A stretch of DNA of 64,000 bases from Polytrichum commune. Its lineage: Eukaryota > Streptophyta > Polytrichopsida > Polytrichales > Polytrichaceae. The stretch is taken from contig OX485805.1 in assembly GCA_950295325.1 (NCBI GenBank), positions 31,173,501 through 31,237,500 of the forward strand, given 5' to 3'. A program made the translations under genes and the position numbers. Positions 1 through 64,000 of this stretch are shown piece by piece. Position 1 is the stretch's first letter; every line of letters starts with the position of its first letter. The notes under the pieces are model-generated. The model made no database searches, was not told where the DNA came from, and saw nothing but the letters and a program-made list of their open reading frames with translations.

Positions 1-1780
1 GTGGTGTCATCGTAGTCATAGTAGTACTGCCAACTGGATACGCTCCAAATCACTTGTGCTGTAAAGGTCGTGCCTTGTTTATGCAACGAGAGTTTATATA
101 TGTATGAATCTATGATCAGCTGTTTTGGATTTCACTGGTGTAACTTGCTCACTTGAATCTTCTCTCCGATTGTACTGATGATTTGTCTCATCCATCTAGT
201 GCATATTTTGAGATACTCCTGCCGAGGAGTTTGTCCGGATCTCTGACATACCTCCGCCACAAAATACTAAACTAGGTTGCACTATAAATATTACATCTTC
301 ATTGTGCATGCAACGAGCAGGGCTACGCCAATAATCTGTTCATATATATACATTGTATCTATTTCTACTCTTATGTTTTTTTCCAATAAAACAATTGCTA
401 TAGTCACGTTATCGAGTAGTGTGGTTATCTGACGTGTAACTACATGGAGTAATTCGATTGCATACCAATTTCAATCTTGGCGTCATAACGTGCTGGTCTG
501 TGACTGTCCAGTGTAGAATATCGACTACTGTAATTCATCGATATACTGAGCTGGACCGATGACGTCGTAATCAAGCTGAAATCCGGCGCAGGATAGACTC
601 ATTCGATACTGAAAGGTACAAATTTGCAATGCAACAGCCACCAGTCGATTCAAACAGGACCTGCCAAAGGGAAGCCGGGTTACGATGTGGCGAGCTTACA
701 AAGTTCAGAATCTCACTTTCTAGATCCACTTGCAATAGGGGCACCAATAATTCTGCAATTAGACAAGTGATTAGACTAGTTCTAGATATTGGAGTGCAGG
801 AAAGATGGCCAAGGGTACAAAAAAACCAAGATGTCCAAAATTGGAGTCCTCAATAAACCCTAGTCCTGGTAAAATTGAAAAAGCACACCTTCTGTCTCGG
901 AACAAATTGCGCACACAATTTCCAGCAGATTTCTAGAGAAAAAGTCTCGGTCACATGATCAATGTCCAAGGACATGGGAGACACTTGCAAACTCTTTACA
1001 ATCGAATCGAAAACTATTTCATGGTAACCACGCAAGATCACGAGGAGGTTCACGAAGAGTTGAGTTCGATGAAATTGGATACTGCTTATCGACAGGATTG
1101 GTCGAAGAAAATTTCTAAATAAATTGATGCTAGAACTCTCAAGATCAGATAACCATAGGAAGAAATACTTGAATATTGGTAGCTGAAACTAGTATCTTCG
1201 CTCTGTGGAAGAGAGCTATCTATGGCAACTTCAATGTGTTATACCATATGCTTCTGATATTCAACCCAAAAGCCACTGCTAATCATTTCTTTGAAAGTGT
1301 ATGTTACGAGGATCTCAAGGATGGCTGTGCATATAAATTCTAAGACTTTATGTGTCACAAAACTGCCTTCTACAACCGTCATCGGATTATTGATAGACTA
1401 TGAGCCTGGTCACACAATTAAATCTCCGAGAGGCATGTGCCAACACATAATGCACGCACCTCTGCTCAGGCACATATCCAGCTAGTGTTCCTTGATAGAA
1501 AACCTGTAAGTTTTGCCAAAACAATTCTTTGGGAGTGCAAGGGCGTCACGTGCACAACTCAAATGTTTGAATTGTTGGTGATACTGTATTGCAATTCAAG
1601 TGCATAAGGCAGAACACAAAACGAATGCTACCACCTGTAAATGGAAGGATCTTCTCGTTAGAATGTACACCACGTCTACCGTAGCAGAAAAACATACCTA
1701 ATCACACTATAACAACACTAAGCATTTCAGGAAGAATCAACTTCTAATTAACGTGGGCCTATTAGATCCCTACAGTCTAA
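1..1780. repeat. Duplicated unit, copy A: 3' flank of the AP2-like gene
   Basis: This stretch aligns by eye with 18,263-19,716 and 22,480-22,669, the same flank in copy B. Shared landmarks include the GAGTTCGATGAAATTGGATACTG block (about 1,063 in A, 19,325 in B) and the ACCACCTGTAAATGG block (about 1,631 and 22,520). It is downstream of a minus-strand gene, so it should hold the 3'UTR and spacer. Only short ORFs are present and they are not conserved in frame between copies. The unit is already under way at base 1 and so extends left of the window. Confidence 0.75.
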
Positions 1781-3658
1781 TCACTTTTGTGAATCATGTG
1801 TCGAAGTTAGACAGGTATAGCTCCGCTTACGAGTAATGTCCGTGCTTTTAAGAACGTCGTTTGCACTTTCCAACTCTAAGATGCGGGAATCCTGCTCCTG
1901 AATTCGAGACTTCATTTGCTGATTTTCAAGTAGTAAATGTTGTTGTTGGCGCTGACACTCTAAGATTAGATTTTCCATCCGCTGCATTCGAGACTGCTGC
2001 TGCTGTTGGTAAATCTGTTGCTGGCTTTCCAACGAAGAACAACGCGTTTCCAAGTGCTGAATTTGAAGTTGCTGACATTGCGATTGCCATTGCAAATACG
2101 TCCTCTGCTGTTCCAACTCCTTCACCTGTCTTTGAATGCTAAAGTCGTCAATAATCATGTTGACTGCTGAGTCGTTAGCCTGATTCTCTTGCAACCGTGT
2201 TTCTGGATGCTGAGGTTCTAAAGGTTGTTCACTAGATTCTCCAGTTCCAATTGTGGCAATGTTGGTTGCCGCCTCGGGCTGTGATCTCGCAATTGACTCA
2301 GGCGGAGTGAAGTTAAATTCGTCACCGCCTACGCCATCACTCGGTGTGTCGTTAAATGTATGATGTTGCATCCCTTCTGTTCCTGGTGCTACATTTAAAC
2401 TATAATTGCTTGAAGATACGGGACGTACTAAGTCACCACCCTGGTCGCAGAGCTGGAATGGATGTGCGTCATCAGCTTGTACCCCACTGCTACCACTTGG
2501 GATAATAACTCTTGCACCGACATCTAGACACTCAGGAAGATCAGGAGGTAACGCATCCCCAGTTAGATGAACCGGCTTGGAATTGAGCTTCACTAGTTTG
2601 TACAATCCAAATTCAGCCTTTGCTCTCTTGGCCCATTCCTTCCTCTGCTCTAGATCGAGGTCCCCCTGCTCCTTATTCATGGTGGGAATATGATAAGTGG
2701 TTCCATCTGGCAGAGGGAGCTCGCCTAATCGAGCGTCTTCGCCAAACCAGAAGGCAAGTATTTGATAACAAGCCTTTGCATCCTCTTCCTGTTCGTAACC
2801 GCCAACAGAGATGTAGTTGTTGGAACCTAGGGGCTTGAAACGGGGCTCGAAGTTGCCATAGTACACCCTCTCCTCCAACGTGTTCATTCTAGATTTGCGG
2901 TACAATCCTGGCGAGGGGCGCTGGTTTGACTCAGGAGCAACCTCTCTAAACTTGATCCAAATGTAGGCACCTTGGAACAGCACAATGGAGATATATATAG
3001 ACCTAAATTCTAACGAACCAGATGAATATAGTTCACCACCACCCCCATCAACCAAATTGATCAAATATTGGTGAACACTTGACAAAAGCAGAACTGCCAA
3101 AATGACGAAGGCATCATAATATACTGCTGCTCTACCAAGAAAAGCTAAAGCAATAGGTATGATGAGACTATCCACTTCCTTCCAATTCTGAGAATTTAGC
3201 GCATTTTGCACAGATAAGCGAAAATTCTCGGACACAGAGAAGTTTGAAAGCTTCATTGTAGATGTGATGATGTAGTCAAGAACTTGTTTGAACTTCAACA
3301 TCAAATATTTCACCTCTTCTACAGAACTTAAAGTTGCAAATAACTGCTTCCTCTCCAATCGCCACTTAGATTTTGTTTGTTTATTCCATGCTGAAAGCCT
3401 TTGCTCGTACATAGCACCGTAAAGTAGCGTTCGTGACTTTTCAAACACTTCGTCTAGAGCATCACGTAAGGGAGGTTGGAGCAACCCGCCCTCTATCTTA
3501 TGTTCTGTACTGTACTGTACTGTAAGATATCTCTGGATTAATAATGTCCTCAAACTCGTCATTAATGTCGAGAGCCTAAACTTTGACTTGTCCTCGAACG
3601 CTTGGGTGATCCTAGACTTTAGGTCCAGAGGGACCGGATTTGGATCTTCCACCTTCAT
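1781..3658 (-). CDS. AP2-like / coiled-coil protein, copy A (625 aa, function unknown)
   Basis: The function is not recognised. Residues about 119-205 are predicted helical and hydrophobic, with two apolar stretches (about 165-200 and 220-237) that could be membrane-associated or buried helices. Residues about 251-306 (GLYRKSR, then YYGNFEPR, NYISVGGYEQEE and AKACYQILAF) resemble a degenerate AP2/ERF fold: a YR start, a glycine-containing strand, then an E-E-A-x-A-Y-type helix. The middle is polar. Residues about 505-605 form a long Gln-rich coiled coil, suggesting oligomerisation. The C-terminus is basic (RKRS). It is a single open exon with an ATG start. The copy B paralogue matches closely from about residue 119 onward but has an unrelated N-terminus. 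AP2-like is an inference from motif spacing; DNA binding is possible but unproven. Confidence 0.6.
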   Translation of the reverse strand: MKVEDPNPVPLDLKSRITQAFEDKSKFRLSTLMTSLRTLLIQRYLTVQYSTEHKIEGGLLQPPLRDALDEVFEKSRTLLYGAMYEQRLSAWNKQTKSKWRLERKQLFATLSSVEEVKYLMLKFKQVLDYIITSTMKLSNFSVSENFRLSVQNALNSQNWKEVDSLIIPIALAFLGRAAVYYDAFVILAVLLLSSVHQYLINLVDGGGGELYSSGSLEFRSIYISIVLFQGAYIWIKFREVAPESNQRPSPGLYRKSRMNTLEERVYYGNFEPRFKPLGSNNYISVGGYEQEEDAKACYQILAFWFGEDARLGELPLPDGTTYHIPTMNKEQGDLDLEQRKEWAKRAKAEFGLYKLVKLNSKPVHLTGDALPPDLPECLDVGARVIIPSGSSGVQADDAHPFQLCDQGGDLVRPVSSSNYSLNVAPGTEGMQHHTFNDTPSDGVGGDEFNFTPPESIARSQPEAATNIATIGTGESSEQPLEPQHPETRLQENQANDSAVNMIIDDFSIQRQVKELEQQRTYLQWQSQCQQLQIQHLETRCSSLESQQQIYQQQQQSRMQRMENLILECQRQQQHLLLENQQMKSRIQEQDSRILELESANDVLKSTDITRKRSYTCLTSTHDSQK

Positions 3659-4550
3659 TCTGGACCAAATATAGCTGAGTGCTAAAGCAATGAAACTCGA
3701 AGCCGGCTCTCAGTGATATTTGGGAGGGATTTCAAAAGGGGATGCGTGACATGGAGGTTTCGTGACAAGGGAACTCTAGGAGATACAGAGTCGACCGCAC
3801 ACATACCCAACCTGCGTCAAACCTTGACAAAGGTATGATTATTTAGCCCAAAGAAGTACGATCGATGACTTTGGCCTCTCTAGACACGCAGAAGAATTGA
3901 AGGAGAATTGGAACATTTCACGAGAAGAGTTACCAATCAAAGGGGGATCAAAGGAAGCTCAGAATGAAGTCCCTAACAAGTACAAGCGCAGAACTGCAAA
4001 ACACAGGGAATCAAAAGCAACATGAAACCCCACGGACTCAGAAGCCTCGCACTGCGCAGGTTGATTATAAAGCCTGGAGATCAGCAGCGGGGGTGGGGAA
4101 GTTGGAGAGTGGAGGTGGTCGTGTGCGAATGGGGAGGTGGAAGTGGAACCTAGGGTGGGAATGTAAAAGCTAGGGTGAAAGTGGGGTCACTGCGGGAAGA
4201 CCTAATTTTATAAGGTAAGGTACATGGTGTCAGAGTCCGGGGAGTTCTGTAGAGAAAACGGCTAATTGCCGAGCTCTCTAGAGGTGGCTCGGATTTTTCA
4301 ATTTTTACCCGGAAGTGGGCCTAGAGAGTGCAAAATTTTATCGGTTGATAGCCCCCATTTCCTAATGTATTTAGGCAATTAGTCGACATTCGTCTTTTCA
4401 TTTATGCAATTTCCGAAAGGTCTAAAGTGGGGTCGGTTTTATATTTTGGTGGTGGATGTGTCATTGTCATTTTTATTTTTTATTTTTTTTCAAGTGTTTA
4501 GGATTAAATAATGTGGGCATTCACTCTTCATTTTTTTTCGTCTAAATAGT
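3659..4550. other. 5' flank of copy A gene; no gene seen
   Basis: Bases 3,690-4,190 match the upstream region of the copy B gene (24,790-25,280) and a third partial copy at about 20,035-20,215. Shared landmarks are CCGGCTCTCAGTG and GACTTTGGCCTCTC. This conserved block is the likely promoter and 5'UTR. The remainder is AT-rich and featureless. Confidence 0.6.
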
Positions 4551-4604
4551 ATCCTTAGCAGGAGTTGAACCTGGCAAAGCCCCTACCATATTAGGGCTAA
4601 GGAT
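4551..4604 (-). ncRNA. tRNA-like hairpin lacking a D-arm, copy 1
   Basis: Read on the minus strand, an 8 bp acceptor-like stem (ATCCTTAG/CTAAGGAT) encloses an anticodon-like stem (CCCTA/TAGGG) and a T-arm-like hairpin (CAGG-TTCAACT-CCTG) with a Pol III B-box-like GGTTCAANTCC. No D-arm or A-box is seen and there are only 54 nt. A second copy at 55,175-55,231 keeps every stem with compensatory changes. It is probably a tRNA relic, a SINE head or a D-armless tRNA-like RNA; expression is unknown. Confidence 0.4.
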
Positions 4605-7600
4605 TTAGCCTTCGGAAAATACAAGCACCACAAAAGGGTCCAAGTATTATCCGGAGGCTAGTTAGTATTGAAAAATCACGAAATTTGCATACCATTGCCG
4701 TTAGTATCAATTGCCCCAAACAAACAAGACACATCACTCACACTCACTGTATTAGGAGAATTCAAATAAGAAGAAGGATTAGCATACAAAAAACGGTACT
4801 TACTGTCCTTCTTCCAAAGTGGGATAGTGTCACCAATTATGTCATCTACCTCCTCATCTGTGGCGGGAAGCAAGTAACTCTAAACCACAAGCCAACAAGG
4901 CATAGTCTCCAATTATGCATAGTATTGAAAAAATTACCTAAAATATATATATTTGGTCGACTGCCCGCCATGAAAATAAATTTTTAATCGGTAATTTGCC
5001 GAGGATACTCTAGGGTAGCTTGCCTTAATGCTGGCATTTTTTTTTTCTAATCGGCCCATTTCCGTAAACCTTGATTTTCCTAAGGAACCCCTTCCTAAAC
5101 TTTCCAATTGCATTCGGAAATTCTCAAAATCAACCGGCTAGCTTGTAACTAACTACTGGCACTACCCGTTCATTGCATGGTGTTAGTCGGTACGTTTTTC
5201 TTGCTCTCTATCTCCTATTGATAAAATTTACGTCTTCAAATTTATGTCGCTTTTAACAAATCTATGAAGATTCAAGAAACATCAACAAAAATAAGATTGA
5301 AGAGCAGACGTTCCCTAGTTTGGAGTTTGGTTATGGTTATCAGTAATGCATGATTGTTGGTTCCTTACATGAATACAAACTAGGTTCTACCAACTGTGTT
5401 CAGTATTGAGTGTGGAGGAGTTGATAAAGATGTGGTATGATTTCCTCTAGACAAGTATCTTTTTGGTGTTTATCGAGAAGAAGTCTATGGGCGATGAAAG
5501 CAGCTTATGGCTTCTGGTGAGGCCACGTTGCCTGTGCTTTCTCGACCATCGGATTTGACCGATGTAACCCTCCTCCCTTGATCTCCTCCATTCCTGCCAC
5601 CACTCATCCACTGCTTGAAACCACAATACGATCCAAGTGAAGGGTTAAACACACCTAAGCTAGCCACACACCACTTAACAATAGGTGTTTGGTCAAATCA
5701 AATTGCCATGTAGGCCTGCTAACCTTATAGTACAATGCCATAGTTTGAATTGATTGGGCCTTTATTTTTGGCCGTACTTTCCCACATAAGGTAGATGAGG
5801 CTAATTTGGTGGCCTTCCTAAGTCGGACACATGTAGCAAAGGCACCTATTTCCAATCAAGACCCCATCATCAATTTATAAGGAGTCGGAATTTTGATAAA
5901 GTTGAAGTTGAATTTCAATTAGGCCAAAACCAATTGTGCCATGACACATGTACTAGTTTTGAGTGCTAAAGTGAGGAGGAATGAGCGGTTATGCCAGACT
6001 CTAGACATTGGTAATATGTTTAACTTTTGCTTCCGAAATTCATAGAAATTTCAATTCAAGGAATAAAACTACCAAGAAAATTTGCAGTCCTCATGATTCC
6101 TATCTTCTTATACAAGAAAAATTTGCACCACCTTATGCTTCTCCAAATCTAGCACAAAATCTCTTAAGTGATCAGTTATGGGCGTCTCTACTTTAATATA
6201 TAGTGATTTAGCCGCCGCCTAAATGATATGTGGGTTAGTTACCTTGCAAAAGTCAAACTACACCCACCATCCTCCGTACGGGTACTATCCACCAAGCTAT
6301 GACACGCTTGATTTTTGTGCCCGATGTGGGAAAATTATGAGGCAATATGTGGCTATGAGGTGCCGACCAACTTGTATTGTGGGTGTTCTATAATGAAAAA
6401 ACAATTTGGCAACATTTTTTCTTACACATGATTGCTTTAGAGACATGACACATTCAATATTGGCAATGAACTTGGCCCATGTAGTATCTGCTAATGAAGT
6501 TGTCCACTTACACAACATTGAATGATCAAAAGTTCCCCCCTATGACACCACATTGGGAAGTAGAGAAATTTTGATTCCGGAGCCTAGATCAAAACCTTTC
6601 TCAATTCTGATTTCAACAATTTCAAAGTCATTGGTCATCATTTGCAGTGGCTGGCATGCTCGAATCCGTTGGCTAGATGATTCCACAAAGTTGGAAGTGT
6701 CCACATTAGCCTTGTCTACCTTAGCAACATTAAACATATACATGGAAAACTATTTAATGTATTACAAAAGTATTATGAATTCAGTGCTTTGCAATGGTGG
6801 GTCACCCCACCTCTTTGGGGGATTTGAGAAGATGTGAAATTTCTACCAATGGAGTGACTCTTGTTAATGATTTAGTTGGAAGACATCAAACCTCAATTTT
6901 CATAATAAATGTTGTAGGCATTAGATATGTAAGTTACTTGTGGTGCTTTTGATGGTGGTTTTATCCTTTGTGAGATTTGGAAACCCACCTCCATCGTGAA
7001 GCTAATACTCTCATGATTAGTAAGCAAATCATTATGTATAATGCCCTTGACCATCTTATTGGCTCCACTCTATGGAAGATCAAGCAACAGCTCAACGGCA
7101 TATTGAGTCTTAGTTGGGTTGGTTTGAGGCTTGTTGCACTTTCGTCTAGTCATCAAAAACTTCTAGAGGCAAAATTACTACATTAAAATGATTGAATGTT
7201 GAACTGATATCGTTCATTCAAATAATGTCGTGATAATTACAATACTATGTTACTCTCTTTCATCTTGTGTCGCATTACACTATTTCTAAACAAAATGTCA
7301 CATAAGATTAACACATATTATGTGATTATAAAATCACATATTATACACCACTAGGTGTAATAGTTACACTATATAGCACGTTTGGGAAGTATGTGATGGT
7401 TGTATGGAGGCCATTGATTTAAAGGCAATGAGTTTGGTCATACTAATATGACTCTAGCATTGCCTTTAATGACTTATCTTAACTTAGTGCTTTCACTTTC
7501 CTTTCTCTAATTTGAATTATGTAGTCTAGCCTTTGCTTGTGCTTTCATGCATGTCCAGAGACCTATTGTGCAAAGTCTACCTTCATGTCATTTCTTGGCT

Positions 7601-7690
7601 TCTGGAAATCAATATATAACAAGTGTTCATTCTCAAATAATGTGGAGTGCTCACAACTTAGAGCTCATTCAAATCATTATTTTCTTTGCA
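4605..7690. other. AT-rich spacer; no supportable gene
   Basis: Only short ORFs with no recognisable motif are present, on both strands. Two adjoining minus-strand ORFs near 6,297-6,743 might be a decayed mobile-element gene, but no domain can be named. I see nothing else to annotate. Confidence 0.5.
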
Positions 7691-9870
7691 ATTGTTTGAG
7701 AAATTTTTGGCTTCCTCAAAATAGGTCCCATTTACAAATGTGTTGCCCTCCTCAACAAAAGATTCGATGCAAATCCATTAGGAAGGCATACATATATGTT
7801 GAACATATGTCACAATCTCCCCAAAGGGATTCCCAAAGGGTGAATAATCTATTTTGTTTCGAAACACCCTATACTACTATCGGTTGTTCAATGGTGGTTG
7901 AAAATATATTATCTTGTATTTGCAAGAAGGGTTGTGGCACACTACGGGGTTATGTGTAGTTTGGACAAATTAAACCACATAATTGACAAGAAGACAACTC
8001 ATAAAATATAATCTTATATCAACTTGATTTGAACTTGCATCTTATCAAGAGGTAACAATGCTTTGATTATTGTAGTGATGGATTGCTATGTGGACACCTT
8101 TAGTCACAACAAAAGGAGGTGTTCTACTCCAACATTCAGTCTCATGATAGCTAGGATTTTCAAAAAACAAGATATTGGGTTGAACTCCATGTTTCATCAA
8201 TCCACAACAACTAATCACTTTAAGTGTCTCAAAAATTTTTGTGGGTCCTTGGAGGTACCTAATTATAGAAACACCTAACCTATCATTTTCCTCATAATTC
8301 TTCAAATTATACTAGATGTCAACCTTCATTCATTAAAAATTTATGTGACATCTAGAATATTAAAAATAAATTGTCCATAAACCCTCAAATTGCTGAAATT
8401 GGAGCGCCTTTAATTGATTAGGTAACCAAATTAGGCACATCTACCTTAGGTGCTATGAAACATCACACTATTTTGAACAATCACCTTTGCTCCACCCCAA
8501 GAACACCCTCCCACTTCCACCCTCCCCTATGTTGGTTGATGATGCTCCCCCTTACACATGAAGCTCCACCCCCACCTCCAACCTTGAGCTCCATCCTCCA
8601 CATCTCCCTCCACCCTTGAGTTCTCTCGACCCCCCCCCCTTTTCTCTCTCTCTAAGGTAGACAACCCTTATTTGGTTATCTTTATTTTATTAGGACACCT
8701 ATATTTGAGTAGTATGTGGTTTGGCGCAACTCCAAGACTGGGTATCAAAATGACATGTTTTAAAGAGATTGGATTATGTGTTCAAAATACGATAATCATT
8801 CTAGGTTCAATAGTCAACCTAATGGGGGGGGACCTATACGATCATGTAATATACATGAAATCTTCACTTTGATAATGAATAAGATATTCATATGAGCTCC
8901 AAGAATCGTGAGGAAAGTGGCTATGGCCTTGATATGATTTGCTAACCATCTTGTGCTAATTGTGTGTTTCATATCCTAGGATAAGCAAGCTAGACAGAAA
9001 AAATAACCATTTAAGACCCATCTACCTTACCTCATTTCCACCCTTCCCTCATGGTAATTCATAAAAAAATGGCATCTACAAGACACTCGCAATGTATCAT
9101 TGCCCACATTTGTTCATTGCTACCTTCCCACTTCGGCTCAACTCAGCTAATTACCAAATTGAAGAATCATATTCCGAGCACACAATCCAATATCTTTAAA
9201 ACATATGTCAACTTTTAACATTCACTCTTGTAGGCCCACCACTCATATATATTAGGTATGAGATTAATAAAAAAAAGGTAACCAAATAAGGGTTGTCTAC
9301 CTTAGGTGTTACAAAACATCACCCAAGTTTGAACAACCACCTTTGCAAAATGCTCCACTCCATGATCATGCTCATATCAACTCACCAAAACCTCCACGGA
9401 GAGCGGGAATTATCGTATAAGGGCGTACCTCTCATTCATCCAACATAAAAACCTTGAAATAGTATGCAATCCCATAGATCTTTTTAAAAATGGATTTGAC
9501 ACCAAAATTTGCTTTAAAGACCCCGAATTAATCAATTTGAAATGGATCAGCAACAAATCTATAGAGAGTCAAGTTTTTATGTTGGGTGGATGAAAAATAC
9601 GCTTGTATAGATAATTCCCTCTCTCTCACTTCCATCCTCCCCTCCCCTCCCCTCCCCTCCGCCTCCGAAGTTTGTTGATATTGCTCTCCCCTTGCTCTCA
9701 CCATCCATATGAGCTCCACCGTTGAGCTCCACCCCCGCCTCTACCCTTGATTTCTCTCCACTTCTTCACCCCTCCCTCTCCACCCTTTCCTCACCAATTT
9801 TTGTATCAAATGGCATAGAGTACTCCACTCCCAACGTATCGTTGTTCACATTTGTTCATTGTTAATAGTT
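7690..9870. repeat. 2.2 kb dispersed repeat, copy 1
   Basis: This segment aligns in the same order and orientation with about 14,010-16,300. Shared blocks include TTTACAAATGTGTTGC, AGGTAACCAAATTAGGCAC, and the CT-rich stretch before GGTAGACAA. The copies differ by many substitutions and small indels, so the duplication is old. A long-terminal-inverted-repeat element lies inside each copy. Part of the family recurs near 56,040-56,100 (CTCTCGTTCATCCAACATA). No coding sequence is supported. Confidence 0.7.
8653..9304. mobile_element. Long-TIR (foldback-like) element, copy 1
   Basis: The ends are inverted: TAAGGTAGACAACCC at the left and GGGTTGTCTACCTTA at the right. The similarity continues inward for roughly 150 bp (for example TTTTAAAGAGATTGGATTATGTG against the reverse complement of the right arm). 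It is about 652 bp with no transposase ORF, so a non-autonomous element. A further isolated end with the same motif lies near 8,420-8,446. No target duplication was identified. Confidence 0.55.
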
Positions 9871-11165
9871 TCCTACTTTGAAATTGAAACTGAGAACAAC
9901 CTTTCCCTAGGGTTTTGGGATATAAAATAGGAGAGACATTAAAGGAGGGTGATATTACAGAGGTTAGGGTTATGGAATGATTGTCATATTTTGAGCATAT
10001 AATCCAAGCTCTCTTAAACATATGTCTTTTTGGTAACTATCTAACGAGCCACATCTAACCACATGCCGCTCAAATATAGGTACCAATGAAAACTAATTAC
10101 AAAATCATGCATGTTTACCTTACCAATGTTAATCGGACACTTTTTCCCTCTACACCCACTTCTCGAAGAATAAGGTGCACGGCCATTTCTTTGGTCATTT
10201 ATCTTGATCATACACCTATATTTGAGTGGTGTATTGTGATTAGATTAGATCTAAGAACCAAACCCGACAGGAGATGTGTTCAAAAGAGATTGGACTATAT
10301 GCTCAAATTTTATCAACCATTCTACACTCAAGAGGCAACACAATTGGGGGACCTAGGTAATCACTCAAATAATTAGCACACATGCACTTTCAATATTCAT
10401 CACCAAAACGAGAGAAGTCTATTTTGGTCATGCTTCATCATAGATTTGCATGCAACACAAGTTCCGTTGCGTTAACCTAATCAGTAGAAGTTGGAGGACA
10501 TGAAAATCAAGCCACTTACCACCCACATACTTTACAAAAGTCGCAATTAGTGCAAGATGATTAGCAAATTCAAACCATGTCCATAGCCATTTTCCTCAAA
10601 AATATTTGAGCTCATAGCATGTATATTTTGTTTATTCTCTCATTAAATGGTCATATAGGTCCCATCCAATAACGTTGACTATTGATCTTAGAATGGTTGA
10701 TGTATTTTGAGCAAGTTACTAGTCCAATCTCTCTGAACACAGGTATTTTTGGTGTATGCTCTTAGCTAGGAAAGCTATCACAATGACATAAAATACCACA
10801 TGACACTAAATATCATCATATTTAATGTAGTAGAAAACATGATCTTGGAAAGCAATTGCCATTTGATACGGGTGGTCATTGCAACATGACCTTTTTTACA
10901 TGTGCTGAATTCTATCTACAATTGTCATATATTTGACTTGACATGTAAATGATGTCATGTTGCATTAGCCACCCAGTCAAATGGCAAGTATGTTCTAGGC
11001 CCCACAATCCTATTGGTGAGGACACATGCTCCTTGAAGAAAGAGAATTGTCTTTTGATAATGAATAAGATATTCATACGGGTTTCGATAATTTTGAGATT
11101 TTTTTTTATCATTTGCCTTATTGATAAGGTAAGAGCCTTGAAGGGACACTTGAAGGGACAAAATC
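9871..11165. other. AT-rich spacer with decayed arms of the long-TIR family
   Basis: Bases about 10,020-10,340 and 10,530-10,770 carry degenerate pieces of the arms seen in the 8,653-9,304 element, for example ATATTTGAGTGGTGTATTG and GTTGACTATTGATCTTAGAATGG, partly in opposite orientation. No gene is visible. Confidence 0.4.
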
Positions 11166-11455
11166 AACAAACATTTGACCCCCTACACCTTCAATAAAAT
11201 CCAACCCCACAAAGACAAAGCTTTTGGGGTTCAAAATATGCCTCAAACATTCAAAATCAACACATATTTGACCTCACACCTTCCAAAGACCAAAACCCAC
11301 AAAAATAAAGCTCTTAGGCTTCAAAATATGCATGAACATTTGAACATCAATACATATTTGTTGTCTTACACCTCCAAAAAACCAAACTCCACAAAATAAT
11401 TGCACTAGAGCTTCAAAATATGCATCAAACATTCTACATCAACAAATAAAACAAA
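11165..11455. repeat. Three-copy tandem repeat, period about 88-93 bp
   Basis: The motif TTCAAAATATGC recurs near 11,231, 11,319 and 11,412. Each copy is followed by a similar run on (M)ACATTCAACATCAACA-type sequence and preceded by CCAAAnCCCACAAA. Spacing is close to 90 bp and divergence is moderate. It is AT-rich and non-coding. Confidence 0.55.
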
Positions 11456-12400
11456 CACAATTACCTTGAAGATGGTCACTACGACCAAGAGCACCAAAAA
11501 CATGTGTATCAAGGGGAAGAGGGAAGGGAGATAGATGATGGCAATGACGTTTAAGTTTTAAGGTTTAGGGTTTAGATGTTGAAGTTATTTTTAATAGGCC
11601 CACAACATAGGATGCCACTCAAGGAGAGGTGGCGTCCACAAAAGAAGAAAGTTAGCAAAGTCTTGAAAAACGGATGTGCGAGGTGTGACAACCATACCCA
11701 GAAATGATGGACGACAATACACACATGGCAACCACCAAGACCAATACAAATTGCAAACATGGAATGGCAACCTGCAAATCACCCTCCACCAAATAAGTGT
11801 ACCCAACCCACAAAAGGCTATTAAAGTGCTACTGAAGTGCTATGGAAATGCCTAGACAAAAATGTTGAAATTGCAACCAAATCATCTAAAACCCAAGTCA
11901 AACCTGAAATGGGTTGTCATCACCCACATTCCAACAAAATCGACAGTCAAAATGGCGGTTGTAATCAAAATGGCAGTGGACATGGCCGCTACTAGCATCA
12001 TGGCAGATGGTTGATTTGGACACGATTTAGTCTAGTGCTAATGACACTTCTTATGAATAAGTGTACAAATATTGTCATGGATGATGGATGTTAAGTTTAT
12101 CCATTGGCCAAGATCCTACCTACTCTTGTGGTTTGGATGAGATTGTCCAACTTTTTGATGAATACTGATTACATATAAGGTTTTGTCACAATTGCTAATT
12201 GCGGATGTCATACATTGTGAGAGCAACAAGTTTGACGTAAAAGACATGTCAATATTGCATCTATCCATGTTGCAAGTCTAGGACGTGCTATCTTATTCCC
12301 TAAACATAACCATTGAAGAGTGAAATGAGCATTTCGGACCTTGTACAATTGCTAGCCCACGGACTTTTTGGGCTAGTAGCTAACCCAATAGCTAAGTGTT
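11456..12400. other. Spacer; no gene seen
   Basis: Short overlapping ORFs only. A TTTAGGGTTTAG run near 11,564 is too short to count as a telomeric tract. Confidence 0.4.
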
Positions 12401-12404
12401 ATGA

Positions 12405-13145
12405 CTGAAAACAATACTTGAAAAGAATGAGCTAGCCTGCCTATGGCTAGATTGAGGCTTGAAAAAAATGGGCTAGCCCAGCTAGTTATTAGCTAGCTAA
12501 AGATTGGGTAGGTAGCTCAATCGGCTCAAGCTAAGGCCCAACCACACTTGACTTTAGGACATTGTGGTTTTAAATGCTAAAACCTAGAATGCCCTGCTTG
12601 GCAGAAGCAACCACCGCTTTGCTAGCATGCAAGCCTGGATCAGGTGGGCTAGAATGTGACTTTGGCAGTCTAAATGATAGCATCACCTCAAAGAGATCAT
12701 CACTTGGGGGAGGCTTTGCAAAGGCGTCGATGATGCTGAAGTTGAACAAGCATCTAATGCCATACGATCCTGAAGAACAAATCTTGCTGGACAATTCTGA
12801 TTGGGAGAATCACATTCCAAAACGCTTTATTTTTTATGAGGTGTTGCAGATAGAGGATGATGACGGTTCATTGGTAGAGAATGGCAAGCAACAAGAATTA
12901 GACATTGATGACAATGAGTGATTTCGACATATGAAATATGATTGTATTGATGAAACGACGCCTCCTTGAATTCAACATATGAGCTAGTTGAGCTAGCTTT
13001 TTAGGTTAGCTAGCCCAGCTATATGGTTGAAAACAATACTTGAAAAAAATGGGCTAGTCCAGCTATGGCTAGATTGAGGCTTGAAAAAAATGGGCTAGCC
13101 CAACCATGGCTAGATTGAGGCCTGAAAAATATGGGCTAGCCTAGC
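12405..13145. repeat. Direct repeats rich in GGGCTAGCCC flanking a hAT fragment
   Basis: A block with AAAACAATACTTGAAAA, then GGCTAGATTGAGGCTTGAAA and the perfect 10 bp palindrome GGGCTAGCCC, lies at about 12,405-12,505. It recurs in the same orientation at about 13,028-13,145. The two blocks bracket the hAT-like ORF. They may be subterminal repeats of a decayed hAT element. Confidence 0.5.
12574..12921 (+). pseudogene. hAT transposase C-terminal fragment
   Basis: The 115 aa ORF has a layout like the hAT C-terminal dimerisation region: A-T-T-A-L-L-A-C-K-P, a degenerate C-x-x-E-x-x-F-S-type segment (here LECDFGS), then the T-S-K-R-S-S-L stretch and MMLKLNKHLM helix. The usual C-E-R-x-F-S is damaged, and no upstream catalytic part or zinc finger exists. 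It is an isolated remnant of an old hAT element. Start and end are ORF limits, not proven gene limits. The family call rests on residue spacing. Confidence 0.5.
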
Positions 13146-13232
13146 TAGCTAATGGGCTATAAAAGGTTTGGAGCATTTAGATGTAATTGACCAAGGTTGT
13201 CAGATTAGATGGGATGGGATGCAAAAGTCATC

Positions 13233-13564
13233 ACTACACTAAATAGGATATTTAGTGTTGATACACTAAATATGAACGCATACAATAATGTAAATGTCAA
13301 TAACCCTATGAAAGTAAGTAACATTAAATGTAAACTCAAACACTAAATATCAACTATGGTAATATGTGGAAGTTACATGTTTGAATTTAGTGTTAATAAG
13401 GATATGAAATCCATGCTTCACAAGAAGGGAGGTGGTTGTAGGGAAGATAACGACACATTTATGTCTAACTTTAATTGTCCAGAAATTAAAAATTAGTGTT
13501 GAGTAGGGTAGGGTGATAACAACATTAAATATAACCGAATACTAAATATCATGTTTAGTGTAGT
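13233..13564. mobile_element. MITE with about 25 bp terminal inverted repeats
   Basis: The left end ACTACACTAAATAGGATATT and the reverse complement of the right end ACTACACTAAACATGATATT are near-identical and similarity continues for a few bases. The 332 bp interior repeats CTAAATAT-like words and has no ORF. The ACTACA start recalls CACTA- or Mutator-derived MITEs. No clear target duplication was found. Confidence 0.6.
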
Positions 13565-13850
13565 AATAGAATGGAGACTAAAACATGTAACTTATTTAAC
13601 GGTCGATTTTACCAATTGGTTGGGAAAATCCTGATGAATTTGATATGTGAATTGGAAAAATTTCATACTAGACTTTATTGGGAAGTCATCCAGACAACTT
13701 TTGTGGAGCAACTTCAAAGGAGGCATAAAACCACACATTGCATCACGGAATACCGTGATCAGTGTAAGGCCAAAGGGCTCGCATTTACGCCGGTATACTC
13801 ATACGGGCGTTATCTTTTCTTTTTTTCTTTTCTGGAGCAACTTGCGTGAT

Positions 13851-13905
13851 CGGTTTAGTTTCTTTTTTCTTTTTTCCCATTTTTTTTTTTTTTTTTTTTT
13901 ACCCC
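13851..13905. repeat. T-rich / poly-T tract
   Basis: A low-complexity run (TTTCTTTTTTC followed by about 22 consecutive T) precedes ACCCCCTCCC. It creates spurious Lys/Phe-rich ORFs on both strands. It could be a reverse-oriented poly-A tail, but no retrosequence body was recognised. Confidence 0.5.
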
Positions 13906-14009
13906 CTCCCTTTTGGTGATGTGATGGGATGAGATGCATGTGACGTGACAACCCTGCAGTTGAAACTAATAAAAATCTTTGGAAGATTTCTAAAGCAACC
14001 AAAGATGGA

Positions 14010-16300
14010 AAGGATATTGGCTCTCTCCAAAAAGGTCCCGTTTACAAATGTGTTGCTCTCCTCAATAAAAGTCATGCAAACCCATTAGGAAGGCATATAA
14101 GTTGAATATAAGTTTTTTATATATATTTTAAAATGTTACAAATCCTCCCTTTGCAACGTCAATTTCCAAGGGGCGAATAATCTTCAATTTTAGTTTCTGA
14201 ACACTCTATATTGCCACCGGTTGTTCAATGGTGGTTGAAAATATTGTATTTTGTATTTGCAATGGGAGTTGTGGCAGACTATTATTATGCATAATAGTTC
14301 ATATTTAAGGAGGCTATAGACAACAAAGTTTTTTAGTTTTAAAATTATTTGGACAATTTGAAAACATGTGTGACAAGAAGCCAACAATACAATATAATCT
14401 TATATCAGCTTAATTTAAACTTGCATCTTCTTATTTTGGTGTTGAATACTTCAATATATTAAATGTGATTATTGCACTGATAGGTTACAATGTGAATACT
14501 TTTTAGGCATAGAAAAATACTAGGTGTTCTACTTCAACATTCAATTTCATGATAGCTAGGGATTTCAAAAAATAAGATATTGGGTTGAATTCCATGTTTC
14601 ATCAATCCACGAAACCTAATCATTTCAAATGTCTCCAAATTTTGTGGGGGTCATTTGAGGTACCTAATTATAGGAACACCTAACTATTCGCATTCTTATA
14701 AGTCTTCAAATTACAATAGATGGTGACTTTCATTCATTTAAACAATTCTATAATATTTACAAATTTAGAATATTTAGGATATTCTTCCCACATGCCCTTA
14801 ATTGTTGAAACTGGAGCACCTTCCATTCATAAGGTAACCAAATTAGGCACATCTACCTTAGGTGATATGAAATATCTTATAATTTTGATAAACCACCTTT
14901 GCTCCACCCTCCCACTTCCACCCTCCCCTACATTTGCCGGTGTTGCTTTCCCCTTGCTCTTGCCATGCATAATCTCCACCCATGTCTCCACCTTTGACCT
15001 CCATCCTCCACCTCCACCTCCCCCTACACCCTTAAGTTCTCCAATCCCCCCCCATCTCTAAGGTAGACAATCCTTATTTGGCTACTTTTCTTACTAGGAC
15101 ACCTATATTTCAGTGGTATGTGGTGTGGTGTGCCTCCAAAGACCGGATAGAAAAACAACATGTATTTAAAAGAGACTGAATTATGTGTTCGAAATCCGAT
15201 GACCATTCTAGCAATAGTCAACATGAATGGGGGGACTTAATTATATGATCATTTAATGTGCATGAAAATCTTCACTTTGATAATGAATAAGATATCCATA
15301 TGAGCTCCAAAAATTATGAGGAAAGTGGCTATGACCTTGTTATAGATTTGTTAACCATCTCGTGCTAATTGCATGTTTCATATCCTACGAGAAGTGGGCT
15401 AGTCAGAAAAAGTAACCATTTAGGACCCGACTACTTTACCTTGTTTCCAACCTTCACTCGCGGAAATTTGTATAAAATGGCATCGACTCTACTCCCAACG
15501 TATCTTTACCCACAATTGTTCTTCGTTACCTTCAACCCACTTCAGCTAAACTCGGCTAGTTACCAAAGTCAAGAATCATATTCTAAGGATGCATTCCAAT
15601 ATCTTTAAAACATATGCAAACTTTTAGCATTCACTCTTGGAGGCACACCAAACCACATTCCGCTCAAATACATTAGGTATATATGCTAATAAAAAAGGTA
15701 ACCGAATAAGGGTTGTCTACCTTAGGTGCTACAAAACATCACCCAAGTTTGAACAACCACCTTTGTAAATTGCTAGATCACCCCAAGATCATGCCCATAT
15801 TAACTTAAGAGAACTTCACCCTCCCACTTCCATGAAGGGCAACAATTATCATATACGGACGTATCTCCCATTCATCTAACATAAAAGCCTTGAAATAGTA
15901 TACATCCAACAAGGTACTCTTTTCAGTTGATTTGACACCGGAATTAGCTTAAAAAACCCCAAAGCAGTCTACATGAGATCATTTGGGATGAATCGACAAC
16001 AAACCTATAGGAAGTCAAGTTTTTTATGTTGGATGGATGAGAGATATGCTTGTATACTAGACAATTCCCTCTCTCCCACTCCCACCCCTCTCCCTCCCCA
16101 AGTTTGCTCATATAATTTGCTCTCGCCATGCATATGAGCTCCACCCTCCACCCTGTTCTCTCCACTTCACCCCTCCCTCTCCACCCTGCCTCATCTTCAC
16201 CTCTCCTTCACCGATTTTCGTATAAAATGGCATCGAGTACTCCACTCCCAGCGTATCCTTGGTCACATTTGTTCATCGGTAATAGCTTCCCACTTTGACT
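14010..16300. repeat. 2.2 kb dispersed repeat, copy 2
   Basis: This is the counterpart of 7,690-9,870, in the same block order. Both end near the ACATTTGTTCATnGnTAATAG motif, after which the sequences part company (9,870 in copy 1, about 16,300 here). It is non-coding. Confidence 0.7.
15059..15724. mobile_element. Long-TIR (foldback-like) element, copy 2
   Basis: It begins TAAGGTAGACAATCC and ends GGGTTGTCTACCTTA, matching the copy at 8,653-9,304 in both arms and length (666 against 652 bp). Because it sits at the same relative place in the larger repeat, it was duplicated with that repeat rather than inserted independently. Confidence 0.55.
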
Positions 16301-16329
16301 GCACTCATCAAATTTGTTTGCGGGACATA

Positions 16330-16960
16330 GTTGCAGCTTCACAAGTGGAAGCTTGTGAGAAGATGGCAATCGAGGAGAACTCCAGGGAATCGGAGCAGGA
16401 TCACGGTGCCACTGTGGGTAATTCGTAGGAGGTGTTCAGTTTTAGTCATGTCATGAGTTATGGGTTGTGGTTAGTCACATAATTGATGTTATGGATTTTT
16501 GGAGATTGAAGGAGAGGAAAGGTGCCAGTTCTGAGCCTGACAATTCTTCTTGTTGCAACAGGGGAAACCAGAGGCCATGGCTGCGAAGACCAAGGGTGCA
16601 GGATGGAAGCCGCTGCCAAAAAGAGACGATGTGAGTTTGTTACTCAACGCCTTTTGAAACCTTGCTCCGTTTCGTCTTGAGGAAACGTTGAATGTTTCAC
16701 ACGCATTGAGATGTCGAGGATTCTGAAATACGTCGACGTTGTTGATGGACTTGTGTAGGTGTTGAAAAGGATTCTGAAGGATATCAAAGATACTTTGACA
16801 GGGTGCGTTCCAGCATCGGAGAACTCACGTGCTGCTCCTGATCATTAGTACTGCCCGAAGCTTTGCGAGGGACTGACTCCAAGTGAATTGGATACAATAT
16901 TCTTACGTAGTCAGCTTTCAAAAGTATGGGTGGATAAGTTCCTTGCTTAACATTATCCAG
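16330..16960 (+). pseudogene. Exon-like relics of an unidentified gene
   Basis: A short open stretch ending near 16,425 is followed by three good splice-like signals. There is an acceptor TTGCAACAG before GGGAAACCAG (about 16,562), a donor GACGAT|GTGAGT (about 16,631), and an acceptor TTGTGTAG before GTGTTGAAAAGG (about 16,758). The middle piece translates as GKPEAMAAKTKGAGWKPLPK in frame, and the third as VLKRILKDIKDTLTG before stops. GC content is higher than the surroundings. No family is recognised. It could be a captured gene fragment or a decayed host gene. Confidence 0.35.
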
Positions 16961-17000
16961 GTGCTATCCGCCGTTCCATTCTAATAATATTCAGTGATAT

Positions 17001-18090
17001 CAGTGCTCAAAATTGAAGTCTTCAGTGCCCTTCAAATGGGTTTTGGGACTTCAAAAAATACCTCAAGGAAAACAACCCTTCAAAACATAATCCTCATGTC
17101 TAAGTGCTCCCTTCACTTGAAGTGCTGGATAAATAATACCCTTCAAGTACTGTTCATCATCTCAAGTAGCCGTTTAACTCCGGCTGTCTAACTTTGGGCT
17201 CCATATCTCAAATCCAGATGGGAATTGTATGTTGATAGGTTTGGTTGTGAGAAAGTGCATACTTTGCACTATGACTCTATGCCCGGGTGTGATGTAGGGG
17301 GCTCGTTGGAGGATTGCATCACCCTTGGTAGACTATACGTCCAAAAGGTTATTGACTCACTAAATGATCGCTTCCCCGACTTGCCTATTTTTAATGCAGC
17401 CAGACTTTTTAGCCCAAAACACTATCCCATGGATGCATTGGATCGAGGCACTTTAACTGAGCAATGGTTGAACTGGTTGGTGACACATTTCAAGTGGAGC
17501 TATGTTCTTGTTGATCAAGCCAATGCGGAGTTGCTCGAATTTGTGGAGATGTTATCTTCAACTTGTCAACACCGAAGTATGCATGAAGATTGGGTTTTTT
17601 GTGGCCGTGACCGAGAGTTTAAGATCAATTGGCCAACCCTAATGTCGCTATGGCAAGCCAGACTTGTGATCCCTACTAGCACTGTTGTTTGTGAGCGTGG
17701 TTTTTCAAAGCATAATTGGGTTAAGAGCGAAAGGAGAACATGCCTAAACCTTGACACACTTGATGCATTGATGAAGGTTAGCCTAAACAGTTTGGGAGTT
17801 GAATTCATGGATTGGAATGGAATTTTTGACACTTGGAAAACTGCTACAGTAACCAACAAGCGTAGGGCATTGTCACTTCAAGAGGTGGAGTTAGATAGTT
17901 GATTCTCCATTATTTCATAGTACTAGAAGCATGTACCATGCAAATCATGCATAATTTTTATATAATTTTTATATTTCTTAGAAAATTTTCCATTGACGTC
18001 CTAGATTTAGATATGCCCTTCAATTGCAATGCTGAAATTTCAGAGTCCTTCAAAATGAAATTCATATGAGGGCTTTAATTTTGAGCACCG
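17001..18090 (+). mobile_element. hAT element, internally deleted, with perfect 8 bp target duplication
   Basis: The left end is CAGTGCTCAAAATTGAAG and the reverse complement of the right end is CGGTGCTCAAAATTAAAG (18 bp, two mismatches). AGTGATAT immediately precedes (16,993-17,000) and follows (18,091-18,098) the element, the exact 8 bp target duplication expected of hAT transposons. At 1,090 bp it is far shorter than an autonomous hAT. It keeps only the C-terminal part of the transposase. Confidence 0.9.
17225..17902 (+). pseudogene. hAT transposase, C-terminal part with dimerisation domain (225 aa)
   Basis: The ORF ends with the diagnostic hAT C-terminal dimerisation region: LVIPTSTVVCERGFSKHNWV, then the conserved R-x-x-L-x-x-x-x-L-D-A-L-M segment. 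The N-terminal zinc finger and most of the RNase H-like catalytic core are missing, because the element has only 224 bp upstream of the ORF. The first Met is simply the first in frame and there is no evidence of a real start. The C-E-R-G-F-S-K form is typical of the hAT group with ZNF862/KIAA1586-like relatives. The fragment is uninterrupted, in keeping with recent insertion. It cannot be a functional transposase alone. Confidence 0.8.
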
Positions 18091-18262
18091 AGTGATATTG
18101 TTTCATCCGAATCACACTCGCTTTTCAGCTTAAATCTACTTACAGACAAGCATTCATAAGGAATAATTACGGCACCTAACATGACATATTCCCGGCCCCA
18201 CCCAACCTGGTCACTGAGCTGAATAATGTTATGTGTAGCAACAGTTTCTGATTTTAATTAAA

Positions 18263-19716
18263 GTGGTGTGGTCGTAGACATAGAAGTACAGCCAAATTGA
18301 TACCCTCCAAAGTACTTGTACGGCACAGGTTGTGCCTTGTTAATGCGACGAGAGTTTATGTATGTATGAATCTATGATCAGTTGTTTTGTAACTTGCTCA
18401 ATTGAATCTTCTTCCCGATTGTAGATGATTTGTCTCATCCATCCCGTGCATATTTTGAGACATTACTGACGAGGAGATATTCCGGATCACTCGGCTCGTA
18501 CACGACACACCTCCGCCCCAAAATACTGAACTAGGTTGCACATGAAATATTTCATCGTTGTTGTGCAAGCAACGAGCAGTTCAAATATAATTCATATTTG
18601 AACATCAATGATCTGGTCAAATATATTGTTTCTAATTCTACTCTTATGTGGTTTTCCACTGAAACAAGTGCTTTAGTAACCTTATCGAGTAGTGTGGTCA
18701 TCGTACATGTAACATGGAGTAATTCGATTGCACACCAATTTCAATCCTGGCATCATAACGTGCTGGTCTGCAGCTGTTTAGTTTTGAATGTGGACTACTG
18801 TATTTCATCGATATACTGAGCTGGGCCGATGACAACGTAATCAAGCTGAAATCCGGCGCAGGATAGACTCGTTCGATTCTGAAAGGTACAAATTTGCAAT
18901 GCAACAGCCACCAGGCGATTCAAACAGGGAAGCCGTGTTACGATGTGGCGAGCTTACAAAGTTCTTCAGATTGTAACTTTCTAGATCCACTTCCAATAGG
19001 GGCACCAATAATTCTGCAATTAGACAAGTGATTAGACTAGTTCTAGATATTGGAGTGCAGGAAAGATGACCAAGGGTACAAAAAAATGAAGACGTCCGAA
19101 TTGGAGCCCTGAATAAACCCTAGTCCTGGTAAAATTGAAAATGCACACCTTCTGTCTCGGAACAAATTGCGCACACAATTTCCAGCAGATATCTCTTGAA
19201 AAATTCTCGGTCGCATGTCAATGGCGAAGGAGATGGGAGGCTCCCACAGAAACTTTACAATCAAGTCGAAAATCATTTCACGGTAGCCGGGCAAGATCGC
19301 GAGGAGCTTCACGAAGAGGAATTGAGTTCGATGAAATTGGATACTGGTTATCAACAGGATTGGTCGAAGAAAAATTCTAGAATGAATTGATGCTAGGACT
19401 CCTGAGATCAGATAACCATGAGAAGAAATATTTGAACATTGGTAACTGAAATTAGTATGCTGGCTCTGTGGAAGATAGCTATCTATGGCAGCTTCAATAG
19501 GTGATACCAAATGCTTCTGATATTCAACCCAGAAGCCACAGCTAATCATCTCTTTGAAATTGTATGTTACAAGCATCTCAAGCATGGCTGTGCATACAAA
19601 CCCTAAGTTTGTGTGTCACAAAAACTGACTTCTACAACCTTCATGGAATTATTGACAGAGCACGTACCTCTGCTCAAACACCTATCCAGCTAGTGGTCCT
19701 TGATAGAAACCTGTAA
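18263..19716. repeat. Duplicated unit, copy B: distal 3' flank
   Basis: Matches 1-1,511 almost end to end, in the same orientation. A 180 aa minus-strand ORF lies here (19,043-19,585), but its counterpart in copy A is broken into shorter pieces, so it is not supported as a gene. The alignment with copy A is interrupted after GATAGAAACCTGTAAG by inserted DNA and resumes near 22,480. Confidence 0.75.
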
Positions 19717-19899
19717 GAGTCACCTTCTACATGGCCATGCATGGCATGACAGTGATCTGAGTATCAGTTGTAGGAATATAGAGCTTGTATATTCTGTAGG
19801 AGATTCATTGTTGTACCACTTAAGCACTTCAATAAAATTTCAATTCAATCAAAGCTACTATATCTGACAGATACTTGTGACTGACATTATTCTGCATTA

Positions 19900-20215
19900 C
19901 CAGAATCACAACTGAGGTCTTGAGCCACCTTGTTTAGTCCTGCTAACTTGGCCCATTCCTTGTCTGCATAGAGCAACGATTTTCTTGCATAATCACTTAA
20001 TTTGTCCTGGGAGACCCAATATGGAAGTTCCATGGAAATCTAAGCTGGCTCTTAGTACTTTTTACGACGGATTTGTGAGAGGGGATGCTGATCGAGGTTT
20101 CTCTATGAGACACAGCATCGACCACACACATACTTAACATGCGTCAAACCTTCACAAAAGGTATACTATTAAGCCGAAAGAAGTATGATTGATGACTTTG
20201 GCCTCTGATACATCA
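19900..20215. repeat. Third, partial copy of the duplicated unit (5' part and promoter)
   Basis: AATCACAACTGAGGTCTTGA matches the N-terminal coding area of the copy B gene (about 24,325). AAATCTAAGCTGGCTCTTAG through GACTTTGGCCTCTGA matches its upstream block (24,800-24,990). It is decayed and truncated where the copia remnant begins. Confidence 0.55.
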
Positions 20216-20221
20216 TTAACT

Positions 20222-20560
20222 TCGCTTCATCTCCTCTGTTACATCAGCAACTCTACTATAAAGAAATTCATTATACTCTTTGAATTTAATTTGACAACCA
20301 GAGAATAAGTCTCCTTGTAATCAATACCATGGACTTGTGTAAAGCCTCTAGCAACTAGTCTAGCTTTGTGCTTGTCAATTATACCATCAACCTTAGTTTT
20401 AACCTTATAAATTCATTTAGAACTTATTGTTTTTCGATTGGATGGAAGAGGGGTAAGCTTCCAAGTGTTGTTCTTGTCCAAAGATTACAACTCAGCATTT
20501 ATGGCAACTTGCCAATCTTTGGCATCTTATCATGTTAAGGCTTCTTTCATGGTTTGAGGT
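20222..20560 (-). pseudogene. Ty1-copia reverse transcriptase, N-terminal fragment
   Basis: Read in the reverse direction, the translation shows the conserved start of RVT_2. A W-x-x-A-x-x-A-E segment comes first, then LDKNNTWKLTPLPSNRK, then VDGIIDKHKARLVARGFTQ and GIDYKET. Stops interrupt it, and one falls where the invariant K-W-V/I-Y-K sequence has lost its Trp. The Y-x-D-D catalytic region is absent because the element ends here. The piece at about 21,005-21,060 translates as the usual DVIFYETHGEMTLQDQIQ linker just upstream of RT. Confidence 0.75.
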
Positions 20561-21079
20561 GGGTCTGATGAAGTATTGACAACGTGTGCTTGATAATGTT
20601 GTTGTGAATATTAAGGTTTCATTGTTTGTTCTTTGCCTTCAATAGATTCAATTAACCTTTGTGATGGTTTAATGTATCTTTTGGGTCGAGCTGAAGAACT
20701 TGACGGCTGGTTGTAAAAGCTTGGAAGTGTACTTGGTGCTCTTAGTCTTGAAGTTGCTTCAACTTCATGAGATAAGTTTTCTCTATCATTGTGTGATGAT
20801 CATTCTAAAAATGTTTCAAGTACATCATTATGAGAAGGTGAATTTTGTTGATTTTGCAAAGATTGTCCTTATGGAGGTGGAGGCCCAACTATACTGGATG
20901 GCAAGGGTGGTGGTGGCCCGACATTACTTGATGGCAAGGATGGTTAACTTTCCTTTGTTATTGAAGGGTGTATTTTAAATAGTTTTGGATCTATTAGAAT
21001 CTCTTATTGTATTTGGTCTTGCAATGTCATTTCTCCATGAGTTTCATAAAAAATGACATCGCTTCAAATGATATTTTAT

Positions 21080-21660
21080 TCAAATGACATCAACATTGGT
21101 TCCTTTTAAAAGGCTTGGAGTCAATCTCTCTCCTTTAAAATATGAACTTTCCCTAAAGTTCATTTTAGTATAAGGTTTGTTACATTCATTAAAATAAATA
21201 ATTTTATATATATAGAGTGTTGATGCGTGATCTGTAATAAAGTTCATATCCTTCATTAGGATTTCTTCTTGAATCAAATCCGTGATTGGTAATTGCAAAG
21301 TAATCCATGGCCGCCTTCTTAAGGAGCTAATGAAAGATCTATAACTTGGAGGAAGATTTCTCATCAAGTGAGTATGGCTTCATCATCACGAACTGTTGAA
21401 CTTGTTGCTAATAATTGCTCAAGGTGAGCTCTATGATTATGAATGTGTTTAACAATACTTCATTTTCTTTCATTTTTAAAGCGTGTAGTTTATCCTTCAA
21501 AACCATTTTTGTTACAACATCATGTGATTCAAATAACTTTATTAGTTCTTGCCATGTAAGATGAGCAGATGTGCATGATTGTATACGTGAAACAATATTG
21601 TTTTGAAGGCAGTTATTGATAATTGTCAAAGACAAAAACATTTTTGTCTTCCCATGCACC
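21080..21660 (-). pseudogene. Ty1-copia gag (UBN2-type) fragments
   Basis: Two overlapping pieces show the copia capsid pattern. One has a T-W-Q-E-L-I-K-L-F-E-S segment followed by LKDKLHALKMKENEVLLNTF (21,408-21,659). The other has MMRNLPPSYRSFISSLRRR (21,080-21,367). The frames differ, so at least one frameshift separates them. The zinc knuckle and protease expected next are missing. Confidence 0.7.
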
Positions 21661-22191
21661 TATATTTATTGCTCCTATAATAGGTAATGGTGGGGATCCA
21701 ACAGCAATTTGTGCTGCCATTTGTGCCACCGGTAAGTGTTCTACACCACTTGCAAGGGGCCATAATTTTTCTGCCTTGAAAATCAATGTTAAACTATGTT
21801 TCTATAAATTGAAGTAAGAACCATTGAATTTAGTACCATGATTGATGTCCACCTTTTGTGCCATCTTCAACATGCTTGATTTAATATGACATGTATTTCA
21901 AATTCTTCCATGAAGATAATAAAATTGTTCCACCATGCTTCCATTCCTTCCATTTTACTTATGGTTTGTGTTCGATTGTTTATTATGTGGGTTTTGGTGC
22001 AAGATTGGAATCGCATTCCATAGGCTTGATGATTTTAATTTCATCAACAACCTCTTTCAATAAAATAAGTTGTTCTTCCATGGCCATTACAAGCTATTTT
22101 GCAATCAATGCAATTCTTTTCTTATTCAACACTATACTCATTGAACTCAATGATCAAGCGTTCTAAACATCAAGATTGCTATGAAACCATG

Positions 22192-22415
22192 TGAAATTTT
22201 ATGAGAAAAGAAGAAGATTCATACACATGAGCAAAGTAATCGTGTTAAAGAAGAGTGTCACAAAATTTTCAATGTATTCTTGTACTCATGAAGAACCCTC
22301 TTCAAGAGTCACAAATCTATGTAAGAGTCGCATCTCTTACATGACAACCCTTCAACTTAGATTACAAACTAGTGTACTATACAATGTATATACATTCATG
22401 AACATATGTCTAACA
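22192..22415 (-). repeat. Probable 5' LTR of the copia remnant (224 bp)
   Basis: On the minus strand it starts TGTTAGACATATG and ends ATAAAATTTCA, with TG...CA ends, and is followed after two bases by the PBS-like site. No second LTR was recognised, so the length is inferred from one copy. Confidence 0.5.
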
Positions 22416-22669
22416 GGTTGGTTGACAAAGAAAGAGTTTATGAAGAATACTAACATCCAATAGAAATCTTGGTGAGTACTGAAATTTCTTGCATAAGGCA
22501 AAAGACAAAACAATTGCTACCACCTGTAAATGGGAGGATCTACTGGTAGGAATGTACACCACGTCTACTGTAGCAAGAAAACCATACCTACAACACACCA
22601 TGAACACACCAAGCATTTCAGAACGAATAACATTCTAACTAACGTGGGCCTATCAAATCTCTACACTAA

Positions 22670-24631
22670 TCAATTGTGTATGACTAGATTGGTGCAGTGC
22701 CGCTTGCGAGCATGCTGTCCACTTCTAAGAACCTCGATTTCACCTTCCAACTCCTGAATTCGAGACTTCATTTGCTTATTTTGAAGTAGTACTTCTTGGT
22801 GGTCGCGCTCAAACACTAAAAATTGATTTTCCAGCCGCTGCATTCCAGACTGCTCCTGCTCTTGGTAACTCTGTTGCTGGCTTTTCAACAAAGAACAACG
22901 AGTTTTTAATTGCTGAATTTGAAGTTGCTGACATTCCGATCCACATTGCAAATCCATGTTCTGCCATTGCAAATCCCTGTTCTGCCGTTGCAACTCTTTC
23001 ACCTGTCTTTGAAGGCTAAAGTCGTCTGCTGAGTCGTTAGCCTGATTCTCTTGCAAGCGTGTTTCTGGACGCTGAGGTTCTAAAGGTTGTTCATTGAATT
23101 CTCCAGTTCCAATTGTGGCAATGTTGGTTGCCGCCTCGGGCTGTGATCTCGCAATTGACTCAGGCGGAGTGGAGTTAAATTCGTCACCGCCTACGCCATC
23201 ACTCGATGTGTCGTTAAATGTGGGATGTTGCATCCATTCTGTTCCTGGCGCTACATTTAAACTATGATTGCTTGGAGATACGGAACGTACTAAGTCACCA
23301 CCCTGGTTGCCGAGCTGGAATGGATGTGCGTCCCTTGGGACAATAACTCTTCCATCGACATTAGGACACTCAGGACGATTAGGAAGTAACGCATCCCCAG
23401 TTGGATGGGCCTCAGGACTGCAAAGGGTTCGCAACATTTGATAATATCCAAAAACCTTCTTGGCCCATGCATTCATCAGCTCTGGACCAGGGCGCTGCAT
23501 TTGCTCTGACATAGGTGGAATAGTATAAGTGGATCCATCTCCCAGAGGGACCTCGCCTTGAGCGCCCTGCTTGCCATACAAGAAGGCGAGTATTTGATAG
23601 TAAGCCTTCGCCTCCTCTTCCTGTTCATAACAGCCAACATAGATGTAGTTTTTGGAACCTGGGGGCTTGAAACGGGGCTCGAACTTGCCATAGTACACCG
23701 TCTCCCCCAACTCGTTCTTTCTAGATTTGCGGTACAATCCTGGCGAGGGGCGCTGGTTTGACTCAGGAGCAACGTCTCTAAACTTGATCCAAATGTAGGC
23801 ACCTTGGAACAGCACAATGGAGATATATATAGACCTGAATTCTAACGAACCAGATGAATATATTTTACCATCACCCCTATCAAGCATCCCAATCCAATAT
23901 TGGTAAATCCTTGACAAAAACAGGAGTGCTGCCATGACGAGGGCATCATAACATACTCTTGCTCTACAAAGAAAACCTAAAGCAATAGGTATGATGAGAC
24001 TTTCCACTTCCTCCCAATCCTGAGAATTCAGGGCATTTTGCACAGATAACCGAAAAGTGTCGGAAACGGAGAAGTTCAGAAGCTCAGTTTCAGGTATGAA
24101 GATGTAGTCAAGAACTTGTTTGAACTTCAACATGAAATATTTCAGCTCTTCGACAGATGTGATATTTAAAAATTCTGTCCTCACTCTCGGAAACATGAAA
24201 TGATTGTGTGTTTCATGTATTTCATGTACTGAAACACTCCCCTCCTTGTACCTAGCCCCGTAGAGTAGCGGTCGTGACTTTTCAAACACTGTCTGTACAT
24301 AGGCCCGCCAAGTTGTTCCAGTTTCACAACTAAGGTCTCGAACCTCGTATCCGAGACCAGGACGAAATTTCTGTTCCCTGTCTTGTACCCAAGAAGGTGG
24401 TAGGAAAAGAATTGTATTTGAGTCGATTAACTCATCCACTAAAGCCTTAAACGCCCAACGTCCCATATCATTATATTCGTTAATGTGGGGCAGACTCTGC
24501 CACCTAGGTTCCCTATTTTTCCTAGATTCCGTCTGCGACATCATTGGCCTAGTTGAAATCCTTGTGCTTCTTGGGCCTCCGAACGGGGAGATCCGACCGC
24601 TAGTTACAGATGGACCGGTTGGGTTTGACAA
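22670..24631 (-). CDS. AP2-like / coiled-coil protein, copy B (653 aa, function unknown)
   Basis: Paralogue of the 1,781-3,658 gene. From about residue 163 it follows copy A almost without gaps: helical hydrophobic region (about 165-285), AP2-like segment (about 298-353: GLYRKSR, YYGKFEPR, NYIYVGCYEQEE, AKAYYQILAF), a polar linker, and a Gln/Glu-rich coiled coil (about 530-635). The AP2-like helix here keeps the A-x-A-Y form better than copy A. Residues 1-112 (Arg/Ser/Pro-rich start) have no counterpart in copy A, whereas the non-coding block upstream of the ATG is conserved again. The reading frame is intact. The inferred role is DNA-binding or scaffold; the gene may belong to an unrecognised repeat or transposon family. 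Confidence 0.6.
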   Translation of the reverse strand: MSNPTGPSVTSGRISPFGGPRSTRISTRPMMSQTESRKNREPRWQSLPHINEYNDMGRWAFKALVDELIDSNTILFLPPSWVQDREQKFRPGLGYEVRDLSCETGTTWRAYVQTVFEKSRPLLYGARYKEGSVSVHEIHETHNHFMFPRVRTEFLNITSVEELKYFMLKFKQVLDYIFIPETELLNFSVSDTFRLSVQNALNSQDWEEVESLIIPIALGFLCRARVCYDALVMAALLFLSRIYQYWIGMLDRGDGKIYSSGSLEFRSIYISIVLFQGAYIWIKFRDVAPESNQRPSPGLYRKSRKNELGETVYYGKFEPRFKPPGSKNYIYVGCYEQEEEAKAYYQILAFLYGKQGAQGEVPLGDGSTYTIPPMSEQMQRPGPELMNAWAKKVFGYYQMLRTLCSPEAHPTGDALLPNRPECPNVDGRVIVPRDAHPFQLGNQGGDLVRSVSPSNHSLNVAPGTEWMQHPTFNDTSSDGVGGDEFNSTPPESIARSQPEAATNIATIGTGEFNEQPLEPQRPETRLQENQANDSADDFSLQRQVKELQRQNRDLQWQNMDLQCGSECQQLQIQQLKTRCSLLKSQQQSYQEQEQSGMQRLENQFLVFERDHQEVLLQNKQMKSRIQELEGEIEVLRSGQHARKRHCTNLVIHN

Positions 24632-25285
24632 ATATCCGCTTTGGTTTCAAGACTCTAGGCAAATCGCCGATCATTTGAAAAAAAATCTCCAGGACATACT
24701 TCAAATTGATAGAGGAAAACCGAAAGATACCAACATGACGTAACCGGTTGGACTTGGAAATACTGGGATCTCGACCAATTTTTGCCCAAAATCTCCCCGG
24801 AAATCTAAGCCCGCTCTCAGTGGTATTTGCTAGGGATTTGAGACAGGGGATGCCGATTGAAGTTTCTTAAAAAGGACTTGAACTCTAAGAGACACAACGC
24901 CGACAACTCACATACTTAACCCGCGTCAAACCTCGATAAAGGCATACTATAGAATTGACCGAAAGAAGTCCGATCAATGACTTTGGCCTCTCTCGACACG
25001 CAGAAGAATTGAAGAAGTGGAAATTTTCACAAGTAGAGCTACCCAATCAAAAGGTGGATCAAAAGAGGCTCAGAATGAAGTCCTTAACAAGTACAAAGTG
25101 CTCAACTGCAAAACACACGAAATCAAACCTACCAACATGAAACCCCACGGACTCAGAAGCCTCGCACTGCACAGGGTATTTATAAAGCATGGAGATCAGC
25201 AGCGGCGTTGGGAAGAAGGTGGAGGTGGGAGGCTAGGGTGGAGAGGTGGAGACTGTGAAGGTAGGGTGGATGGACTATTTCAACC
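24632..25285. other. 5' flank of copy B gene
   Basis: Matches 3,690-4,190 upstream of copy A. Shared landmarks are AAATCTAAGCCCGCTCTCAGTGG, the GACTTTGGCCTCTCTCGACACGCAGAAGAATTGAAG block and a GA-rich end. It is a likely promoter, with no TATA box that I can place with confidence. Confidence 0.5.
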
Positions 25286-26271
25286 GGGGGACGTCAAAGT
25301 TCCCCTCACGGACTTATAGGGGAGGTAGATTCGGGCAGGGGCAGCTGCCCTTTCAGCAAAACCAGATTTTTTGGATCTGACCTAAAACTGTTGTCCGCTC
25401 TCCCGATTTCGAAAATATCAATGCCTTTGTATTTTTGGGGGTTCACTTATCCACAAATCTCATATTGAGTGTACTTTATTTTCAAGGTCTAAATCCCAAT
25501 ATATATGTTCACTTTCATTGACTAAATAAGCAATTGACTGGGATTTCATTTTCAAAGTGAAACCGTTAATAAAGCATGTGAATAACTTGGATGTCAAAAA
25601 TATTACAAAACCCTCATTAGCACCAAGGTTGTAATTTTTTGACTTACCATAATTAAATCATCATTAATTTCATCATTAATTAGGATTAATTAATTTGGTA
25701 AGCATGCTTCCTGATTTAATTGGGCTTAATTAGAATCAATCAGGATTAGTTAGACTTAATTACAATCAATCACACTTGATTAGTTAAATGCGTATGCAAA
25801 CTTTGTGAAAGTAGAAGGTATTAACTAAAATACTATAATATTTAACATACTAAAAAAAATCACTAATTTTAGTTCCATTTTAGAATGACAAAGATCCTTT
25901 TAATGGTAAGTCACAAAAATCATAACCTTGGTGCTAATGAGAATTTTGTAATATTTTTGACTTCCAAGATAATTACATGCTTTACTGGCGGTTTCACTTT
26001 GAAAATGAAATCCCAGTCAATTGCTTATTTAGTCAATGGAAGTGAACATATATATTGGATTTTGTACCTTGAAAATAAAGTGCACTCAATATGGGATTTG
26101 TGGATAAGTGGCCTTCAAGAATGCAAGGGCAATGGTTTCTCCGAAGTCGGGCGAGTGGGCAGGCAATAGTTTTCGGTCGGGTCATGAGAATCTAGATTTT
26201 CTAGACGGGCAGTTGCCCCTTCCCAAATCTACCTCCCCTATAAGTTCGTGGGGGGAACTTTAACGACCCCC
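25286..26271. mobile_element. Foldback (long-TIR) element inserted in copy B, 986 bp
   Basis: Two inverted arms of about 370 bp flank a very AT-rich centre (about 25,650-25,900). The left end GGGGGACGTCAAAGTTCCCC corresponds to GGGGGTCGTTAAAGTTCCCC on the reverse complement of the right end. Matching pairs continue inward, for example ACTTATAGGGGAGGTAGATT and AAGCAATTGACTGGGATTTC. The flanks TTCAACC and TTGCAACC look like an imperfect target duplication. Copy A lacks the element at the equivalent place. Long arms without a transposase suggest a MULE-type foldback. Confidence 0.8.
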
Positions 26272-26740
26272 TTGCAACCCGGGGTGGAAAACTGAAAGCT
26301 AGGGTGGAATTTGTCCGCATGCTAGGCTACATGGGTGTCTGTGGCCATGGGATGGGACCACTGTGAATATTATTTGAATTGGACATTTGCTCACAGCAAT
26401 GACGGGTATATGGTTGAGGCATCCATGGTCGACTATGTTCATTAAAACTCTTACCAAGGTCATGTAATGTCCATATGGATGATATTTGTATTTTTTTAGA
26501 CAAATGGAGTCAAACTTTATGTGGTGGCGCCTTGTGATTGACTACCCTTATAAGAGTTTTGACATTTAACACTATATTCGTTAAATTGAGACTTTTTGGG
26601 CATTTTGAGACATTCACATAAATAAGAACAAGGATAAATGGAACACATATTGGTGAAAGTTGTAAGATGCGAACACTTTGAAGCGGGTGTTTAGACCAAG
26701 AACCCCATTAATAACTCATATTTGTGATGGTATAGGGTGG
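26272..26740. other. Spacer; no gene seen
   Basis: The first bases resume the GA-rich duplicated unit (AAAGCTAGGGTGGAA, compare 4,167). The rest is AT-rich, without ORFs or recognisable elements. Confidence 0.4.
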
Positions 26741-27050
26741 GCAATCGAAACCTTAGACCAAATTGAAGGGGACATCTTAAAACATTCATATTAATGCACA
26801 CAAAATATGAGAGCTTGTATGAATATGGTTTAGGTAGGGCAATCCAAACCATAGATCTTATTGAAGGGAAAATCTTAAAACATTCATATTAATGCACACA
26901 AAATATGAGAGCTTGTATGAATATGGTTTAGGTAGGGCACTCCAAACCATAGATCTTATTGAAGGGAAAATCTTAAAACATTCATATTAATGCACACAAT
27001 AAGGCACTCCAAACCTTAGACCATATTGAAGGCAAAATCATGTGACACTT
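26740..27050. repeat. Tandem repeat, 98 bp period, about 2.5 copies
   Basis: CATTCATATTAATGCACACA begins at 26,783, 26,881 and 26,979, exactly 98 bp apart. The intervening sequence (GAGAGCTTGTATGAATATGG and CATAGATCTTATTGAAGGG) is nearly identical between copies, so the expansion is recent. It lies just downstream of the last exon of the minus-strand gene. Confidence 0.85.
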
Positions 27051-27182
27051 ACATTATTGCAAAAAAAAAAACATACAAAGTATGGCACGTAAAATGCATA
27101 GCATGCTAACACCACACATCCATTGGATAGTGCGACCCAAAATCATATTGCCCATGGTCCAAAACCCTACGCCTACTATGGC

Positions 27183-27503
27183 CTATCTAGCCTCGGAGAC
27201 TGCCTCTATCTCTTTTGCCTTTTTTTCTTTTGCCTCTTTTGCTTTTGCCTCTTTTTCTTTTGCTGCAGCTTCTTTTGCTCGCATTGCTTGAACATTCCTG
27301 AAAATCTCCGCCCCGCGACTATAGCCATTTTTGGGTTGACCGCCCTCCATAACACATTTTGGATTCCGTCGGCCGCCCGAATTATACGACGAAGAATTCG
27401 AATTATACGATGAAGTGGACTGTCTTGCATTTCTGGTCATGGAGTAGAAACGCTCCAACTCGACAGACGCACTAGCCCGCATAGGTTTACGGGTGGAAGC
27501 AAC
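27183..27503 (-). CDS. Candidate exon 6: Glu/Lys/Ala-rich coiled-coil tail
   Basis: A strong acceptor (ATTCACGCATTGCAG before GTTGCTTCC) opens a 107-codon frame in phase 0. The frame has a Ser/Asn-rich stretch (STSSYNSNSSSYNSG) and ends in a charged helix built of repeated A-K-E-K-E and K-A-K-E units before the stop. It follows candidate exon 5 with matching phase. Whether exons 5 and 6 belong to the same transcript as the phosphatase exon, which ends in its own stop at 28,160, cannot be settled from sequence; they may form a separate gene with an unseen first exon. Confidence 0.45.
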   Translation of the reverse strand, partial: VASTRKPMRASASVELERFYSMTRNARQSTSSYNSNSSSYNSGGRRNPKCVMEGGQPKNGYSRGAEIFRNVQAMRAKEAAAKEKEAKAKEAKEKKAKEIEAVSEAR

Positions 27504-27634
27504 CTGCAATGCGTGAATGCAAGAACACATATGTTAGTTTAGGGAGGAAGACCCAAACGTGTCACACGTTCATTTTTTAAGTGCAAAATGATTGTAAAGC
27601 GCGGTTAACCATGTTGGGAGGGGGGGGGGTTCAC

Positions 27635-27994
27635 CTTGTCATGGGGGGGGGGGGGGTTCGCGTCCGAGTTGGCGAGGAGGGGCAAGGCGTCCCGCAAAGG
27701 GATAGGAAGGGTGCCGCTCTTCGTAGGCCGAGCGTCCATCCGCAGCCGCCGTTGAGGTGTAATACTGCCGCCAGGCGGAGAGGGGGACGCCCGAACGGAT
27801 TTGCGATCTATGCCCTTGAGCGGCGACGGGGACGGAGATCGCCGGAAGATTTGCTTCGGTGGGGGGCTATCGACGACGCCGGCGTCAAGAGGCTCCTTGG
27901 AGTAGTCAATGGTTGACGCGGCGTCGTAAACGGTCTCGTAGAAGAAGCTCCCCAAGTCTGACTCGCTGACGATGTCAATCGAGGGCTCCAAACG
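27635..27994 (-). CDS. Candidate exon 5: Pro/Ser-rich segment
   Basis: The acceptor CCTTTTTTGCGCCAG precedes CGTTTGGAGCCC and the donor is GACAAG|GTGAAC, giving exactly 120 codons in phase 0. The product starts with an acidic/aromatic stretch (LEPSIDIVSESDLGSFFYET) followed by S-P-S-P repeats that look disordered. Poly-G runs (C runs on the coding strand) at 27,621-27,655 straddle the donor and encode PPPP. No domain is recognised. Only 165 bp separate it from the phosphatase exon, part of it a CA microsatellite. Confidence 0.45.
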
Positions 27995-28097
27995 CTGGCG
28001 CAAAAAAGGAAACGAAACAAAACCCAAAGGAAGAGGGTTTGCTAGAGCGCGTGAAAATCAAGATTTATATGAAGCATATATTACACAAAATGAACGG

Positions 28098-28098
28098 G

Positions 28099-28130
<32 letters not shown>

Positions 28131-28155
28131 TACATACACATACAAACACACGTAG
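28098..28155. repeat. (CA)n microsatellite
   Basis: GCGCGC is followed by about 13 CA repeats, then imperfect CATA/CAAA units. It lies just after the stop codon of the phosphatase exon (minus strand) and is non-coding. Confidence 0.9.
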
Positions 28156-28159
28156 TGTC

Positions 28160-28972
28160 TCAAATGAGCTTGTTAAATTTCGCGTGAGATAACAACTCTC
28201 TGTACAAATGGTCTCGTGGATCCAAGTATCTCTCGCCTATGGGATTATTCCTAACAAAATTGTTTATGGGCAGTCTGCTCCCCCAGAGCGTCTGGAGGTA
28301 TTTACCAAGGTCTAACAAAAATCGGTCCCGGACCTTCTCGACCGTCCACGTAGGGCAAACTATGAAGTTGGCCGTCGGGTTCAACATGTTCTTTGCGGCG
28401 CTGTCGTCCACCATGAGCGTGTTCTCGCGGGTGGGGCGGACGTCGTAGGGGACACCTATCAAAGACGGTCGCTGGTCCCAAAAAATGGGCTTCAAGACCT
28501 TGAGATATTGGGGGGAAGCGGGGTTGTTTGGTTTTTTGACGACTTTGCCGTCCTGTGTGTACAATATTCTACAGGCTTCCTGTGCTAGGACCATGCAGGG
28601 GGGCTCGATGCCCTTGAAGATGAACTCCACGACGGCATTGGTGTTCTCGGCCTTCATGGAGCTCCACACGACCACCCACCATTGTTGTTGGGCGATCTCT
28701 AGGAAGGTCCGAAGCCACAGGCGGAGGTGAACTAGCTTGCTCTTTATGAATGTGGGCGGCCCGTCGTAATTTGCGTCCTCGGGCTTGCAAAAGGGCACCG
28801 TGGGGGTCCTAGGGCAATGAACGCATTGGACGAGGACCCCGTTCAGGTCTAACACCAGGAATCGTTTCTTCGGCCGCGGGGGTGGGGCGGGTAAAATCGG
28901 GGGGGCCGCCGTGCTGCCCTCTCCGCTCCTTGGAGAAGAGCGTCTGGGGGCCGCTACGCTATGCTCCGAGCC
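28160..28972 (-). CDS. FCP1/SCP-like (NLI-interacting factor) phosphatase domain exon
   Basis: A clear acceptor (CTCTCGATCATATCCGCAG before GGCTCGGAG) opens 271 codons to a TGA. After a Pro/Ser/Arg linker comes a HAD-type phosphatase domain: KKRFLVLDLNGVLVQ (nucleophile Asp loop), VVVWSSMKAENTNAVV (motif II Ser), then ENTLMVDDSAAKNMLNPTAN (Asp motif near the C-terminus). The usual DxDxT/V second Asp is Asn (D-L-N-G). Many plant FCP1-like proteins share that change, which removes the expected general acid/base. Phase 0 matches the donor GGCGAG|GTAATG of the preceding exon (29,486), so it reads on as the C-terminal part of the large minus-strand gene. It could instead be a separate gene. Nuclear CTD-phosphatase activity is family knowledge only. 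Confidence 0.65.
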   Translation of the reverse strand, partial: GSEHSVAAPRRSSPRSGEGSTAAPPILPAPPPRPKKRFLVLDLNGVLVQCVHCPRTPTVPFCKPEDANYDGPPTFIKSKLVHLRLWLRTFLEIAQQQWWVVVWSSMKAENTNAVVEFIFKGIEPPCMVLAQEACRILYTQDGKVVKKPNNPASPQYLKVLKPIFWDQRPSLIGVPYDVRPTRENTLMVDDSAAKNMLNPTANFIVCPTWTVEKVRDRFLLDLGKYLQTLWGSRLPINNFVRNNPIGERYLDPRDHLYRELLSHAKFNKLI

Positions 28973-29485
28973 CTGCGGATATGATCGAGAGAAAACGGTG
29001 GGCAACTTATGTCATGCTATGTCCAAAGGAAGCATTAAAGAAACGAGCGTTCTCGGTGCAAAAACAAAACCATTTCATTCATTTTGGAGGGGGTGCAACA
29101 AGAGACACAAGAGAGGCAAGAGCATACAACATACATTCAAACACAGGATACAAGTATATAGGAGTTAAAAATGGCGATTATATTGTATACAATGCTCTAT
29201 GTACATCTTGATTGGGGGGAGCCGCGTTGAACGATGCGTTCAAACTAGCCTACTTCTACATCTAGCAAAAATTGAAGAGACAGGCCGCCGTGATGAAGAC
29301 TTCGTCGCAAGTCGAGGGTATGTGGACGAACGAATGGTCGGGGGGATGTGGCGAAAGGCGCGAGTGCGGGGGGGGGTGATGTGTGCGTGAGTTTAGGGTA
29401 GCTAGGGGACACGACCAAGGCAAGAAGTCAAAGACCCAGGGAGTTTGGGTCGACCGACCCAAACTGAGTGGGGTCAGTGCATTAC
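28973..29485 (-). other. Intron with one 20 bp dyad
   Basis: Donor GAG|GTAATG at 29,485 and acceptor ATCCGCAG at 28,973, phase 0 on both sides. A perfect TTTGGGTCG-AC-CGACCCAAA dyad lies at 29,444-29,463, close to the donor. If unspliced, translation would end at the TGA at 29,474. Confidence 0.6.
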
Positions 29486-30426
29486 CTCGCCTTGGTCGTG
29501 CCTCGACGACGTTGATGCCGGCATCGCGTGCGCTGCCCCACCTCTATCACCGCCGCCTCCGACGACGACGTCAGCCACAACCTGCTCCTGCAAAGGCTGA
29601 CTGTCAGGCCTTTGTCCCAACCCAACCTCCGCATGCGCATCATGCATTGGTTCATCGACTGGGTTAGGAGTAGAGGTATCACCAGGCCCTTGCGGGCCTT
29701 CAACATCTAACATGGGCTCGTCCACCGGGGTCTGGTCGGGGACGGGGTTTGGGTCGGCCGACCCAAACCCTGCTGCTTGGCGAGCGTCGCTCTGGGACGC
29801 TGCAACGTCGGCACTGTTTGGGTCGGACGACCCAAACATGTGGGGGTCGTCCCGCTGGTGGTGTGGGGGCAAGAGGATGGGAGGCCGAAGCGGCGGGGGT
29901 GCCAACGAGCTGGAAGATCCGGGGACGCGCCAAAGGTTGGGGTCGTCCACCTGCTGGACGGGCGCGTAAGGGCGGGCGTGAGGCTGCAGCAAATGCCCGA
30001 AGCTGAAGGACTGCTGCGGCATGGGCCGCGGGCCGATATCCTGTGGATGGAAGCCTGCGGGCAAGTGAGGGAATGAACTCGGGGGAGCCATCACCAATCC
30101 CTGCGCCAGCATGCCCTGGATCACTTGCGTGATCAGGTCCGCTTGGGACGGAGGTGGGGCAATCGCCCTTTGCCGCTCCTGCTCCAACAGGAGAGCCCTC
30201 AACTCCGCGACTTCGTTGCGGACCAAGGGCTCCTCGGCGGCGGCCTTTTGCAATCGGACGCGCTGCTCCTCGTCCTGGAGCATCTTCGCGTTGGCCTCCT
30301 CCACGGTGAGGACCTTGGGTTTCACCCTCACATTCCCAGCGAACCCTCCGGGGGAGGCAGGATTCGACCTGAGCCTCTTCGTGAGCTCCATGTCGTCCTC
30401 GTCTTCGGAGCTTATGGCGATCGTCT
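29486..30426 (-). CDS. Large gene, exon 3, 3' part (Pro-rich, downstream of CACTA insertion)
   Basis: This is the continuation of the exon cut by the CACTA element. It begins at the TSD (AGA on the coding strand) and reads TIAISSEDEDDMELTKRL, with no need for the internal Met as a start. A charged helix (about EEQRVRLQKAAAEEPLVRNE) is followed by a long Pro/Gln/His-rich disordered region. Two genomic dyads fall inside the frame (29,748-29,767 and 29,817-29,836) and are translated as GFGSADPNP and MFGSSDPNS. With the upstream half, minus one TSD, the exon is 1,422 nt, exactly 474 codons. Confidence 0.75.
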
Positions 30427-30459
30427 CACTATAAGAAACCCGCGTTTTTTGTTACGTCC
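30427..30459 (+). repeat. CACTA left terminal inverted repeat
   Basis: Starts CACTATAAGAAACCCG, then a G-T6-G-T-T-A-C-G-T-C-C segment. Preceded by the TCT target duplication. Confidence 0.92.
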
Positions 30460-31901
30460 TTGCTCATGTCCTGGGAGACATTGTGACATCCGGGTTTACA
30501 TCCTTCGGACGTACTAACGCGTGTAACACGTTGTAACGCGCGGGGACATCACAAAAAACGTTTGGACATCCGTGTAACACAGACGATTTTTGGAGATTTT
30601 GGGGGGATGAGAACTGTGCCCACTGGGCACCACGTCGAGGACACCTAAGCAGTAGAATGGCGGGCAGTGCCACATGGCCGCCAATGTCATCCTATCCAAT
30701 GGTGACGTGGAATATGACGTGGCGTCTGACATGGACCCAGGAAAGAGTGACGTGGCAGCCACGTCAGCATTCATTTGAGTGGTTTTTTTCCCACATTGAC
30801 GTTCGCGAGTACGTCACCAGAAACATCGTTGTGCTTTCAAAGACGTCCCAAGATGACGTGGAGATGTCACGCTTGTTGTCTACGATAACGCGGCCTTGGT
30901 TTTGATGCTCATTTCGTTGAACATCGCCATGTCCCTGAGGACATGGCGATGGACATGAGGATGTCCTTGATTGCGTTGCCCATCCGTGGTCGTGGGCATT
31001 GTGGGTGTCATGACAGACGTCACAGAGAACATTTGCGTGTCTGTAGTGACATCTTAGCGTGCATGTTATTGCTGACGATGTGTATGTGATGGTGTTTTGG
31101 CGGATGCGATACATGCTTTGGGAGATAGGAATAATGTTTATGTGGACGTCAATGTCACCGCGCGGATGTCCGGCCGGAGACGTTCTAAACTTAAGCAGGG
31201 CGTCCATGAAAACATCTCGCGGGATTTTAGGGATGTTATGCAAAACACTGCCATTACTCGACAATCAGTCCTTCAAAACATGTTCACGTCACGTCTTACA
31301 TGTTATAAAAACATTTGCAAAGACATGCAGTTGTTGTGTAAAACATTTCAACGTAATTTGGCAATTATTATGGAAGACATGCTCATGTTCACAGAGTCAT
31401 CGACGAAAACATGAACACCTCACGTCCAACGCGGGGAACGAATATAATCATCATCACACAGTTGATCCGGGATACATCCCCGTGTCACGAATTGGTAGCT
31501 CTAGAAGACGTCATCATAATCACGTAGACGCCGCATAAAATATCCCCACATCATGTTAAACATGCGCCATGAACATCATCCTCATCGCAGACTCGTTCAA
31601 TAGAACACCCCCCTATTAGTTAGAAAATGTCATAAGAAACATCATATTAATGATGCAGTCCTCCGGGATAACATTCCCACGCCGTGCAGGACGAATTATA
31701 CAAGACATCCGCCGACATACCTAAAGTCTTTGTGGCATACTGACGTCAACATTCAGACGTCCTCTGCGACGTCCCCACATACTCTTGAGACATCCCTACG
31801 TCATGCCCTACATGTCCAACAACACATCTCTACTCTAATGCATTGTTCTCACGAAGCACCAAAATAACCCGTTCCAGAGTTTTTGTTGCAGGCCCTTTCG
31901 T
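30460..31901. other. CACTA subterminal region, repeat-rich, no gene
   Basis: Dense in short words such as GACATCC, GACGTC, ACGTGG and GTGACATC in both orientations, the kind of subterminal motif cluster that TNPA-type proteins bind in En/Spm. ORFs up to about 166 codons occur but overlap on both strands and lack domain features, so they are not called. Confidence 0.6.
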
Positions 31902-31943
31902 TCATTTCTTCTTTGCCGCCTCTGCTCTTGTTGAGGTGCCTAC
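31902..31943 (-). CDS. TNPA-like gene, exon 6 (terminal, 13 codons and stop)
   Basis: Acceptor TTGCAAGTGCAG before GTAGGCACC; phase 0; reads VGTSTRAEAAKKK and a TGA. It is a basic tail that could add to nuclear targeting. Confidence 0.5.
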   Translation of the reverse strand, partial: VGTSTRAEAAKKK

Positions 31944-32135
31944 CTGCACTTGCAAAATGAAGGCATGTTATGGATGATGTCTTTGCACAAGATATCATCA
32001 TTTAGGAATAATGTAGTTTTCCCCATTTTCACGACACCAAAGGGTTCAGGGTTCAACCTACCCAAACACAAAGATCCAAAATGAAATGTTATGACAAACA
32101 AGTCTGCACATGGAGCGGGTTCAGAGTTTTCTAAC

Positions 32136-32333
32136 CTTCTCAGGTGGTTTCCCCTGTTTGGACACTCCTGCTGGCTTTGTTGCTTTCGATGCAGCTGTTG
32201 GCTTTTGTGTGTCGCTCTTCCCCGGTTTAGAAAGTCCTGCAGGCTTAAATGTCCTTGATAGAGACTTCAGCATGTTACCTTGTTGCATTCTCAGCGTTGC
32301 ACCTCCCTCTCCCCCAGGTGTTTCCATGTCCTC
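32136..32333 (-). CDS. TNPA-like gene, exon 5 (basic Lys/Pro/Ser-rich)
   Basis: Acceptor GCGGTGTAG before GAGGACATGG and donor GAGAAG|GTTAGA enclose 66 codons in phase 0. The product is rich in S-K-P and K-P-A-G units (KPAGLSKPGK, KPAGVSKQGK), a disordered basic segment. No domain is recognised. Its place in the transcript rests on matched phases only. Confidence 0.5.
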
Positions 32334-32743
32334 CTACACCGCCAATTCATCATTACATGAAGACACTTGTCCCAACATGCACAGTAAACATTCACATTGT
32401 GGTATGTAGAGAAGAGAAGTTACAGGCCCATGTACACTCATCCAACCTAAATGCTAATTGGCCTACTTGCAAACGTGGTAGTATGCGATACACACAATTA
32501 AATATATGAATCCATGCGCTTCATAGTCATTACACGAATGAATGAAAAAACAAAATACTCAAAATTCGGCGTCGCAAAACTGTCTTGACAACAACTCAAC
32601 ATTCTCCTCTTCGTGAACATGTCCATAGATGTCTTCATGGACGTCACAGAAGACGTCACTGCGTTTCCTAGTTGATTTGCAGACGTCTTTCTGAACATGG
32701 TGACGTCTACATGACCATCACAACACGACCTACATCAGTTTAC

Positions 32744-33367
32744 CTTCTGGGCGAGCTCTCCAGGCGCGGGGGTATCCACAATGGCGTAGGCGTCGTCCTC
32801 TACAGCCTTGTCCACCACCTCCGGTGGTGCTGTTGCACTGGCATCTACCTCTCCGTCCATTGTGCCCCCTCCTTCGGCCTCCACCATCAAGGTCCCTCCC
32901 CCGACATCCTCCGCAGCGGCCATTTCCACCTGCTCTTGCCCATGCGGATGCGACACCCCCGACGCAGCAAGAGTTGGCGAAGGTGGCCTCGCAGTCTCTA
33001 TGATGGCCGTGGGCGCTGGGGTCACCTGCAAAGCCACAAGATGAACTGTATCCTGAAGACTAGTGGATTGCGTGACAGTAGAGTCCGTGTGAGATGCCTT
33101 TCCCGCTAGGATCTCCCGGAACATGGCCTCCATGCGGGAGGTGGACTCATCTATCTTGGTCTCTAGGCGCTTGTTGGAAGCGTCTATCTTGGCCTCTAGT
33201 CGCTCATTTGTTGCATCCATCTGGCCCTGCAGCTCAACCAACCGGATCTCCAAGTCCTGTACGTCCTCGTCCGGATCACCTCGCGCGCTTTCCCTCTCCT
33301 CCTGCAGTCGTTCCTCAATCTCTTCGACTATCTCAGATTCCCAAGGCTCCCGGGAATGACGCAGAGT
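32744..33367 (-). CDS. TNPA-like gene, exon 4 (coiled coil)
   Basis: Acceptor GTCGCTGGCAG before ACTCTGCGTC and donor CAGAAG|GTAAAC give 208 codons in phase 0. A heptad-patterned segment follows EPWESEIVEEIEERLQEE, with near-repeats of D-A-T/S-N-E/K-R-L-E-A/T-K-I-D, predicted to be a strong coiled coil. The C-terminal half is Ala/Gly/Val-rich and acidic. TNPA-like proteins of CACTA elements carry comparable dimerisation helices; the equivalence here is inference. Confidence 0.6.
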
Positions 33368-33689
33368 CTGCCAGCGACAAACATGCAACGATTTCATAGT
33401 CAATATTCTCGAATGCGTTTACGGAGGTATACGAGGACGTCCTGAAAGACGTAACGAGCAACGACGATGCGACGTGAGGATGTTTTCACAGACATCCTCT
33501 GACGTCTCTAACAATTCAGAAGGCAGTTCCATGGACCCTTTGGCATGCACACAGAGTCGTATATTCTCTGCCAAACAATACGCAGTGGATCGGTCGGGAA
33601 TGCCAGATTTCCTCCTACACAATAAAACAACTACTTCAGGACGATCTACACAGACTTAGAGTCCTCTATTACAAAGTGCAGGCCAATAC

Positions 33690-33973
33690 CAGTTTCACCA
33701 CCGCAGCCTCTCGAAGTGATGCCATTTGAGTTTTGGAGTTGGAACCTTTTCCCTTTGCCACTTTCCGCATCTTCTCCGTCGTCAGTTTGGATTCCTCAGT
33801 TGCCCTCTTCCGCACAAGCCTGTTCCATTGATCATCAGAAACTTCTGGTGGCTTGCGCTCCTTCTGGTCGATCATACGGTTCAACCGGAATCGCCTGTTG
33901 ATCAGTATCTTGTTCACTCTTACTTGGATGTACTCCGGTTCCATAGACTTCCGCGCCCCCTTCACCACCCAGC
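33690..33973 (-). CDS. TNPA-like gene, exon 3 (Transposase_24-like core)
   Basis: Acceptor GCGTTTGTAG before GCTGGGTGG and donor AAACTG|GTATTG. The product reads GWVVKGARKSMEPEYIQVRV, then the diagnostic-looking K-P-P-E-V-S-D-D-Q-W-N-R-L-V, and a basic K-G-K-G-S-N-S-K-T stretch. The P-x-x-V/x-x-x-Q-W-x-x-L-V spacing followed by a basic S-K-S/T motif is the pattern of plant Transposase_24 (Ptta/En/Spm) proteins. Splice phase follows exon 2 exactly (one base carried over). This is the main reason for naming the gene TNPA-like. Confidence 0.6.
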
Positions 33974-34385
33974 CTACAAACGCATGGACAACATTCCCAA
34001 AAGGGCGAGGTTACTCCGCTGGGAGAAGTATGCAACGTCACGTTCACAGTAGAGCACCGCCAGCAAGTTTTTGCGGGGCTTCCAGAAGTGTTCTCTGGGA
34101 CATCTATCGACGTCATCTTGGACGTCGGCGTATGTCACCCTCAACGTGCAAACGTACAGTTCCACAGCCTTGTGTCGACATGGACATCGTCCGGTTCACA
34201 AAGAATACAACATCCTATCCAATGTAAGTTGATGAAGGCTACTTCACAGGAAAGCCACGCATTGAATTGTACAGGAATGTCACATAATGTTACTGAAGGT
34301 AGAGAGGATGTTCGACACAGCATGAGTCAAAGGAGTTTAAATGTGAAAAGGTGGGAGGGTTTCTGGAGTGATAGTCATGTCGTAC

Positions 34386-34693
34386 CTTGCCATAGGCGTT
34401 TGAAGAATCGATCCTTTGTCGCCTCCGCTTGCTCCACAAAGTTCCCATTGGGATCCAAGTCCCTCGCCAGAGATCGAAGATCCGCGTGGAAGGCTCCCAC
34501 CAATGCCCCGTAAGGCTCTCCTTTCTCGTCCACAGTGATGGGTTTTTTTTCGACTGCATGCTCGCGCTGCATCGACACCCGCCGGACGTTGCGGGGAGGA
34601 GGTGTATTCTCCTCGGACATTTCGTCGTCTTCGGTGTCCTCGTCCTCGGCATCCTCTTCCTCCTCTTCGTCGTGTTCATTCTCGAATCCCCGG
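34386..34693 (-). CDS. TNPA-like gene, exon 2 (acidic, then Transposase_24-like start)
   Basis: Acceptor GTTGTGTAG before CCGGGGATTC and donor TGGCAAG|GTACGA. It begins with a strongly acidic run (EHDEEEEEDAEDEDTEDDEM) and continues to YGALVGAFHADLRSLARDLD and KDRFFKRLWQ. Two bases carried from exon 1 complete its first codon in frame. The acidic run may be an activation or interaction patch. Confidence 0.6.
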
Positions 34694-35020
34694 CTACACA
34701 ACAGACAGCCGATCCTTCATTACACATGAAAAACTCCAAACATAGGCAGCCCTGGCATCACCTACATTGTGGATGATGTCTGCACATCCCGGAGAACATG
34801 AGCGTGTCCTGCCAAACGTCTAAGATCACCGTAGTGACGTCTAAAAGAAGCAGTGTCCAACATGGTGACATCCCCGACAGCGTCTAACCAGCACCATGAC
34901 GTCCACATGGACATCTCCATGTTCTCCACCGCGATACAGGAGATGTGTGAGTCTACAACACGGGGCGACCAACTTCCAAAGACACATGTTACACTACGGA
35001 TATATGTAGAAGACACTCAC

Positions 35021-35268
35021 TGTATCTCCCGTTCCTGCTCCGGCTCCTTCATCCGCAAAGTGGCCTTATCTTTTGCACGGATGAGGGGTCGCACTTCGTG
35101 GCGGATGCCATTTCCTCTCGGCGCCGCGCGGATGTCGTGCCTGTTCTTCGTCCGCCGCTCCACAACCGCCTCTACATCATCAGCGTCGTCCCCATCGCTT
35201 GCCTCGGTCTCCCACCTCGATGGTGGAGACCGAGGTCGCTTCTTCGATTTGGCGTGAGCGTTTGGCAT
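35021..35268 (-). CDS. TNPA-like gene, exon 1 (start, nuclear localisation signal)
   Basis: The ATG at 35,268 begins MPNAHAKSKKRPRSPPSRWE, with a clear basic nuclear localisation signal, and ends at donor ATACA|GTGAGT. Six exons together give 1,704 nt, 567 codons plus stop, with canonical GT-AG junctions throughout and consistent phases, so the gene looks intact. It is transcribed away from TNP2. In En/Spm, TNPA-type proteins bind subterminal motifs and TNPD/TNP2 cuts; that role is assumed here by family. Confidence 0.6.
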
Positions 35269-35274
35269 TCTCAC

Positions 35275-36545
35275 GCGTCTGCGCGGCCACCCAACAAAGG
35301 CCTCCCCCTGCTTCGGCTAAGGCCAGGAGCAGTACACACAGAATTTAGAGGGATAGCTAGATACACATACTCAATACACAACAATCTATATAAGTCTCGC
35401 GAAACATAAAGTAGAATGAATAGAACCGAATCAGTGCGGCGGTAGCCCAAATGCTGTCATTGAAATGAATTGAATATCATTGGGGACCAATTGCTCGGGA
35501 AAGCATCCAAGGTAATTGATGTATAGCATGTGTAGAAGAATGGCCGCCTGACACAAATGAATTTCGAAATTTGGAAAGTCAAAAGCCAAAGGTGAGATGA
35601 ATTGAGAAAGCTTTCTTGTTTGTGCTGCATCAAAAAAATTCAAATGCCTTTTGCCCTCTGAGCTAATTTGTCCATCGGTCAGGGGATATGTGTTTCGGGA
35701 CCGACTTATAAACCTCGCACACCGAGGCGGGTTTCTTATCAAACACCATTTTTACAGCGACAATGAACCTCTATACTCTAGTCACAGACTGGAAATAAAA
35801 AGTCACTAGCACTATATCTCGAAAGTTTCTACAGTCTTGTGGCACACAGAAATTAGAAAATTATCTCTTGAAATCTGCGAGGAGATGTTCCAAATTAAGT
35901 TTTCCGAAACAACATCAGAGCAAACCCAATCATAAACAACACGAAATGATAAACAACACTCATAGATTTGCCAAGTTTAAGCCTCACCTCATGTAGTTGT
36001 TCGCCTGCACAAGAATTCTTGAACCGGCACTCAACACATACTGAATTTACCAGGTGAGTCACACATAAATTTCTCCGAGCACCAGCACGGACTTCTTACA
36101 TATTGGATGCATTGACCTAAAAAACTACAGAGCTAGCATGGTGATTCATGACGAAAACCAAAGAATAACAGAAAGAAGGCGAGCATGATAATTCATGGAA
36201 CATGGTGACCATGCAGCTCATCCAGTTAAACTCACCTAGTAGAGAGTAATAGTACTGACTACCACTCGTAATCCCACTCCTCATGCAAGCTCAAAAGAGA
36301 ACTTCAAGTTGCCAGACTCTTTGTCGGTCCTTAAAGTGTAAGTCCTCTCCTTTTAAGAATAACCACCTTTCTGGAAACTCCAAAGCTTGCAAGACTCATG
36401 TGGAAAATGCAAAGTGTCGAATACGCAAGAGATGATGACGACGATTCAGACTGACAACATCCTCTGACATCTAACCTCACAACTACCAGAATTTCAAGAG
36501 CCACTCATAAATAGGGAGACCTAGATGCATAACATGGTGACGTCT
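35275..36545. other. CACTA interior; one unidentified ORF, otherwise nothing
   Basis: A 103-codon minus-strand ORF at 35,431-35,742 (containing FPNFEIHLCQAAILLHML) has no recognised family. It is upstream of the TNPA-like start, so it could be an upstream exon or noise. The rest lacks ORFs. Confidence 0.35.
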
Positions 36546-37621
36546 TGTGAGCCCAAAATTGATGCCCACATTGATTGTTAACACTTGTAAAACATTACAA
36601 GTGGTGTTTTGGTGATTTATGATTATTCACAAAAATATAAAAAGAGTGAAGCTTGAAGAAAGCTTAGTTTGAAGCATTAGGCTTTTGTGGAGTGGATTTA
36701 AGTAGGAGAAGGACAAACCTTGGTAAAGTGTGGTAGGTAGAAAGCCAAGGTTAGTTAAATGTTTGAATTAGGATCATTGTTGATCATTTGAGGGAAGAAG
36801 GCTTAGGAGATAGGATAAGAGCCTACAAAGTAGGAGGAAATCTCGAGGGCTTATCGTGAGCCTTGAGGGTGCTCACCCCCTCAAACTCACTATATAATCC
36901 CTCATTCTTCCCTCACTCATCCTCTCTTTCTTTCGTGCTCCTTGGCACTCCACGTGTTATAAGTGTGGGTGCGTGGGAAGCAAGATATGAGCACGTGTGT
37001 GTGCATGGATGTAAGGTTAGGAGCCAAGGCTAGTTGGCCTTGAAAAGGGCTTGACCTCTTGTTAGTAATAGTTGGGCGTGAATGATTTAAAGTTCAATTT
37101 ATGGCTTTGTTTGAATACTTAGATTTACATTGATTAGCCTTATACTTATGCGGATGTGCAAAGTCTCTTATTGGAGCATTTAGTTTTGTTGGACTTCATA
37201 TGAATTTTTGAGAGCCAAAAAACCGAGACTATGTCCAAACTTCCAAAAACTAGTGAAAAAATGTAGGTTCAAAGAGAACATCGTAGAATTGCGACCATAT
37301 ACTTTGTGGCAGTAGAAATATTATTGCATATTCATGTAGAGGACTTCATTAGCTATCCATGGATACCAAGAACTCATTTTTTGGACTTCATATGAATTTT
37401 TGAGAGCCAAAAAACCGAGACTATGTCCAAACTTCCAAACTTCCAAACTTCGAGATTAAGGAGTGTAAGAAGACATAGTATAGACTTGGCTAAGTTGCGT
37501 ATATTCCAACGATAGATTGGAATCATACATTGTGTTACAAAGAGAGAAATCTCTACATGTCATTATAAACTTCTCCATTCGGGCTAGGACGAAATTGAAG
37601 GGTGGAGGCTTTTTGGTGACA
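36546..37621. mobile_element. Probable solo LTR nested in the CACTA element (1,076 bp)
   Basis: Starts TGTGAGCCC and ends GGTGACA (TGT...ACA ends). Flanking 5-mers are CGTCT (36,541-36,545) and CGTCC (37,622-37,626), a target duplication with one mismatch. Inside is a promoter-like stretch, TATATAATCCC (about 36,891) followed by a CT-rich initiator region, as in LTR U3/R. It contains two 60 bp direct repeats near 37,192 and 37,383 (TTGGACTTCATATGAATTTT). Flanking DNA on both sides has the GACGTC-type words of the CACTA interior. No coding sequence. Confidence 0.5.
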
Positions 37622-38645
37622 CGTCCCTGAGGACAGCCCTGCAACATTACAGAATACGTCGACACGTCAATCGAAACATATAAAGCTCCCACGCCCTAAA
37701 ACCGCCAGACGTCTCCGATAGCGTCCGGATCGCGACAGATGAAAGTAGCAAACTGGCAACGATCACGGCTAAGGCAGGAGGTTATAAGGGGTGAAATCAC
37801 AAAAGGGCCCACAGATGGAACACGTCTCCAAGCTGTGCACGGCATGCTACATGCGGCAAACCCTAACCGAACCCTTAAGCTGTCTTCGAGAAAAGGGGAC
37901 CGTGTCGCATAACATGATGACGTCCCCGACTGCGCTAAAACATTACACAAAATGTTGACATGTCTAAAAGCCCTACCTCGCTCGCAACATCGGCCTTCAA
38001 AAGCAACGACGCCTCCGACAGCGTCAAGAATGGCAGGATAAAGTAACATGACCCTAAACCCTTCACAAATGAATTGTTGCTGGCTCATACATCAGTACAG
38101 AATTCTAAGCCTGGGTGCTACATTCCACAATTGCAGCTATGAGTTACCTAGCACTACAATTGTTATTTCCAAAAACTAAGGTCACAGGAGTACACTAAGA
38201 ACTGACATTCGCATGCAAGTTCGAGAGAACAAGCTGGAAACACATTTCAAAACTAACGAGCGTTGGGGAGCCATGGTGTGCGTTTCACAGACCTCCCTCA
38301 ACGAGGCCGACTGTCCAGCTCCTCGGAGGAGCGCCGCTGCTAGAGAGCTCCGACCTGGAGCAAGAAACCGCCGCCCCCAATACCAGATCGCCGAATGCGG
38401 GAGTGCCTGGAGCTGAGTGCCGAATGCGGCGTCTCCCGAGGTGACGCGAAGACGTCTCTGGGGTTAGGTGCAGGGAACTAATACCCCTGCCGAGAGCCAA
38501 TAACCCGACCCCCTAGGACCCATAACCGCGTCTAAGTGACCTACCAAGCTATACATGTGCACTGACGTGTCTGGGCATGCACTAGCAACGCCGCCAAGGT
38601 CTTAACTCTCGGTACCTGCAGAACTTGTAGGGTTTGCAGTGAATT
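37622..38645. other. CACTA interior, repeat words, no gene
   Basis: GACGTCCCCGACNGCGT-like words recur (37,917, 37,998), matching copies at about 34,866. ORFs here overlap on both strands and are not supported. Confidence 0.45.
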
Positions 38646-38979
38646 TCAAATGTGCAATACCTTTTGTGTTGTGCGCTTCTCCGATGTGGGCTGCTCTGAT
38701 GTGGGCTTCTCCGATGTGGGCTGCTCCGACGTCGATGGAAGCGATTGGAGTGCCTCCACGGGCTTCAGGAATCGCTGGCTACGGCGCAACTGCAAGGTGG
38801 GTATCGGAGGCTTCTCCTTCATGGTTGAGGCTCCGGGGGAGACCCTGGCAACTTGTTCGACAAAGTTGTTGAAGATTGATACAGCGGCGTCATTCACGCT
38901 CATTTGTTGCACGTGCGCAGGTAATGTGTTTAGGGTTACAACACCAGAATCAGGCAATGCGATTTGTGGGTTTAATGCC
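38646..38979 (-). CDS. Unidentified exon-like ORF in the CACTA element (TSE-Q/K-P repeats)
   Basis: The ATG at 38,979 begins MALNPQIALPDSGVVTLNTL. The product has a mixed helix (NDAAVSIFNNFVEQVARVSP), a short basic patch (LQLRRSQRFLK), then a four-fold repeat TSEQPTSEKPTSEQPTSEK. A donor-like CAAAAG|GTATTG near 38,661 suggests it is spliced on. No family is recognised. It lies between the TNPA-like gene and the plus-strand genes, so it is an accessory gene of this transposon if real. Confidence 0.4.
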
Positions 38980-39336
38980 ATGATGATATGAACTCTCTTT
39001 TGCAAAATGCCCTAAAGTAGGGTTTCGAAAAAACCCATACATGAAGTGCATGGGCCCTTCGCTGTTTGTACTGCTTGTAGATGAAACGTGCTCGAATCTA
39101 CGGCGACTAAAGAGGTATAGGTGCAGGATGTAGGGAATGGGTCAACATTATGGACTAATCTAAATGATGTCATAAAAGTCACTGACAATTCCAGGAGACA
39201 CGGTGACATGCACGTGCTGACAGATATGTCACTAAGAACACGACGACGTCACCTATAACGTCAATGTCCACGTCTGCAAGCTGCTTGCGGCATGCTTCAT
39301 TGTCAATAATGCTTGTGCACTGGGGCTTATTTGCAG

Positions 39337-39533
39337 ATGAAGCATGTGTGTTCCAAGACGAAGAAACCATGTGACTGCTTATGCCACGATTGTGGCCGTG
39401 ATAGGTGGGGCTGCCTTAAACCACCTTGCATATGTCCGTTGCAGGTGAAGTGCATGTTCGGGTTGGATTTCGCCGTGCGCAAACAACGTTTAAAGTGCAA
39501 GTGCCGCTGGAAGAACGGTCGGGTGCTTCCAAG
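39337..39533 (+). CDS. CACTA accessory gene, exon 1 (Cys-rich)
   Basis: Begins at an ATG directly behind an acceptor-like TTATTTGCAG, so an upstream non-coding exon is possible. The product has Cys-rich zinc-binding-like spacing: C-D-C-L-C-H-D-C, then C-L-K-P-P-C-I-C and later C-K-C. The donor CTTCCAAG|GTGGAT leaves two bases that pair in frame with the next exon. A short alternative reading ends at a TGA at 39,567. No family is recognised. Confidence 0.45.
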
Positions 39534-39736
39534 GTGGATGTGCAAGTGCAAAGTCAAGGCGACTTGATTTTTGGTAAATGCCTATCAGACCTCTGCGTAA
39601 TGCGATGACGTCTTCGTGGATGTCATCGTAAATGTTGCCAAGGACATCTGTAGTTAAAATGTCTTGTCGTAAAGAACATTCTTAGCGATATTATGAGAGT
39701 GTGTACATCTAAAGGTGTAATGTGACACGATTACAG

Positions 39737-40040
39737 GGCCTCCGAGCCGTACTACCCCGTACCCATGGCGCTGCAAGAGGAGGCTGGATCCGATGTCTCA
39801 TCTGTGGGCGAGTGCGATTATGCATATGAATCGTGTCCTTTCGAAGAATACGAACAAGAGCTGAGCACTCACTTGCATGAACCGTATCCTTTCGAAGAAT
39901 ACGAACAACAGCTGAGCACTTACTTGCAACGGCTAGCGCTTCTCCATAGAGAACACATGTATTTTGTCGAAAGTGGGCTCCTCAATGAGCATGATTTCTT
40001 GCCAGACGATGGAAGATGTCTACAACACGAACCTCTATAG
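39737..40040 (+). CDS. CACTA accessory gene, exon 2 (acidic, internal repeat)
   Basis: The acceptor ACGATTACAG before GGCCTCCGAG completes the carried codon and leads to 100 codons and a stop. Two near-identical 17-residue repeats stand out, PFEEYEQELSTHLHEPY and PFEEYEQQLSTYLQ, both acidic and aromatic. The full product would be about 166 aa: a Cys-rich head and an acidic repeated tail. Function unknown. It lies directly upstream of TNP2 on the same strand. Confidence 0.45.
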
Positions 40041-40914
40041 CATGTCCTGGTTCTACGAGGGTTGTTACCCATTTGACACTTGGGAGGACAACTACGACCA
40101 CTGGCTTTATGACCAAGTGTTTTTGGCAATGAAACGTGGCGATGATCTGGTCCCATCTTGGAGACGTGGAACCGCAACACTGTCATCTTCATCATCCATT
40201 CGTGAAAATGAATACGATCCGCGTGGATGTACCTCTGTTGAAGGAGGATGTCTTTCATGACGTGAGGATGTTGAAGCGTGTCTGTGGGAACACGATTGCG
40301 TTAGAGACCGCTATGCAGGCCATTGCGTAAAACATCCCCATTGACGCGGAATGGTTCAACCGGATAGAGGTTTCGCGGTGCCCTAAAGTAGAGTAGCCCA
40401 GGACAAGTAGACATGGATTGTGGTTGGCGACGCTTCATGCGCAAATTAATCCACAGTTCGAAATAGAGACATAGTTCGAATGTACAGTTGTTTGCAAAGT
40501 TGCACATGCGTTGCCTCTGTAAAGACTCTCATAAGTTCAGTGTACAAGCATGTGCGTTTTATCCTTTCTGGATTTTTTATGGATTTTGGGCACTTCAGTC
40601 TTGATGCAATGGTTACTACATCCATGACTCAATTTTGAAGTGCAGAACAAAGGATTACACGGGAAACAAAAACTCGTAAGTACTGTCCACGTCCACGGAC
40701 GTTGGGATGTCTGTTGGGACGTCCGCAAGGATGCCTTGAATAACCACAAAGCGTTCGCATGGACATAGTCGTAGACGTTGTCACGGACATGGTGACGTTT
40801 CGCATCAGTATGCATTACTGAACTCCTGCATCTAAGTGCTTTGTGAGTTCAGTTGCGTTTTTTAGAGCATTCTAACACACAATTTATATATGTCAGACGT
40901 GCAACGTTGGCGCC
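40041..40914. other. Spacer upstream of TNP2, no gene
   Basis: Contains GACGTC/GGATGTC-type words at 40,680-40,800 and an AT-rich stretch before the TNP2 ATG. It is the presumed TNP2 promoter; no TATA box could be chosen. Confidence 0.4.
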
Positions 40915-42696
40915 ATGAGTACCAGAAGGCATGGCAGGGGCTCACGTATCCGCGTTGATGGAGATGGCCGCACTAAACGTCACATCCCCCTTGGGGACCT
41001 CATACTACAGACAGAGCTACGAGTGGCGACGTTGCAGAACATAACATCATACCCATGCCCCTGCCGAGACTGTAATGGCAGTCGGCGCAGGCGCATAGAC
41101 GTCATCCGGGAGCACCACCGAAAAGTGGGCAGACACCCTTGTTTGTCTTTTTCCATGGTAGGGGGAGACCCAACGAACGGATATCCAGAAGATGGTGTGT
41201 GGGTGGACGACATTGCATATGACGACGACGTCGTCGAAGACGCTCCCAACATCCACGGCGATGTCCTGGCGGACGTCGGCGGAGACGTTACAGAAGGTCA
41301 TCATGTTATTGAAGACGGTGCACCACTGGATGCAAATCACGACATCCAGCGGCAGGTTATGGAGGCGCTGGACCGAGGCGACGCATTGCACAGAGATGCA
41401 GATGGGCAGCAGCATGTGGAAGATGGCAATGACCTTGACAGCGAGACTGTTGATGGTTTGCATCGGTTGTATGAACAGGCCACCACTCCCTTGTACACGG
41501 GATCCAAGACGAGTGTTGTGTCAGCCACTGTCGTGATCATGAACATGTGTGTTGTTTTCGGGGTTAGCAACAAGTTCACATCGGAGTTGTTGCGGTACTT
41601 GTCAGAGGATTTGCTTCCAGTCGGGAACAAGCTGCCCAATAGCCATTACGCTGCGTCCTCGACCATCCAAAGGCTGGGATTGAACTATAACAACATCCAT
41701 GCATGTCCTGATGGTTGTGTCCTCTATGAGGACGAGCATGCGGATGTGCAGGTGTGTCCAAAGTGTTCCAAGTCTCGATGGGTGGAGGGCACGAACTCGA
41801 TCCCCGCCAAGGTGATCCGGCACTTCCCTCTTGTACCCCGCTTGAAACGGATGTGGCGTTCACCTGAGATAGCAAGGATGTTAACCGGTCACACGAAGCA
41901 TGTCAGTGACGACGGTGTGATGCGATCTGTGATTGACAGCCCAGCATGGAAACACATCAACACTGACGCGGCGTTCGACAACTTCGGACATGAGGACTGC
42001 AACATGCGTCTCGCTTTAGCACTAGATGGTGTGAACCCTTTCAAATTGAGCAACACCAATTGGTCTACGTGGCCAGTGTTGGTTCTGATGTACAATCTGG
42101 AGCCCTGGTTTGTCACAAAGAAGTTCTTCGTATCGATGTGCATTTTGATATCTGGGAAGCGTTCACCAACTGCATCAAACATCGATGTGTTTATCCGTCC
42201 GTTGTTGAAGGAGTTGCACCAACTTTGGCGAGGTGTCCATGCACAAGATTTCACCCAACCCGCGGGGTCTCGGGGCTTCAATCTACGAGGGTTGCTGATG
42301 TGGACCATTTCAAATTTCCCGGCATACGGCCTAATCTCCGGACTATGTTGTAAGGGATATAAAGGTTGTCCAGAATGCGGCCCAGAGACAGATGCACAGA
42401 TGGCAAAGACAGGGGATATGTGTCCTGACCGTACAACACGTGGTTCGAAGATTGTTTATGGAGGGGTGCGTCGGTACCTTCCTCGTCAGCATCCTTACCG
42501 TCAAAACACTAGGTTCAATGGCATGCGTGAGTACCGGACCGCACCTCGAACCATGTTTGGCGCAGACATCATCCGTTACGCAGCATGGCGGCAGTCATAC
42601 TTGGATCTTGGTGGCAGGGAAGGAGCTCCAAGAGACCCCGTGCACGTCACTAGAGTTAAGCGTCTCAGCGCATTCTTCGAACTCCCATATTGGCAG
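40915..42696 (+). CDS. tnp2: TNP2 transposase, exon 1 (594 codons)
   Basis: Catalytic transposase of the CACTA element, cutting at the terminal inverted repeats. An N-terminal Transpos_assoc-like zinc motif (SYPCPCRDCNG, residues about 45-55) is followed by an acidic linker. The TNP2 zinc ribbon comes next (C-P-D-G-C at about 264-268, C-P-K-C at 281-284), then the RNase H-like core. The first catalytic Asp is in LALALDGVNPF (about D371) and the second probably in SNIDVFIRPLL (about D424). The exon ends after FFELPYWQ at donor GGCAG|GTAAAC, phase 0. The start is the first Met in a context consistent with family N-termini. Exons 1 to 5 give about 1,190 residues before disruption, a normal size. 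Confidence 0.85.
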
Positions 42697-42939
42697 GTAA
42701 ACACATACTATAGGTTGTCTGTGGGAACAAATATCCAGTGCATTGTATCATTGTGGCTAACATGGTAGACGTTATCGCGTTAGTGATGATGTCTATGGAG
42801 TTCTGGAAGATGTCCCTGAGGACATCACAGAGGACATCCCAAAGAATGGGCGGATGTTTCGAGCACAGCATTGCAGTTTTGTCGGAAACTCCCCTGAAGT
42901 ATTACAAAACTAACGAGCTTGCGTATTTCATTCGAACAG

Positions 42940-43287
42940 CATCTGAAGGTTCGTCACGTACTAGACGTCATGCATTGTGAGAAGAATCTATGCGAGAACA
43001 TCCTGAAGACTTTGTTTGGGATGAACGACAGCCCAGGAAGTCGTCAAGATGTGCAGGACTTGAACATACGTGAGGAGCTATGGTTGCAGCCCCCGCGACG
43101 CCGAGGTGACGAGTACTACATGCCGCAACCCCCCTACATACTGAGGCCAGAGGAGAAGCGGGAGTTCGTGCACATAGTATCCAGCATCCGCACTCCCACG
43201 AACTACGTGGGAGCAATTTACAAGCGCCTACAGGACGGAAAACTGCAATACATGAAGACACATGATTACCATGTCCTCATGCAGCAG
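42940..43287 (+). CDS. tnp2: TNP2 transposase, exon 2 (catalytic Glu region)
   Basis: Acceptor CATTCGAACAG before CATCTGAAGG; phase 0. It carries the family signature HLKVRHVLDVMHCEKNLCEN, which supplies the third catalytic acidic residue (Asp or Glu in D-V-M-H-C-E-K-N), and ends after HDYHVLMQQ. The downstream bases are GCACGT, so the junction that keeps the family sequence would be a GC-AG intron. Without it the frame runs to a stop at 43,329. Confidence 0.8.
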
Positions 43288-43564
43288 GCACGTCCTCGAA
43301 TCCTCATGTATAGAACAATCCCTGTATAGCACGCTTTCCAAAACACGAGGTTGTTGAATTCAAGATGTTCATAATAACATATCCATGTTTTGCAAGACGC
43401 AACAATGTTTTTCAAAACATGTCAATGTGTTCCCAGACAATGCTGATGTCTGACAAAACATCCACAGACGTCGAAGTCAGAGTTTGTTGATAGCATGATT
43501 ATTTGCGTCTCATCTGCTTTTACCTTTCACAAAATTCACATGATGATGGTTCTTTGTCTTGCAG

Positions 43565-43869
43565 ATACTACCTGTGGCTGTGAGGAACTTGTTGCCCGAG
43601 GAGGTGCGCGTAGCTATCATCAAAATGTGCAGAGTTTTCCAGCGCATATGTGAGAAGGAAGTACGAGAGGACGCCCTCATGCGGGACGTCGTCATGGCAA
43701 CGTGTGTGCTTGAAAAGGAGTTTCCCCCCACATTTCTGAATGTCATGGCACATCTTCCGGTCCATCTCGTGGAACAATTGTTCATATGCAGACCGGTCCA
43801 TTGCAGGTGGATGTATCCGATTGAGCGATACATGAAGACGCTGAAAGATTACGTACGGACGACCGCACA
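43565..43869 (+). CDS. tnp2: TNP2 transposase, exon 3, 5' part (DUF4218), broken by solo LTR
   Basis: Acceptor TTTGTCTTGCAG before ATACTACCTG; phase 0. It shows the DUF4218 pattern of plant TNP2 proteins: ILPVAVRNLLPEEVR, FPPTFLNVMAHLPVHLVEQL and CRWMYPIERYMKTLKDYVR. The frame then enters an LTR and stops after 13 more codons. The right half resumes in the same frame at 44,848, counting one target duplication. The insertion makes a truncated protein unless the LTR is removed in RNA. Confidence 0.85.
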
Positions 43870-44842
43870 TGTCGCGCACCTCTCCATGAGGAGTGCCTGA
43901 AACACCATGGGCGCAAGGGGGACCCCGGAGTGACACCCGGGACTTGTGGCGCCGTTGGTGAGAGGGCCCAAGTGATCCTAGTGTGGGTGACGGCCCCGGG
44001 CGTTGGGAACGCCTCCCACCCACAGAGACTAGGAGGCATGAGGGTAAGGCCATGAGCTATGTGTAGCTCATGGCGTGGTGATTCTAGAAAGCTCAAGAAC
44101 ACCTCAATCGGAGGTGTGAGCTAGGAGTTATGGCCATTTGAGTGGGGCGCTGTCCCGGGACAGCGCCCTGGTACAGCAGTGCCTGGGAGTGATTCCCGGG
44201 ACTGCGAAGGTTCAAACAGGCATAACTTCCTCAAGACTTGCTCAAATGGGGCAAGTGAGGAATCCATCGGCATCTACGTGAAGCGTAGATGAAGATGGAG
44301 TGGTTGGTTGGCATGATCAGACATCATACAAGGAAGTTATGATGGTCTGAAGCTGCTGGGGGGTTCTAGGCCCAGCAGCTAAAGGAAAATGTCCACTTGG
44401 CCCCAACTCTTGGTAGAGAGACAAGAGGTTGGTTGACGGTGGGGTAGGGGCCCCGCGTGAAGTCCTAGAGGCTTATATGGGTGAGGTGGTGTGGCCTCAC
44501 CCACCCGAGGCCGAACGGCAAGGACTCCATGGACCTTGGCCCAATGTGAGGCCATAGTTGCCTAGTATGGTTCGGGTTGTTGTAGTGTTGCTCCGGCAAT
44601 GCGATGATCAACATGGGATTGGATTTCCATGGATGGAAGTCCACATGTAGGAATGGGTTACCGATTAAGGGGTGAGTCCCGAAAGCAAAGTAGGAGGGTT
44701 GGTTCCCTCCTATGAACTATAAGGTCCGGGGTAGGAGGAGCTAATCATTAGCATGGCGGAATGGAAATGGTTAGCGCTCGTAACCTTTGCTAGAATTGAA
44801 AATTGGCAAGATTGTCAAGGGGGGCTAGCAAGGGTTGCGACA
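43870..44842. mobile_element. Solo LTR inserted in the TNP2 gene (973 bp)
   Basis: Starts TGTCGCGCACC and ends GGGTTGCGACA, near-perfect short inverted ends of the TG...CA type. GCACA flanks it on both sides (43,865-43,869 and 44,843-44,847). Removing it with one GCACA joins the DUF4218 reading frame exactly. No gag or pol and no partner LTR exist, so it is a solo LTR left by recombination. The TGTCGC...GCGACA ends fit Ty3/gypsy-type elements. Internal palindromic runs occur, such as GCGCTGTCCCGGGACAGCGC near 44,147. Confidence 0.88.
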
Positions 44843-44847
44843 GCACA

Positions 44848-45087
44848 TCCAGAAGGGAGTATGGCAGAAGGGTATAGACTGGAGGACACACTTGGCTTTT
44901 GCACAGAGTACATGCAACGACATAGTGCAACCACACACCGGGTATGGGACCCAAACGAAGATGCCATTATGAACGACGAGATTCTGCGCCTCAACGAACA
45001 CTCGAAGCGACGAATGTCCGACGAGGTGCGCGGCTACGCACATGCATTTGTCATCAACAACGCGCCATGCTTGGAACCATGGCGAGA
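44848..45087 (+). CDS. tnp2: TNP2 transposase, exon 3, 3' part
   Basis: Continues DUF4218 with HPEGSMAEGYRLEDTLGFC, exactly what families show after the MKTLKxYVR segment, and ends at donor TGGCGAGA|GTGAGT, leaving two bases. The upstream open stretch from 44,753 is LTR sequence and not part of the gene. Confidence 0.82.
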
Positions 45088-45313
45088 GTGAGTTCCTCTT
45101 TCAGCACATTCAGTTGCCCTTGTCAACAACAGTGACTAGCATCGACAGGATGACATTAGGACGTGAAACGCATGTCCATGTTTACATCGTCCAGAACGTT
45201 GCCATGTTTTGGAGGACGTTATGATTAATTACTTGTGCACGTCATTTACAATGTCAACATGGATGTCCAAATGTTACTGGATACGTCCCGAACGATCATT
45301 TCCAATGTTACAG

Positions 45314-46217
45314 GTGGTGTACTTCATCTCCTGTACATGTCCAATGTCTGACAGCCGAGGTGGGATTCTTGTACAGGGAATACATAACCGCGAGGGGACA
45401 CAGATGGGAAGAGCGAGAGGCTTTCCGAGCACAATCTCGACGTCGTCGTCCTGTTAGACCGGTAACGTACCCCCCCGAACTGAGTGATTTGCCAAGCTTT
45501 GCCGATTGGCTCAAGGCACGGGTGCTGGCATCTGAGCATGACGGTGTTCCCCTAGATGAGGACGTGGTGCAGTATTCGTGTCCGCCGGAGCGTTATGCAA
45601 CCTCCCACCGGCAAATGCATGCATTTGGGATGCACTTGCGTGTTCGGACTGCCGAAGGGGGCCTTGTGACTTGGGACTGTGGCGTGGTGGCCGCCTACAC
45701 TCAGCAATTGCGTTGGGGGATTCGCAATGGCAGGCCCATAGATCATACTGCCGAGCATGTGGGGTACATCGAGGAGATATTGGAATTGGATTACCGCAAT
45801 CATTGTACCACGGTGTTGTTGTGCGAGTGGGTTAAAGCGTCTCGGGATGTGCGTATTCCCACCATTGAACGCGACAAGTACGGATTCAGCGTGGCTAACT
45901 TCAACCACATGGACAACATAGTACACCCGGACTCCTTTGCTTTCCCCATGCACTGCCAACAGGTTTTTTTTTGTGATGACATCACGAGACGCGGGTGGAA
46001 GATTGTGTGCAGAAGAGAAGTGAGAGGGAGGCGAACCGCACCTCATCATCAAAATCCCATGGCCAATGCAATCGCCGTTGGTGACGATCAGGACTTCCAG
46101 GGCTTGCAACCCCCGATGTTGGAAACGGAGCCAATTCGGAGACCTCATACCACGGGAGGAGTCTATGTCACAGCCACGATGGAAGGAAACAACCATGATG
46201 AAATTGAGGAGGAGTAG
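45314..46217 (+). CDS. tnp2: TNP2 transposase, exon 4 (DUF4216, C-terminus)
   Basis: The acceptor TCCAATGTTACAG supplies the third base of the split codon and opens 301 codons to a TAG. A DUF4216-type module follows: VGYIEEILELDYRNHCTTVL, LCEWVKA, KYGFSVANFNHM and PMHCQQVFFCDD. The tail is acidic (HDEIEEE). This matches the usual C-terminal order DUF4218 then DUF4216 in plant TNP2 transposases. The sequence is intact. Confidence 0.82.
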
Positions 46218-46957
46218 ATAGTGGTGTCTTTTTTTTGTCGTAGTAACATTCTGTACTGGCCCTTTTTGTTTGTCCGGTGGGACATCCCCTAGGACGTGTA
46301 CGCTGACATTACTATGTATCTGACGACATTGTCTATGTTTTTGCTAACATACATTTGCGTCGACTACCGTGTCATAATGAATGTCTGTGCCAAGACGCCA
46401 TGCTGCATCACAAATGTAAGCGTGCATGTTTTGACTGTGCCTCCATGGACATCCTTGAAAACATGCTTCCAGACATAGGCCCCATCGTTGCGGATGTCAC
46501 GCAGACACGTTAGTAACAACATGCAAAGGTCCGATGGGATGTTGTAGCACACGTCCGCAGAGACACGACGGATGACATCGGAGTCACAGGTGGCATCCCC
46601 TCAAACATGTCTACATGTAGGCGTTGTCCTCGTTGTAATTGCTGATGTCTGTAAGGATGAGTACGGAGACACCTGATGGGACGTATGCTGAAACATGTCT
46701 CTAACTCAGCGGAAACGTGGTCCCGTTTCGGAGACGTTTTAGGGGACGTCCCTACGGATGTCCCCAAAGTCATGCACACGTTACCTGAGACATCGTCAAG
46801 TGGACGTGTCGAGTGATGTGGACGTGTAGACAGAATGACGTGTCACCTACTCCGACGTGGAATTGCGAATGCCATGTAGATAAAGTGATGTCAAAGACAA
46901 ATATCCAAAGACAGATGGATATGGCACCAAGAACTCCACAAATTCACCCTACATTCC
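46218..46957. other. CACTA subterminal region (right), no gene
   Basis: Dense GGACGTC, GACATCC and AGACATG words in both orientations, mirroring the left subterminal region. ORFs are short and overlapping. Confidence 0.5.
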
Positions 46958-49201
46958 TGTGAGCCAAATTTTTGGTCATTTCAGTTCAACTATAGGCTTA
47001 TCGTTTAATTCGGATGGAGTCATCCAATAGGATGAATATAGTTAAACCATAGGAGGAAGTTATAACTATTGTCACGGCCATAGGAGGCCCTAGTAGGCGG
47101 TTACGGAAACTATCTTCTCCTCGCCTCCGTAAGAGGGCGGCCGAGGAAGGAGAAGCCAGACATTTCTTAGATCATTGTTGAGCGCAGTGTAGAACAAATT
47201 GACTTGTCTCCCTCGACACTGATTGTGTGAGGATAATATTGAAACTATATTCTGAGGAACTGAGCAATTACCGCAGTGATTGCAGGATTGCCAGACTCTG
47301 CTTATGTTTATTTTACTTTTTGATTATTGTTGATGGCTGAATCAATGTCGAACTATTGTTGTGAGTGGAATACATGAATGAGAGGTTGGAAACTATAGTA
47401 TGTGGAAACAATTACATTTATCTGGGTATGGATTGACAAGCATAACTGAGTGACCTATAATCGGAATAGAAATGAGAAATGAGAACTGTTGCGGAGGAAG
47501 TAAAGTGGGAAAGGAGTTGAGCAATTTGAGAAACAACAGAGAGTATGAGATTGAGAGACGTACGTGGAATTGTGGAATGATAATGAAGTGAAGACGATTA
47601 CTGCAAGAGATGGAATATTGTGTAACTATCGTCTGAGTGTGAGTAATTGAATATGGTTGAGTAAAGAGGAACTGTGAGTTAAGAGTGTGAGCATTGTTGA
47701 AGAAGGAAGCTAAGATTGAGTGAATAGTCGTTGTTGCGAGGAATGTAGAGATAGAGATATGAGAGTAACGTAAATAAGAATTGAGTCAAACTATGGGCAG
47801 GGGAGTCCTTTATAATCCGAGCTTATGTTATATTCTTGGCCGAAGAAGGTGAGATTGAATTGAGAGAAAATGAGAAGCAGTGAGAGCGAGAATTATCAGC
47901 GAGTAAATCAAAATTGGTGTAACAATGAGCACACGGAGGAAAGTGGAATATAGTTGCACCTATTGGTCTCGTAAACTGAGGGGGTAAATCGATCGATTGT
48001 GAGAGAAACCTGTGGTCGAATTGAGAAATAGATCTGGAAGAAAAGATAGAATTTAAGAGAGGAATGACGAGAGGGAGAGAAGAGGCATAAAACTATGGAC
48101 AGAGGAATTGAAAGAACATAGTTGAACCATGGCCAAGTGGTAGAAGAAGTTGGAAATTTGAGTGTGCAGCCTGGAGTGGAACTTATGAGCGAGGGACCCT
48201 GTGAGAAGGCAGAAGGCCAAGTGTCAGAGCCGAGAGTTAATCAGCATATAGTGTCACTATGGGCTATTGTTGAGACTTAAGTTAAACATTGAGGTGAAGT
48301 GTAAGGCCAAAGGCCAGCCCATGAGGTGAAATGATTATTGTTAACCAGAAGAGAGGCAGAAAAGAGTGAGGTGACGATAGTGCGGCCGAAAAGAGATCAT
48401 AGTTGAATTTGATATCTTAGGCTGTTAGAGTTATCATTTGAAAAGTGAGTTTAAGGAGAGAATCTTAATCAATTGAAGTGATGAGAAATCACTTCCGATC
48501 AATTGATTAGGAAGAAAAATGAGAGATATAAGAGAGATTCAATGAACTTAGAATAGGATTAACTTTGGAGTATAAAGGAGACCTAGGCATAAGTTAATCT
48601 AATCTTAATCAAGTTTTAATGGTTAAGTAGTCAAGAGATGAGATCTTTGGGTATGGAATGCGATTTAATCCTTTCAACTATTGTCTTGTGTGTTACCCTG
48701 GTTGTTGTTGTTGCAGGTTGTGCAGGGCGACCAAGACTATAGCTTGACGGATAATGGTTAATTGCATAAGTTGTGAGTAATGATTAAATCTGGAGATAAG
48801 GAATAAACAATTGTTTTGTATTGGAATTAACATTGACCAAGTAATAAAGGAATTGCCTTGAATTGAAGATGCATTGGCCAATGGTTACCAAAAGACAATT
48901 GTGTTACTCAAAGACTATTGTTCTCTCTTGACTATTGTTCTACAAAATCTCATGACGAGATGGTTACTACCGAGACTGACACACATACCCCACTGACTGA
49001 GACACAGTGAGAGGAAACCAAGAGAGAAAAGGAGAGTAAAAGACATACCAGTCATGTTCTAGAGTGAATATAGCAAACCCTTTGGTCTAATTAAGGAACT
49101 ATGAAGTGACAAATGCCTGTAATAGACACTAGTTAAGCCTTCCTTGAGAGTCTGTACCCTGGTGTTTTGGGTTATTTAAGTGAGAGCAAAAACTAACTAC
49201 A
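46958..49201. mobile_element. Candidate long LTR-type insertion in the CACTA element
   Basis: Composition changes abruptly to purine-rich GAGA/GTGAG-type sequence without ORFs. It starts TGTGAGCCAAA and ends AACTACA; ATTCC flanks both sides (46,953-46,957 and 49,202-49,206). TGT...ACA ends with a 5 bp duplication fit a 2.2 kb solo LTR, but the right edge was chosen by searching for the repeat, so chance is possible. AT-rich DNA follows to about 49,500. Confidence 0.35.
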
Positions 49202-49206
49202 ATTCC

Positions 49207-49862
49207 GGTGTTGGTACAGAAGTGGGAAAATAATACTTTAATATTTTTTAATATTTTTTAAGCAATTTAATATACAAGACTGAACTGAATATGACCGCTT
49301 TAATTACGGAATTATTGGATTTTATGAAATACTAGCAGGTTATAAATTAATTTGTATTTATTTTTTACATTACTTTTTAATTCCCTAAACATTTTCATTC
49401 GAAGCGGACAAATCGTAAATTAAGAGGATCATAGTTAATAAATATAATCAATGTATTCTTTAGTTTTATATATTATAAATTTAAATTTAAATTTTGTCAC
49501 ATAACTTTCTTTGGAAATGCCACATGGCTTTATTTTCTCCTCTTGCACACCGTTGCCCGTTTCGGTGATTTTGGGACGTTGGGCTGCTTTCTACCTTGCA
49601 CAGCACTAACTTCCACATGTTCAACCCAGGCGAAACGGTTGTCCACTGCCAGCGTGGCAATTGTCCGTACGCAAGGATGTCTTCGACGACGTCCCCCGAG
49701 ACGGGTGCGTCGTTGGAGACATTGTCACGTCTCCTGTTTCACACGCGCATTCCGTGACCCTACCCCCTCCATTGGTCCTTATTTACGCATGGACATCCTC
49801 CCGTTCACGGGGACATTACTGGCTAGCTCGAAGACATCCCAAAAACACGCTGACATGATTGG
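49207..49862. other. AT-rich segment, then right subterminal CACTA sequence
   Basis: Bases to about 49,500 are AT-rich with no features. From 49,560 the GACGTC/GGACATCC words return (GACGACGTCCCCCGAGACGG, GGGGACATTACTGG), leading into the right terminal inverted repeat. Confidence 0.5.
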
Positions 49863-49895
49863 GGACATAACCAAAAACACGGGTTTCTTATAGTG
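49863..49895 (-). repeat. CACTA right terminal inverted repeat
   Basis: Reads CACTATAAGAAACCCG on the minus strand from 49,895 inward; followed by TCT, the same target duplication as on the left. Confidence 0.92.
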
Positions 49896-50379
49896 TCTCC
49901 TCCACCGCATAGTCCCCGTACAGCTTCTTGCCCTTCAGCATTCGCCGCTCCCTGAAGGTGGCCGTCGCATCCCTCGAATACATGTCCTTCGCGTCGGCCA
50001 CCATGAGGACGGGCACTAGCTTGCTTTGCGGCGTGGCAGCCCGCATGGCCTTCTTCCGCTGAGGGGCCTCGGATTCTTGAGTGAATCCTGTTGCCCCTTC
50101 CTTGACCTCCCCCTCCACTTTCTCTGCTTCCTCCCCCTCCTCCGCAACCTCACCACCTGCTCCCATAGACGGATTGTCCGGATGCAACCCGATGAGCGGC
50201 TCTGGCAATTGAACGGGGGCCCGCATGGCGAATTCACCCGGGTTGATTCGCCTCGCCATATCCAAAGGATTCTTGCCCCCCTCGACGATCTCTTCGACGT
50301 AGGATCTGGGTATCCAGTCGAGGATGTCCATTCTCTTGGCCAGCGCCTTCTGGGTCCTGTAGAATTGAACATCGGCATC
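49896..50379 (-). CDS. Large gene, exon 3, 5' part (upstream of CACTA insertion)
   Basis: The acceptor was chosen at CTCCTATGTGGAG before GATGCCGATG: it is the AG that keeps phase 0 from exon 2 and follows a pyrimidine-rich run. The product DADVQFYRTQKALAKRMDIL continues with a Glu/Lys-rich linker and reaches YGDYAVEE at the insertion. A longer open frame extends to 50,523, but its start lies in intron-like sequence with three dyads. With the 29,486-30,426 half it totals 474 codons after removing one TSD. Confidence 0.7.
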
Positions 50380-50655
50380 CTCCACATAGGAGTAGATGTT
50401 CAACCCAGACATTTGCACAATCCAAATCAATAGTATTAGTATCACCAATGAAGAATAAGGAAAAATGACACCCAAAACAAAACAATAATAGTTAGTTTGG
50501 GTCGAGCGACCCAAGCAATGCATGCCCTAGTTTGGGTCGCTCGACCCAAACAATGCATGCCCTAGTTTGGGTCGCTCGACCCAAACAGACCGTGCCCCTA
50601 GTTTGGGTCGCCCGATCCAAACTGTCCATATAGTTCCTTCAGGTTATTTGCTTAC
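50380..50655 (-). other. Intron with four 20 bp dyads
   Basis: Donor GCCATG|GTAAGC at 50,655. Dyads at 50,496-50,515, 50,531-50,550, 50,566-50,585 and 50,602-50,621 all follow a CTAG or TTAG, and three follow a CCCTAG, giving a 35 bp near-tandem spacing. Centres are AG, CT, CT and CC. The first and last have one arm substitution each. Confidence 0.7.
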
Positions 50656-51987
50656 CATGGCTGCGAAAACCGGTTTGGAGCCCCCGAAGACATTGAAGAT
50701 GCAGTCCCCTCTCTTCGTGAGGGTCCTCATCATCCGCAGGTAGAACTCCATGCGCAGTTCATCCGCGGGGTAGTTGGCGTACTTCGCATCGTCGTACAAG
50801 CTTCTGCTGGAGCCCAACCCTTCTTGAACTTGGAAGAGCTTCTCCATCCTGGCTATGGGATGGTTTGGCACCTTAAGTAGCTCAGCTTTGTACACGAAGT
50901 ACAAGCACAGCACGTTGACGATCCTCGTCTTCTTGTCTTTCAGCGTGTTGTACGCCCCCTCCGCCGGTGCAGCAACGTAGTGAGATTTTGAGACGGCGTA
51001 CTCTGGCTGCAATTTCCGCACGATCTCGTACACCTGCTCTGCCCTCCTGTCCTCGACAATCCACAGCCAGACGTCGACATCCCTGAATTTGGGGCTACCG
51101 TAATCCACAAACTTCGTGAAGAACGGCTCGTAGAACGGGGTGCTCATTGTCCCCTCAAATGAGGCTCCAGGGATGTTCCTGAAGTCTATCATTCCGAAGG
51201 GGAAGCGGTCCCCGGCTTTTGTCCTGATAGCCTTTCTGGCATCAGAGCCCAGCCAACCTTGGATCTTGAGAGGCTCGAGGGTGACCAAGTTGAAGTAGGC
51301 GTCGCCCTCGAAGCTGACGATCTTCTTCTCCTTTATAAAGTTGGAGAAGGCACGCGTGGAGTGTTCGGGAAGCACCCGGTTCCTCCCCCCCTTCACAAGC
51401 TTGGACTTCAGGAAGTCGTCTCCCGCCTCCCTGATGAGTGCCGCCATGGACGCACTGGTGAACTTGTAGGCGGCTTTGAATGCCCTCCAGTGCGCCTCGT
51501 CGACCTCTCCATCCACTATGAGCTTCCTTTCCGGCACCAGCTTGTGCAGCTCCTGGACGATGGTCGTCTTTTTTTTCCTATTCTCCGTCCATTCCTTCAT
51601 GGTGTAGCATGAAGGGACGAAGATTTTGGGCTTGATGAAGACGATTTTCGGGTGGATCCAGCATCTCTTCGCAGTCGGCTGCACGTGGAAGATGTGGGAC
51701 GCCGCCTTTCCCATCTCTGTCTCCGAGAGACCTTGAAGAGCTCTGAAGAACTCCCTCACCAGAGGCTTCATTTGCTTGAAGCGCGCAGTCTGGTTGAAGA
51801 GCAAGCCGGTGTCAGGATCCATGAGGTCCCCCGTCTTGTGTTTCTCGAAAACACTCTTCCATCTCCCCCACACGGAGTCAGACGTTGTGATCAAATCAAT
51901 TTCTCCTCTTAGCTCATTGTACTTCTTCTGCTTGTGGGAAGTATTGTCAATCGAGGAGAATTTGTTGATCATCTGGTATTTGAAGTC
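50656..51987 (-). CDS. Large gene, exon 2 (444 codons, unidentified)
   Basis: Acceptor TTAATGTGCAG before GACTTCAAATACC and donor GCAGCCATG|GTAAGC, both phase 0. The product begins DFKYQMINKFSSIDNTSHKQ. It contains a segment with Rossmann-like alternation (FRDVDVWLWIVEDRRAEQVY, then VNVLCLYFVYKAELLKVP), which could be a degenerate methyltransferase-type fold. No catalytic motif such as a clear D-P-P-Y/F is present. Length and lack of stops argue for real coding. The fold suggestion is weak. Confidence 0.65.
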
Positions 51988-52120
51988 CTGCACATTAAGT
52001 AAATAACACACGTTAGAAAACTGCGAATGCAAGCTTTGGATCGATTGACCCAAACTATAAACAAGACGAGAAAAAGTAAACAATGCAAGAGTTTGGGTCG
52101 ATCGACCCAAACATATTCAC
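51988..52120 (-). other. Intron 1 of the large gene with two dyads
   Basis: Donor AAATGGGAG|GTGAAT and acceptor TTAATGTGCAG, 133 bp. A perfect dyad (52,092-52,111, centre AT) sits eight bases from the donor and a degenerate one at 52,035-52,054, so about a third of the intron is dyad. Confidence 0.75.
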
Positions 52121-53446
52121 CTCCCATTTTGGGTTCTTGTCTTTAGCATTCTCCCTTTCCTTGGGAGGCCTGCCGTAAAACTCCCACACCTCCCTCGAGG
52201 CCATGATGTTCCGAATCCAGGATGCCTGGTACGCCCTCTTCTTGTTCTCCATGTTGAAGAAGCGTGAGATGTCGGTTACTACGGTCTCGTTGTCAAACCA
52301 AACCACCAATGCCTTCCACACCTTTATCTTCTCCTTTTGGTTATTGGGGTCGTCCCACTCGGTCATTAGCTGAATTTTTTTAGAGGCCTCCACACTGTGC
52401 TGGCCGTCAATCAGCCAGAAGTCGTCTTTGCATATTGCCGGCCACATTTCAGGCGTCGGCATTCTCTTCAGCCCTTGGGGCATGACAACAATTGTCTGCC
52501 TGTCGTCTTTGAATTGCCCTCCCAAGATCTGAGCGACCATCCAGTCGACGTAGGCGTCCTCCTTGGCTCGGACACACTTCTTAGGTGGCGCAAGGTGGCA
52601 CTGTGCAATGTTCACCTCGAACTTGAAGTCCTTGCCCATGAAGAAGCAATGCAGGCACTTCGTCTCGAAGTTATCATTGATTTTCTGTATCTCGCCTGCA
52701 TCCACCTCTTGGCCAGGTTTCGGCATCCGCAGCTCCGGGGAAACTGGCTCGGTGGTCATGACGGAGGACTCTCTCGCCCTCTTCGACGGGGTCGTCTGCC
52801 GGCTTCCGGACGGTGTGGGCGTCTCGCTGTCAGCCGGCGTTCCTGTAGTGCTAGTCCGTCTGGAGTCTGCAGGGACCGGATGCGGCTTCCTCACAGTTTG
52901 GGGTCTGGACGACCCTGCGCCTTCTTCTGCCATTGCCTTACGCCTCACAGGTTGCTGCGTTTTGGCTTTACTTTGCAGCGCCTTGTTGAGGACTGTGATA
53001 GCCTGTTTCAATTTTGTAAACCTACTTGCAACCTTCGTGTTGGTTACATTGCCATCTATGAAAATTGTCTCCGGTTTAATCGTTTCAGGCTCCACGCATG
53101 ACTCCTTGGCGTATATGGTGTCGAATGACTCGGAGAACTGGTGCATGAACATGTGGGCGTTTTGCACGGCGGAGTTCTCGAGAATTACGTCCACGTAATT
53201 CCCGAGGGCTTGGACGGACGCAACCTCCCATCCTGTCAACGTTGTCCAAGTGTGGTTCTCGTGGGTCCCTACTTTTACCACGAACAGGAGCTTGAACTGG
53301 GAGCCCTTTACAACCTGAACTGACCACGCAAGGACGAGCCCATCCTTGGGCACGTATGAGTCGTCCTGGGGAGTTTCATACTCTTGCCATATTACGTCTG
53401 GCGCGAGCATAAAGAACCTTTCTCCAGGTCTCTTCTTGGGGGCCAT
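52121..53446 (-). CDS. Large gene, exon 1: ParB/DGQH-like protein
   Basis: The ATG at 53,446 (MAPKKRPGERFFMLAPDVIW) directly follows an acceptor-like GGACTTACAG, so a 5'UTR intron is likely; an ATG four codons upstream is less likely. After an unassigned N-terminal domain and a Ser/Thr/Pro/Arg linker, residues about 300-400 resemble the ParB/sulfiredoxin fold. There is an E-D-A-Y-V-D-W-M-V helix, a QTIVVMPQGL strand, then FWLIDGQHSVEASKKIQ with the D-G-Q-H motif. In prokaryotes this fold is found in ParB CTPases and DGQHR proteins. Its role here is unknown. The full gene (exons 1 to 4) would be about 1,630 residues, now split by a 19.5 kb CACTA element. Confidence 0.65.
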
Positions 53447-54000
53447 CTGTAAGTCCAAAAATTGAAACCATTAGTTTCGGTCGATCGACCCAAAGTAGTC
53501 GACAATGCATTTAACATTTGGTGGAAATGGAACAAATGTATTTTATTGACCATCCCGAATTCAAGGTTTGGGTCGATCGACCGAAACCTTGAACACTTGG
53601 TGGCTCGTGCTCCTTGTGTGCTGAAATAGACCTATGATGGTTCCTCATTAGAGAGTTTGTGTGTATTTAGTATAATATATGTGTATGTACATGATTTCAT
53701 CAATTTCAATTATGGGCATCTGAAGGATTTTTTGATACTTTTCTTGTTCAGACGTCGTGTTTGGGTCGGGCGACCCAAACATGAGGCTTTGTTTTGGGTT
53801 TAGGTTCCCAATCATGAGGCCATGTTTGGGTCGAACAACCCAAACATGAGGCTTTGTTTTGTGTTTAGGTTCACAGACATGTGGCTTTCTTTAGGGGTCA
53901 GGGTCCCAAAATGAGGACATGTTTAGGTCGGACGACCCAAACAAGATCATGTGTTTGGGTCGATCGACCCAAACCAGAGGTTGTGTTTGGGTCGTCTCCC
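53447..54000 (-). promoter_or_regulatory. Upstream / probable 5'UTR-intron region with seven dyads
   Basis: Dyads or near-dyads start at about 53,474, 53,577, 53,760, 53,825, 53,922, 53,953 and (degenerate) 53,986. Centres vary (AT, AT, GG, AA, GA, AT). Between 53,760 and 53,960 they alternate with AACATGAGGC-type spacers. The acceptor at 53,447 suggests that this lies in a 5'UTR intron of the ParB-like gene. Confidence 0.55.
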
Positions 54001-54195
54001 CAAATAATATTATTTTATTATATTTTTTAAACTTGGCATGAAGCATATACAATGCTTATGCGTTGTGTATGCTACAAACCATGAATTAACCATCTCACAT
54101 TGTGGATATAAGAAAACACAATACCTTTCAAAGATGTGTTGCAGACACTTTGGAGTAGATCTGGTTCTGTGGCTTCCAAACAATTGTAAATTCTC
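54001..54195. other. Spacer; no gene seen
   Basis: AT-rich with no features. Confidence 0.4.
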
Positions 54196-54500
54196 TCAAA
54201 CAACTCTTGAATCTCTCAACTAACTCCTGAATCTCTGAACTAACTCCTGAATCTCTGAACCAACTCCTGAACCTCTGAACCAACTCCTGAATCTCACACA
54301 CAACTACTATACCTCTTAAACGAATTCGAAATCTCTCAAGCACTCCTTAAACAACACAAACTCCTAAAACCTCAAAGATATAACCACTCCTGAATCTCAC
54401 AAAAAACTGCTGAATCTATCAAACAAACCTAAAACAACACAAACTCACAAAACCTGCACCTCACAAACACTCCCGAATCTCACAAGAACTCCTGGACACT
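54196..54500. repeat. Tandem 20 bp repeat region
   Basis: AACTCCTGAATCTCTGAACC-type units repeat head to tail at about 54,200-54,300 and decay into looser CTCCTGAATCTCnnAnA copies to about 54,500. Not coding in any consistent frame. Confidence 0.7.
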
Positions 54501-55174
54501 CTTCCAACACTTTCCAACACTCTTCCAACAACTCTTCCTACTCTTTCCTTCACCCTCACGCCCTAAAACCTTCCTCCGTGTGTTTTTGGTTTTTTCTAAA
54601 CTCTTCCTAACTTCCAAGGTTGCACAAGTGCTATTCTATTGTTATCGCAAGAGAAAGGAGAGAAATAGAAGAAGGAAAAACAAGCAAGATGCGGGAGAAA
54701 ACGATGTAAAAGCTACACCCAGCCTGAATCGCCACGCCGCTTCGCGAAAGCGGCGCTTCCAAGCGAGGCGGCGCTTCCAAGTGAGGCGCGGAGCGTATGC
54801 TTGGCGCGGAGAGTAAGAGAGAAAGAATGAAATTTTGTGACGGTTGGGGTTTTGTTTGCCTCGGGAATTGGCCCCCAACCGCGCGAATAGGGTGCCCACA
54901 GGATTAGGGCACCCACGGGAATAGGGATATAGGGAACCCTAAATTCGAAAGCCCGACTCTAAACCCTTAGCGGGCCTACCTCTTTAAAAAGGCATAGGCT
55001 ATTTCCCTCATGGCATAGGTTGCATACTACAATATCAAATTTTTGTAAGTTGAAAACCTTTTGAGCCTTTAAGTTACCCGCCAATTGCCTTCAAAACTAA
55101 TTTTTAGTAGGTTAAAATCCTTCATATCTTTTAATGTTGTAGGTTTTAAATTCAAAATTTGAGTACTAAGTCGT
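54501..55174. other. Possible promoter area of the large gene; no gene called
   Basis: Contains a GC-rich patch with GCGGCGCTTCCAAGYGAGGC in two copies (54,752-54,785). ORFs on both strands overlap there and no domain is visible. It could be the distal promoter or first exon of the minus-strand gene. Confidence 0.3.
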
Positions 55175-55231
55175 ATCCTTGGCAGGAATTGAACCTGGCT
55201 AAGCCTTTCACCACATTTGAAGGCCAAGGAT
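55175..55231 (-). ncRNA. tRNA-like hairpin lacking a D-arm, copy 2
   Basis: On the minus strand, ATCCTTGG pairs with CCAAGGAT; inside are an anticodon-like arm (CCTTCA/TGAAAGG) and a T-arm-like CAGG-TTCAATT-CCTG. Compared with 4,551-4,604, the acceptor G:C pair replaces A:T and the anticodon-arm stem changes on both sides, keeping pairing. This supports a maintained structure, or a shared tRNA-derived ancestor. Confidence 0.4.
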
Positions 55232-56574
55232 TAACCATCTGTTTTTTAAAGCGTTGATTATAAGTTATGAAAGGTTGCTAAAATTCAAATGAGTTCAAGG
55301 GTGAAAGTCCTCACCATCTTCTGATTCAACCTCTACTCTTCCTAAGATATAGCCTAAAGATATGTACTTAGGCCAACTAATTTTCTAATTTGAAGAAGGA
55401 TGAATGGCCAAAATCCTCTCTTTTAAACAAATTGTATTTAAAATTTCCTACATTTTTTTATCACATAGGTTGATATCCTATGTTCTTAAATTGTGCATAG
55501 GCTCTTTGTCCTACACTTTCAAAATTTTATAGGCTAAGTCACTTATTTTTTAGGCCGCATTTGTATTAATCACTTTATTCGTTAATTTGTGATGGTTTAG
55601 GTAGGACGACCCAAACATTAGACTATGTTGTTCTGGTCTTACAATAAATATGGTTCTAAGCCCTTGAAATAATTGGATGACTTTATGGTTATATTCTCAA
55701 ACCTAAGTTTGATCCAAGACTTCATGTATAACTCTACTATGATGTATAAAATGGCCCCCACCCCCACCTCGCACCCCACCAAAGCTTTTGTACAAGTTTC
55801 TCAAGATTTCAATCCCTTGTGCTTGTGATCATTTCCTAATCCACTAGACTATTTTCTCTAATTAGTGTGGGTTACCATTCGGAGCTACACATTTCTGTAA
55901 CATTTAATAGAAAGTATTTTTTTCATCCAAATAACTTAAGTAGGTAGTATGCACACGAAAGATTATGATCTGACTTAGTTGGTAAAAAATGATAATGTCA
56001 GTAAAAATTTATAGCAAGACATAATTATGAAGTGCACAAGTGCACCTCTCGTTCATCCAACATACAGCCTTTAAATAGTATGTAACTTGATCTCTGGAGT
56101 ACACTAAGGTGCTACATAAAATGTGTTATTCTACAAAACTAACCATTTATATAGCCAATGCATTCTTACAACAAAACTTTATGCTAAACTAATACTTAAC
56201 CCCTACATACATGACACCATACCCTAAATTTTCCAAACACATTGAAGGCATTGGTTTCTCTTTTGTTTGACCATGTTAGGAAAACCATACAATTGCGTGA
56301 TATTTAACAATGTAATCATTGACATCTAGACTTTACCAATGATGCCAACAACTCACACGATATTGAATGAATAAAAAAAGGGTCCCACACCCCCCAACAT
56401 GTGGAACAATTTAGAATACGTGAGTGTGGAGCCTATTAAATGAATACCTTCCCCAACTGCATTTTGTAAGGGTTTTGAAATGCATGATCCTTATTTGAAA
56501 ATACTAACATGCGCAAGTTTTAAGTACATGATTCCGTGAGATCGTGACTTTGATGAATCGCAGAGTCGCCAATA

Positions 56575-57370
56575 AACCATGGTTCACGATATATTTAATA
56601 TATAGATTATGATATAAGAGTAAATCAGAGAAGCACAACATGAAATGAAGCCATTCAAGCAATCATGTTGTTATTCATTGTTCCCTCCATGTATATTAGA
56701 TGATGGCGCAAGATAAAATAGATGTTGTTTGTATATGGGGGCATCAGTGAACCACAACTACATTTGGTGTTTAGGGTTTAGGGTTTAGGGTTTAGGAGAT
56801 AGGGTTATAACATATTAATCTATCCAATGTCAATGTATAACATTGTCTTACTCGTGAGAAGAGTCTTATAGGAAGGTTATAGTGAAGACGATCTTGATTA
56901 TGTTAATTTGTTATTTGAGACGTTTAAACGCGATATATTGATTGGTCTTGTGTTTATTCAAATAACATGAAATATTGTGGATGTTAATAGGGGCTAGGGG
57001 TCCAACTTTGGATGTTTCGCTCACTTTAGGGAATCACATATTAGTCGCTAATAAACCATCGTTCATGATGTATTTAATATATGGAATGTGATGTAAAAGT
57101 AAATCGGAGAAGCACAACATCATGTTGTTATTCATTGTTCTCTCCACGTGTATTAGATAATGGAGGAAGATATAACAGATATTGTTTGCATAATATGAAG
57201 AAGAGTCTAATCGGAAGGTCATAGTAAATACAATCTTGATCATGTTAATATGTTATATGGGACGTTTAAACATGATATCCTAATTGGTTTTGTATTTAGT
57301 CAATACGCATTTCATGTTGTGGATGTTATAAGGGTTTAGGGTCCAATTTTGGATGTTTTGCTCTCACACA
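56575..57370. repeat. Tandem duplication of about 480 bp, diverged
   Basis: ACCATGGTTCACGATATATTTAATATAT (56,577) and ACCATCGTTCATGATGTATTTAATATAT (57,056) begin two copies. Both continue through AAATCnGAGAAGCACAACAT, CATGTTGTTATTCATTGTTC and AAGAGTCTnATnGGAAGGT to GGATGTTnnGCTC. The first copy carries the telomere-type tract. Confidence 0.7.
56770..56796 (+). repeat. Interstitial telomere-type tract (TTTAGGG)n
   Basis: Three perfect and one partial TTTAGGG units, the Arabidopsis-type plant telomere repeat. A shorter tract is at 57,521-57,539. These are too short for a chromosome end; they are typical scars of break repair or telo-box-like motifs. Confidence 0.85.
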
Positions 57371-57520
57371 TTAGTAAACTTGAAGTGAACTTGAGGATAG
57401 ATTCAAGTAACATTAAAAGATTGAACTAAAAAGGGACATTGGTAGTTAGTATCCCCTTAACAACGTCCACATACGTTCGTCATTGCCACTCTTGTATGCG
57501 AGATAATAGAGCAAGGTTCT

Positions 57521-57539
57521 AGGGTTTAGGGTTTAGGGG
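57521..57539 (+). repeat. Short telomere-type tract
   Basis: AGGGTTTAGGGTTTAGGGG, two and a half TTTAGGG units. Confidence 0.8.
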
Positions 57540-57957
57540 AGACAAATAAATAATTGTATTCATCATGACAATGGCCTCAAGCCTTGGAAACTCTCTCATA
57601 ATTGCAGCCTCCAAATGGCCCAAACCCCACCTAAATAGGTTTACACTTGAAAGCATTGAATGGAGTTGTGTTTGGGTCTACATATTGGTTAAAATATACC
57701 GTCATGATACTTGAAAAAATTAATGTGGCCGCCACCCTTCCTCCCAATGGCGTATGTCATATCCACACAAAAAAAAAAAATTAAAAAAAAAAAAAAAAAC
57801 ATAGACTAAGTCATATGACGGCTGGGGTATCAGAGGGGCATTTTTCTACTATAAACAGAAAACGGGGAATTCTGTCAGGAGGTTTGAAATAACCTCTGCA
57901 AGAGAAGAAGGCGGGGAATGCATCCAATGACTAAGTCTGGGAAGCGGAGGTGGATAG

Positions 57958-57963
57958 TATAAA
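57958..57963 (+). promoter_or_regulatory. TATA box, probable promoter of the DUF7869-like gene
   Basis: TATAAA in GGATAGTATAAAGGAGCG is followed about 30 bp on by a CT-rich initiator (TTTTTTTCTCTTCTCTCG). It is the best core promoter in the window on the strand of the downstream gene. A donor-like TTCAAG|GTTTGT at 58,054 and an acceptor-like GTGTGTAG ending at 60,000 would make the palindrome array part of a 1.95 kb 5'UTR intron. Confidence 0.5.
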
Positions 57964-58069
57964 GGAGCGCACCCCCCAAAAGTCGGTCATTTTTTTCTCT
58001 TCTCTCGTTGTCGAATTCGTAGAGAGAACTCTTAGTAGGAGCTGTACTTCAAGGTTTGTGCATGCTGCC

Positions 58070-58128
58070 GTTCACGAGCACTTATCCACAGCATGCAAGT
58101 TCATGAGCACCTATCCACAGCATGCAAG
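58070..58128. repeat. 29 bp tandem duplication
   Basis: GTTCACGAGCACTTATCCAC and GTTCATGAGCACCTATCCAC begin two copies, each ending in AGCATGCAA. Confidence 0.8.
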
Positions 58129-58267
58129 CCCACTGTGAACTTTGCAATGAGCTGAAATTCAACACGCCACGCAATATCCGCCGCATCATACGCCGGATTT
58201 TGTGGTGTACTTGGGCGAACCTTCACCTTTCCACTAGTGTTGGCGGGTTTTGAGTCTGACCCTATGA

Positions 58268-59804
58268 GGTTTGGGTCGACCGACCCAACTCTGTCCACTA
58301 GTGTGTTAGGGTTTATGTCTGACCCTTAACAGGTTTGGGTCGATCGACCCAAACCCCAACCCCAGTGTGTTAGGGTTTTTGTCTGACCCTTAACAGGTTT
58401 TGGTCGGTCGACCCAAACCCCAACCCCAGTGTGTTAGGGTTTCTGTCTGACCCTTATCAGGTTTGGGTCGACCGATCCAAACCTGTCCACTAGTGTGTTA
58501 GGGTTTATGTCTGACCCTTATCAGGTTTGGGTCGGTCGACCCAAACCCCTACCCCAGTGTGTTAGGGTTTTTTTCTGACCCTTACCAGGTTTGGGTCGAC
58601 CGACCCAAACCCCTACCTCGTGTGGGTGGATGTACCCTTGTGAGGTTTGGGTCGGTCGACCCAAACCCCTACCCCAGTGTGTTAGGGTTTTTTTTTACCT
58701 TTATCAGGTTTGGGTCGACCGACCCAAACCCCTACCTCGTGATGGTGGATGTACCCTTGTGAGGTTTGGGTCGGTCGACCCAAACCCCTACCCCAGTGTG
58801 TTAGGGTTTTTTTTTACCCTTATCAGGTTTGGGTCGACCGACCCAAACCCCTACCTGGTGATGGTGGATGTACCCTTGTGAGGTTTGGGTCGGCCGACCC
58901 AAACCCCTATCCCAGTGTGTTAGGGTTTTTTCCTGACCCTTAGCAGGTTTGGGTCGACCGACCCAAACCCCTACCTGGTGTGGGTGGATGTACCCTTATG
59001 AGGTTTGGGTCGGTCGACCCAAACCCCTACCCCAGTGTGTTAGGGTTTTTTCCTAACCCTTAGCAGGTTTTGGTCGACCGACCCAAACCCCTACCTGGTG
59101 TGGGTGAATGTACCCTTATGAGGTTTGGGTCGGTCGACCCAAACCCCTACCCCAGTGTGTTAGGGTTTTTTTCTGACCCTTTTGAGGTTTGGGTCGACCG
59201 ACCCAAACCCCTACCTGGTGTGGGTGGATGTACCCTTGTGAGGTTTGGGTCGGTCGACCCAAACCCCTATCCCAGTGTATTAGGGTTTTTTCCTGACCCT
59301 TAGCAGGTTTGGGTCGACCGACCCAAACCCCTACCTGGTGTGGGTGGATGTATCCTTATGAGGTTTGGGTTGGTCGACCCAAACCCCTACCCCAGTGTGT
59401 TAGGGTTTTTTTCTGACCCTTATGAGGTTTGGGTCGGTCGACCCAAACTCCTACCCCAGTGTGTTAGGGTTTTTTTCGGACCCTTATCAGGTTTGGGTCG
59501 ACCGACCCAAACCCCTACCTGGTGTGGGTGGATGTACCCTTGTGAGGTTTGGGTCGGTCGACCCAAACCCCAACCCCAGTGTGTTAGGGTTTTTTGTTAC
59601 CTTTATGAGGTTTGGGTCGACCGACCCAAACCCCTACCTGGTGTGGGTGGATGTGACCTTGTGAGGTTTGGGTCGATCGACCCAAACCCCTACCCAAATG
59701 TTTTAGGGGTTCAGTGTGACCCTTGTGTGGTTTGGGTCGGTTGACCCAAACCCCTATCCCAGAGTGTTAGGGTTTCAGTATGAGGTTTGGGCCGGTCGAC
59801 CCAA
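58268..59804. repeat. Array of 26 palindromic dyads in 119-120 bp dimer units
   Basis: Each half-unit of about 56-64 bp holds one TTTGGGTCG-NN-CGACCCAAA dyad, a CCCCTACC-like stretch and a short linker. Alternate linkers are GTGTGTTAGGGTTTTTTTC-ACCCTTA and GTGGGTGGATGTACCCTT. The dyad centre alternates AC and GT in step with the linkers, so neighbouring dyads are reverse complements of each other. I count 26 dyads; a few have one arm mismatch (about 58,394, 58,461, 59,067, 59,362, 59,730, 59,785). The ORFs across it only reflect the repeat. Confidence 0.93.
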
Positions 59805-60005
59805 AATCCCACCAAAATATTGTCTGGAACTTTTTTTGGACTTGCGCACAGTGTTGGGAGTTCACATTGTAGTTGTGTTGGAAATGTCTTCATCCTCGGT
59901 GTCCCCATTGATCATGGTGTCTTGCATTTTCCGATATTTGATTCTTTTGGACCCTTACATTCTTTCCATGTGTGTTGAGGTTTCATGTGCATGTGTGTAG
60001 GCGCA

Positions 60006-63000
60006 ATGGAGGGAGTTGGTGGAAGAGGGGATTCCTTCTCTGACGACATGGGCAGCACCCAATCTATGTCTGGGGATGAGCTAGACATTGTCGGGGAGGA
60101 TAGTTTTGATGACAGTGCAGATGAAGGTGACTTGGGGAGTCCTTCGACATCTGCACCTTTTTGCTCCATTGTGGAATGTGCGGGGCTTTCACGAGCTTTA
60201 TGGGTGAATTTGGATATGGTACTTGTTAATGAGCGTGGAGTTGCTGTGGCGGAGGATATTTGTCGTAACACACATCCACAAGATTGCATTGATGAAAACC
60301 CCCTTGGCACCGAAGACGTTGGAGTTGTTATATTGGAATCACTCGTACATTCCGAAGTCAATCCAACTCATAGGTTCTCGTTGCGAAGGTGGCCGTTGAG
60401 GAATGTGACAATTGAGGGGGTTAGCTTGCATGACCATGAGCGACGACACATCCAAATCCAACAGGAGCTCCAAGCAAACATTCGGCCACGCAAAGGCCTA
60501 CGGAAGTACGATACATTGGCACGTCCTACTCCGTCTGCAAATGAGTGTAAACGTCAAAGGTTGCTCTGTGAGGAATCTATTAGAGAAGTTGTCACAAAGG
60601 ATTTTTGTGTACATCGTTGTTGCCAATTGTTCCCAAGGGATAAATTGAAGGCCATCCGCGAGGAAATGTGGCTTGGAGATTTCCGTCTAAGATCCACCAA
60701 AAAGCTTGATGTCCATAGGGCGATACATGTGAACGGAGTGGGTCGCAAGGTCATCACCCTTGAGAGCATAGACGTGTGTTGTACGGCATGGTACACCATT
60801 CACGGTGTGTCGAAAGCGGAATTTTATAGACAAGCCGCGTATGCCAAGGAAGGACGCCGGTCTCGTCACCATGGGAATACGGGCTTAAAGAAACCAAGGG
60901 AAACAACGAGACAAGTAACAGCCACTCTGGCAACCATCATTGTCCCCCTTGCCGATGCAATGCCGCACAAGACACGCACACTCGCAACCGGTGAAAAGGT
61001 TGTGGAGAAGGTTCTTCCTACAGGCACGAAATGGAAAGATATATTGTTGGACGTAAACGCAGTTGGCGAGAAGGCTAGGTTGGACCCTATTTCGTTGTCG
61101 AAACTGAGTGCAATCAAAAAATCGAACTTTAACGAATACATCACAAAAAGATGAGGCGACAAATTTGCCCGTTGTTCCAAATGCGAGAAGTTGAAACACC
61201 TTCGAGATGCACACACGATGGGGACAGAGTCCTATGCCGCACATCAAATGAACTATTTCAAGCATGTGAACATGCAAGAGGCACACCGTAATGATTACTA
61301 CACAAATAGAGCTTTGTCCATCTCTAGGCCTTTGGAGGTCCTTACAATCATCCATGACAAAATGGACCATGCCAAAACAGCCTCACCATGTTTTGCAAAT
61401 CGAATCAAAGCCACGGACGGCCTTTTTAAGCTTCCTGTATCGGTTACATGTGATTTCGATAACAATTGCATTGCATTACCTAAACACAAATTTGTGCTTT
61501 TAGGTTTGTACTTGGGGCCATAGATGTACATCATGTGAATTTTTTGGTGTTATAGTTGAATATTAAACCATTGAGTTGGCTTTGCAGGGATGATTGCACA
61601 TGGACATGGTGATGTCAAGTATGCTCATTATGCTCTTGATTTGTATCCGGCGGGTTCAAACCACACGATAGGGTCATTTGCAAAGCTTTTACGTGATTTG
61701 GAGAAACCGCCGTCCTATTTATCAAGATTGTTATTTGAAAACTCGGGATCAACACCTCTATATGAAGCGGTCTTGGATGGAAGAGATGTATGCGTGCACT
61801 CCTTGCCGGAGCCACCAAGTGAAGATGTGATTGCCAAGAATTTGCCCCCAACTCTGCGTGCCCAATTGGATAATTGTGCGAAGGACAATAAAAGTAGATA
61901 TGTTTTTGCATATTGGTCGTTGTTGGTTGCGAAAGGCATTTTCAAGGAGGTTTTTGTGTCCTTTCTATTGGTAGGCCACACGCATGATGATATCGATGCA
62001 TCTTTTGGGCGGTGGAGCATGAAGTTGCGCGAGGAGGATTTTCCAACAATCCCATTGTTGATGAAGGGATTTGGAGAACATTCCCGTCATCCCCCTAAAC
62101 CCTACATTCTTGTACATGGATTTGGAGAACATTCCCGTCATCCCCCATATGATCGAGGAGGTTCCAGACTTCAAGGCATTTATACAACCGTATATTCGAA
62201 GCGGAGCTCACCGATTGATCGGGCATACGAAGGCACAACAATTTCGGTTCTACGTGCGTGACGATGGTGTCCCCACCATGCAATACAAGTTGTTGTGCAC
62301 ATCACAAGACTGGAGCCCGCCGGAGGGTCTCCTTGTATGGCGTGTTGATGGGGAGGGAAGGACGATGTTGCCTGATGGAGAGCCTAAGCCTTGCAAACCA
62401 ATACCCATGAAGAATTTGGAGGACATTGGTAAAGGCATATCAGACTTCATACAATATTGGGAGAGTTTGAGGGTAGCGGATGTTAGTGGATCGTGTTGGC
62501 TTCGTTACGGAAGTTGGATACAATATTGGACACGTGTTCGTGGCGCTTTGGCAAACCTTCATGAAGATACACCCCTTACTTTAAGGCATGGGTTTTGGCC
62601 ACAAACACGTGTCAATGTACAACCTTCGGAGACTAGTCTTTTGGGAAATGGAGAGATTCGAGAGGAGTTTGATGTGGACGACCATTACGTGGGGCCTGCT
62701 AGTAGTCGTCCGCCACCATCTTTCCGCATTGCAGTGGATTGTCATGAAGGTTATATGCTCATTTTGCGTCCTGGAGATGAGACATATGCAAAGCCAGTGT
62801 GGGTGGCAAGAGCTTTGTCCAATCCAAATTTTGTAACTTCCAGCCCTCATTTTCGATAAATACAAGTAGAGTACTACCGACCGACAGCACGGAATGAAGA
62901 TGTTGTTCGGCATTATACAGGCTGGGATACAAACCAACACTTTCGGTGGAAGGTGGATTTTGAGCACGGTCCATCTTGGGTAGATATAGATTCCATATTC

Positions 63001-63099
63001 ATAGCATGGAAACCACGGAAAAATCATAGTGGATCAGTGTCCATCCCTCAAAAGTACATAACTTTTGCAAAAGACAACCTTGCTCGGATCGCAGAATAA
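60006..63099 (+). pseudogene. DUF7869-like (RNase H-like, possibly transposase-derived) gene with three lesions
   Basis: Exon 60,006-61,503 is joined to 61,588-63,099 by a GT-AG intron (donor GCTTTTAG|GTTTGT, acceptor GGCTTTGCAG). The ATG at 60,006 follows an acceptor-like TGTGTAG. An acidic N-terminus leads to a basic region and a C-x-x-C pair (ARCSKCEKL). Then come three motifs of the DUF7869 group: IIHDKMDHAKT, AQLDNCAKDNKSRYVFA and VGHTHDDIDASFGRW, whose three Asp could be an RNase H-like triad. The C-terminus has GWDTNQHFRWKVD. Lesions: in-frame TGA at 61,152, a one-base frame slip near 62,066 beside a 51 bp tandem duplication, and TAA at 62,857. Otherwise the frame is long and conserved, so decay is recent. 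Confidence 0.65.
62067..62150 (+). repeat. 51 bp tandem duplication inside the DUF7869-like gene
   Basis: GGATTTGGAGAACATTCCCG occurs at 62,067 and 62,118, exactly 51 bp apart (17 codons). The duplication itself keeps frame. The frame slip lies just before it, in the GGG of ATGAAGGGATTTGG. Confidence 0.85.
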
Positions 63100-64000
63100 G
63101 CAACCCACGTTGAATGAGAAGTTGGTAGGATTGTGTTAGCATGATTATAGTGTAATATGTAATTCGACAAATATATATTACTCATATGTGTGCTCCTCAA
63201 ACTTGGGGCAAAGTTTGGGTAGAACTTGCGAATGCTATATTGTTTGGGGTTGGATGAATATCCATTTACTATATTTCAATACAGTTGTGAAGTTCATTTT
63301 TTTTTATTAAGTTTGGGACTAAATTTTCTATTGAAGAAAAATGCATTTATTGCATGCACTTTGTATGTTGCAATGTGTATATTTTATTGACCATGTTAAT
63401 AATAGAAATTATTTTATATGTTTCTTGGGTGAAACTAGTTTGGAGTGCTCTACCCAAATTGTTTTTGTTGATGAAGTTGGTGTTGAGTGCTCTACCATAT
63501 GTGCTTATGTCCACACATAATAGATTTGGGATATTAGAACATATAATATATTTGAGATTGTTCACAATATAGTTTCGGAACACGGAATGTTGTTTGATCC
63601 ATATATTAATTTGAGACTAGAGAAAGTCTCAATTTAACGAATATAGTGTTATTTGTCTTAGCCAAGAATTAGCGTTTAGATGAGCAGTTTTGGATCAACC
63701 TATAAATTGAATGTATGTCACCCTAAACTATATTGCTTGAAAATTTGTAGCAATTTCCATATTATCTATGAATATAAACAAATGAAATACATTCTCCTCA
63801 TAATATGTTTCTCTTCGCAAGAAAAATAATCCCCCACTATTACTCATCCTAAACAGATGCAAGTGTAGGAGATTACAATAGGAATATCTATAGTGGTCTT
63901 GACGGGTAGCAATTTTAGAAATTAAAATAAGGTTGATTTCTAGATCGAACCTCCACTCAAATCATCTCTAAATGAAAAAATATTACCCTCGTTCAAAGGA
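63100..64000. other. AT-rich spacer; nothing recognised
   Basis: Short ORFs only. A small direct repeat (GAGTGCTCTACC at 63,443 and 63,484) is present. Confidence 0.4.

Follow-up and report, generated by a model that had tools for sequence, protein, structure and literature searches.

A 20-base palindrome, TTTGGGTCG-NN-CGACCCAAA, composed of two 9-bp arms and a 2-nt spacer, marks a high-copy transposable-element family of the moss Polytrichum commune and part of a second one. Comparison of its copies indicates that the arms of this dyad are under selection, with good support for a binding site of the dimer type as its target.

Dyads in the window and in the F1 element

The window, the whole 64-kb stretch of DNA that was analysed, contains 43 dyads at ≤3 mismatches, 27 of them exact, against 0.03 expected by chance; none of 100 shuffles got to 43. 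Twenty-six lie in a tandem array (58270-59805), 16 are dispersed with ≤2 mismatches and one, at 27122, has 3 mismatches, which bears out the original observation of at least 14 dispersed copies and 26 in an array. All 43 fall inside one transposable element, F1 (26568-63650), where they occupy the introns of the P0001/P0002 gene, arrays preceding divergent genes and the 3' end. At ≤1 mismatch no dyad was found in positions 1-26552 or in the CACTA element nested in F1, the latter as had been noted. Half-sites had been reported in both regions; one exact half-site is present in 1-26552 and none in the CACTA element. No Rfam family matched the window at gathering scores.

The dyads had also been thought to be confined to one locus. 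A genome-wide count gave 9,731 exact dyads and none for a mirrored control, which overturns that claim and rules out a unique locus or a host gene cluster. A listing of 100 dyad positions, every one of them on contig C1, assigns 81 to three F1 stretches, two with both exact TIRs and one with a single exact TIR, and 19 to a second element family.

F1 comprises ~17.6 kb of its own sequence plus the nested CACTA element, and is flanked by the 4-bp TSD ATTT (26564-26567 and 63651-63654). Of 13 copies whose two ends were read, 12 have a 4-bp TSD, and it matches in all 10 C1 copies fetched. The 28-bp TIR, AACACTATATTCGTTAAATTGAGACTTT, starts with AACACTA and lies at 26568..26595 on the forward strand, with the opposite end at 63623..63650 on the reverse strand; a 26-mer lacking only the initial AA was counted 332 + 346 times genome-wide. 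None of the dyads is inside this TIR. A subterminal 98-bp repeat (26727..26999), read by eye, contains degenerate dyads such as TTTAGGTAGGGCAATCCAAA.

The gene content of F1 consists of a DUF7869 gene, the multi-exon P0001/P0002 gene, which has no Pfam match, and a NIF (CTD-phosphatase-like) gene. The NIF gene (28160..29008, reverse strand; PF03031, E 1e-12) lies on the same strand as P0001 and 3.5-6.5 kb downstream of it in 69 of 97 cases among the P0001 matches listed. Three 3' dyads (29444, 29748 and 29817, within 29444..29836) follow, and the last-exon ORF of the P0001/P0002 gene (29477..30424, reverse strand; the portion 3' of the CACTA insertion) is open across two dyads; other F1 copies have long ORFs across dyads at the equivalent place. 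The nested CACTA element, which splits this exon, is dyad-free (30427..49895; TIRs, TSD TCT, Transposase_21 E 1e-57).

Beyond the insertion, four dyads (50496..50621) lie in a putative intron that follows the P0002 exon (50647..51990, reverse strand, 448 codons read), two (52035..52111) in the putative P0001-P0002 intron, and six (53475..53973) immediately 5' of the P0001 exon (52127..53446, reverse strand, 440 codons), which encodes an LIDGQHS motif. Both the region upstream of P0001 and the P0001-P0002 intron contain dyads in 9 of 9 aligned F1 copies. A single degenerate dyad with 2 mismatches is located at 55596..55615, and the array of 64/56-bp units with its 26 dyads (58255..59805) separates the divergent genes. 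The DUF7869 gene (60006..63099, forward strand; PF25273, E 2.9e-35 within 61575-62258), whose frame is broken in the window copy, is a putative transposase gene. Its first ORF (60006-61151), which gave no Pfam match and 108 matches reported genome-wide, probably forms one gene with the DUF7869 ORF. Among the F1 ORFs scanned, which cover part of the F1 frames, none matched Transposase_21.

Constraint on the arms, spacer and centre

Pairwise comparisons involving C1_21, a divergent copy, gave 93-100% identity for the arms, compared with 56-73% for the flanks and 30-36% for fourfold sites, although the C1_21 alignment is possibly dyad-anchored, so arm identity may be somewhat high. A spacer of 2 nt is shared by 9,731 of 9,905 sites genome-wide. 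A pyrimidine-purine (YR) centre occurs in only 38 of the 9,731 exact sites, all CA/TG, with neither TA nor CG, while YR steps make up 23% of F1 dinucleotides. Within the fetched sequence and the window, YR centres were found in 0 of 258 exact sites and in 5 of 339 at ≤3 mismatches. The centre had been described as free, which is right in that all 12 non-YR dinucleotides occur there and wrong in that the four YR steps are nearly missing. The same 20-mer recurs within repeat units of 64/56, 78, ~158, 57, 35 and 32 bp. The proposed selection on a dimer-type site is thus well founded, since the arms are conserved beyond flanks and synonymous sites, the spacer is fixed, the centre is restricted and the same arms are found across different repeat units.

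A hairpin had been offered as the alternative, and selection for an RNA or DNA structure, including a cruciform, would suit perfect 9-bp arms. No compensated arm pair was found among 16 sites with ≥2 mismatches, the arm sequence is kept rather than pairing alone, and the fixed spacer and rare YR centres are a constraint that no loop would need; a structure is therefore most improbable as the selected feature. Passive homogenisation of an unselected dyad, through unequal exchange and element amplification, draws on the fact that the arrays are repeat units and that many copies are young. It is nevertheless very unlikely, because the arms are unchanged between old copies that differ at 64-70% of fourfold sites, the same arms sit in different repeat units, and single, non-tandem sites of old copies show, in part, higher conservation of arms than of flanks.

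Candidate binder and function, and dyads of other families

Selection may act on the dyads in their role as cis-elements of a transposable element with several genes, keeping them in arrays, introns and the divergent-gene interval, and they would be bound by a dimeric DNA-binding protein. The likeliest binder would be the product of F1's own P0001/P0002 gene, and its likeliest job a sequence-specific derepression of F1 copies, similar to that by VANC of VANDAL elements, with anti-silencing rather than ordinary autoregulation as the proposed outcome. Taken as a whole, this reading is judged about evenly balanced between right and wrong.

Two other functions were weighed against derepression. 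One is an ordinary role as enhancers or in autoregulation, in which a host transcription factor or an element protein would occupy the dyads with silencing unaffected. Their dimer-type form and their placement in introns and between divergent genes speak for it; it is somewhat unlikely, as the dyads differ among lineages of one genome, which is unexpected under one host factor. Transposase-binding repeats that serve transposition and not expression would explain the degenerate subterminal dyads at 26727-26999, and repeat binding is conceivable for the DUF7869 and MULE-like proteins. However, the sites are mostly internal, in introns and the divergent-gene array, with none in the 28-bp TIR, and F1 shares its dyad with the F2a subfamily, yet no shared transposase was seen (dyad-free tblastx ≤33 bits), so that such a role is unlikely. 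The same comparison showed no protein common to F1 and F2a: F1 contains 1,310 tblastx pieces, of which 74 are clear of dyads, and the best of these, at 33 bits (E 0.004), is outside the F2a TIRs. The tblastx matches at 18151-20000 of copy C3_15 fall outside its F1 element.

P0001 is under purifying selection, with dN 0.047, dS 0.726 and dN/dS 0.065 in a single pair, against the C3_15 copy. P0001 and P0002 matched no Pfam family at E ≤5 and nothing above chance among solved structures, and their single-sequence structure models were unusable (pLDDT 35 and 33). No methylase fold (N6_N4) match was found in P0002. Homology of P0001/P0002 with the DGNHR proteins of other elements was not supported by profile comparison, which gave 6% and then 0.1%, the latter not exceeding a reversed control, and the link between the protein families is therefore one of motif only. 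The same applies to ParB: searches of Pfam, NCBIfam and PDB sequences gave no credible ParB match for P0001 or the DGNHR alignment. A giant-virus or phage origin was also set aside, as viral contigs yielded nothing related to P0001 or the DGNHR alignment in a weak search with few peptide patterns.

MULE-like elements with a DGNHR protein gene bear different dyads, which adjoin that gene and number 1,310, 267 and 523 in the genome. The F2a subfamily carries the F1 dyad alongside its own, and 0 of 19 loci (L035-L053) contain the F1 dyad at ≤3 mismatches. Close DGNHR relatives have dyads in common, with a TCTCGG core in F3b and L040-L043 and a TTTCGG core in F3a, L038 and L039. Dyad and protein do not strictly co-vary in these sequences, as L049, with 43% identity to F3a, carries the F3a-type core and F2a the F1 dyad. 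An exact-recurrence scan of 16 further DGNHR loci left 7 (L044-L048, L050 and L051) without a CG-cored dyad; L047 has one at one mismatch, L044-L046, L050 and L051 have just short or imperfect dyads by eye, and in L048 none was recognised by eye. The commonest recurrent inverted repeat of F3a is GTTAGA with spacer 1, not the CG-cored dyad, and that of F2a likewise differs from its dyad. Dyad centres are mostly TA (F2, L049) or AT (L038), so the 2-nt spacer is not independently demonstrated there. F2a has a 10-bp duplication, seen by eye, and a SWIM match below threshold. For a methylase-like (N6_N4) C-terminal part, DGNHR genes matched PF01555 at E 0.0042, with a query of two hand-joined exon pieces, and at E 0.1, both below cut-off, and three other DGNHR segments scanned for families gave none.

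A broader reading, possible though short of probable, is that a new class of element-encoded dimeric regulators, perhaps derived from a ParB-like domain fused to a methylase-like one, has arisen in two DNA transposon kinds of one genome. Each lineage would evolve a private palindrome as a code for recognising itself and countering silencing. Some elements would carry the code of a second lineage as well and so borrow that lineage's protein, such as F2a with the F1 dyad. If true, this would be a second, palindromic anti-silencing system with several private codes per genome, one of them in two unrelated elements. Repeated origin of such systems, joint change of protein and motif, and elements borrowing each other's protection would become testable, and the YR-poor centre makes a sharp biochemical prediction.

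Comparison with known systems

CACTA (En/Spm) elements have a 3-bp TSD, a TIR with CACTA and subterminal repeats, and the nested element at 30427 has such a 3-bp TSD. F1 resembles them in the CACTA within its TIR and in its subterminal repeats, but differs in its 4-bp TSD, the two extra A at the tip and, in the ORFs scanned, a DUF7869 gene instead of Transposase_21. The TSD length is that of Chapaev (CMC) transposons, which have a 4-bp TSD. Bacterial ParB binds clustered palindromic parS sites, which are not known to have a 2-nt spacer. The clustered palindromes are similar, and the DGQH/DGNHR motif is reminiscent of the N-terminal domains of ParB-like proteins, whereas the F1 dyad has a 2-nt spacer and no credible ParB profile match was obtained. 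In the open-licence literature of PubMed Central, no paper on DUF7869 was found, no transposon paper appeared by title among the matches listed for CGACCCAAA, and titles and abstract openings described no comparable palindromic system.

Sequence-specific anti-silencing by transposons is already known from the VANDAL elements of Arabidopsis, according to excerpts of the published account (PMC5735166). In excerpts of two papers, VANC motifs are dense in non-coding element parts, introns, regions upstream of genes and fast-changing tandem repeats; they vary between related families, and are also found in the unrelated element AT9TSD1 (PMC5735166; PMC10398659). The VANC21 motif is given there as YAGTATTAY, arrayed in a single orientation (PMC5735166; PMC10398659). 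Unlike this motif as excerpted, the F1 dyad is a palindrome with a 2-nt spacer and a YR-poor centre. P0001/P0002, having no Pfam match, has no DUF1985, and in F1 a 4-bp TSD together with a DUF7869 gene takes the place of a MULE backbone. F1 is likened to VANC by its sequence layout, VANC anti-silencing itself being known from Arabidopsis. As in the excerpted descriptions of VANDAL, F1 has a dense short motif in non-coding DNA, tandem repeats, introns and upstream regions, with the exception of the two 3' dyads within an open reading frame, and in the moss elements, too, the motif differs between families and can recur in an unrelated element.

A dyad family carried by a transposable element

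The inverted repeat TTTGGGTCG-NN-CGACCCAAA, two 9-bp arms around a 2-nt centre, was found 43 times in the window at up to 3 mismatches against 0.03 expected, which bears out the dyad family of the original prediction. Of the matches 27 are exact; 26 dyads form an array (58270-59805) and 16 dispersed ones have at most 2 mismatches. The predicted confinement to one locus fell, because 9,731 exact copies were counted in the whole genome of 408 Mb, in which the window lies at C3:31173501-31237500, and none of a mirrored control pattern.

The dyads of the window are held by a multi-gene transposable element, F1 (26568-63650), with 28-bp terminal inverted repeats (TIRs), AACACTATATTCGTTAAATTGAGACTTT, and ATTT flanking either end. 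Its ends were read from three 20-kb stretches, near-identical to each other, around relatives of the F1 exon P0001. C3_15, the stretch compared with the window, is 85-92% identical to the window copy. A matching 4-bp duplication was present in 10/10 copies fetched for their ends on contig C1. With the window and C3_15 added, it is present in 12 of the 13 copies for which both ends were read, the exception being C6_97; C7_25, whose left end was not fetched, is outside the count. The copy at C6:9695001-9715000 (L005-L006), without a matching target duplication, has a left flank matching the interior of another copy and is perhaps a nested insertion or a recombinant. A 26-mer of the TIR occurs 332 + 346 times in the genome.

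The minus strand of F1 carries P0001 and P0002, which we infer to be exons of one gene with splice sites taken from the reading frames, and a NIF (CTD-phosphatase-like) gene (28160-29008); the plus strand carries a DUF7869 gene. A CACTA element (30427-49895), with both ends, TIR CACTATAAGAAACCCGCG, a 3-bp target duplication TCT, and Transposase_21 and DUF4216 matches, interrupts the last exon of the P0001/P0002 gene, so that the window copy is broken. A rough first look gave 1,103 candidates for P0001, 1,245 for NIF and 1,324 for the ORF at 60006-61151, from which 97, 150 and 108 matches were listed. By hand count 65 of the 97 P0001 matches, which are the best-scoring of the 1,103, are stop-free (the last two of the 97 being halves of one copy), and at least 69 have a NIF match 3.5-6.5 kb downstream on the same strand. 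NIF identity is 92-97% among the 149 other best-scoring matches of the 1,245 candidates.

Among the matches listed, three P0001 matches of equal score lie ~84 kb apart (C3:10615605, 10699380 and 10783222), and each is preceded, at a distance of 5,476 bases, by a match to the DUF7869 gene; this looks like tandem segmental duplication. A short telomere-like GTTTAGG run lies inside F1 (56769-56796), and GTGTTAGGGTTT is also within the consensus unit of the dyad array. Repeats of the TTTAGGG type, together with the transposons, point to a plant genome. A hAT dimerisation-domain fragment is found at 17192-17899 (Pfam E 3.2e-6).

Centre and arms of the F1 dyad

When spacers of 0-12 were searched, 9,731 of 9,905 genome places had the 2-nt spacer. 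The predicted free centre held in part: all 12 dinucleotides other than pyrimidine-purine (YR) steps occur, while YR centres, all CA/TG, account for only 38/9,731 exact sites versus 23% of F1 element dinucleotides, dyad copies not being independent. This YR-poor rule belongs to the F1 dyad, because TA centres are common in dyads of other lineages. None of 16 sites with at least 2 mismatches had compensated arm pairs.

In an alignment of nine F1 copies covering P0001 with its introns, the array upstream lines up poorly and certain dyads are absent from some copies, L056 having none at the 3' end. Between copy C1_21 and six others (6-10 non-array dyads per pair), arms are 93-99% identical, flanks 56-60% and centres 40-64%; against the window copy, two dyads gave 100%, 73% and 50%. 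The arms are thus more conserved than the flanks, as predicted, and the value for the arms may be a little too high because the alignment is possibly anchored on the dyads themselves and dyads with <16 aligned arm positions were left out. Fourfold sites of P0001 differ by 64-70% in the same C1_21 pairs, near saturation. Purifying selection acts on P0001 (dN 0.047, dS 0.726; window versus C3_15, one pair). The 20-mer is the same across copies whose tandem units differ in length: C1_21 and the window have units of 64/56 bp, C3_15 has units of 78 bp and ~158 bp.

Dyads of the DGNHR lineages

A second, MULE-like family, F2, held 19 of 100 F1 dyads listed from the 9,731. Its member F2a (C1:2149501-2167500) carries inverted repeats of 61 bp that are 87% identical to each other; inspection by eye showed a 10-bp duplication, AGTTGGCATG, a few bases beyond these repeats. 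One F2a gene has a sub-threshold SWIM match, and another has WDGNHR in its first exon; the F1-type dyads are placed in a presumed intron of the former and upstream of the latter. A further inverted repeat, AAACCCTG, recurs in F2a. F2 and F1 dyads occur together in L028, L029 and L030, the F2 dyad without the F1 dyad in L052 and L053, and the F1 dyad only in L027 (4 kb).

Two further elements were reached through relatives of the DGNHR exon: F3a, with 20 sites of GGTTTCGG-NN-CCGAAACC, and F3b, with 22 of TGTCTCGG-NN-CCGAGACA (each at up to 3 mismatches); neither contains the F1 dyad, and in F3a GTTAGA also recurs as an inverted repeat. Genome places numbered 1,310 for the F3b dyad, 267 for F3a and 523 for F2 (mirror controls 0, 1 and 0). 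Blind exact recurrence in 16 further DGNHR loci, picked by hand to span diversity, gave a CG-cored dyad in nine: TCTCGG in L040-L043, TTTCGG in L038, L039 and L049, and GTGCGT or TGTGCG in L052 and L053. L047 has ATTGGCGG-NN-CCGCCAAT at one mismatch; L044-L046, L050 and L051 have short or imperfect dyads only, seen by eye in tandem units; in L048 neither reading recognised a dyad. As palindromes nest, the 2-nt spacer is a matter of interpretation in dyads with a palindromic centre. L038 (C4:49686501-49692500) has two different dyads, with arms GTTTCGG and GGCCTCGG, somewhat like F2a. The F1 dyad, at up to 3 mismatches, is absent from all 19 loci L035-L053, and no inverted repeat recurs three or more times in the control stretches (window 1-13000, 13001-26000 and the CACTA element).

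A putative binder and its role

The F1 dyad shows the features expected of a target recognised by a symmetric dimer, and the lineage-specific dyad forms suggest that the binder is lineage-encoded. Dyads lie beside the DGNHR gene in F2 and F3, and beside and within the P0001/P0002 gene in F1. Profile comparison did not support shared ancestry of P0001/P0002 and DGNHR proteins; in its C-terminal part the DGNHR protein has a weak likeness, below cut-off, to N6_N4 DNA methylases.

Such a dimer might serve ordinary autoregulation of its own element, or the dyads might be bound by a transposase. Over these two readings we favour anti-silencing, in which the dyads would be sites for the lineage-encoded dimer, because their layout matches that of the motifs of VANC, the anti-silencing protein of Arabidopsis VANDAL elements. 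As reported in PMC5735166, the VANC layout includes a motif occurring in an unrelated element, and the F1/F2 layout matches it in this respect as well.
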